Origin: Siphonodentalium dalli
Taxonomy: Eukaryota > Mollusca > Scaphopoda > Gadilida > Siphonodentaliidae
Reading direction: 5' to 3'
DNA length: 64,000 nt
Assembly (NCBI GenBank): GCA_032622095.1
Contig: CP136064.1
Coordinates: 275,365,614 to 275,429,613, forward strand
Shown here: positions 1 to 64,000 of the stretch, one piece after another
Numbering within the stretch: position 1 is the first letter of the stretch
Layout: each line of letters begins with the position of its first letter
Made by a program: the position numbers and the translations under genes
The notes under the pieces: model-generated
Told to the model about the DNA's origin: nothing
Database searches by the model: none
Seen by the model: the letters and a program-made list of their open reading frames with translations, nothing else

Positions 1-3000
1 TACACCCCCCATGTTCTGGACAACTTACCGTAACTCTGATGGGAGATATCCATGCACATTCTGCTCTACACCCCCATGTTCGGGACAACTTACCGTAACT
101 CTGATCGGAGATATCCATGCGCGTTCTGTTCTACACCACCATGTTCGGTACAACTAACCGTAACTCTGATGGGAGATATCCATGCACATTCTGCTCTACA
201 CCCCCATGTTCGGGACAACTTACCGTAACTCTGATGGGAGATATCCATGCACGTTCTGCTCTACAACCCATGTTCGGGACAACTTACCGTAACTCTGATG
301 GGAGATATCCATGTTCGTTCTGTTCTACACCCCCATGTTCGGGACAACTTACCGTAACTCTGATGGGAGATATCCATGTGCGTTCTGTTCTACACCCCCA
401 TGTTCGGGACAACTTACCGTAACTCTGATGGGAGATATCCATGCACGTTCTGTTCTACACCCCCATGTTCGGGACAACTTACCGTAACTCTGATGGGAGA
501 TATCCATGTGCGTTCTGTTCTACACCCCCATGTTCGGGACAACTTACCGTAACTCTGATGGGAGATATCCATGTGCGTTCTGTTCTACACCCCCATGTTC
601 GGGACAACTTACCGTAACTCTGATGGGAGATAGTCATGCGCGTTCTGTTCTACATCCCCCATGTTCGAGACAACTTACCGTAACTCTGATGGGAGATATC
701 CATGCGCGTTCTGTTCTACATCCCCCATGTTCGAGACAACTTACCGTAACTCTGATGGGAGATATCCATGCGCGTTCTGCTCTACACCCCCATGTTCGGG
801 ACAACTTACCGTAACTCTGATGGGAGATATCCATGCGCGTTCTGATCTACACCCCCATGTTCGGGACAACTAACCGTAACTCTGATGTGAGATATCCATG
901 CACGTTCTGTTCTACACCCCCATGTTCGGGACAACTAACCGTAACTCTGATGGGAGATATCCATGCACGTTCTGTTCTACACCCCCATGTTCGGGACAAC
1001 TTACCGTAACTCTGATGGGAGATATCCATGCGCGTTCTGTTCTACATCCCCCATGTTCGGGACAACTTACCGTAACTCTGATGGGAGATATCCATGCACG
1101 TTCTGCTCTACACCCCCATGTTCGGGACAACTTACCGTAACTCTGATGGGAAATATCCATGCACGTTCTGTTCTACACCCCCATGTTCGGGACAACTTAC
1201 CGTAACTCTGATGGGAGATATCCATGCACGTTCTGCTCTACACCCCCATGTTCGGGACAACTTACCGTAACTCTGATGGGAGATATCCATGCACGTTCTG
1301 CTCTACACCCCCCATGTTCGGGACAACTTACCGTAACTCTGATGGGAGATATCCATGCACGTTCTGTTCTACACCCCCATGTTCTGGACAACTTACCGTA
1401 ACTCTGATGGGAGATATCCATGTGCGTTGTGTTCTACACCCCCATGTTGGGATAACTTACCGTAACTCTGATGGGAGATATCCATGCGCGTTCTGTTCTA
1501 CATCCCCCATGTTCTGGACAACTTACCGTAACTATGATGGGATCCATGCGCGTTCTGTTCTACACCCCCATGTTCGGGACAACTTACCGTAACTCTGATG
1601 GGAGATATCCATGCACGTTCTGCTCTACACCCCCCATGTTCTGGACAACTTACCGTAACTCTGATGGGAGATATCCATGTGCGTTCTGTTCTACACCCCC
1701 ATGTTGGGATAACTTACCGTAACTCTGATAGGAGATATCCATGCGCGTTCTGTTCTACATCCCCCATGTTCTGGACAACTTACCGTAACTCTGATGGGAG
1801 ATATCCATGCGCGTTCTGCTCTACACCCCCATGTTCGGGACAACTTACCGTAACTCTGATGGGAGATATCCATGCACGTTCTGCTCTACACCCCCCATGT
1901 TCGGGACAACTTACCGTAACTCTGATGGGAGATATCCATGCACGTTCTGTTCTACACCCCCATGTTCTGGACAACTTACCGTAACTCTGATGGGAGATAT
2001 CCATGTGCGTTCTGTTCTACACCCCCATGTTGGGATAACTTACCGTAACTCTGATAGGAGATATCCATGCGCGTTCTGTTCTACATCCCCCATGTTCTGG
2101 ACAACTTACCGTAACTCTGATGGGAGATATCCATGCGCGTTCTGCTCTACACCCCCATGTTCGGGACAACTTACCGTAACTCTGATGGGAGATATCCATG
2201 CGCGTTCTGATCTACACCCCCATGTTCGGGACAACTTACCGTAACTCTGATGTGAGATATCCATGCACGTTCTGTTCTACACCCCCATGTTCGGGACAAC
2301 TAACCGTAACTCTGATGTGAGATATCCATGCACATTCTGCTCTACACCCCCATGTTCGGGACAACTTACCGTAACTCTGATGGGAGATATCCATGCGCGT
2401 TCTGATCTACATCCCCATGTTCGGGACAACTTACCGTAACTCTGATGTGAGATATCCATGCACGTTCTGTTCTACACCCCCATGTTCGGGACAACTAACC
2501 GTAACTCTGATGTGAGATATCCATGCACATTCTGCTCTACACCCCCATGTTCGGGACAACTTACCGTAACTCTGATGGGAGATATCCATGCACGTTCTGT
2601 TCTACACCCCCATGTTCGGTACAACTTACCGTAACTCTGATGTGAGATATCCATGTGCGTTCTGATCTACACTCCCCATGTTCGGGACAACTTACCGTAA
2701 CTCTGATGGTAGATATCCATGCGCGTTCTGTTCTACATCCCCCATGTTCGGGACAACTTACCGTAACTCTGATGGGAGATATCCATGCGCGTTCTGCTCT
2801 ACACCCCCCATGTTCGGGACAACTTACCGTAACTCTGATGGGAGATATCCATGCGCGTTCTGCTCTACACCCCCATGTTCGGGACAACTTACCGTAACTC
2901 TGATGGGAGATATCCATGCGCGTTCTGCTCTACACCCCCCATGTTCGGGACAACTTACCGTAACTCTGATGGGAGATATCCATGCACGTTCTGCTCTACA

Positions 3001-6000
3001 CCCCCCATGTTCGGGACAACTAACCGTAACTCTGATGTGAGATATCCATGTGCGTTCTGATCTACACTCCCATGTTCGGGACAACTTACCGTAACTCTGA
3101 TCGGAGATATCCATGCGCGTTCTGTTCTACACCCCCATGTTCGGGACAACTTACCGTAACTCTGATGGGAGATATCCATGCACGTTCTGTTCTACACCCC
3201 CATGTTCGGGACAACTTACCGTAACTCTGATGGGAGATAGCCATGCGCCTTCTGTTCTACACCCCCATGTTCGGGACAACTTACCGTAACTCTGATGGGA
3301 GATATCCATGCACGTTCTGTTCTACATCCCCCCATGTTCGGGACAACTTACCGTAACTCTGATAGGAGTTATCCATGCGCGTTCTGATCTACACCCCCAT
3401 GTTCGGGACAACTTACCGTAACTCTGATGGGAGATATCCATGTGCGTTCTGATCTACACCCCCATGTTCGGGACAACTTACCGTAACTCTAATGGGAGAT
3501 ATCCATGCACGTTCTGTTCTACACCCCCATGTTGGGGACAACTTACCATAACTCTGATGGGAGATATCCATGCACGTTCTGTTCTACACCCCCATGTTGG
3601 GGACAACTTACCGTAACTCTGATGGGAGATATCCATGTGCGTTCTGTTCTACACCCCCATGTTCGGGACAACTTACCGTAACTCTGACGGGAGATATCCA
3701 TGTGCGTTCTGTTCTACACCCCCATGTTCGGGACAACTTACCGTAACTCTGATGGGAGATATCCATGCGCGTTCTGTTCTACATCCCCCATGTTCGGGAC
3801 AACTTACCGTAACTCTGATGGGAGATATCCATGTGCGTTCTGTTCTACACCCCCATGTTGGGGACAACTTACCGTAACTCTGATGGGAGATATCCATGTG
3901 CGTTCTGTTCTACACCCCCATGGTCGGGACAACTTACCGTAACTCTGACGGGAGATATCCATGCGCGTTCTGTTCTACACCCCCATGTTCGGGACAACTT
4001 ACCGTAACTCTGATGGGAGATATCCATGTGCGTTCTGTTCTACACCCCCATGTTCGGGACAACTTACCGTAACTCTGACGGGAGATATCCATGTGCGTTC
4101 TGTTCTACACCCCCATGTTCGGGACAACTTACCGTAACTCTGATGGGAGATATCCATGCGCGTTCTGTTCTACATCCCCCATGTTCGGGACAACTTACCG
4201 TAACTCTGATGGGAGATATCAATGCACGTTCTGTTCTACACCCCCATGTTCTGGACAACTTACCGTAACTCTGATGGGAGATATCCATGCGCGTTCTGCT
4301 CTACATCCCCCATGTTCGGGACAACTTACCGTAACTCTGATGGGAGATATCCATGCGCGTTCTGCTCTACATCCCCCATGTTCGGGACAACTTACCGTAA
4401 CTCTGATCGGAGATAGCCATGCGCGTTCTGTTCTACACCCCCATGTTCGGTACAACTAACCGTAACTCTGATCGGAGATAGCCATGCGCGTTCTGTTCTA
4501 CACCCCCATGTTCTGGACAACTTACCGTAACTCTGATGGGAGATATCCATGCGCGTTCTGCTCTACATCCCCCATGTTCGGGACAACTTACCGTAACTCT
4601 GATCGGAGATATCCATGCGCGTTCTGTTCTACACCCCCATGTTCGGGACAACTTACCGTAACTCTGATCGGAGATAGCCATGCGCGTTCTGTTCTACACC
4701 CCCATGTTCGGTACAACTAACCGTAACTCTGATCGGAGATAGCCATGCGCGTTCTGTTCTACACCCCCATGTTCTGGACAACTTACCGTAACTCTGATGG
4801 GAGATATCCATGTGCGTTCTGTTCTACACCCCCATGTTGGGGACAACTTACCGTAACTCTGATGGGAGATATCCATGTGCGTTCTGTTCTACACCCCCAT
4901 GTTCGGGACAACTTACCGTAACTCTGACGGGAGATATCCATGCGCGTTCTGTTCTACACCCCCATGTTCGGGACAACTTACCGTAACTCTGATGGGAGAT
5001 ATCCATGTGCGTTCTGTTCTACACCCCCATGTTCGGGACAACTTACCGTAACTCTGACGGGAGATATCCATGTGCGTTCTGTTCTACACCCCCATGTTCG
5101 GGACAACTTACCGTAACTCTGATGGGAGATATCCATGCGCGTTCTGTTCTACATCCCCCATGTTCGGGACAACTTACCGTAACTCTGATGGGAGATATCA
5201 ATGCACGTTCTGTTCTACACCCCCATGTTCTGGACAACTTACCGTAACTCTGATGGGAGATATCCATGCGCGTTCTGCTCTACATCCCCCATGTTCGGGA
5301 CAACTTACCGTAACTCTGATGGGAGATATCCATGCGCGTTCTGCTCTACATCCCCCATGTTCGGGACAACTTACCGTAACTCTGATCGGAGATAGCCATG
5401 CGCGTTCTGTTCTACACCCCCATGTTCGGTACAACTAACCGTAACTCTGATAGGAGATAGCCATGCGCGTTCTGTTCTACACCCCCATGTTCTGGACAAC
5501 TTACCGTAACTCTGATGGGAGATATCCATGCGCGTTCTGCTCTACATCCCCCATGTTCGGGACAACTTACCGTAACTCTGATCGGAGATATCCATGCGCG
5601 TTCTGTTCTACACCCCCATGTTCGGGACAACTTACCGTAACTCTGATCGGAGATAGCCATGCGCGTTCTGTTCTACACCCCCATGTTCGGTACAACTAAC
5701 CGTAACTCTGATCGGAGATAGCCATGCGCGTTCTGTTCTACACCCCCATGTTCTGGACAACTTACCGTAACTCTGATGGGAGATATCCATGCGCGTTCTG
5801 TTCTACATCCCCCATGTTCGGGACAACTTACCGTAACTCTGATGGGAGATATCCATGTGCGTTCTGTTCTACACCCCCATGTTCGGGACAACTTACCGTA
5901 ACTCTGATGGGAGATATCCATGTGCGTTCTGTTCTACACCCCCATGTTCGGGACAACTTACCGTAACTCTGATGGGAGATATCCATGTGCGTTCTGTTCT

Positions 6001-6300
6001 ACACCCCCATGTTCGGGACAACTTACCGTAACTCTGATGGGAGATATCCATGCGCGTTCTGCTCTACATCCCCCATGTTCGGGACAACTTACCGTAACTC
6101 TGATAGGAGATATCCATGTGCGTTCTGTTCTACACCCCCATGTTCGGGATAACTTACCGTAACTCTGATGGGAGATATCCATGTGCGTTCTGTTCTACAC
6201 CCCCATGTTCGGGACAACTTACCGTAACTCTGATGGGAGATATCCATGCGCGTTCTGCTATACACCCCCATGTTCGAGACAACTTACCGTAACTCTGATG
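1..6300. repeat. 65-bp minisatellite, ~97 copies, derived from the exon 37 donor boundary
   Basis: The unit is 65 bp (occasionally 66), nearly perfect over the whole stretch and running off the window edge. Read on the minus strand each unit has AGAACGCGCATGGATATCTC, then CCATCAGAGTTACG|GTAAGT and CCCGAACATGGGGG. This matches the end of MHC exon 37 (AGAACGCGCAGCGATATCTC, CCAGCAGAGATCTG|GTAAGT, CCGAACACGGGA). The array is therefore exon tail plus 5' splice site plus ~20 nt of intron, amplified. Open frames on both strands reflect the repeat, not coding. Confidence 0.9.
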
Positions 6301-6562
6301 GGAGATATCCCCGTACGTTGGGACATGACTCCCCTTTTAGGGACTGATATTTCTCTGCACGTTCTAATCGCCGTGTTCGGCTCTATTTACCTCCCCATGA
6401 TCGGGACTACTTATCGCATTGAATGTAATCCCTTCGCGTTCTAATATATATTTATATGCTGTGTTCTGAACTACTTACCATATCTCTGCTGTGATATAGC
6501 CCTGTGCGTTCTACTGCGACATTGCTCTGGGGCCAATCCACTGACGGAAGCACGCCTCACTG
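6301..6562 (-). repeat. Degenerate units plus a partial copy of MHC exon 37
   Basis: About three decayed 65-bp-type units (6301-6478) abut a partial copy of exon 37 (6479-6562). Read on the minus strand it gives RRASVSGLAPEQCRSRTHRA, then ISQQRYG|GTAAGTAG, against [20 protein letters not shown] in the functional exon. The 5' half and acceptor are missing, so it looks like a duplicated, non-functional exon end from which the big array grew. Confidence 0.75.
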
Positions 6563-6660
6563 GAACAAGCAAGTACACGTTAATCAGAATAGAATAGTTT
6601 TTATCACAAAAGACCCAATACACAACACACCCAAAACGCAACACATACAAACACAACATA

Positions 6661-6760
6661 TCTAATATATATTTTGGGACTTCTGTTTGTTTGTTTGTCT
6701 GTCTGTTAGCTATGGCCGGGAAAACTGTAGGACGGATTGAGCCCAAACTTCCTATCTAAG
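6661..6760 (+). mobile_element. Helitron-like 5' end fragment
   Basis: It begins A|TCTAATATATATTTTGGGAC, the same 5' end as the element at 6982, and stays similar for ~80 bp (GTTAGCTATGGCCGGGAAAA). The match then stops with no 3' terminus, so it is truncated. Confidence 0.5.
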
Positions 6761-6981
6761 GGTAAAATCCCAGATGGAATGTCATCGCACCGCTTCTGAG
6801 AACGTCAGAGCATTCATTCTCCAATCCCCCGCCACCACAATGGGTAGTTCATGGGTTAATCGTGTGATAGTTAAAGAGCGTTCGTATCCGCAGTGTCGTT
6901 GATAAAGAGCGTATATGTGTCCAGACATGAGCGTGTTGCGTACTTAGTGTTGTGTTCCTTGAAACGGGTACCCACAAATGA

Positions 6982-7192
6982 TCTAATATATATTTTGGGA
7001 CTTCTGTCTGTTTGTTTGTCTGTTAGCTATGGCCGGGAAAACTGCTGGACGGATTTCGACGAAATTTGATACCTACGAGTAATTTTGTCCGGGGAGTGTT
7101 TTGGACGGGCCAAATCGTGACTCCGACCTGATCTTGACCTTCAAATGGTCAAGTCAAGGTCAAAGCCCGGACGAAGTCGGGTCACCTGCTAG
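6982..7192 (+). mobile_element. Non-autonomous Helitron-like element, 211 bp
   Basis: The 5' end is TCTAATATAT after an A. The 3' end is a short GC-rich hairpin (GCCCGGACGAAGTCGGGT), then CACCTGCTAG followed by T. TC start, near-terminal hairpin, CTAG end and insertion between A and T are the Helitron structural hallmarks. No coding capacity. Confidence 0.7.
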
Positions 7193-7199
7193 TCCAATA

Positions 7200-8390
7200 T
7201 ATTTCAGTTAAAAAAAATGACAATAACATAAACAGGTGAAACAATAATCATATATGACGTGAGATTCGATATAAATTATGATATTCAGGAGTGATTAACT
7301 GAATTTGGACGATATTCGGGAGTGACTAACTATGAATATGGATAGATATACATATAATACAGAAAACTCATGTCATCTCACTGGTATAAATATATATTCC
7401 AAATAGTCACGAAATGTTCCTACTGTTAGTGTTGAACTTACCCCCGATATTCTCGAGGGCGTGATCGAGTTTAATGTTACCTAGATTACTCTCTAATCCT
7501 GGACAAAATTTAATCCTCATTTTATACCCACAAACTTTCAATTCCAGTATTATAGAAGGATATTCCCACGTATATCCCTGTTTTATTCCGGGCTGTTCCC
7601 ATGGAGTTTTATCCCGGTATATTCCTACTCATATGAAATTCAATATCGAACCAGTATTTCTTAACATCAATGGCGGTGCCACACATGTAGGTCTGATTCA
7701 CTGTATGGACTTTATGGAGCTTAATTCTGTGATAGACACCTTATCTTCTCAATCAACCACAGCGGAGCATGTGATGGACATGTTCAAGTCGCAGCAATCA
7801 CGCACCACCTCGGGAGGTTGTGCAGAGTTGTGCCCATTAAATTCATGTTTCAATAACCGATTGGGAATAGTTTTTCGATGGTATGAACGATGTTTATCCT
7901 CATTTAACATCCTGTAACCTACTGATTTGTAAATAAGGTTATAAAAATGGTTTCGGGCAACTAAAACTGAATTTACACCATCAATATAATAATTTTGAAG
8001 AGAATATATATAAAAAATAAAGGACTTGATCTAAATATAGAAAATTTGTTTAAGAAATTACGTCTCGAGAAAATTCACCCAAGTTATTTGGCCATTTTTG
8101 GACATGATTAAACAAACATTATTTATTTATGTTCATAAGCAATATTGATAATGGTATAATGCATCCAATGTGTATATAGATTGTTTGCATTGGTTTAATT
8201 TGGCAAATCTACTTATAAACCAGGATGTAAATTTCGTTGATGCTATTTTTGGACAGCGAACAGATTACCTGTTTCACTAAACTCCGCAGTTTCGGTTGAT
8301 TCACCCGGACGGAACAGAATTGTGCTGTCCATAAAGTGAATCATCCGCCGGGCCCTTGGTATAAAGTACTTACTGTATTATTGCTAGAGG
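7200..8390. other. Downstream or intronic DNA without a recognised gene
   Basis: AT-rich unique sequence between the two exon-37 copies. A 147-codon plus-strand open frame (7474-7917) has no recognisable domain, and I do not call it a gene. TTTATT at about 8130, giving AATAAA on the minus strand, could serve as a polyadenylation signal if exon 37 is terminal, but nothing else supports it. Confidence 0.4.
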
Positions 8391-8394
8391 GTTT

Positions 8395-8708
8395 TGTTGT
8401 GATATATATTTGCCTTCCCATGTTCGGGACTAGCCACCGTCTTTCTCCTGAGATATATCCCTGCGCGTTCTGATCCACATTCCCAAATGTTTGGGACTAC
8501 TTACCGTATCTCTGATGGGATATATCCCTGCGCGCTCGGATATGAGTCACATTTTTGTGACTAATATTTGGATGTGCGTTATTATCTGTATTCGCTTCCC
8601 GTGTTGGCTCTATTAATTCCCCCGTGATCGGGACTACTTACCGTATCGATGGGATATATCCATACGCGTTCTAATATATTTCTACATCCCGTGTTCGGAA
8701 CTACTTAC
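8395..8708. repeat. Degenerate exon-37-boundary repeats next to the real exon
   Basis: Four to five decayed units carry the CCCATGTT(C/T)GGGACTA..TACCGT core and ATATATCCCTGCGCG. They lie between exon 37 and the unique part of the flank. At least three retain a minus-strand GGTAAGTAGT donor-like core. They are older copies of the same unit as in 1-6300. Confidence 0.7.
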
Positions 8709-8853
8709 CAGATCTCTGCTGGGAGATATCGCTGCGCGTTCTACTGCGACAGTTCTCTAGAGCCATTTCACTGACGGAAGCACGCTCTACTGCGTCGTCC
8801 AATTCTTGTTGAAGAGTGCGGCATTTTGATTGGTTGCTGTTTGCTAGGGATTC
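8701..8853 (-). CDS. MHC exon 37: C-terminal rod and tailpiece, residues 1877-1926
   Basis: The acceptor TTTTAACAG precedes 8853. It encodes [20 protein letters not shown], then [20 protein letters not shown] and SDISQQRS. It aligns gaplessly with the region usually reading EEIAA.NLAKYRKAQ.ELEEAEERAD. Two endings are possible. A consensus donor TCTG|GTAAGT sits at 8703-8708, and a short last exon would then lie beyond the window or be unrecognised. Alternatively, direct read-through gives G-K and the stop TAG at 8701-8703. Key conserved residues of the usual assembly-competence region are changed. Missed by simple ORF calling because of its length. Confidence 0.88.
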   Translation of the reverse strand, partial: ESLANSNQSKCRTLQQELDDAVERASVSEMALENCRSRTRSDISQQRSGK

Positions 8854-11800
8854 CTGTTAAAATTGAGTGACACATTATCAAGACATATCAATGAGAAAAA
8901 ATTGGTTTATTTCTTAGACCTTATAACTTCTAATTTCAGCCTTTTTGGCCACCTACTATATCAGCGGTATTAGTATCTATTAGCTTAATCATGTTGTTTA
9001 TCCATTCCTATACTAAATACTCATTGACGAGTAGTTTCCTTAGGAAATGTTTAGATAACATGAATAATTATGTTCTTTTATTATTTGTTTTTCGTCTGCA
9101 TTTATTACATGAACACCCCCTCTAAATTATTATTAAACCTTTCCATTGTATACATGTATAACTGAACGGGATATTTCATGTATTGCACGGGTTAAAATAA
9201 ATGAGCTTAATGCAAGAAGCCGCAAAGTAATTAGGAACATGAACGATAACATATATATACTATGTACATTGGAATGACTAAATATAATATGTTCATCAGA
9301 ATGTTCATGTTCATACAAAATAGCATTTATGTAGCACTCATATAAATATATAAATATTAATGTGTATAGTCTACATTTACATACACACATGAGTATACAT
9401 ACATATATGTATACATAACAATGTGCATATAAATTAACATGTCTGTCTCTATAGAATAGTATACTATCTTAGTTGTATTCTTTCAAAGCATGTTTAAAGT
9501 CCTATTTTAAAGCCAACGGTCTTCAATGTTGAAACATTGCCAACAGAAAGGGGGCCATGTCATAGCCGCCATCGAATAAATCACACAAATGATGTCTAAA
9601 CAACCACCATATGTCTGTCTGAAGTGTGAGCGATCCGCCATAAAACAAATCGCGATGATGTCTGGATAACCACTATGACTGAATTGTTAGCGAGCCGCCA
9701 CAGACTAAATCGCGATGATGTCTGGATCACCACTCTGACTGAATTGTTAGCGATCCGCCATAAAACAAATCGCGATGATGTCTGAATAACCTCTATGACT
9801 GAATTGTTAGCGATCCGCCGTAAAACAAATCGCGATGATGTCTGGATAACCACTATGACTGAATTGTCAGCGATCCGCCATAAAACAAATCGCGATGATG
9901 TCTGGATAACCACTCTGACTGAATTGTTAGCGATCCGCCATAAAACAAATCGCGATGATGTCTGGATAACCACTATGACTGAATTGTGAGCGATCCGCCA
10001 TATAACAAATCGCGATGATGTCTGGATAACCACTCTGACTGAACTGAAGTGTGAGCGAATATGACTGAATTGTGAGCGCGCCGCCATAAAACAAATCGCG
10101 ATGATGTCTGAATAACCACTTTGACTGGCGAGCGGCCATATAATTAATTGAAAATGATGTCTATATTTGTAACATACCGCCTCCTCGATGTGCTTTCTGT
10201 ACTGTCGGAGCTTGGCCTGTAGATTATCCACGATGTCCTTACTCTTGCTTTGGTTGTTGGTTTCCTCCTCGACCTGGAACTCGAGGTCGCTCACACGTCT
10301 CTCAGCTCTGCGCACGGCCTTCTGGGCATCGCCGAGATATTTCCTCTCGTTATCGAGTTCCATCTCCAAATCTACTATCTGGAACGAGAATGTTAAACAT
10401 GTCTTTACTAAATAGGCATTGGCGGGTAGTTCCCTTAGGAAATATTCAGATAATAAGTTCACAAACTGTCATAGGAAGTGCCTTGAACATATTATCTGAA
10501 CATTTCCCACCAATGAATAGGAAACATTCCATGATTTATTATCTGTTAGTCAGTCTGTGTCTGATTATATATCCTCAGTGACCATCAAGATGAATAATAG
10601 ACCATTGCCATGTGTATTTGTATAACTGATGGGAGAGATTATATATCCTCAGTGACCATCAAGATGAATAATAGACCATTGCCATGTGTATTTGTATAAC
10701 TGATGGGAGAGATTATATATCCTCAGTGACCATCAAGATGAATAATAGACCATTCCAACTTCCCCATGTGTATAATTGACGGAAAAATTCATTTAGTATA
10801 GAAGTTGTTAAATGTGTTACATGGTCATTTAAGATTTGCGTGTTTTGGTTCATGTCTAAGAGTATATATGAAATATTTGGTCCGGCAAATTGTGTTGCTC
10901 AAGTGCGTCAGACAATTTTTATATTTACCCAGCAGTGGTCATGTTATACACGTTTTATCATTTTCAGAGGTACACGTGTTTACGAGAAACACAAAGAAAT
11001 ATACAAACATTAATTAAAGCATGCACATCCTATATCTTCGAATTAGTTTATTTGGCCGTCAAGCGCAAAATAAAAACTTGCGGTGATTTGGTTCATTAAA
11101 CACTAAACAGTTATGCACTGTTAGTTTTTTAAGTTTATTTTTCGTTTTGTGTTGTTTTGTTGTTCATATTAAAAACTCCAGTTATATATACTTGCTTTAT
11201 ACAATGCATATATGAATTGTATATCCAAGAAGACTCTATTTGTATATAAATAATGCCGCCGGGAACATATACCCTCTGTTCGAGTCTGTTAATAATGTAC
11301 CCCGGAAAGTTGGAAACCCTACCTTCTGTTCGACTATGTGAATAGTGTAGCCGGGGACACCTGTATACCCTATGTTGGAGTCTGTATAAATAATGTAGCC
11401 GGGAATACATACCCTCTGTTCGAGTCTGTGAATCAGTGTTTTTCCTCCCTTCATTGAGCTAGCCTCGATTTCGGCCAGTCGTTGCTGCAGCATCTTGACC
11501 TGCGCGTCCAGTTTCTTCCGGAGGTTCTCGACCTGAGCCGAGCGTTCCTGTTCCTGACGGAGTTGCTCCGAGTAACGATTCGAGTCAGCTGTCGCTTTCT
11601 TACCACTCTCCTCTAATTTCCTCATCTCAGTCGCCATCTCCCCCAGATCACTCTATAACGGAAGGCATTCACGTTCTGATTGTGTATGTACAGTACAATA
11701 AAGACGAAACAACTTCATTTCGCTCAACGCGGTGATATGTCCACTTAAAATCGTGGCGAATCGCCGCAAATCGCGCCATCGGATTCCCCGCGATTTTGAG

Positions 11801-14800
11801 TGGAGAGGATTAATATGAAACCTGAGTGCATAGCTATAGTCAAGTGTAATAGTACAATGTGGATATTGTCGTTTCGTGAATTCAATAAATGAGCGAATAT
11901 CCAATTCACGTTTCACAAAACTGATTCAAAATCAGTATCACACTAATCCGATACCATCTCTGATTTTGTGAAGAAATAATATAATATATCTCCAATGATT
12001 AATCATGATAGTATATCATGATAATATAAAGAAATAATACATCTCGAATGATTAATCATGATCGTATATCATGATAGTATAAAGAAATAATATATCTCGA
12101 ATGATTAATCATGATCGTATATCATCATGACATAAAGAAATAATATATCGAATGATTAATATGATCGTATATCATGATAATATAAAGAAATAATATATCT
12201 CGAATGATTAATATGATCGTATATCATGATAGTATAAAGAAATAATATATCTCGAATGATTAATATGATCGTATATCATGATAATATAAAGAAATAATAT
12301 ATCTCGAATGATTAATATGATCGTATATCATGATAATATAAAGAAATAATATATCTCGAATGATTAATCATGATCGTATATCATGCTGATATAAAGAAAT
12401 AATATATCTCCAATGATTAATATGATCATATATCATGATAATATAAAGAAATAATATATCTCCAATGATTAATATGATCGTATATCATGCTAATATAAAG
12501 AAATAATATATCTCCAATGATTAATCATGATCGTATATCATGATAATATAAAGAAATAATATATCTCGAATGATTAATCATGATCGTATATCATGATAGT
12601 ATAAAGAAATAATATATCTCGAATGATTAATATGATCGTATATCATGATAATATAAAGAAATAATATAATATATCTCCAATGATTAATCATGATCGTATA
12701 TCATGATAATATAAAGAAATAATATATCTCCAATGATTAATCATGATCGTATATCATGATAATATAAAGAAATAATATATCTCGAATGATTAATATGATC
12801 GTATATCATGATAATATAAAGAAATAATATATCTCGAATGATTAATATGATCGTATATCATGATAATATAAAGAAATAATATATCTCGAATGATTAATCA
12901 TGATCGTATATCATGATAATATAAAGAAATAATATATCTCGAATGATTAATATGATCGTATATCATGATAATATAAAGAAATAATATATCTCGAATGATT
13001 AATATGATCGTATATCATGATAATATAAAGAAATAATATATCTCGAATGATTAATATGATCGTATATCATGATAATATAAAGAAATAATATATCTCGAAT
13101 GATTAATATGATCGTATATCATGATAATATAAAGAAATAATATATCTCGAATGATTAATATGATCGTATATCATGATAATATAAAGAAATAATATATCTC
13201 GAATGATTAATATGATCGTATATCATGATAATATAAAGAAATAATATATCTCGAATGATTAATCATGATAGTATAAAGAAATAATATATCTCGAATGATT
13301 AATCATGATAGTATATCATGATAATATAAAGAAATAATATATCTCGAATGATTAATCATGATAGTATATCATGATAATATAAAGAAATAATATATCTCGA
13401 ATGATTAATCATGATAGTATATCATGATAATATAAAGAAATAATATATCTCGAATGATTAATCATGATCGTATATCATGCTGATATAAAGAAATAATATA
13501 AATCGAATGATTAATCATGATCGTATATCATGCTGATATAAAGAAATAATATAAATCGAATGATTAATCATGATCGTATATCATGCTGATATAAAGAAAT
13601 AATATATCTCGAATGATTAATCATGATCGTATATCATGCTGATATAAAGAAATAATATATCTCGAATGATTAATCATGATCGTATATCATGATAATATAA
13701 AGAAATAATATATCTCGAATGATTAATATGATCATATATCATGATAATATAAAGAAATAATATATCTCGAATGATTAATCATGATCGTATATCATGATAA
13801 TATAAAGAAATAATATATCTCGAATGATTAATCATGATCGTATATCATGATAATATAAAGAAATAATATATCTCGAATGATTAATCATGATAGTATATCA
13901 TGCTGATATAAAGAAATAATAAATCTCGAATGATTAATCATGATCGTATATCATGCTCATATAAAGAAATAATATATCTCGAATGATTAATCATGATAGT
14001 ATATCATGATAATATAAAGAAATAATATATCTCGAATGATTAATCATGATCGTATATCATGATAATATAAAGAAATAATATATCTCGAATGATTAATCAT
14101 GATCGTATATCATGATAATATAAAGAAATAATATATCTCGAATGATTAATCATGATCGTATATCATGATAATATAAAGAAATAATATATCGAATGATTAA
14201 TCATGATCGTATATCATGCTCATATAAAGAAATAATATATCTCGAATGATTAATCATGATAGTATATCATGCTCATATAAAGAAATAATATATCTCGAAT
14301 GATTAATCATGATAGTATATCATGCTGATATAAAGAAATAATATATCTCGAATGATTAATCATGATCGTATATCATGCTCATATAAAGAAATAATAAATC
14401 TCGAATGATTAATCATGATCGTATATCATGATAATATAAAGAAATAATAAATCTCGAATGATTAATCATGATCGTATATCATGCTCATATAAAGAAATAA
14501 TAAATCTCGAATGATTAATCATGATCGTATATCATGCTCATATAAAGAAATAATATATCTCGAATGATTAGTATGATCATATATCATGATAATATAAAGA
14601 AATAATATATCTCGAATGATTAATCATGATCGTATATCATGATAATATAAAGAAATAATATATCTCGAATGATTAATCATGATCGTATATCATGATAATA
14701 TAAAGAAATAATATATCTCGAATGATTAATCATGATCGTATATCATGCTCATATAAAGAAATAATATATCTCGAATGATTAATCATGATCGTATATCATG

Positions 14801-17536
14801 ATAATATAAAGAAATAATATATCTCGAATGATTAATCATGATCGTATATCATGATAATATAAAGAAATAATATATCTCGAATGATTAATCATCATCGTAT
14901 ATCATGATAATATAAAGAAATAATATATCTCGAATGATTAATCATGATCGTATATCATGATAATATAAAGAAATAATATATCTCGAATGATTAATCATGA
15001 TCGTATATCATCATGTCATAAAGAAATAATATATCTCGAATGATTAATCATGATCGTATATCATCATGACATAAAGAAATAATATATCTCGAATGATTAA
15101 TCATGATCGTATATCATCATGACATAAAGAAATAATATATCTCGAATGATTAATCATGATCGTATATCATCATGACATAAAGAAATAATATATCTCGAAT
15201 GATTAATCATGATCGTATATCATCATGACATAAAGAAATAATATATCTCGAATGATTAATCATGATCGTATATCATCATGACATAAAGAAATAATATATC
15301 TCGAATGATTAATCATGATCGTATATCATCATGACATAAAGAAATAATATATCTCGAATGATTAATCATGATCGTATATCATCATGACATAAAGAAATAA
15401 TATATCTCGAATGATTAATCATGATCGTATTTCATCATGACATAAAGAAATAATATATCTCGAATGATTAATCATGATCGTATATCATCATGACATAAAG
15501 AAATAATATATCTCGAATGATTAATCATGATCGTATATCATCATGACATAAAGAAATAATATATCTCGAATGATTAATCATGATCGTATATCATCATGAC
15601 ATAAAGAAATAATATATCTCGAATGATTAATCATGATCGTATATCATCATGACATAAAGAAATAATATATCTCGAATGATTAATCATGATCGTATATCAT
15701 CATGACATAAAGAAATAATATATCTCGAATGATTAATCATGATCGTATATCATCATGACATAAAGAAATAATATATCTCGAATGATTAATCATGATCGTA
15801 TATCATCATGACATAAAGAAATAATATATCTCGAATGATTAATCATGATCGTATATCATCATGACATAAAGAAATAATATATCTCGAATGATTAATCATG
15901 ATCGTATATCATCATGACATAAAGAAATAATATATCTCGAATGATTAATCATGATCGTATATCATCATGACATAAAGAAATAATATATCTCGAATGATTA
16001 ATCATGATCGTATATCATCATGACATAAAGAAATAATATATCTCGAATGATTAATCATGATCGTATATCATCATGACATAAAGAAATAATATATCTCGAA
16101 TGATTAATCATGATCGTATATCATCATGACATAAAGAAATAATATATCTCGAATGATTAATCATGATCGTATATCATCATGACATAAAGAAATAATATAT
16201 CTCGAATGATTAATCATGATCGTATATCATGCTCATATAAAGAAATAATATATCTCGAATGATTAATCATGATCGTATATCATGCTCATATAAAGAAATA
16301 ATATATCTCGAATGATTAATCATGATCGTATATCATGATAATATAAAGAAATAATATATCTCCAATGATTAATCATGATCGTATATCATGCTGATATAAA
16401 GACAGTCAATTAACATTCAATTTTATTCGCAAACTGATGCAAAACGATTTTCATCTGGAGATTTTTCGTTTGCTGCAATATTGCTAAGAGTGCTATATGG
16501 CTGTGACTGGAATGTGCAACAGCAAAGATTCGACAAAACAGGGAAACCAACTATAATTATTTAAATATAACTTGATAGTGTTCCACTTCCTACTCCATAA
16601 TACTCGTATGTTAAGTTACAGTGTATCCAGTCATATGGTAGAGCGTGGCACACGACAAGAAGGTCCAATGCCAAGACGCCAAGCTCTCAGATGGGCACTA
16701 ATTTTCGATAGGTGATGCTAGTTACATTTACTTTTTGGTATATATTTTCGCGACATTTCCAGCCTGAAGCGACCAAAATATAGGTCCGTTTCAAGATGGT
16801 GGTAACCAACAAGGTATGGGACATATTTGCGGTTTAATGCCATGGTAAATTTGCATATTGTGTGAGTGATTATATTGATTAGCGCATCGAATAAAAGTCA
16901 GAATTTACAAATCGGTCTCATATTCAGAAACATAGTACATGACACGTATTGGCAGTAACTGCTGGCAGAAACTCGGCGTCACAATACACCGTATTCAGAG
17001 TGTGGCTCATCGTCAGGCTGTGGACATGGTGCATTTAGAGTTATCTTACCTGCATCATTAGACAGTCGGTGTCAGACTTCTTCTTGCTCACTGTCAAGCT
17101 ATGGACTTGGGTGGTGTATTCTATTATTCTGCTCTGTGCTTCGACTAAATCGATCTCTGCTGTTTTTCTGGCTCTCTCCGCCTGGAGGAATAAACAATGT
17201 GTCGATTACCACTATATCTTTCTCCGAACCCACTAAATGTATGTTTAACACTGTTTAATGTCCATACTGACAGTATATCCAAGATTATGTTACTGTGGTT
17301 TCATATACCAAGACAGTGATCTCATTGTTAGGTTGACACGAGGAATTTTCAACCCCTGAAGTCAATGACGACTTCATCGGGTTGAAAATTCCTCGTTTCA
17401 ACCTCCACTGAAAATATGCGATAATTATATTGTATTACCTGCTCGAGATTCGATCGTGTTGTCTCTGCTCGCTCGTATAGCGACGTGAAGTTCGATTGTT
17501 GAGCTGGATTTCCGGGTCTCATTGGTAACTACGGCG

Positions 17537-17567
<31 letters not shown>

Positions 17568-20500
17568 TGTATATGTTATATTATGTTGTATATTTACCTG
17601 TTCGAGACTAGCTCTCGTTTTCTCTGACTCGATGGTGAGTATAGAGACGTGACGTTCGATTGTTGAGCTTGATTCTCGGGTCTCGTGGAAGCTGCGACGC
17701 TCCTCAATCATAACTGTCTCCATTTCCTACAAGCAATGTGTTGTTTTTTTGTTAAACCGTATATATATAATATAATTCATCTTAAATTAATCTTAATTCA
17801 TCTATGGACCCCTCCATATCCCACCAACACATTATATTAATGTTGGATACCTAGATTTCTGCTTGGTATTTCTTCGTCTATTTGTTCATGTCTGCCTATT
17901 GCGATTTTTCCCACGGCCATTCAGATACGCACACCACACAAACTCACACCCACCGATACATATGGTAAGGCCTATTAATGCTGGGTACTTTGATTTGAGA
18001 TTGCTTTCTTTTCATGGGTTGTCCATCTCGACCTTCCACACTGTTGCTGGCAGCCATTGATACTCCCCACAACCCCTCACATAGTCACAACCTACCAAAA
18101 ACCCACAAACATGATATTAATGTTGGGTAACTTTATTTGCGCTTTGTATCTCTTCGTGATGTGTCCATCTCTTCTCTCGTTCTGCTGCTGGCATCCAACG
18201 ATCTCCCCCATACTGTTCACATACACCGCACCCACCCCACATATCATATTAATATTGTGTATGCTTGGTATCTCTTTACTAATTTGTCCAGCTCTATTCG
18301 TGCCCTGTTGTTGGCATCCATGGATCTCCCGCATACACACACCACCCCACCCACCCCATATATCATATTAATGGTATGTACCTTGATTTGCACTTGGTAT
18401 CTCTTTACTGATTTGTCCATCTCTTCTCGCGACCTGTTGCTTGTATCCAGCGATATCTCGAGTGACATAATATCACTCTCCAGCTTCTTTCTGATGCGTT
18501 GGGCTTCCCCTCGCTGTTTAATCTCCAACTCCAGAGTCTGGTTCAATGACTCAATGGATCGCTGATGGTTTCGCCTGGTGAGATAAACTAGTTTTAGAAT
18601 GACATAGGGATGACTGGCACGACCAGCACAGTGGTATCCTATCAACAACATGATCGGTCTGAAACTTGGCCGAATAAATATTCAGAAGCTGGACATTGAA
18701 CTAACACCGTATTGTCATGTATTCCCATTGGGTCACTCTATTTTATGTGCAGGTTAAATGTTAAACGTTCGAGATGAAGCTTACATGTTCAGATGGTGTC
18801 GAACCACCGAGGCAGCATTGATAAGTAAGTTTTAACATGGACAAAATTACAAAATTTTAAACACTAAAAATTTAAGCCAATTTCCGCAGAAGGAAATAAA
18901 TAGTTCAACTTCTATCACGATAATTTCGATAAATCTGATTTCGTGATAAACATATGAATTAGAAGTGAAGAACAATAATACGAAGTGTTATACAGATACG
19001 TAGATAGGTATATATTTTATATATGTTAGAATTAACTCAATATTTTTCTCTACTACCCGGAACTATTGTAATGGATATGATATCATTTGAAATGCAAATG
19101 TATGCAGGGCTCCGTGGTATTTTTTTATAGAACATATTGTTACTTCTGAGTCAGATCCCAATGCATAACATAACTTGTTTGAAATGACAAGTACCACGTG
19201 ATAAACAACATCTTCTTTGGCATTGAATTGTGTATCCATATATATCATATACATGTAGTATCGATTATTTTACAGGGACACACAATTTAGTTTGTTAATT
19301 TTTCACTAACAGAATTGCATTGTTTGGAATAATCAGGTCTAGACCGTGCCATTATGGCACATTTGGTTTTCAATATTGTTTTATCCAAACGAAGTTAAAC
19401 CCGTGTTAATTAGATTTTAATACAGTAATTACACCATTATAATACAGTAATTACACCATTATAGTACAGTAATTACACCATTATAATACAGTAATTACAC
19501 CATTATAGTACAGTAATTACACCATTATAGTACAGTGATTTTGAACGTTGTTGTTGTTGTTGTTGTTGTTGTTGTAGCTATGGCTGGAACCCTGAATAAA
19601 TCGTTAATTTAGTTATGTTCAATGTGTACCTTGTATTATCTAACTCCTCTTCTTTCTCCACCATCCTCTGTTCGACCTCTGACCTCATCTCCGTTTTATC
19701 TTTGATAGCTCTGACGAGTTTGTTCTCCATCTGACTGATGTTAACGTTAGCCTCCTCCAGTGACGACAGTAGCTCGCGTTTCTCCTCCTCCACCCTCCTT
19801 ACTGTTATATCGATGCCGCGGGTGTCGCGCCCTCCGTCCTTAAGATGGTAGTTCAGCTCGTGCATTTCATCTGTGAAGTAAACGGTATTATAACACCATA
19901 CGAAAACCACAGCCCACCGTTCAGATTCTGATCATGTTCGTGTAGCAGTTGTCCCGGTGGCTCAATCTGCAAGGTGTAATGAGCTTTATGCCGTCGTAAA
20001 CCGTCCAGTGACCACCCTCGTTCAATTGCCCACAAAGACACACGATTCATCTATTACGAAAAAGGTGGGTCACGTGCGATGTCAGCGATCAGTGGTTTCT
20101 CCGTGCGGCTGTGTGATTTCACAGTGAACATGACCATCTATGTGGGCAGTCCTTTACAAATAGAACTGACAAAAGCATGCTATCGCACAGCAATTACCAC
20201 CAAAATAAACACAAAATCAAAACAAAAATGTACGTTATTCGAATAATGTGCGATTTAACTTTTAGTGCATGCGACGAGTGCTGATAAATATGATTGATCA
20301 ACTTACAATTTGTTTTATCATAGATAATTGAATATGCTGTTCCTCTTCCCATAAAGTTGTATGTAGATTCCGGGGTATAAAGTAATATATATGAATCGAG
20401 GACACCTGTCCGAAAAAGTTTCTAACAAGTAATATAAATTTTATTTAGAATTTCTCATCACATCTCACTCAGATTTATTCACTCATGTGGTCAAAGTATG

Positions 20501-23500
20501 ACATTAGAGCATTGACATATTTGTTTACAAATAGTAATACATAAATTGTACGCATGCGTTGTAAGTAACAATACCCAATAGTGTTGGGGTTGGGTGTCTT
20601 TTCGTTATTACTAAGTACATTTTTTTTTCTTCGTGGTCGATGCCAGGTATTATACATGGGGGGGGGGGGGGGGGGGGGGGGTCTTCATTACAGTATAGTT
20701 GTGGTGGTGGTGGTGGTGGTGGTGTGAATAAGGGGTATATATATATAGTGTCAATCATGAGCCTCAGGGTGTTCCTTGTCTGAGAAGGGCACATTTTATG
20801 AAGGCAGCTAGGTTTATCAAGATCTTGTTACCGTGAGTTGAAAAGAGCATTTAATGTGAGAGCATTCGGTCTTTTGTAGTAGAATTGTTTGATGTATTTC
20901 TTTCGGAGATCGTCAAGATTCGTACATTCAAGAATGAGGTGGTATTCATCACCCAGTTTCTCGTTACATAGATTGCATTTCCGTTCCTCATATGAGGTGC
21001 ATATCCATGATCCAGTTTCCACGGGCAGTCTATGGTTGAGTGTACGGAATTTCATCAGGCATGCCACTGTTTTCTGATTTTCAAGTGATATATAATATTC
21101 TTTGCCGAATTTGGCTTGGTAATGCGGTAGAATGGGCACTTACTGGATGCGTCAATATAACCTCGCCATTTCTGCATGTATTGGTCCATTGAACGGGTCT
21201 TGATCAACTTATTAAAGTGTTTCGTTTCCGGTACCCATTGTTTCAACCAAAAAGAGGAAAATCCCAATTCTTCAAGATTTTTTCTGGTATAATCGAGCCA
21301 AATATTTCTAATGTTTTTTTCCTCGCATGTAGTTATCATAAAATAGTACAGTTTCAAAGGCAATCTTTCACAATTCATGTTCATGATTCTTCCCCAGTAT
21401 GAGAGTTGTCTGATTTTAAATTTAGTCTCTATTGGGTATATACCAGTTTCACCATATACAAGTGGTGTCATGGTGGAAGATTTTAACCAAAGTGCGAATT
21501 TAAGAGTTCCAATTTTTCAAATGATCCCGTATTTTCAAAACACCATACCTCTGACCCGTAAGTCATTGTTGGAACTATTGTCTTTTCATAAATGTCCAGA
21601 ATGGTATCAATAGTCAGCTTATGTTTTCTGGCCTTACTCAACAAGGTGTACATAGCCTTTTTTGCGTCTTTGCATCGCATGTTGCGCTCTCTTGTGAATT
21701 TACCTGACTTGCTGAACCAAGTTCCAAGATATTTGAAATGGTCGACTATTTCTAATTATATAGAATTTATGTGAAAGCATGGGGGTAGTTTCTTTTTGCT
21801 TCGTCCTCCGAAAATCATTACTTTCGTCTTCGAGAAGTTAACGTTGAGCTTCCACATATTGCAGTAAGCTACAAAATTATCTAGTGAGTATTGCAATCCT
21901 CTCTCAGAATTAGATAGAATCACGGTGTCATCGGCATAAATGAGGAGAAACAATTTCATGTATATTTCGGGGGTTGACTCACCGAATACAAAACAGAACA
22001 GCATCGACGCGATTCAAGAAATTCCTCCAAGTCATTTAGGTATATTGCAAAAAGAATCGGTGAGAGTCCGTCACCTTGTTTTAAGCCAATAATACTATCG
22101 AAACTATCAGAGAGGCTACTGTTGGCCGAAACAATCATTTTCATGTCTAAATACATACTCTTAATAACATTTAAAATGTTTCCGGTGATATTATAGTGCT
22201 TTAGTTTGGTTCATAGACCATCTCGCCAAACAGAGTCAAAAGCCTTTGTGAAATCTATAAATGCACAGTGTAGTTTCTTTTTTTCCAATTTTGACCAGTT
22301 GTATAAGTGCGTACATGGAGAATATGTGGTCTATGGTTCCATAACCCTTTCGGAAACCAGCTTGTGCTTCTGTTTGGATACTATTAGCCGAGAGGAACTC
22401 ATTAATCAGCGTGCATAAAATTTCAGTGAATAATTTATAAATTACACAAAGGAGTGTTATTCTTCTGTAATTATCTGGATTTAACGGGTCGTTCTTATTT
22501 TAAAAAATCGGTTTGATAACGCCCAGCGACCAGTTGTGCGGTACACAACCTGTAGATACAATCAGATTAAAAAGATTAACATAAAATTATGTGCCGATAT
22601 AATCGAAACTGTATTTGATCATTTCATTTTCGATATTGGCTGCGGACACACGTACCACAGTAGCGGTGGCATAGTAGGTGTGACAATTAATTATGGTAGA
22701 GTTTGGTGACAATTGGTCAAAATAATTTATATGCCATAGGGAGTCGTGTCGCGCGCCGCATATTCGCACAGTGAGTCGACTGACCAATTAACCCATTGAG
22801 TTTCACCAAGGTTGATCTCTACTCATTACGTTTAGCCACATTGTATTCTCTACGATACATAAAATTGCACGACCGATCGTCCAGAATTGTCTTGTGTCTT
22901 AGCATTAAAAATATAACATTGCGTGTTGAGTAACGATCGACAGCGACAAGACATTCGGTTTGATAAATCATTGAGATGTCGATCTCGACGCTGATAGAGC
23001 TTGGAAAAGACTCATTGTGTGAATGTGCGGCGGGCGACATGTCGGGTACAGTGTGATCATGCTCTACCCTGGTGTACAAATTTGTTTCGTCGGCCATGAA
23101 TTGATCTCGAAAAGATTCAACTGGGGGCATATTGTTTTCTTTTTTCCTTTTATCCAAGCCAGTTGTATTGGCGACATCCGCACGAAAACGTCCAGAGCAC
23201 ACACAGAAGCGTACCAAGAAGGACAACTCTATCTAACTTGTTATCAGCCTCAACCACGCCACATTTCATTTAAACTATGCAGTTTCCACAACGGTCTTAC
23301 ATATACAATCCAAATAAACCACTTTGTTATGCCTTTATCGACATATAATAGATCCAATCTTGAGTTGCATTATACTTGTATATATATGTTATTAAAACAA
23401 TAGCTATTTGTAGTCTTGAAATCGGATTTATAAAAAATATGTTGTTGTTGTAATTGTGGCTAGGAAGAGACAGACCATCTTTAAATGAACCATGGTTTGT

Positions 23501-26500
23501 CTTATCTATATGACATACACCTTCGGTAAATTAAATTTGTTCAGGTCTAAACATTATGTCATTCCGAATTTAACAATTTCTACAGTTAAACAAACGACCT
23601 AAATATACTACAATAAATAGCACTCATTTTGCACTTTTATTATCTGTCGTCTGCTTATTGTTTCTGAACACCCATCCAGATGAACAATAGACAATTCCAT
23701 TCTATACTTTTACAACTGAGTTGGGGGTTAAACAGGATATCATCAAATTATAATCACCGATGAGCGTCTTGTTTTCTCGTCTGAGCACGGCGATAGTATC
23801 ATGAAGCTCGTCAGCATGTGATCTAGCTCGGAGGAGTTCAGTGGCTGATGCCTTGCTCTCATCCTGAGCATTGATGACGTCAGCGGCTAGTTGCTTGCAT
23901 TTGGTGTCCATATCCTGGACATTTCTGTCATGGTTTCTCTGCTTCCTCTCCGTCGCGGTGATAGTGGACATTGCCTGTTCAAAATAAACATAAATATTAA
24001 AGCTGTTCTGCCAGATTTGACACCATAAAACCATCATAATTAATAGGAGGTTTTTATGTTTTGGCAGCATAGGAAACATTCCGACGATCGCCTCTTATAA
24101 AAGCGGCCATGCTTCTGATACCCCCAAAAAAAGAGCGTTTGAATTACGAGCTTTGTAATCGTATTCGACATATGCTCGTGGATGACTTTTGTGGATTTTC
24201 GCGATGCATGTGTGATACACAGGGTGTTGATTTTTATAATTATTATAATATATAAATAATATGCATGTGTGATACACAGGGTGTTGATTACATTACATAC
24301 TTCACTGTCTTTTGCCTGTAAGCGGAAATGGCTTAAATTAAATTCTGAATTATTTGGCGTCAAATCGGACGGTGGATATTTATTGTTCAAGAACATATGA
24401 CGTCACATATAGTACGGACATCCTTGACGCAAATGATAACAAACTACCATGTCGCCACACTGCCCAAAACATTCTCTGTGAAATGAGGCCTACTTCATTT
24501 TTTCAGGGACCCTGTGTACGTTTTAGAACAGATATTCTCGTCTTCGCAAGTTGCGTTGTTTTCTACATGTAGCCAAAGGCAACAGCATTATATACCTAAG
24601 CATTGGGTCGGCACAATCTTGATACATGAACTGTTTGATTCCTGTTAAAGACAATTAGCGTATCATAAGTATTTCATGGCTATGTTCGATACCATTCTGG
24701 GGTTCTATCAAAGTTACATGGCATTAAATGGGTTCTTAGTTTCTAAAGTTATGTGAGAAAGATTATAATGGAGTTCACACAGCTGATAACACGACGACTC
24801 ACCAGATCAAGCTGGGCCGTGACGTCATCCAGTTCTCCCGCGAGCCTCGACCTCGTTTTCTCTAGTGAGCTGACCTTTGACATCGCAGTCTCGGCATTCT
24901 CCTCGGCCTCCATCAATCGAGATTGAAGTGTGCGTCTGGAAATTCATTAATTCGATAAAATACTCCGAAACACGTTGTTGTGCCACGAGAGTTGACGAGA
25001 ATATATAGATCTCTCACTGGACTCACACATTACTAGCATATTTCCAACATGAACCGCGAAAATCCTAATGGTATATATAGAGAACATTTATATAAAACAA
25101 AATAATGATGTATCAATCAGTATAAAAGTAAGCGAACTCGGTTAAGAACTTGTCGCAGTCCTGGAACTGTAATCCATAATGGCCTATAGAGAACACTTTT
25201 GGTAAATATGTTTCCACTCTTAATTCAATATGAGTGCATTATGTACAGAAAACACGACACGAAGAACCGAGAAAGTATGCTATCCATCTTCCTTCCATTT
25301 TATCTTGAATAATGTATCAGGTTCAATACATTAGATATAGTTGTCGGGAATATGTTATAAGAGAAAGACAATGAAAGATAAACAAAAAATTCAAAGAAAT
25401 TAAACACTTAAAGGTACGGTTGGCCTTGGCGGTGGGTATCCTGTGAAAATATTTCCACCCGTCAAAAACCGCCACAAACAGAAAGAACAACAAAATGTAG
25501 ACAGACTTTGTCCGTATACAAATAAGAAATATCGCATAAACAGTATGTTATTGTCATATATATGACCATTGTTATGTAAACACACGCATAAAAAGTAACT
25601 TTTCTGGTGTTTGTTTATATTATGATGGTAAACATAAAGAGCGTTCTTTGTTGATGAATTCCTGATATGGAACGAATAAAGAGCGTTTGTGCCATTTGTG
25701 TGTGATTAGCCAGCAGCATTGTGCTGTCTTCTGTAACACAATCAGGCTCTTGCTTAGGTAAAATATAGTAAATCTTTATGATAACATGCTGTTTACGCGA
25801 TGGTCATGGTATATATGAACGAAACTGTATGCGTTTTAATGTTTTTATGTTTACGGTGATTGGAACAAATATGAATATTTTCGACAACTAAGGCCTCACG
25901 TGCCTTTAAGTACAAACAAACAAACAAATAATTACGAAGACAAAATAAAATCGGAGACTTTTGTTTCGTTGTTATCAATCACTTACTTTGATTCTTCGAG
26001 TTCCTCAGCTCTGGTGGCGCCCTCTGATTCGTATTTCACGCGCCATTGTTGACTCTCGTTGTTAACTCTCGACAGGGCGCGCTGGAGCTCAGCTTTCGTT
26101 TCGGCCTCGTCATCGATTTGTTCTCGGAGAGCATCGACCTCGACATTCAGATTGCGGATCTCAGTTCTCGCCTTGTGGAAATGCTGCAATATAAACACAG
26201 TACGTTAGATATAGAATATCCATGTCGCGATTATCTCCCATTCCCGATACATCTCTTTCACAAGACGTTTCCAATTTAAATATACGGTTGTCCTTCGCGA
26301 TGGATATTGCTGTTAAAAAGTGACATCCGTTAAAACCGCCATAAACAGAACGAATATTAAAATATAGACATATTTTGTTCTTATACCATCATAAATATCG
26401 CATACATGGCATTTTATTGTCAAGATCGTACGCCTTGTTAGTAAACAAAAGCCATATTATGATAAGTACAGTAAGTATAGAGTGTGTGAATACGCAAAAC

Positions 26501-29500
26501 ACTCAACACCGGGGAGACCCCACCAGGAGAACTTTGGTTAACATTTACACCATATTGTTTACAACATACCCATATAGCGCTCGCTAATCCTCGCCACTCA
26601 AGATTTCGGTGTTGAATGGGTCACAGTTAATCACTCTCCCAAAAATCCCAAAAATAAAATCGTCAAGGTGGTGAGTGTTTTTCTTAGCACATACACTTTA
26701 TGTTCTGCATATGAACAAATTCTCGGTTCACACAAAGTGTGTTTTGTTGGTAATATCGCATCATATTATGGTCATGAGGAAATCTTACCGTCGTTTCCTC
26801 GTCCACGGATTGTTAATCTTACGGTCGTCTTTTCATCCAGAGATTGATAATCTTACCGTCGTCTGTTCGTCCACTGATTGTTAATCTTACCGTCGTCTGT
26901 TCGTCCACGGATTGTTAATCTTACCGCCGTCTGTTCGTCCACAGATTGTTAATCTTACCGCCGTCTGTTCGTCCACAGATTGTTAATCTTACCGTCGTCT
27001 GTTCGTCCACGTATTGTTAATCTTACCGTCGTCTGTTCGTCCACAGATTGTTAATCTTACGGTCGTCTGTTCGTCCACAGATTGTTAATCTTACAGTCGT
27101 CTGTTCGTCCACGTATTGTTAATCTTACCGCCGTCTGTTCGTCCACAGATTGTTAATCTTACCGTCGTCTGTTCGTCCACGTATTGTTAATCTTACCGTC
27201 GTCTGACTCTGTTCGTCCACAGATTGTTAATCTTACCGTCGTCTGTTCGTCCACGTATTGTTAATCTTACCGTCGTCTGTTCGTCCACAGATTGTTAATC
27301 TTACGGTCGTCTGTTCGTCCACAGATTGTTAATCTTACAGTCGTCTGTTCGTCCACGTATTGTTAATCTTACCGCCGTCTGTTCGTCCACAGATTGTTAA
27401 TCTTACCGTCGTCTGTTCGTCCACGTATTGTTAATCTTACCGTCGTCTGACTCTGTTCGTCCACAGATTGTTAATCTTACAGTCGTCTGTTCGTCCACGG
27501 ATTGTTAATCTTACCGCCGTCTGTTCGTCCACAGATTGTTAATCTTACCGTCGTCTGTTCGTCAACGTATTGTTAATCTTACCGTCGTCTGTTCGTCCAC
27601 AGATTGTTAATCTTACCGTCGTCTGACTCTGTTCGTCCACAGATTGTTAATCTTACAGTCGTCTGTTCGTCCACGGATTGTTAATCTTACCGCCGTCTGT
27701 TCGTCCACAGATTGTTAATCTTACCGTCGTCTGTTCGTCCACGTATTGTTAATCTTACCGTCGTCTGTTCGTCCACAGATTGTTAATCTTACCGTCGTCT
27801 GTTCGTCCACAGATTGCTTCGCTTCTTCGACTCGGTCCATCAGTTGTTTCTTCTCCCTCGTTAGCTGCTCAGTCCGCTGATCTGCCTCCTCGAGCTGTCG
27901 GGTCACGTGACACATCTCTGACGTCATCTTTGTCTTCTGCATTTCGAGTTCGGATATCATTCGGGTTCCTTCGTCAATCGTCGCGTTCATATCGGCTATC
28001 TGCACTTCCATCTGCTTCGTTACCTTGTTAGATGCACCCTAAACATAATACAGATTACAATTGAGAAAATAGCTTTGGAGCAATTATTCACCGAGGAATG
28101 AATGTTACTTCACGTCTTTGGTCGTTATTGAGATGTCTCCGAACATATTTTAGGTTAGCTGGAAAATCTTTGATTACTGTGTTTTATCTTTGTTTATTTA
28201 TTTAATGGCCATTTCTTATATTTATCAGCATTGGTATGCCTAAGATACTAACAAGCTTAGTCTTTCAATCAGCCATCAAGGCAAATACTCAAGGATGACT
28301 CACATTAAATGTCCAAAATTGGATGAACAGTGGAAGAAAGTTAGTTAGACTCCAGAACATGTAGAACATAGCGGTTTTTATTATCCGCATTTTAGAAATA
28401 TATCTGTGTGTTATGAATCGTCCCTTCCACACCCACGCTATTATATCTCACATAACAGTGTGCCATCCGCATAATTTAATACTTATGCCACTTCTTATCT
28501 AAGATGACCGAAGCAATGTTTACGGAATTTAATTCGACGGAACCGTTGCTCGAATATGAAGCGACAAGATGTATGTTAACCAATGTTGGATTTAAAATGT
28601 TACATGTTCTGCGAGTGAATAGTATATTCATTTATTTCTTTATGATAGGACAAATCTTCAGATAACAGAATGGGCTATCAACGTTGTGCATGTGGCGGGA
28701 GAATATGATTTACCTGTCGTATTTTGATTGAAGCCAATTAAGCATATCGATGGTAGATCGAATTGTGCCAGATTTTCTCTATATAGACGCTGACCGATAT
28801 CTTTAAACGTGTAGGTTTTGTGCCATGACACTTGTACCGCCTAGTGCATCTCCATAACAATAGAATAGTAACATACACAAACGTGTCGCTGAACCTGGCT
28901 ATTATAATGTCAATAGTTGCAAGAATCATATCCTTCACAATTCGCTCAATACAAAGACGAATCATTTACCGAGGTAACATCGGATTACTTACGCCGTTTT
29001 TCTTGAAGTATTCCACTTGGTTAGCGAGTTCCTCAATGTCGTGTCTCATCTGGTTCTTTTCGTTCTCTGACCTATATACGGAAATAAATCATCATAAGTC
29101 TCCGGGTTATATTTAAATTGCAATGAAGACAGATGTGTACGCGTTTTCTGTTCTGCCTATCAATTTTCACGAACGTATTCTGGTAATATGTGATTCATGG
29201 GCACCTTTAAAATATCAAGCTACATCGATTTCTTATATTTGTATAGCTGTTTTTTATTCATAGTTTTCTGACATCTGTCTGCAGATTGGATATTACACCA
29301 TGCAGCACTGTAAGGTAGTATTTATACATGTGAATTGTCGATTGATAGCATGTGGCCACGTGTTTAAAAAAAAGCACGCTCGGTTGTTCTATCTACAGCT
29401 TTCCGTCATTTCGGTCGCCAATATGTGACGTCGTGTTATGGTGTGTTTTATTGAATATATAACGCATGACCCAATTGGCAGTTGACCAATCGCGGAAACA

Positions 29501-29558
29501 GGAATTATAGTAGCACATACCTTATATGTATTAGTTATCTATTATATATTTTGAAAGA

Positions 29559-29592
<34 letters not shown>

Positions 29593-30428
29593 TTTGTTTG
29601 AAATCGATGGACTCCAAAACGACTAAGCCAATTTCGATGAAATTTGGTATTTTAGGGTATTTTCGGCCGGAGACGAACATAGGCATATTTATTTGTCCGT
29701 GCGAGGTCAACTTTTCACGTGCGGAGGTCAAATCTATTTTTACGCCGTTTTTGCGCTAATATATTTCAGTTCGGTGCTCACAAATCGATTCGATATAGCG
29801 CGAATAATAAATTGCCAGTCATATAATTTGCACGGTTAGAATCTGTGTGGCTTCATCTTTCCAACGATATATAATATGTATGTATCCGTTTTAGTTATCT
29901 GCCTCAATTATTAGGTACAAGTGGTACGGGGATCTTTTATCAGGATAAAATCACTGCGTAACTTCTATGACGTCGTCAGAGGTCATAAAGTTAGATTACG
30001 TTAACTCTCACCCTGCCGATGCATTTGACTGTGTCGCGTTAACTCATCACCGGCCGAGGTATCCACAAATGACATTGGGCTATATATCTCGGAAACGGGT
30101 GTAGCTATCGACTTGAAATTTGGTATGTGAATGTATCTTGCCCCGGATACGAATTTTATCGGGTCGCCGAGCACGTGCGACACCAGCTTCGCGCATGCGC
30201 AGACGAGATCTCGAAAACGGGTTGAGATATTGACTTTAAATTTGGTATGTGAATGTATCTTGCCCCGGATACGAATTTTATCGGGTCGCCGAGCACGTGC
30301 GACACCAGCTTCGCGCATGCGCAGACCAGATCTAGGAAACGGGTGGAGCAATCGACTTGAAATTTGGTTTTTGAATAGCCCGGACGAAGTCGGGTCACCT
30401 TCTAGTCTATTATATATTTTGAAAGATC

Positions 30429-30459
<31 letters not shown>

Positions 30460-33400
30460 TTGTTTGTTTGTGTGTGTGTTTGAAATCGATGGACTCCAAA
30501 ACGACTAAGCCAATTTCGATGAAATTTGGTATTTTAGGGTATTTTCGACAGGAGACGAACATAGGCATATTTATTTGTCCGTGCGAGGTCAACTTTTCAC
30601 GTGCGGAGGTCAAATCTATTTTTACGCCGTTTTGCGCTAATATATTTCAGTTCGGTGCTCACAAATCGATACGATATAGCGCGAATAATAAATTGCCAGT
30701 CATATAATTTGCACGGTTAGAATCTGTGTGGCTTCATCTTTCCAACGATATATAATATGTATGTATCCGTTTTAGTTATCTGCCTCAATTATTAGGTACA
30801 AGTGGTGCGATCTTTTATCAGGATAAAATCAATGCGTAAATTCTATGACGTCGTCAGAGGTCATAAAGTTAGATTACGTTAACTCTCACCCTGCCGATGC
30901 ATTTGACTGTGTCGCGTTAACTCATCACCGGCCGAGACATTGGGCTATATATCTCGAAAACGGGTGTAGCTATCGACTTGAAATTTGGTATGTGAATGTA
31001 TCTTGCCCCGGATACGAATTTTATCGGGTCGCCGAGCACGTGCGACGCCAGCTTCGCGCATGCGCAGACGAGATCTCGGAAACGGGTTGAGATATCGACT
31101 TGAAATTTGGTATGTGAATGTATCTTGCCCCGGATACGAATTTTATCGGGTCGCCGAGCACGTGCGACACCAGCTTCGCGCATCGGGATAAAATCAATGC
31201 GTAATTTCTATGACGTCGTCAGAGGTCATAAAGTTAGATTACGTTAACTCTCACCCTGCCGATGCATTTGACTGTGTCGCGTTAACTCATCACCGGCCGA
31301 GGTATCCGCAAATGACATTGGGCTATATATCTCTGAAACGGGTGTAGCTATCGACTTGAAATTTGGTATGTGAATGTATCTTGCCCCGGATACGAATTTT
31401 ATCGGGTCGCCGAGCACGCGCGACACCAGCTTCGCGCATGCGCAGACCAGATCTAGGAAACGGGTGGAGCAATCGACTTGAAATTTGGTTTTTGAATAGC
31501 CCGGACGAAGTCGGGTCACCTTCTAGTCTATTATATATTTTGAAAGATCTGTGTGTGTGTCTATGTGTTTGTTTGTGTGTTTGAAATCGATGGACTCCAA
31601 AACGACTAAGCCAATTCCGATGAAATTTGGTATTTGGATGTGTTTTCGGCCGGAGACGAACATAGGCATATTTATTTGTCCGTGCGAGGTCAACTTTTCA
31701 CGTGCGGAGGTCAAATCTATTTTTACGCCGTTTTTGCGCTAATATATTTCAGTTCGGTGCTTACAAATCGATTCGATATAGCGCGAATAATAAATTGCCA
31801 GTCATATAATTTGCACGGTTAGAATCTGTGTGGCTTCATCTTTCCAACGATATATAATATGTATGTATCCGTTTTAGTTATCTGCCTCAATTATTAGGTA
31901 CAAGTGGTACGATGCTTTTATCGAGATAAAATCAATGCGTAATTTCTATGACGTCGTCAGAGGTCATAAAGTTAGATTACGTTAACTCTCACCCTGCCGA
32001 TGCATTTGACTGTGTCGCGTTAACTCATCACCGGCCGAGGTATCCGCAAATGACATTGGGCTATATATCTCGAAAACGGGTATAGCTATCGACTTGAAAT
32101 TTGGTATGTGAATGTATCTTGCCCCGGATACGAATTTTATCGGGTCGCCGAGCACGTGCGACACCAGCTTCGCGCATGCGCAGACCAGATCTAGGAAACG
32201 GGTGGAGCAATCGACTTGAAATTTGGTTTTTGAATAGCCCGGACGAAGTCGGGTCACCTTCTAGTCTATTATATATTTTGAAAGATCTGTGTGTGTGTGT
32301 GTGTGTGTATGTGTTTGTTTGTATGTTTGAAATCGATGGACTCCAAAACGACTAAGCCAATTCCGATGAAATTTGGTATTTGGATGTGTTTTCGGCCGGA
32401 GACGAACATAGGCATATTTATTTGTCCGTGCGAGGTCAACTTTTCACGTGCGGAGGTCAAATCTATTTTTACGCCGTTTTTGCGCTAATATATTTCAGTT
32501 CGGTGCTCACAAATCGATTCGATATAGCGCGAATAATAAATTGCCAGTCATATAATTTGCACGGTTAGAATCTGTGTGGCTTCATCTTTCCAACGATATA
32601 TAATATGTATGTATCCGTTTTAGTTATCTGCCTCAATTATTAGGTACAAGTGGTACAATGCTTTTATCGGGATAAAATCAATGCGTAATTTCTATGACGT
32701 CGTCAGAGGTCATAAAGTTAGATTACGTTAACTCTCACCCTGCCGATGCATTTGACTGTGTCGCGTTAACTCATCACCGGCCGAGGTATCCGCAAATGAC
32801 ATTGGGCTATATATCTCGGAAACGGGTGTAGCTATCGACTTGAAATTTGGTATGTGAATGTATCTTGCCCCGGATACGAATTTTATCGGGTCGCCGAGCA
32901 CGTGCGACACCAGCTTCGCGCATGCGCAGACCAGATCTAGGAAACGGGTGGAGCAATCGACTTGAAATTTGGTTTTTGAATAGCCCGGACGAAGTCGGTC
33001 ACCTTCTAGTTAGTATATATATTGGCACATACATACTATAAATGCACATATTGTAACACATCTATGATATAAGCTGGTTTAATTTTAGGCTTTTATAATA
33101 ATCTTCAAATCGATGTTCAGCCGTTAGTTTAGATATCAACTAGGATGAACTTTTGAGATGAGTTCAGCATCTATACCAACAATATGCCTCAGGTGTTCTT
33201 ATGTGGTCTTGTATTGCATTGGCAGACGGCGGAGTATATACAGAGTGTGCTGTGTGATTACTATTCAATCCAATCCACTTACTTGGACTTTGATTTTTGT
33301 GCTGCTTCGACTTGTGTGGTTAGTTCGTTAACGGCGTCCGACATCTTCTTTCTGATGGATGATATATGTGTCTCGTGCTGCATTTTATAGTCCTCCATCT

Positions 33401-36400
33401 CTCGTCGCAGTCTGCCGATTTCATGTTCTCTCTTCTTACTCACTTCAACCTGTCATATGAAATATATATATTATATATACCGCTGCTATCGTTTCTATTT
33501 TGTTTATTGTTATACAACATAGTGTTGTTTGTGTTGGTTTGTGAGTTTTGCAATATAGTAAACACCACTTCTAACTGTAAGACTGCATAGAAATGTGATC
33601 TACCCACCAATTATTGATATATCAATTGATTTATTAGAGTTCAATGAAGGTTAGAAAAGCAGCTACATGCTATATCATAAAAGGCCTTTGGCAACGGTAA
33701 TATTATAATAAAATTTAGATAATTTAGGAGAGATAATGTGGAAATACATTCTGGACACTATAAAACCTGTGTCAAAATGACTCAAGCATACTGATTGTGA
33801 GGATCCACGTTATCATAGTTGTGGACATATACGGCAACAGAGTGCCTTCAGCTAAAGTACCGATCACACCAGATTCAAAGATAACTTTTTGGTTCACTTA
33901 GGAAACACACAGATAATATGTTTAACAAACGCTCAGGTCGTTTATTGAACTGACTATCTGAACATTTCCTACTCTCAATATGAATCCTTCTGCACTTGTA
34001 TTATCTGTTCGCATGTGTGTCGTTTAATTGTATAACCCGAACATCCCCCAATTATATAATATACATTGGAATATGTATACTTTCATAGCTGAATTGGATA
34101 TTCCACTCGGGACAAGGAAATGACTAAATATATTCATGTTTTCGTTGTCACACTTTCCTGTTTCAAGAAAGGCTACAACCGATGTTGTTGAAAGTCTCGA
34201 GTCTATTTCCAACCATTTTAATCACGTGACGATAAAACACACCTGAGCGGCTGTAGCTCCTCCTTGTTCTTCGAGTTTCTCTGTGAGGTCATCTAAATCT
34301 CTAACCAATTCGTTTCTTTGTTTCTCAGCCTGAAATATGCAAAACGAAACATTGTTACCTGGAAAACATAAAACATGGACACGCATAACACCTCACCATG
34401 TACATGTATAATATACCAAAAAAGGTGTGAGAATGTTATATCAAATAACCGGAATTTTAGTTTGCGTAATTGAATAAAATATTACCGCGAATATGCAAGA
34501 AATAATTAATAAATGATCTATCAAATGTGACCCCGATAAATACAGAACGCTATAATCATCCATTGTTCGTATGTATAATTGCAGTAGTCAGGGAATTTAA
34601 GCTTCACATGAATCAGATGAATGGAAGCAGTACAGAACACAAATTGTTTTCCATGAATGTTATTTCCCGACGGAAAAAGGCAGTAATAAAGGTGCTGGCG
34701 CACACATATCTCTATATCAAACGTAGTCAGAACTATACATAAGTTTGAATCCCACTGTACTTATCACTGTAAACACATACTCGTTCTCTTGCGGTGCGTT
34801 CGTTTTCATATTCGTCCTCGAGTTCGCCGAGGGTGGCCTGGAACTCTTTCAACTTCCGGTTGAGTTGAGCGCATTGGGTCTCTGTTTCTTCCAACTGGGT
34901 GCGTGTGTTGTTCAGATCTGAATCTTTCCTGAAATCAAAAATAGATATTGGTTACTGCAATTAAACATTATATATATATTAAAATAGCCATTCACCTATG
35001 GAATAATATTTCCAAAATGAGCATGAATCAATAGAAGCAAGCATCTGTGATCTGAGAATTATATATTGGAATTATTTAGATGAAATAGACTGCGCAAGGC
35101 ATTTAATGACGTGGTGAGTTGTCGGCCATATATAGTAATGCGTTCCCCATGTGTAAGAGTTTTTTTCTTAGATGAATATGAAAATTAAATCGACTAGGCA
35201 ACCCGCACATCACATGATGCGTTGTCGTACATGGCGCTGGGTCGTCATAAGTTTGTGTTCTCTCATTCAAATTAAATAGGTTGATGTAATTACTTAGTCC
35301 ACACTATAACAACTCGAGCTTGAGAGAACACGGATGTGTTATTGTTCGTGGTGAGTTAACTAAGGTATGTGATATACGTCAATCAGCCATGTACATATTT
35401 GTGGGAATACACAGTTCTATGACATACGTCATTCAGACATGTATACGTGTATTATTTGTGGGAATACGCGGTTCTATGATATACGTCATTCAGACATGTA
35501 TACGTGTATTATTTGTGGGAATACGCAGTTCTATGATATACGTCATTCAGACATGTATACGTGTATAATTTGTGGGAATGCACAGTTCTATGATATATGT
35601 CCTGCAGTCATGTATACGGGTATTATTTGCGGGAATACGCAGTTCTATGATATATGTCCTTCAGTCATGTATACGTGTATTATTTGTGGGAATACGCAGT
35701 TCTATGATATACGTCATTTAGACATGTATACGTGTATAATTTGCGGGAATGCACAGTTCTATGATATATGTCATTCAGTCATGTATACGTGTGTTATTTG
35801 TGGGAATGCACAGTTCTATGATATATGTCATTCAGTCATGTATACGTGTATTATTTGTGGGAATACGCAGTTCTATGATATACGTCATTCAGACATGTAT
35901 ACGTGTATAATTTGTGGGAATGCACAGTTCTATGATATACGTCATTCAGACATGTATACGTGTATAATTTGTGGGAATGCACAGTTCTATGATATATGTC
36001 CTTCAGGCATGTATACGGGTATTATTTGTGGGAATGCACAGTTCTATGATATATGTCATTCAGTCATGTATACGGGTATTATTTGTGGGAATGCACAGTT
36101 CTACGATTTATGTATTTCAGTCATGTATACTCTATTATTTTTGGGAATGCACAGTGGCCTGTTGGAAATTACATGTGCCCATACTCACTTCCTTAAGTGC
36201 TCTTCGCTATCATGTCGGGCCCGTTCCACTTCATCGAGATTATCTTGTGTGGCTCTCAGATCCTGCTCCAGCTTACGCTTCACTTTCTCGACGTCACCTC
36301 TGATTTTCTTCTCACGTTCGAAACAGCTCTCCATCTGTATAACATGAAAATTTGGATATGCGGAAAACCAACATCATATCCATCGCACCACATGTAGCGT

Positions 36401-39400
36401 AATTTACGGATATTATTTTGAGTCTTGAGCATTGTGTTCGCTATTATACAGTGAACGTGCAATTGTTATCTACCATAATATATTGCTGTAGAATGTTATA
36501 TACTTGTGTCCACCGAAATTGTCACATCCATATTCAGAAGCATCGATCGCTTTTCTTATCACATTCCATCTTCAGTTGTTAAAAAACATAAATACAGCAT
36601 GTGTGTGCAAACTCCATGTTCAAGTTTGGATTCGCGTTTAGTTTCTTGGAATAATGGTATGATTATCACGATTTCGTTTTATTAGTTCGGTCCCTGATGA
36701 GACTAATTTATGCCTCAATCAAAGCAACACTATTCGCATTATGTGCGGTATGTCTCTAACCACTAAACAACTGACAGAGTTGTGGAATGACACAACATCT
36801 GAAAAGGATATGAATACCAGCATTAACTAACGAACCAAATACCAACTACCAATTCATCAACCATTCGGGATAAAGACTGGTGACAAATAACAGCTCCAAC
36901 TTGCGATAACTCAAAACAGCCACACATTTCCCCGTTTCTCAATCAGACATAATCAGTTCGAGTATTACCCAGACAAAAATACCATCTCGATTTATTATCA
37001 AACGAAGTAAAATTAACTTGTGCCCGTCTTCTGTTCTCAAAATTTGGCCAACTTTATCCAGCTTGTGATATGGAGTTATTTGATATAGATAGTAACATCA
37101 CACCACAAATCTTTCACAACTGAAAACAATAGGCGCAATCCACTAAACCATAAGGGCGGTAACTCTATCTCCAAAGTTAACGCCTGTCTTTTGTTATAAT
37201 AATCTGTCTGAAACATATTTATTCGTGAAATCTGATCAAACTGCGGTATTTACTGACAACATTATATGAGCTTATTTTATCCAGCCAAATTTGAAATATT
37301 TTACTGTCCCCATATTCGTTCTCACCTCATTGATAACGACTAGAAACCAGCACACCGCAACCTGTTCACCAGCAAATTAATCATACCAGCTGTCGCTATC
37401 AAACTGTTCAACGATTTCTTGTTTCTCTACCCAAACTCAATTATGAAAAGTAAATACCAGAAAGCCTCGTAGCTTTACCAACATGTCTTTTTCTCTTAAA
37501 TGCATTCCTTTATTAGTATTCTTCCTTCTCTCTTGCTCTTCTGTCTATTCACTCTCTCTCAACTGTAACCTTTCTCTATCCACCTCTTATCAAATGGAAC
37601 GGGTTTACCTTAAATCAATGCTTCTACTCATGCCCACCCGTGGTCCACTGGTAAATTACAAATACTATAGTGGCACAATTAAGTGAATATAGATCACGGG
37701 TGGGCATGTTCCATGACCGCGCAAACCGAGTACACAAAAAATCTCGTAACTATTCTTCTTCAAAGCTTTTAATATCGTGCTTCAAATACTACATGAAAGG
37801 AGCCACACTTGAAACTATTGTTCTGTACTTAATAGTCTTCCTATTGCTCGAACACCAATCAATATGTGATAAAAAAACCGATCTTATGTGGATGGTTAAA
37901 AACCAAACGACTCGACTTTCTACATGTACTTCGAAAACCTTACAAAATACCTCCAATTGGATATACAATTTAATCATCCTCGGAGGTGACATCCACCCTA
38001 ATCCGGGCCCTGATACGAATCAAAACGTAAAAATTATGCATTTAAATGTTCAAAGTCTGACTCCCAAGATAGATATTATTAGTACCGAAATGCCTAACTT
38101 TGATATCTGCTGTTTCACAGAGACATGGCTAGGTGTAAACATCCCCAACGAACGATTACTAGTTCAAGGTTTTGGCGAACCGGAGCGAAGGGACAGGGCT
38201 GATTCATATGGTGGGGTAATAGTCTACATAAGGAATAACATAGCATATAGACGGCGAATCGATCTCGAACACCCGGGAATAGAAAGCGTTTGGATAGAAC
38301 TATGCCATGGAAATACCAGAAGCCTAATCGGTGCTATATATAGACCCCCAAATTGTAACTGTTGGACTGAAATTACAACTATGTTAGATTCGGCACGTGA
38401 CCTATCCCCACATAACCTGATAATCATAGGAGACCTTAATGAAAACCAATATTGCCCATCAAATAATAGAATCTCAGCAGTATGTAATCAACTAACATTA
38501 AAACAGTTAATAACGGAATCTACCAATTTTACTGAATATTCGGAAACTCTTATCGATGTTGTCCTGGTAAATAAAAACTGCTCTGTCTTTGAAAGTGGAA
38601 CCCTTGAACCCTTCCATGGAAATTATATTCGCTATCATATTCCCATCTTTGTAGATATCCTAATTTCGGAAAAGAAATCTCAACAGAAACCGTTTACTAG
38701 GCGTGTATTTAACTACGATGAAGCAAATTTCACAGATCTAGATAAGTCAATCTTAGAACAAGACTGGAAACAACCCTTTTCAAATACCCCCATCAGTGAA
38801 ATGACCAACGTACTAACAACTTTCTTACAAGATCAGATCAATATTTTTGTCCCAAGTAAAATTGTGCGTTGTATGAAAGATGAACCAGCATGGTTAAATT
38901 CTGGAATAAAACAACATATCAAACAACGAAAGCGCTTGTATGAAAAAGCTAAAGTTCGTAATACCATCAACGCATGGACAAACTATAGGAAAAAACGAAA
39001 CGAAGTAATCTCCCTTATAAGAAAATCAAAATCTGACCACATAGTGCACATGCAAGACATCCTGAATAATCCAGAAACACCCTCATCTGCCTGGTGGAAA
39101 ACCTTTAATAAACTCTCAGAAAAAAACAGCAATAGAGCTATTCCGTACTTGTCGTGGAATAACAGCACACATACATCCAACTATGACAAAGCAGAAGCTT
39201 TTAATGACTATTTCTGTAGTGTTTCATCTATAGATGACTCAAATGCCACAATACCAGAATACACCCCATTGCAATCTATTCCAGAACTAAATGAAATATT
39301 AATCTCTGAATCGGATATAATAGAAACCTTGAAAAATCTTGTTCCTGATAAATCTTCCGGTTACGATGAGATAAGTCCGCGCATACTAAAAAAATGTCCT

Positions 39401-42400
39401 AGCCTGCATCATCCATTGAAAATAATGTTTAAAACATTCATGGAAAACTCTTTCTTCCCCGATGAATGGAAACGTGCAAACGTTGTTCCAATTTTTAAAA
39501 AAGGAGACCCAACAGACCCAGGAAACTACAGACCCATATCCCTATTAAGTTGTATTGGTAAAGTATACGAGAAATGCATAGCCAAACATCTACTCACATT
39601 TCTTACCAAAAATAGTTTACTGTGCAAACACCAAGCTGGATTCCTCCCCGGGCAGTCAACATCACACCAATTATGCGAAATTTATCACGAAATTAGTAAA
39701 AGTTTGGACGAAGGCCAGGATGTCAGAGTCTTATTCTTCGATATAAGCAAAGCATTCGACAAAGTTTGGCACCGTGGTTTAGTTTATAAATTAAAAAGAA
39801 TGGGTATCACAGGTAATCTTCTCAGATGGATTGAATCATATCTAACAAACCGCGAGCAAAGAGTAGTTTTAGGCTCAGAATCTTCTTCCTGGGGAGGGGT
39901 TAAAGCTGGTATGCCCCAAGGATCCGTCCTTGGGCCGATTTTATTTTTAACCTACATTAACGACATTGTTAAAGGAATTAAAAGTGACATTAGACTATTT
40001 GCTGACGATACGTCCATATTTCTGCCTATTAAAGACCCGATACAAAGTGCCAAAATATTGCAAAAAGACATAAACACACTGGAAGCATGGTCGAAGAGAT
40101 GGCTAGTAAAATTCAATGCCAGTAAATCAGAATCTATGTGCATATCACGTAAACAAAACCCTTTGAATCATCCAAACTTATATATGAACAATGTCCCATT
40201 GAACACAGTATCAAACCACAAACACCTTGGTGTCGTTTTTGAAAACAATTGCTCATGGAAGGCCCATATTGCGTCTATATCTAAACTTGCATGGTATCGA
40301 ATATCTATGTTACAAAAACAAAAATACGTTCTAAATAGAGAAACCCTAGAAAAATGTTATTTCACTCTTGTAAGACCAATCATAGAATACGCAAACGTTA
40401 TCTGGGACAATTGCACAATAGCAGAATCTGACAAGTTGGAAGATATACAACTAGAAGCTGCGCGTATTGTAACAGGATGTACCAGATCCACGAGTAATAA
40501 TAACCTTATAATTGAAGCAGGTTGGGAGACTCTAAAAAAGAGACGTGAAAATTCAAAACTTTATTTATATCACAAAATGATCTATAATTCGGCCCCGGAG
40601 TATCTACAAAACTTAGTGCCCCCACTTGTATCCGAGGTATCGAAAATTAATACCCGTAACTCAAAAAACTTTCGGCTACCCCAATTTAACGCCAATTCAC
40701 ACGACCGGTCATTCATATTAAATACAGCAGCCCTCTGGAATTCACTGCCGATGAGCACACGCGACATAGTGAATTACGACGAATTTAGAACAACAATAAA
40801 CACTAGTCATAAAAAGAAGAATTCACGCTTCAAATATTGTTACACAAGAAAAGCACAAGTAATCCACACACGTCTTAGAAACTATTGTAGTGACCTAAAC
40901 GCGCATAAATACCAAAATTATATCTCTGTCACTGATCGCTGTGTTTGTGGCCAAATAGAAGATAGCTACCACTACATATTCCAATGTCGGCGTTACCGTC
41001 CACATAGGCAAATTCTTCTTGGAAAGATCCCAGACGCAATAGTTCCCTCAGTTTATACTTTCCTCAATGGCGATGATACAATGAGTCTACAAACGAATCT
41101 AACTATTTTTGAAGAATTCCAAAAATTTATTATCCACACACAACGATTTTAGTTGCTTAATTATAAATCGGTCAGCAGCATCTTAAGCATCATACGTAAC
41201 ATGTAATAAAATGAATAATCCGTTCCATTCTACTCCCCTCACCACTCCCCTCCATCTTTGTCTTCTTATCTTAAATTCTCCTCTTATTCTTTATACCCAA
41301 AAATCATAGGACCAATGTAATATCCGAATTATCTATCTACTGTCCGGTCCCGACACTAACGTCAATTTCCATGATGATTTATATAGTATATTATACAGGG
41401 GCCCTAGATGATACATGGGGAGAACGACACCTGAAAAGCCATGTGCTTACTGTCGTTCTCCATTTCTACCAGATATATCACATATTACCATTATACATTA
41501 TATTAATTCCTTGTGTATTCCCTCGTTCAATTTATATTATGTATATTATATATTTGGTGGATAAATAAACTATGCTTAAACCAAAGACTGGTGACAAACA
41601 ACAACCGCCCAATTACTCTACCCTTCGGGATAAAGGCTGTCGCTATTTATTCAACACTTCGTGATAAAGACTGGTGACAAACAACAACCGCCCAATTACT
41701 CTACCCTTCGGGATAAAGGTTGTCGCTATTTATTCAACACTTCGTGATAAAGACTGGTGACAAACAACAACCGCCCAATTACTCTACCCTTCGGGATAAA
41801 GGCTGTCGCTATTTATTCAACACTTCGTGATAAAGACTGGTGACAAACAACAACCGCCCAATTACTCTACCCTTCGGGATAAAGGCTGTCGCTATTTATT
41901 CAACACTTCGTGATAAAGACTGGTGACAAACAACCGCCCAATTACTCTACCATTCGGGATAAAGGCTGTCGCTATGTATTCAACACTTCGTGATAAAGAC
42001 TGGTGACAAACAACAACCGCCCAATTACTCTACCCTTCGGGATAAAGACTGGTGACAAACAACAACCGCCCAATTACTCTACCCTTCGGAATAAAGGCTG
42101 TCGCTATTTATTCAACACTTCGTGATAAAGACTGGTGACAAACAACAACCGCCCAATTACTCTACCATTCGGGATAAAGGCTGTCGCTATTTATTCAACA
42201 CTTCGTGATAAAGACTGGTGACAAACAGCGACCACCCAATTACTCTACCATTCGGGATAAAGGCTGTCGCTATTTATTCAACACTTCGTGATAAAGACTG
42301 GTGACAAACAGCGACCACCCAATTACTCAGCACTTCAGGATAAAGGCTGGCAGCAAACGCCGACCATCCAATTACTCAATCATTCGGAATAAAGGCTGTT

Positions 42401-45400
42401 GTCAATGAAGGAAATCACGTACCTCATTCAAAGTCGATTCGAGTTTGTTCTTGATCTTGTTGAGGTTATTAACTTTATCTTGCTCCGACTTGAGTTCATC
42501 CATGGTTTTATTGTGATTATCTTCCAGTGCCTTTCGGACCTTAGATAATTTACATAGATCTTCGTCTTGTTTGGTCAGCTCGTCATGCAGACCCTTTATC
42601 TCGGTTTCTCTGGCAGCTTTCTCTTTCTCTACCTGTTGACAAACGTAAGAGGCTAATTACATGAAGATACATGACAATTAGTAGATACAGTCAAACTTCG
42701 TTAAGTCAAATCGCAAGGGACCGTTGGGTTAGTTCGAGTTATCCATGTGTTTGACTTAACCATTTTTGACCATTCGGTGTTCCAACATTTCAATCAGACT
42801 ATTTTAACTGCTATAGTAACTGGAACTGGCTCCAATAACTTCCCGCAGAAAACTAATGTTTGCAACTCCATTTATTAATTTGTAAGGCTGTTCGACTAGT
42901 AAGTTCGATGGCAGTGCAGCAAGTGAATTATGTGAGCTCAAGTTGAATATTGTAACACTCTCGTTACTAAATTCTCACTGATGAGTAGTTCACTTAGGAA
43001 ATTTTCATAGAATAAATTCAACAAACAACCCAAAAAATGACCGTCTTTCCTCAACACCCCTCCAGATGAATAATAGGACATTACAATGTAAAATTTTATA
43101 ACTGAATGGGAAAATTCATTGTGTAAAAAGGTTTAATTGGGACGTATCCAGGTAGTCAGACATAACATAAGGTAAGCTGTGATGGTCAAACTTAAAATTT
43201 CACAAATCGTTTACTCTTTGTCAGACTCACAAAAGCTTAAGGCCGACTTAACTGTCGACCCCAGAGCACATTATATCAACATATTCATTATTGTGTACGA
43301 TTGAAAGAGGAAGCTCCAAAATGTTGTATTATCAACTTATCCGGTCGAATAAACTGAATATGTTGCTTTTGTAAAGGTACAGACGTGTTTTCTTTACTTT
43401 ATTTTCGATCTAGTCTGTACTGCCAGTCTATTATTCTCATTGGAAGGGGAATAACTCTATCTCTTGAAATATAAACATTCTGGGGTAAATAACGGGGGAA
43501 GTCTTGGTGTAAATCTGATAATCTCTGTCACTTGGTGGACAATCCTAGGCCACAGCTGTTCCGTATTCCGGCAGAATATATATGTTTGGCTCCTCTTCGA
43601 AATGGTATATAATATGGAACATGTTGTATATAATGTGATATGGGCTTTCGGATGGGTTTTTAATATCGAATCGAATGGAGAATACATAATAGGTTATTAT
43701 TTTATGGCGCACCTTCGCTATATGTGCGTCCATATCATCACAGTCCTGTTTTAAGTCATGTATCTCCTGATTCATCTTCTCTTGTTTGTCATTCGTCGTG
43801 GTTACCTGCCCCTCGAACTCCCCCAGACGATCCTCGGCCTCCTTCAGCTGTTGGTCATTCTCTATCTTCTGCTCCACCATGATCACGACCTTCTCTTCAA
43901 GGTCAGAGATGTGGTCCTGTTCAGCTTGTAGTTGAAGAGCAAGGTCATCTTTCTGACACTGAATCGTAACGTTCTGCTCTTCCAGTTCTTTTAGGAACAC
44001 GAGTTTTTTCTCCATTTCTTCTCTCTGTTTAGCCATTTCTTCCTCTTTCTTCTGCATCTCTTCCTCTTCGCGTGCAACGTTTAACATCGGCTTGATCTGA
44101 AATATTCAACTTGCATGAGGAATGTTCAATAACTTAGCAAAGCCATCATTTCAATATAGTAACATTTTCCTATAAATATACCTAGAAATTACCACTAATT
44201 ATAAGGAAAAACATAATTTTCGACGATCTTCAAACTGATCGGTGGAGGTAGAAAGTGGCCAAGCTCCTGTGTATTAGTGCCTACAGACGAGCTCATTTGT
44301 GTAAACATTGAATTGTGGGGGAAACGAACGATCATAAAATAAAAGATTAATGATATGTTAATTATACAGTATTCGATAACCATTGTCCATGTGAACTCAC
44401 CTGAACGTAAAGTTTCCACCAGCCCCAATTCCTGAGTCCAAGCCACTTCCTGATGTTCTTCTGTATAAGTTCCAACCCAGTCCTATGGAAAGGTAATGTT
44501 CAGTTTTCATTGAATCAGGCAACACAAAATTAAGAGAGGATTATTGCTGATCGTGTCAGAGTTAACTAATTCTTAAAGTGAATATATCAAAATGAGCCAG
44601 AACAAGTGTTGACTGACCTTACCAAGTTATGAAGCACACCCTAATATAATACACACACTCTATATGGCCTATATCAAGCCATGTCCCATTAATGATTAAC
44701 CGACAAAAGATTGTTAAATATGTAACAGTCATATGAACAAATAAATCTAATTATCGCCGTTTTCTGCTCTGTTCTGTAGAAAATAATGCTGAAAACCAAA
44801 TATGACAAAAACACTAGTACTATATGTACTAAACACCAGTAATATATGTACTAAACACCAGTACTATATGTACTAAAGAATATCATTTGTTATTGAACAT
44901 CAACATTGTCTCCCTTAAAACCATGAATACAACTTTAATATTGAAAGATTCACTCTGTCATATACATTATATGTTTTGCTTAGGGGACATACCTTTGATC
45001 CTTGAGTTTCTTGAAGGTGGTCCTGAATACGTATGCTCGGATGTAGGATTGCAGGTAAGCGATGATGTTGGTTAGAGCGTCGTCTCTCATCTCCTCCAAG
45101 GAACCCAACACTCCGGCTTTGAAGAACACTTTGGTTATTCCGAGCTTATAATCAGCTTCGTCCATCTTGAGCGCGACGAGGATTTTATCCGTGACCTGTT
45201 TACCATCGACGAATCCTTGGGGCACGGCGTTTGGAGCCAGGATCGAGTATCTCTGCTTGAATTCCGAGTAGATGATCCTGCTTGGGAACCCTTTCCTACA
45301 GATACGGATTCCTTCCAGTACACCGTTACACTGAAGCTGGTGAAGGACCAAGCCGGCGTCGACGAGACCTGTAGGTAAAATATATGAGAGTGTGCAGAAT

Positions 45401-48400
45401 TCACATCAAGAGGCCATTGAAATATTGATCTTGTTCTATTCAGAACGCGATACCATACATTTCCGGTGGAGGCTTGAATATGGAGTAATATTCCCAGAAA
45501 TGACCGTATTAGCTCATTATGCCGTAGCGACTCTAATGGAGATGAACTCCACTATTTGATAGACTGCCCAATTTCGAAATCAGAACGAGATACCTTATTT
45601 GCTATTTACAGTAGAAGCGATTATCGCCTTCATAAATTGGAATTACTAGTGAGCACATAATGAAAACTTCGTAAATTGAAATTACTATTGGGTACATGAG
45701 GTAAACTTGTAAGTTTAACACACTTAATACGTCAACCATCTGTTCTGCAGGACAGTAAACGAACAAAGATAAACAATAGCGTCGTGGATTGTCAACGTGT
45801 ACGCCCAATAAATCACTTCTTAATGATATTAAGTATATTACATGGTTTTCAACATTCACCATACTTGTGATTTTTTACTAAATATTTGTCAAACTATATA
45901 CATGTAGCGTGTGCCGATGCTGTTGTCTTAATTTAGTAACATATCACGCATACGCTGCACCGATTGACCTTGAATACCCAGTTACTCCGCTCACTACACG
46001 GTATAGTGGTAGAAATTTGTTTGTCACAACTGATTTGGTGGGTGAAATCATGAATAAACTATTATTACCATTGGCACAGCAAATGGACAAAATTAAGAGA
46101 GTTAAGAGATCTGAGATTGAAATATATCAAACCGTAGTACTACAGTCGACCTAACGTAATAAAACTTCATGAACTATTTAACTCTATCGGTACGAAAGCT
46201 AGGAAAAAACTATCAATATTTATCAAAAGGGCCCAGCGTGAAATAAACCACTCCTGTGGCTTAACAGCGTGTTACCACCAACCCCGCTCCACCACATCCC
46301 CTGACGAAATATATGCACATGGCTGCCAAATTACGCGAACCTTTATTATGAATACGCAAATACCCCGTTTAATTCCCAATATGTTCATACATATCATTAT
46401 GAATTGCATGCATTAACACATTTCTTCTCAATATGTATTGTTATACGATGAGAGTATCTAATAAATTGAATTGGATTGAATTATGCAACTAATGTACATG
46501 CATCATCATTTCCTTATTTATTTATCACTTGGAACGCGAGAAAACCATAAATTCATGGGTTTATTTCAACATACCTGGCTGTTTGAGCTCGTTGGGAATG
46601 ATACATCTGACGAAGTGAGGATGTGTTGTGTACAAGTTCTTCATCAGTTTGTTCAATGATTCCTGAAATGTGAACATCAACATGAGATCGAATGCATTAA
46701 CCCTTTACCCAACAAACCGGCCAAAACCGGCCAAATAAAGCTTCAACAGCCAAAAATATCTTCGGTCTGTCTCAATCGAACCATACAAATATGAATATCA
46801 TTGGAACCGGCTCTTTGACCACATTGTGATAGTTACAGTTATGCCCTGTGCCAATGCATTCTCTTATATATGCGAGTCGACCATAGGTCGCCTAGCATAT
46901 ATAAGAGAATGTATTGGCCTAAAAAAAAAAAAAAAAAAAACTTTTTACCATTTTTTCTTACATTCTTTAACAATTTTAAAAATTTTAATGTGTTAAGCCA
47001 ATGCATTCTCTTATATATGCGAGGCGACCTATGGTCGACTCGCATATATAAGAGCATGCATTGGCACAGGGCCGTTCTGTTGGGTAAAGGGTTAAATAAA
47101 CTCCAACCTTCATTATCGATAGTATATGGGAATGACGTTAAGTTTATATCAGATTTGAACATTTGTTAAGAGTTTCTTTCATAACAGTTCAAACTAAAGA
47201 CAAGGAATCACAACACCATATACTACCAAGCGGGATCATTTATGGCATCGGCGACGCAGCTAGTGTCCAACTTGTTAACACACACAGAAATAATTTCTGG
47301 TGACTACCAAAAGCATTTCGGAAATATACGACTTATTTTCGTTTCTAGACCTACCCTGTGAACAGAAGAGATTGTTTGAAAAGCAGAACTCTTCTTTTTC
47401 TTCTTGCCACCAGCGCCAGCATCGGCCTCTGTAAAACAAATCAAACATAACAATCAGAACATCTATATCAATTGAAGTTAAAGCTATGCACAACCTTCGA
47501 GCTGCTAAGTATTGCATGTGTTATATATCACAACACAGAAAAACAGTAATATCGAACAATAAACTCCCGAATATTTACTGTCGACCGGATCAGAATCTCT
47601 GTTGCTACGCTGTTTTATATGTTATGTTATATTATAACATAATAAACACTTTTCGCATAATATAATGAACTACGGCAGATAAGCAAGCCTTGAAATAGGG
47701 TGTCTGTCATTTGCAGAATGAGGTCCCCAGAGGGTGAATTTAGTGACGCTACCCCGCATAGCGGGCTAGCATCACCAAATTCACCCTCTGTGGACCTCAT
47801 TCTGCTTACACCTCAGCAGAATGAGGTTCCCAGAGGGTTAACTTGGTGATGCTAGCCCGCTATACGGGGTAGCATCACTAAATTCACCCTCTGGGAACCT
47901 CTGCAAATGACAGACACCCTATTTCAAGGCTTGCAGATAAGAATTACGAATAGGGTATACTACGTCACTATAATTGATATTCTTTCGATAAGTTTTAGTT
48001 TTGGATTTCCATAGTTACGTTTACAGTTTCAAGCAACGAAGCATGGTCACGCGTGTAATAACCGAGCCTATCATTGACTAGGAACTGATAACAACATCAT
48101 TAAGTATACCGTAATAACAGCTCACATAATCATCTTACTGGGAGTAGCACGTTTGAGGGGGTATTATTTCCTCATCTTACTGTGAGTATCACGTTTGAGG
48201 GGGTATTATTTCCGTAGTTCACGTTTGAGGGGGCATTATTTCCTCATCTTACTGGGAGTAACACGTTTGAGGGGGCATTATTTCCTCATCTTACTGGGAG
48301 TAACACGTTTGAGGGGGCATTATTTCCTCATCTTACTGGGAGTAACACGTTTGAGGGGGAATTATTTCCTCATCTTACTCGTAGTCGTCAATTCTGCGAA

Positions 48401-51400
48401 CAGTGGTTTGGTCAGCACTAAAAATTTACGGTTATGATGACCTATTCGTAATTATTATATGTCGCCGTGCATTGAGAGAAAAACACATAGGTGGCTGTGT
48501 GTAGATCAATATTATGAACGTTAAAGGTATCCAATACTACATTCATAGCTCTGTGTAGATCAATATTATGAACAGGTCTGTGACGTTAAAGGTAGCCAAT
48601 ACAACATGCATAGCACTGTGTAGATCAATATTATGAACATGTCTGTAATGTTAAAGGTATCCAATACTACATTCATAGCTCTGTGTAGATCAATATTATG
48701 AACATGTCTGTAACGTAAAAGGTATCCTATACTACAATCATAGATCTGTGTAGATCAATATTATGAACAGGTCTGTAACTTTAAAGGTAGCCAATACAAC
48801 ATGCATAACACTGTGTAGGTCAATATTATGAACATGTATGTATCGTTAAAGGTATCTAATACTACATTCATATCTCTGTCTAGATAAATATCATCAACAG
48901 CGTTTTAAAGATACGGGTGGTCTTCGCGATGGGTATTGATGGTGACAAAAAGATACATCCGTTAATACCGCTATTAAAAGAAAGAAAATTAAAATATAGA
49001 CAGATTTTGTTCTTATACAAATCATAAATATCGCATAAATAGCATGTTATTGTCAAGATCTATGCCTTGTTAGTAAACAAAAGTCATGTTATGATAAAGT
49101 GCAGTGCGTAAAGAGTGTGCGATAGGCAAAAAACACCGGGGAGAACCAACTATGAACTTTGGTTAGAATGGACACCATATTGACAACAGACCGACATAGC
49201 GTTCGCTAATACTGATCCTCGCTACTCAATATTTCGGTGTTGAATGGGTCACCGTGAATCATTCTCCCAAATAAATCGCCACGGTGTTGAATGTTTTGCT
49301 TATCGCACAGTCTGTACGTGCTGTATTTAAATAAACGTTCGATTCACAGAAATCGATTTTGAGAGTATTATCGCGCTCATACTATCACTATATTCTTGTG
49401 TAAATTCATAATTTGGTAACGTTTATTTCTATATTATGACCTACAACCAAGGCCATCCGTGCCTTTAACGTTGACTCACTTCGTACACTTAAGACCCATT
49501 TCTCAGAATGGTTACACATCTAGTATAGTCATCAGTTGGCATTCGTTTATGTATGCAGACACTATGAAAGTCATACCTGGTGGTGCCTGGAAGAGCAGAG
49601 CGACGAGCGGCTCCTTTGATGTTGATAACAGGTTAACGACTGTCTCGTTCAGCGGGTCTTTGTTCTTCTCAATCCAGTTCGCGATGCTGTAGCTCACCTG
49701 AAATATCGATAGAATATCTATATTGATTGAGTGTGAAAACTTTTTTAATATTTAAAAATTCGATGCCTTGTGTCATGAAAACTGGGTATTTCAGAAATAT
49801 ATCGCCTTAAACAATCGAAGCTGGACGTGTCCGAATGGGAAAGTTGCTTAGATACGATAAGTGTAATTTACCAGCCAACCGTAATGTATTTATCGCAGTC
49901 CATGGGTATGATTTTGACAAACATAGTCACATTATTAATTTGTTTTCTGAATGAGTCGGTTGAAAATCGATGACGATTTGAAAATGTTGCTTTTAAGTTA
50001 AATAAGCTGTTATTCCTGTTATGTGTAAATTAATGCGCTCATCTGTGTTATCATGTGATGGTGCTTGATGCTGTGCTGAATATTGACGATGATAGGCTAT
50101 AAGCAGCATGTTATTAGTATTCAAATTTCATTTGGATAGTTCTACTGTTATACGTTGTGACCAGTACGCCCGGCATTTTAATTTATTGTATCAATGTGTT
50201 CTCCACCATGAATAACAGTTATATTGCTGTTTTACTGTGGCTTACCGTGCACTCGCCATTTCTATTTATTGTACCAACGTTTTCTCCACCATGAATAACA
50301 GTTATAGTTATATGTTGATCTGGCTTACCGTGCCGGCGTAATGGTGCAGAGCGAAGTGACTTTCTGGCATTCCAGCTTTTGGTTTTCCTGGTTTGCCAAA
50401 GTTCTTGCATTTCCCCATATGATTGCTGTATAACTTGTCTTTGAACGTCTGATCGCTAGATTTGGGGAACATGCATTCTTCCTCAAGAATGGACAGGATT
50501 CCCAATGGCTGAAATACAAAATAAATTGAATTATATTGGAAAACCAGAAACGTTGCCGGTAGTAAATGAAGACCAATGGCCGAAATATATGGTTAAATGT
50601 TGGTTGGCAAACGTAGCAGAAACATAAACTATATATGAATTGCTTTTTGAACACATACCTTTTCAATCAAGTCGACGCATGCTTGCAGATCCATTCCGAA
50701 ATTTATAAACTCCCATTGGATGCCTTCCTTTGCGTACTGTTCCTGTTCCAGGACAAACATGTGATGGTTAAAGAACTGCTGCAGTCTCTCGTTGGTGTAG
50801 TTGATGCACAGCTGTTCAAAGCTGTTGAACTAGAAATAAGACAAGATATTATATGCTATAATGAGTACAAAGTATTGGACCAATGTTCAGTTATCAGCTC
50901 AATATGGCAGTATATGTGCGAATATGGGAAGTGTTATGGAGAATGGATGTGGAAAACAACGAAAAGTCGTATTCCGTGATAGTAAGACGCGTGTTTGTAG
51001 AGTATTGGTTAATTGAAATTAGCTACAATTATAGAATGGGATCGTATCCCTGAACCAGACAAAAGTAATGTATGATAGCGTGATCCATTGTTTTGTTATA
51101 TATGATATTAGCTATCTTGATATTTGTAATTTCCCCGTAAATGACGATTCAAAACTACCGCGCCGGTTGACTTACGTCGAATATTTCGAAGCCAGCGATA
51201 TCGAGAACGCCAATAAATTGGCTCCTCTTCTGCTTTGTATCCAGGGTTTGGTTGACTCTCTTAACCAGCCAGCTGAATACTCGATCGAAGACACACTTGG
51301 ACATCGCAGAGACGGAGTAGGTGACTTGGTTCACGTTTCTCCCTTGTATGACGTATTCGGTTCCGACCTTGACCTTTGGTTTAGTGAAGGCCTTCAGCAA

Positions 51401-54400
51401 ATCACCAGCGTTAACTCCCAGAAGGAAAGCTACCTTCTCCGCATCTGTTGAAACAGAAAAAATATAGCATTTTAATTAACTTCACCCACATGAATTTGGA
51501 AGTATTTGAAAGTTTTTATTACGCTAATTCACTCCGACATAGTCCGGAAGGTAGGTGGAATAGCTTTAAAACATGCTCACCTTAGTGGGCCAAATGTGGC
51601 GGAGTAAGTTTTGATGAAAACATATATTTATAACCACAGTAAAGATAAATGATGAAATTATCTTTTCTTCGCGTGACCAGAAGCTTTTAATGGGCTTTCC
51701 GGCAAAAACAACTGCCCTTCGAATATAGGCGTCTAATAAGCACGCATCGAACCCATTTGCCCTTAGTAATGGACCACTGAGATATCTGCGTGTATACTTG
51801 ATGTGGCTAATCAACATATTTTCGTGCAAATAGGTTCATATTGGACCTAAATGTTCACATTCATATTGGACTTATTTGATTCATGCCCCTACCTGTTGTT
51901 CCATCAGCCTCAGCCTGCTCCTCCTTCCCTCTCTGTTTGAACTTCATCTCACCCATACTCATGACTGCGCATGTCTGTTTATATGCGCTCAGTTTCTCAT
52001 CTGGTGTGAATCCCAATACATCAAAGGCTTTCTGTGAATGAAACAAAAATACTTAGTTAAATTCGTGTCTCAGTGGGCTTCGGGTGTGCGATAACAGCTG
52101 TCAATAAGCCCACGCTTTGGGAATGTTTACATCCTTTTTAGTCATAGAGAGAATTTTAGAGGATCAAGATTCAGTAATATAATAAACGTCGCACAAAAAT
52201 CGTACCAAGAAGGACAACTCTATCTTGTTATCAGCCTCAATCACGGCACTTTAAACTGTAGATTGCATCACGATCTTTCGATCGAAATAAACCACTTTTA
52301 TTTATTTTACCCGAATAGACTTTGATTTGTTTATTAAAAAAAATACATGTAAAATTTATTTTTTTAAATCAAAATTTAAAAAAGCGAACGCCGTTATAAC
52401 ATCCGCCGGGGTTATCCGAGTTACAACACAACATTTTGTTGAAATCGGTATATATGCGTCTGGGATGAAAATCTCGAACAGACAGACAGACAGACGGGTG
52501 ACATATCCTACTCTTTTATAGATATCGAGAATACACCAACATCTGCAGTGTTATCTGTATTTTATTCACAAAATAGATATCTGTAAATCGAGATTTATAA
52601 AAATAGATATCTGTAAATCGAGATTTATAAACAAAATATGTTGTTGTAATTGTGGTCCGGGATAAATAGACCATCTTTAATGAACAATTGCTAAGTATTT
52701 TGTAAAACCACCCCAACATGTCATGAGGTGAGAGAATGTGACTTACATCTGTATCTTTCATCTCTTGTACGTCATCGATGTTGTCGACAGTTAACACGCC
52801 CTGGTTGACGTATGAATACAACCCAGCATCGGGACTCACCAACAACTTCTCTGTAAAACAATTAAATTATTATTATAGTTGAAAGCCATTTATATTTAAA
52901 ATGGAACGAAACACACCGTATGAGACCACTCTTGGAAATGCCGTCTATGTAGATTACTGCAGCGCATACAACATATGTAAATGAGATTCCTTACTCAACA
53001 TGTGGATATTTGATTGTGTTTCTGTTAGCTGACCAACACTTTGTGTTACACGTACAAAACAAGTTTCTCACATTTCTCACAACAGTCGCTATTTTTGGAG
53101 TATTATGAAGTATTATGTTCGAAATATTACCCGAATGCTTTTAGCAGTGGTGGTTGTTTATAAATAACAAATTGATTTCCATTACCATAACGTGCAGGCA
53201 TATCATTCCAATGTTTGATTGATTCTTATCTACCATTAACTTATGACAAATGCAGCTATTAGGTTTGAGATAAGGTAGCACAACTTACCATACAGATCGG
53301 GAAAAGCATTCGACAGAAGTTGGTAGAAGATATGGTAATTTCTCTCCGCCGATTGCTGGTACGTCACTCGGGATTTCTCCAACAAATCTAAAAGTGAAAA
53401 AATTAAATTCTGAATGGCTTTGTTTGAGCAGCATATTAATTGTACTTTAATCTTCCATTGCTTGGCGACTTAGATTACTCGGTGTCCATTCGTCCTAAGA
53501 CGAATCGCTCGACAGTGATGTTAGATAATGTCATTGTTATTGGCAATCACATTTTTGTCAATACGTACATTAAATACTTAACGATTTTTCATCAGATGTA
53601 AATCAAATTAGTGAATGGGTTACTTACATGTTTCAATGTCAGCACCAGCTATCTTGCCTTGTGGCCCGAAATGAATCCGGACGAATTTACCCTGAAAACG
53701 ATGGGAATATCTTCTGTTAATTTAAATTCAGTGAGGAATATGTTTGGGATATTGAATAACCCTCATTTGAAATAATAGTAATAATAGGAGGAACGCAAAA
53801 ACTAATCAACAAATTATATTAAACCTCCTCTAACTACTCTGATGTGTTGCTTGTCTCATGAAATGTCAATAGCATCTTTTATTTAGAACCAAATTCGCTA
53901 TAAAATGGTGGCGAGTTCGATAACATTTATCAAGACAAACTAACGTCATATTACGTAAATTTCGTAATGTACTTTCTGGAACCGATTTCAAATTAACTTC
54001 TGAACACTAAGTCAATTACCGCACCACCAAAGAGGCCAACTTCCGGCCGACCATAGGGATTAAATAAACTTTCCAATTACGCATAATACGGATTTTGACA
54101 AAATTAAGCATTTAATCTAATGTTGAATATGCAACACTAAAAGTGACATGATTTGGACATACGATTAGGACCAACACCTTTAAACGACATTAAATGGACT
54201 TACGAATCTGGAGGAGTTGTTGTTCCTTGTGGTCTTAGCGTTACCGTATGCTTCCAGTACGGGGTTAGCCTGCACAATCTGATCCTCCAGTGATCCCTGA
54301 AATAGGCGTAGATGTTAACACCAACCGGGTCTAAGTCTCACTCAATTATGGCCGACATTAGGAAAATAGTCGATATTGTATAGTATTTAACCCTTTACCC

Positions 54401-57400
54401 AACAAAACGGCCAAAACCGGCCAAATAAAGCTTCAACAGCCTAAAATATCTTCGGTCTGTCTCAAATATAGAACCATACAAATATGGATATCATTGGAAC
54501 CGGCGCCTTGACCACATTGTGATAGTTACAGTTATGCCCTGTGCCAATGCATTCTCTTATATATGCGAGTCGACCATATGTCGCCTCGCATATATAAGAG
54601 AATGCATTGGCCTAAAACAAATCTTTTTTTAACACTTTTTACCATTTTTTCTTATATTCTTTAACAATTTTATAATTTTTAATGTGTTAAGCCAATGCAT
54701 TCTCTTATATATGCGAGGCGACCTATGGTCGACTCGCATAAATAAGAGAATGCATTGGCACAGGGCCCTTCTGTTGGGTAAAGGGTTAAAACAACATACT
54801 CACACAGTTGTTGTTGTAAAATCAAACTATCTTAAATGTTCAGACTATGTTTATCTCTAATTTCTAGCAGACAATATTGACATGTGTGCATGAATGCCTT
54901 TAATTTATCTAGTGTGCGTTAACATGCAACTTATGTGTACGTAATCATTTTATATATTCTTCCTTATGTTATTGTTCTTTTGTATCGTTACTTAAATAAC
55001 TATACTCTAATAGGTATGTTATGAGGATGAAATAAAGGATTGATATAACATTTTAACCTAGGTTATCTATAAGTTCCAACATATACCATGCACGTCACTG
55101 CTAGAGGAGAGTACACATACCTTCTTGTCATCCTTATGATCACCAGAAGAGGCGACCAGAGCAAAGTACATTATCACTTTCTTTGTGTTTTCTGTCTTTC
55201 CGGCACCCGATTCTCCGCTGAAATTGAAGGGAAAGAAGGATAAACAGGCAGGAAACGGCGGGGTCCGAAAATGGTCCCCGTTCCCATGGCAACTAGTCAA
55301 GTCTGACCCTAACATCCCCAATCTCACGTGATATCAATCGGTTTGTGAGCAAATTATAGGATAGGACAATTTATTTCAAACATACATTCATAAAAATTGC
55401 ACATTGCTGTGGTATATTGAGGATTTAGGCAAATTGTTCACAAGATTTCCACGTTCATATGATCCACTGGCATAACATAAGACTCCAAATGCGCCCCACT
55501 TTCCCCAAGTAAAGGCTCCAGGACGCTTTCCCAAAACATATAAACACCTTTAAAAAAATCATTCCCCAACGAGGCGGCAACTTATTCGAGGCGTTTATGT
55601 AGCCCGAACGAAAACCCAACGAAACCTCTGGTCATTGTCATGAAACTTTCTATTTAATTGTTAAGTGTCGCGTTGTTCCTTAATCGAATTAATCTAAAAA
55701 TAACAATATATTTGGATATTTACTCACGTGATCAAACAAGACTGGTTTTCTCGATCTGAAATAAAACATTTAGTTTCAGATGTTAAAACCTGTTTCTCTA
55801 TATATTACTGCACATATACAATCCATTATGCATGTCAGATCCAATAAGCTGTGTATCTCCACTAAACTGTCCTCTGACGCCATTGGCATTGCGCAACATC
55901 AAGATGAATGCAAACCGAACTGTGACGAGTTCTTGTGCATCAGTATGAACAATCCTGCAAATAGTGTGTCTTTAATTATAGAATGAGGTCCCCATGTGGT
56001 GATTTTAGTGACGCTATCCAACACAGCAGGCGAGCATCACCAAATTCACCATCTGATAACCTCATTCTGCTTAGGTCTCATCTGGGAAGTATCTATAGTC
56101 TCCAATTAATATTGATTTAGTAACTTTTTCCCTTCTTGAAGTTTCTATACCCCCCTCCCCCATTTGCAGTAGATAAAATGCATAATCGAGGTGACTTATT
56201 TATGGGTGAATATCACCAACTTCAACTTGGGAACTTCAATCTTACCATAGGTCTCACATAGCATTTGAGGGCTGAGCAGAATGAGTTTCACAGAGGGTGT
56301 ATTTGGTGACGCTAGCCCGCCGGGCTAGCGTCACTAAATTCAGCCTCTGTGGACCTCATTCTGCAAATGGCATACACACTATTTGTAGGCTTGAGTATGA
56401 GCACAGTGATAAGAGACGTGAATGCATAGGAAGGCAACCTAATGGGAGATGAGGTACACTTAAGTGAACATAGCACTTGTCCTCCAATCACAGTTGTATG
56501 TCATATAACTTGTTCATAAAATTAGATAAATAAATATATTTAAAACTAAGACTATCATTCACACAACCATCAAATATATAGTTTACTTTCATCACACACA
56601 CAGCCCACTTTGTCAATATTACCTTGCAACATGAACTGGAAGGCGTTGTCGGCGACGGAGAACAGATGGGGTGGCATCTCTGTCTTTCTCTTTCCTCGGT
56701 ATTTATCGATGATGTTCCCGGTGTAGATAGGGAGCCTCCTGTACGGATTTATGGCGATACAGAACAACCCAGAGTAGGTCTGCAACATAAAATGTATAAT
56801 GTGATGTGTAGATATGGAGTCTTCAGTGCGGATTTATGGCGATACAGAACAACCCAGAGTAGGTCTGCAACATAAAATGTATAATGTGATGTGTAGATAT
56901 GGAGTCTTCAGTACGGATTTATGGCGATACAGAACAACCCAGAGTAGGTCTGCAACATAAAATGTATAATGTGATGTGTAGATGTGGAGTCTTCAGTACG
57001 GATTTATGGCGATACAGAACAACCCAGAGTAGGTCTGCAACATAAAATGTATAATGTAATGTGTAGATATGGAGTCTACAGTACGGATTTATGGCGATAC
57101 AGAACAACCCAGAGTAGGTCTGCAACATAAAATGTATTATGTGATGTGTAGATATGGAGTCTTCAGTACGGATTTATGGCGATACAGAACAACCCAGAGT
57201 AGGTCTGCAACATAAAATGTATAATGTGATGTGTAGATATGGAGTCTTCAGTACGGATTTATGGCGATACAGAACAACCCAGAATAGGTCTGCAACATAA
57301 AATGTATAATGTGATGTGTAGATATGGAGTCTTCAGTGCGGATTTATGGGGATACAGAACAACCCAGAGTAGGTCTGCAACATAAAATGTATAATGTGAT

Positions 57401-60400
57401 GTGTAGATAGGGAGCCTCCGGGATTCAAAGTGATACAGAACAAACCATAGTACGTCTGCAACATAAAATGTAAAATTTGATGTGTAAATAGGACGCCTTC
57501 TGTGTGGATTTTCATACCAGTACCAGGAAGCTACGTCACTAATGTATTATCTAAACCGTCGCATCAGACGTACGGAACTATCTGGAACTCTTGCATTCGA
57601 TGAGCTGGATATGTGTTGCACGAGTTATTGCACTTATACGTGTGAAAGGGATTTTCCATGCACATTTCAGTTATATAATATTACTTATTAAAGTGATGTG
57701 AAATACTCCGTAGTGTGATCAAAAGAAATTGAGTATAATCTTGCTCAAAGTAGTTATTTATTTTTGTACGAATATTGATCAAAATTGACAACACACACCC
57801 CGTCATTCTTATATATTAATTAAATGCAATGACTCTCGATGGCGAATTCACTTGAGTTAGTTTATCGTCAATAGTTGCGTCCCGAATCGAGATGTAAATA
57901 TTTACAGTTGAATGTAGTTCAGACGATGTTTTCTATGGAGTGGTACGGTCGATGTCTATGAAATATTCGGCGATGTTAGTAGAATGCTACATTTCCCATG
58001 TTGGGATAGCGCCTTAGTACTAATTTATCAATTTCACGCACCCGAACAAGCCCATAATATGTCTTTAACAATTACTTATTTCTGAATGTCCATTGTGAAT
58101 GTCCACAGGTCATGTACTAGTTTATGATATCAGACAAACATTTATAACTTTCTATATGATATAAACAAATCAAAACCAATTTGGGTTAGAGACTTGACTG
58201 GTGACGTAGGTTCCTAGCCCTGCGCGTGCAGCGAGTAGCGCTGAAAATATTAAATGGCCGACCAACGAATACGATATTCATCTTGGAGTATACGCGTTGC
58301 TACTATATATGCACTAAGGTATGCCATAACGTTTATATATTGACTGGTGTTGCTGAATTAGCTTCGATATCGGAAGTACTAAGCGATTCTGTGAGGAAAG
58401 GGGTCTGCTCAGTTTCTAAAATAGTCAAGTTTGAAAGGAAACGTCCGGAATTTGGCAGTTACGGGTGTGGACACACTTATACTGCGCCGATAACGGAAGT
58501 CTATACTCAGAAACTCCTAAAACTGGTCCGTCGGTCATGCGAAATATTGTTTCTTGCTCAAATATTTAAACTGTTGTGTGTTGTATCGGCCTCGAGGAGA
58601 GATGTTTCGGGATTCTGTGCTTACATAAATAAGGCGGCTTGTGTGGCGCGTTGTCAGGTTGATGTTCGTACAATGTTGCAATGAAGCTACATGTATATTT
58701 GAAACGGGAGGTAGTTTACCACATGCAGAGTTCTACATTGAACCTCGTTTTCTGACCACCAGATTGAGCTGATGAAATGTTGTACCTCTTGATATACACA
58801 TGTTTGAAAGTGTAGTCACATAAAGCCGCTCGTGTGGCGGCATTAGAGGTTGAGCATTACGCATTCTTCGTTCAGATAACTCACGTCGACGATTAAGGGT
58901 TTTTAGAGTCTTTAGAGTTATTCGATAATTAAAGCCGCTCCCGTACCGGGTCCTGATATTATACAGCACGTATGCTTCGTTCAGATAAGTCATGCCCGCC
59001 ATGTCGGGCAGAGTATTCCTCGGAGGTTTTAGAGTGTATTATACTCACATATATATATATATATACCCGCTCTCGTACGGGCTCTGATGTTATGCAGCAC
59101 GCATGCTTTATTCACATAAGTCATATCCGCCATGTTGGCTGTTTGGATTTAAGGGAGATGATCCGGGACTGTACTCACATAAATAAAGCCACTCTCGTAT
59201 CGGGCTCTACGGGAGATGATCCGGGACCGTACTCACATAAATAAAGCCGCCCTCTTATCGGGATCTAAGGGAGATGATCCGGGACTATACTCGCATAAAT
59301 AAAGCCGCTCTCGTATCGGAATTTAAGGGAGATGATCCGGGACTGTACTCACATAAATAAAGCCGCCCTCATATCGTGATCTAAGGGAGATGATCCGGGA
59401 CTGTACTCACATAAATAAAGCCGCTCTCTTATCGGGCTCTAAGGGAGATGATCCGGGAACGTACTCACATAAATAAAGCCGCCCTCGTAACGTACTCTAT
59501 ATAAGGGAGATGATCCGGGACTGTACTTACATAAATAAAGCCGCTCTCGAATCGGGATCAAAGGGAGATGATCCGGGACTATACTCACATAAATAAAGCC
59601 GCCCTCGTATCGGGATTTAAGGGAGATGATCCGGGACTGTACTCACATAAATAAAGCCGCCCTCGTATCGGGATTTAAGGGAGATGACCCGGGACTGTAC
59701 TCACGTAAATAAAGCCGCTCTCGTATCGGGATCTAAGGGAGATGATCCGGGACTATACTCACATCAATAAAGCCGCTCTCGTATCGGGATCTAAGGGAGA
59801 TGATCCGGGACTGTACTCACATAAATAAAGCCGCTCTCGTATCGGGATTTAAGGGAGATGATCCGGGACTGTACTCACATAAATAAAGCCGCTCTCGTAT
59901 CGGGATTTAAGGGAGATGATCCGGGACTATACTCACATAAGTAAAGCCGCTCTCGTATCGGGATTTAAGGGAGATAATCCGGGACCGTACTCACATAAAT
60001 AAAGTCGCTCTCATAACGTACTCTATATAAGGGAGATGATCCGGGACTGTACTTACATAAATAAAGCCGCTCTCGTACCGGGCTCTGAGGTTGTGCAGCA
60101 CACATGCTTCGTTAAGATATGTCATGTCCGCCATGTCACTGATCTGTTCGTATTTCGGCGGATTCAACTGCTGTATCTCATCCTTCTTAACCGTCTTCGT
60201 CTGAAATACGCGAGAATAATCGAAAAATCCTTTTATGCACACATATCACATATCATATCATATAATATCACATATCACATGTATGGCGTGCATGGGTGAA
60301 TTTTCTCTTTATTTTCAGTGTTATTTGTGTATGTTGTTGCACATTTAAAGACCACCTACTCGATTTGGCATCGAACGTTCATTCCCAATGTCTGAGTTAA

Positions 60401-61114: not shown

Positions 61115-61178
61115 GGTTATATTCAGTATACGAGTACAGGCGTCGTCGAAATAAGTTGACAATCAGAATTGGCGGATG
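60923..61178 (-). CDS. MHC exon 2: 5' UTR end and start codon, residues 1-64
   Basis: The acceptor TTATTTTTCAG precedes 61178. The ATG is at 61112-61114 in a strong context (A at -3, G at +4). The donor GAG|GTAAAC follows 60923. It encodes [20 protein letters not shown] and the rest of the N-terminal SH3-like region, with no in-frame upstream ATG in the exon. The coding part is 192 nt, phase 0. '[13 protein letters not shown]' is very similar to molluscan muscle myosins. Confidence 0.93.
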
Positions 61179-62455
61179 CTGAAAAATAATGGTCTTTTTT
61201 ATAAATAGTTCCTGTTCATCTGATCCTACTATGTTGATGTGCATGCCCAGCTAATTTAGCGTTGATTTTTAAAGAAAAAACGGCGTTATCTTTAAAGCCA
61301 CATGGTGACTAGGGGCCACAAATTGTACTTTGTAATGATCGCTGGTTTCGCACGTATGTAATCCGGGCCGCGGTTTGGTTATGATAATCAGAATAATTCA
61401 ATAAAATGTGAAATACATTGATTCAGACTTTCTATGTCGCGAAAGGACTTATTATTCATGTCACTATTTATTCAGAATTCTTCTGTATGAAACTATAAAA
61501 GTATTCCAGATATGGAAACATCAATGAGCCTATATTTGACATCTGTGTTAACAAATGAAGCCAGCTGGGAATTAAAAGACTTCGTTAACTTTTGTCAGGG
61601 TATATAATCTCTATTACACCAGTATGTCATGTATATGTCGACCTATAATATCATACCTGCAAAACATATATATATACATGATATTGTGGGCCAAAATCAG
61701 GCATGTCCTTTCAAAACAACTCGTAATATTCGGGGTTCTGATAATATATCGATTAATCCTTTCTACACAACATTGATTCTCCTATTCAGTTATACAAATA
61801 TAAATTGGAATGATATATTATTCAGCATGAGGGATTTCGGGAAACTTAAGCAGACAACATATGATACGAGTACAGAAAGGAGTCCTATTTATTGGAGGAA
61901 AATGTTCAGATAATAAGTTCTTGAACTTATTATCTGAACATTTACTAAGTGACAACTACTTGTCAAAGAGTACGTATTATAGACAGGGTTACGTCACGTT
62001 CCGGAGATCAAAATAGCTATTCTTCGAAATAATCCAATCATAATTATCCTATCAGGAACGGTTTCGAAAATAAAAAATAGGATAGGGCATTTTAGAATAC
62101 GAATTTCCCTATAAAAAAAAAACAGCAAAACATAGCATTTATATAGCAGGTACGGCATTTTGGAACAAATCAAATCCCCATTGCGAAGTCGAAAATAATT
62201 CATTCTTGGCCACGCTTTCCTCGAATTTCAGTGGTATTTGAAGAGTTTTATTGTAACAACTGATTATAAAAAAGGTACATATACTATCAATTAATAATGC
62301 TAAAGTGATTCTGGAGTAGTGCCTTCATACGTCAGATTTTATCCAGCATCATGTCAACATTATTTGTCGATAAAATATAGGGGTGACTTGAGAAGAAATT
62401 ATGAGTGGTTGGGATTAATGTTCACATCAAACACTGGTGGAAAAAGTAAACCTAC
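61179..62455. other. Intron 1
   Basis: 1,277 nt between the leader exon and the ATG exon. It holds a perfect inverted repeat near 61905-61942 (GTTCAGATAATAAGTTC / GAACTTATTATCTGAAC) like that in the dispersed repeat at 10.4 kb. Otherwise unique. First introns of muscle MHC genes often hold enhancers, but I see only one candidate site, listed separately. Confidence 0.5.
61199..61208 (+). promoter_or_regulatory. MEF2-like site TTATAAATAG in intron 1
   Basis: It matches the MEF2 consensus YTAWWWWTAR exactly and lies 20 nt upstream of the exon 2 acceptor. MEF2 drives muscle genes, but such a match is expected by chance in AT-rich DNA. Confidence 0.25.
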
Positions 62456-62479
62456 CTTCAGTTTGTCCGCGATGAGACT
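62456..62479 (-). other. Predicted non-coding exon 1 (5' UTR)
   Basis: The predicted start is the initiator A at 62479. The exon ends at the donor CTGAAG|GTAGGT (donor GT at 62454-62455). It contains no ATG. It would splice across a 1,277-nt intron to the acceptor in front of the ATG exon. The start site is inferred from TATA and Inr spacing only; an alternative A at 62485 is possible. Confidence 0.55.
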
Positions 62480-62504
62480 GACGATGAATCGCCAAGACAC
62501 CTAG

Positions 62505-62512
62505 TATATATA
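62505..62512 (-). promoter_or_regulatory. TATA box of the myosin heavy chain gene
   Basis: On the minus strand this reads TATATATA, preceded by a GC-rich stretch. It lies 33 nt upstream of the A of an initiator-like TCAGTC (A at 62479). That spacing is canonical for a TATA/Inr core promoter, and it is followed within 24 nt by a good splice donor. Strongly expressed muscle MHC genes commonly have a TATA promoter and a short untranslated first exon. The assignment is inferred from position and spacing. Confidence 0.65.
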
Positions 62513-62746
62513 CCCCGGGTACCTGGTCATTATACATATTTATACCCCATGTATCTGGTCAGGCACATGGTAGGAACTGATTAATACATGTGGTGCCAAT
62601 TCAATAAAGACTATTAACCAGGGCAGCATTGCTCTGTGTCCACGCGTGACGGTAACCCATCGCCAGACTGGTACCCCGTCGCAATTCGGCAGCATTTCCA
62701 ACCAAATAAGAGACTGGTTCCCCGCCGAGAAGTAAGGGGGTATGTT

Positions 62747-64000
62747 TTTGTCCCATGTAGAAAGCCTTGATACAGAGCGGGACAAGCGTTACAGAAGCTG
62801 ACAAAATATGTTTTTATTTCTCATCGTTATCTGCGTCCCAGTAGTAACCCTTGATACAGAGTGATACAAGCGTTACAGAATCTTACAGAGTTGATTTTAT
62901 TTCTAGTGATTATCTGCGTCCCAGTAGTAACCCTTGATACAGAGTGATACAAGCGTTACAGCAGTTAAAAATCGTTTTTATTTCCAGTGATTATCTGCGT
63001 CTCAGTAGTAACCCTTGATACAGAGTGATACAAGCGTTACAGAATCTTACAGAGTTGAGTTTATTTCTAGTGATTATCTGCGTCCCAGTAGTAACCCTTG
63101 ATACAGAGTGATACAAGCGTTACAGCAGTTAAAATCGTTTTTATTTCCAGTGATTATCTGCGTCTCAGTAGTAACCCTTGATACAGAGTGATATAAGCGT
63201 TACAGCAGTTAAAACTCGTTTTTATTTCCAGTGATTATCTGCGTCTCAGTAGTAACCCTTGATACAGAGTGATACAAGCGTTACAGCAGTTAAAATCGTT
63301 TTTATTTCCAGTGATTATCTGCGTCCCAGTAGTAACCCTTGATACAGAGTGATACAAGCGTTACAGCAGTTAAAAATCGTTTTTATTTCCAGTGATTATC
63401 TGCGTCTCAGTAGTAACCCTTGATACAGAGTGATACAAGCGTTACAGAATCTTACAGAGTTGAGTTTATTTCTAGTGATTATCTGCGTCCCAGTAGTAAC
63501 CCTTGATACAGAGTGATACAAGCGTTACAGCAGTTAAAGTCGTTTTTATTTCCAGTGATTATCTGCGTCCCAGTAGTAACCCTTGATACAGAGTGATACA
63601 AGCGTTACAGCAGTTAAAAATCGTTTTTATTTCCAGTGATTATCTGCGTCTCAGTAGTAACCCTTGATACAGAGTGATACAAGCGTTACAGAATCTTACA
63701 GAGTTGAGTTTATTTCTAGTGATTATCTGCGTCCCAGTAGTAACCCTTGATACAGAGTGATACAAGCGTTACAGCAGTTAAAATCGTTTTTATTTCCAGT
63801 GATTATCTGCGTCCCAGTAGTAACCCTTGATACAGAGTGATACAAGCGTTACAGCAGTTAAAAATCGTTTTTATTTCCAGTGATTATCTGCGTCTCAGTA
63901 GTAACCCTTGATACAGAGTATACAAGCGTTACAGAATCTTACAGAGTTGAGTTTATTTCTAGTGATTATATGCGTCCCAGTATAGTAACCCTGATACAGA
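62747..64000. repeat. ~80-bp tandem array upstream of the MHC promoter, ~15 copies
   Basis: The unit is TGATTATCTGCGTCCCAGTA, then GTAACCCTTGATACAGAGTG, ATACAAGCGTTACAGCAGTT and AAAATCGTTTTTATTTCCAG. Two variants alternate (CAGCAGTTAAAA and CAGAATCTTACAGAGTTGAG), giving a higher-order pattern. It begins ~235 bp upstream of the TATA box and continues past the window end. No exon homology seen. Confidence 0.95.

Follow-up and report, generated by a model that had tools for sequence, protein, structure and literature searches.

How does a single gene come to hold, within its introns, tandem arrays built from its own exon–intron borders, and does this reveal a process aimed at those borders? The question is posed by a muscle myosin heavy chain gene lying in the stretch of 64,000 nucleotides analyzed here (the window). 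The original prediction held that the ends (or starts) of eight exons, together with their splice sites, had been copied into neighboring minisatellites by independent events, and it attributed this either to a recurrent, boundary-targeted duplication process or to decoy splice sites that are tolerated or selected for splicing control.

The Host Gene and Its Locus

The gene, hereafter W, occupies the minus strand of the window and runs downward from an ATG at position 61114. Its model, which was built from open frames compared with two paralogues and then submitted to splice-site and frame checks, consists of 36 coding exons (numbers 2–37) that form an open frame of 1,924 amino acids with no stop; this is the portion inside the window, the C-terminal end lying beyond its left edge. 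All internal borders proved to be AG/GT in these checks, i.e., the introns are of the GT–AG type, and the authentic sites are presumably those used in splicing. The exon numbering of the original prediction fits if the gene begins with an untranslated exon 1; such a 5′ UTR exon is presumed and was not located. Among proteins of solved structure, the nearest relatives of the W head are the muscle myosins of scallop, clam, and squid. Two further observations concern the surroundings of the coding exons. Intron 30 (21959–22499, minus strand) seems to hold the remains of a retrotransposon reverse transcriptase in two separate pieces (E-values of 2.4e-5 and 1.7e-4 against RVT_1, both under Pfam's cut-off), and an additional tandem array (TRF periods 244 and 405) lies upstream of the start codon, at 62750–64000.

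The genome comprises 2.23 Gb in nine contigs, and myosin loci are given here by their position on contig C4. Eleven sets of muscle myosin head exons are found within 274.2–275.5 Mb of this contig (about 1.3 Mb), and more myosin genes lie near 158, 172, 221–224, 288.9, and 291.7 Mb. The muscle myosin heavy chain genes of C4 thus form a large amplification, with molluscan proteins as their solved relatives; a single muscle myosin gene with alternative exons is usual in molluscs.

Tandem Copies of Exon–Intron Borders

When 36 donors and 35 acceptors of W were probed against the neighboring intron, border-spanning copies were found at the donors of exons 3, 14, 27, 32, 33, 35, and 37 and at the acceptor of exon 4, and at none of the other borders. 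Only border-spanning rows ranking above the trivial 15-base self-overlaps were used. The gapped scores of the eight borders ranged from 17.4 to 60, compared with a maximum of 14.4 in a null of 216 comparisons, in which donor probes were run against other W introns and on which acceptors were judged as well. The central claim, that eight exons have had their own border and splice site tandemly copied, is therefore confirmed, as is the predominance of 5′ splice sites (seven of the eight).

The arrays, all on the minus strand, differ widely in size. The largest combines the end of exon 37 (predicted authentic exon, 8709–8853) with its 5′ splice site in a 65-bp unit repeated about 97 times; it occupies positions 1–6310 of the window, outside the range of 8395–60200 to which the original prediction had assigned the repeats, and is preceded by three further copies near 8505, 8438, and 6479. 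At exon 27, the last 24 nt of the exon and 10 nt of intron form a 34-bp unit present about 30 times (26781–27816). The end of exon 3 (predicted authentic exon, 60057–60200) and its 5′ splice site are repeated in a 58-bp × ~16 array at 59145–60090, with copies counted down to 58625. The sole acceptor array joins the end of intron 3 (TTGCAG) to the start of exon 4 (predicted authentic exon, 56623–56779) in an 85-bp unit repeated about nine times (56721–57490).

The remaining four cases are smaller. Exon 14 has an 83-bp × 1.9 duplication (50174–50333) that was expected to hold the exon end; the border is indeed spanned, but only about the last 5 nt of the exon accompany the 5′ splice site. The end of exon 32 (18382) is accompanied by decayed copies of the donor region spaced at about 123–142 bp (17840–18411). 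The end of exon 35 is followed by three donor copies (11245–11434), whose measured spacing of 44–50 bp replaces the unit of 55 bp proposed earlier. Lastly, the exon 33 donor has a single decayed copy 159 nt into intron 33 (17413–17468).

At a cut-off of at least 20 of 32 matches, which means that copies were chosen by their similarity to the border, W contains 154 decoy donors, and GT is present in 151 of them. By exon, the counts are 17 for exon 3 (15 with GT), 1 for exon 14, 29 for exon 27, 3 for exon 32 (2 with GT), 1 for exon 33, 3 for exon 35, and 100 for exon 37, where GT is found in every copy counted. Similarly, AG is present in all eight aligned copies of the exon 4 acceptor array.

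Other W arrays lie close to a donor and do not include the border. Four of them, all on the minus strand, start within about 135 nt after the donor: an 83/49-bp array from about 24 nt after exon 21 (41583–42399), a 57-bp array from about 33 nt after exon 22 (35396–36155), a 22-bp array about 90 nt after exon 31 (19414–19540), and a 60-bp array about 135 nt after exon 36 (9619–10043).

Sharing and Turnover Among Myosin Paralogues

Four paralogues were compared with W: B (275.464–275.520 Mb), C (274.42–274.47 Mb), D (221.5 Mb, 32 introns), and G (158.5 Mb, 13 introns). B matches W at 91–98% identity over the listed long aligned blocks and carries the same arrays with different copy numbers. The exon 27 array, with about 30 copies in W and 17 in B, illustrates this length instability; the array after exon 21 measures ~0.8 kb in W as against ~8.3 kb in B, and the one after exon 36 has 7 copies in W and 45 in B. 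The exon 14 site of B appears to be a single copy, compared with the 83-bp duplication in W.

The exons of C are 92–99% identical to those of W, except for exon 34 (84%). C has the arrays of exons 4, 32, 33, and 37 in common with W, and the exon 33 border, with its single decayed copy in W, is associated in C with tandem arrays of 55–57 bp. C also has its own copy at donor 4 (score 19), whereas border probes against adjacent introns detected no copies at exons 3, 14, 27, and 35. In D, one weak border copy was found, at donor 12 (18.4); a match at donor 17 (15.4, with a null maximum of 13.8) was left uncounted. No border copies were found among the 13 introns of G, and none of the eight border arrays of W was present in D or G where these could be mapped. 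Both genes hold few arrays of any kind (2 and 3, respectively, in TRF), so the duplication rate varies strongly between related myosin genes. In G, exon 18 matches twice (at 24754 and at 25720 of the joined stretch), and the two may be alternative exons.

In a genome search with the exon 27 unit, tandem matches were found in the three genes at 275 Mb and one match each in six genes at 274 Mb, among the matches listed. Arrays homologous to that of exon 3 occur near the genes at 288.9 and 291.7 Mb. A 1.2-kb piece of the former contains 17 copies of the exon 3 end, 11 with GTAATG and 3 with GTAAGT, as well as stretches resembling more of exon 3; the prevalence of GTAATG, unlike in the W array, may be a sign of decoy weakening. 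Judging from these distributions, some arrays are old and shared, and others young. The proposed independence of the arrays accordingly holds by exon, the units being unrelated, but not in the sense that all are recent: more distant paralogues carry exons 3, 4, 32, 33, and 37 with such arrays as well, which accounts for five of the eight.

Two candidate roles or sources could be discarded through these comparisons. Intron positions are identical to those of W for 36 exons in C and for all 33 mappable exons in D, and no new introns have therefore come from the arrays here. An origin of the units from a dispersed element was also rejected: among the matches listed, those of the exon 27, 3, and 37 units (at least 28, at least 30, and at least 30, respectively) were all at or near myosin loci of C4.

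Border Arrays in Unrelated Genes

Four genes unrelated to myosin were also mapped. Three are presumably clathrin heavy chain, a plasma-membrane Ca-ATPase (PMCA-type), and EF2, names that we assigned through matches to human proteins or Pfam hits; the fourth was named collagen from its Gly-X-Y exons. Clathrin heavy chain, of which 22 introns were mapped starting at residue 457, has two border arrays. In one, eight copies of a 39-bp unit include an exon end (..RRQLIDQ) and its donor (23940–24290 of the joined reverse strand, minus); in the other, three copies of a 53–65-bp unit include the acceptor of the exon starting VDKLEQSEH. The length of 39 bp is a multiple of three, and the whole array forms an open, in-frame stretch; use of its later decoys would add 13-residue repeats without a frameshift. 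The PMCA gene, which was mapped in part (11 exons, 10 introns), has a donor array of 2.7 copies of a 58-bp unit, 97% matching, with 31 exon bases and the donor. No border array was found in collagen (9 introns) or EF2 (2 introns). The cases in clathrin and PMCA indicate that the phenomenon is not special to myosin.

Placement of Duplications Relative to Borders

Whether borders are preferred was assessed by counting first copies alone; tests weighted by base pairs were dropped, since array expansion inflates the number of array bases. With arrays collapsed in this way and dispersed repeats masked, 4–6% of intron positions in W and C and 1–4% in five other regions lie in local duplications, so that some border matches are expected. 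For the W donors, the count exceeded this expectation: in a point test, 7/36 donors (threshold 15.5) and 6/36 (threshold 17) were hit vs. 1.5–2.3 expected (P = 0.001–0.028), and 5/36 vs. 1.4–2.2 at threshold 20 (P = 0.015–0.067). Acceptors showed no excess (1/35 vs. 1.5–2.6 expected). The donor enrichment over the intron background is about 2.3–4.5 fold, varying with mask, period limit, and threshold, and W was picked for being striking, which makes its P-values flattering. Without masking, with periods up to 1500 and threshold 17, donor hits came to 6/36 for W (P = 0.024), 2/36 for C (P = 0.63), 1/32 for D (P = 0.31), and 3/33 for B (P = 0.20); rows from B are not independent of W and were excluded from later tests.

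A window test gave the same impression for W. It covered 106 nt around donors in introns of at least 270 nt (shorter introns, 2/36 in W and 2/36 in C, were dropped), with dispersed repeats masked and threshold 17. Donor windows of W were hit in 11/34 cases vs. 28/247 in the intron interior (OR 3.7, P = 0.0025), and acceptor windows in 1/33. The corresponding donor and interior values were 6/34 and 26/218 in C (P = 0.25). In six other regions (D, G, clathrin, PMCA, collagen, and EF2; 88 donors in all), donors were hit in 6/88 vs. 50/799 interior windows (OR 1.10, P = 0.49) and acceptors in 2/88, with the same picture at threshold 15.5 (7/88 vs. 59/796); the point test gave 3/88 donors vs. about 1.5 expected (P = 0.18). 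A donor bias within W is thus supported, but not a general boundary-targeted process, although a twofold bias could have gone undetected in a sample as small as these six regions.

For the four unrelated genes in particular, donors (2/43 vs. 0.6–2.9 expected, P = 0.13–0.78) and acceptors (1/43 vs. 0.7–2.9 expected) are compatible with expectation in the point test. Pooling W with these genes gave 8/79 donors vs. 2.3–3.1 with masking (P = 0.003–0.015), and P = 0.12 without masking at threshold 17. Pooling W with the six regions in the window test gave 17/122 donors vs. 78/1046 (OR 2.0, P = 0.015), a result carried by W. Over these seven regions, with C left out, donor windows also exceeded acceptor windows (17/122 vs. 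3/121, P = 0.0009), again largely because of W, and acceptor windows fell below the interior (P = 0.04). A link between border arrays and high expression is not favored: clathrin and EF2, which are presumed to be well expressed, showed no donor-window excess, EF2 contributing just 2 introns.

Origin and Maintenance of the Arrays

The observations are probably best explained by a duplication-prone genome, in which the border-spanning arrays are the tolerated fraction of intronic duplications, extreme in one gene cluster, and correspond to minisatellites of the "mirage" type. Tandem duplications of roughly 30–160 bp would arise often in introns of this genome, and some would by chance span an exon–intron border. 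As the exon-side copy would still supply the authentic splice site, the mRNA would be unchanged and the array could survive, while the extra copies, now intronic, would expand, contract, and homogenize like any minisatellite. Splicing may ignore the decoys, exon definition choosing the nearest pair, and fewer acceptor arrays may survive if an extra upstream AG is more disruptive or likelier to be used. In favor of this explanation, other arrays of like kind in the same W introns do not touch borders. Against it stand the pooled donor excess and the strong difference in duplication rate that sets the array-poor D and G apart from related genes. Moreover, random placement alone does not predict the W donor enrichment and the four arrays that follow donors; these require either chance, together with the fact that W was chosen as striking, or a bias local to the cluster.

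The latter thought leads to a bias of the duplication process itself, with the first ~100 nt of introns as a preferred birthplace, owing, for instance, to R-loops formed during transcription or to breaks at 5′ splice sites. The donor-window excess in W and the contrast between donors and acceptors both speak for such a bias, as does the share of duplicated first-copy positions in the first 35–100 nt of introns, which is 13–15% in W and 8–12% in C vs. 2–6% further in, and is also high in the unrelated-gene regions P (1.5–17%) and K (11–12%). However, the first-100-nt share is 0–2% in D, in G (where it was computed without repeat masking), and in the unrelated-gene regions H and F, and the six other regions have no donor excess. 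The value for C is not significant, and five of its six hit introns are also hit in W, which points mostly to sharing by descent. In addition, W was selected as striking, and depletion of acceptors by selection would yield the same donor–acceptor contrast. A donor-biased origin is for these reasons unlikely, and it is rather improbable that intron starts in the W lineage form a genuine hot zone in which tandem duplication is linked to transcription or to splicing in the course of it; if they did, a single intron could receive as many as a hundred functional-looking decoy donors, which the spliceosome would have to reject.

The near-complete retention of GT and AG among the copies, and the persistence of arrays in diverged paralogues (exons 4, 32, 33, and 37 in C, exon 3 near 288.9 and 291.7 Mb), might instead suggest that selection maintains the decoys as regulators of splicing or of transcript output in the myosin genes. 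Decoys are mostly intact, but other positions of the W units are as invariant as the splice signals, as homogenization predicts, and the copies were chosen by border similarity; selection for decoys, as envisaged in the original prediction, is therefore not demonstrated. Moreover, the exon 3 copies near 288.9 Mb have largely departed from GTAAGT, half of the border arrays are missing from C and all of them from D and G where mapped, and none of the W units of 34, 58, 65, 83, and 85 bp is a multiple of three, so that decoy use would usually shift the frame. Such selection is very unlikely. An assembly or sequencing artefact is hardly credible: assemblies are known to be error-prone in tandem arrays, and the exact copy numbers are those of the assembly, but array copies diverge from their unit consensus by 2–7% per position on average, the window contains no N, separate paralogues carry these units at different copy numbers, and cases of two to three copies, such as that in PMCA, fit within any read length.

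Relation to Known Systems and Significance

Tandem repeats across exon–intron borders have been described as "mirages" in the amphioxus Adh, globin, troponin C, and PGBD5 genes (PMC3087553, PMC3902484). According to these reports, they concern both kinds of border, include splice signals, and are unstable in length; their authors describe normal splicing and propose intron gain from them (PMC3087553, PMC3902484). The present arrays resemble those of amphioxus (Adh, globin BflGb6/BflGb9, troponin C, PGBD5), as portrayed there, in that units ranging from tens of bp to ~160 bp span 5′ and 3′ borders alike, many copies retain the splice signals, and the number of copies is unstable. Here, the unit spans the border at eight W borders and three in unrelated genes, with donors involved in three genes and acceptors in myosin exon 4 and clathrin. 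They differ in that the encoded myosin is nearest to mollusc muscle myosins, with eight affected borders in one gene and one array of ~100 copies.

Tandem genomic duplication of AGGT-containing exon segments is a proposed route to intron gain, credited to Rogers in PMC3087553 and reviewed in PMC3443670. As outlined in these sources, it shares with the present case the tandem duplication of a segment with splice-site-like sequence; here, however, existing borders were copied into existing introns, with no new position among the paralogues compared. Ordinary intronic minisatellites show the same turnover, homogenized units, and array-specific unit length and sequence, but the unit here includes coding sequence and a splice site. 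No report of border arrays in molluscs was found in a non-exhaustive literature search.

The arrays are thus real and of an already known kind, the mirages, and they are notable for their scale in one gene and their presence in several genes. The recurrence of border arrays and their link to tandem duplication, both part of the original prediction, are supported. Such arrays can mislead gene prediction, and they show that numerous border duplications can occur without giving rise to introns. More generally, they extend a little-known phenomenon from a few amphioxus genes to an apparently mollusc-type genome, in several genes at once, and offer natural test cases for exon definition, in which presumably just one of many successive, nearly identical 5′ splice sites is right.
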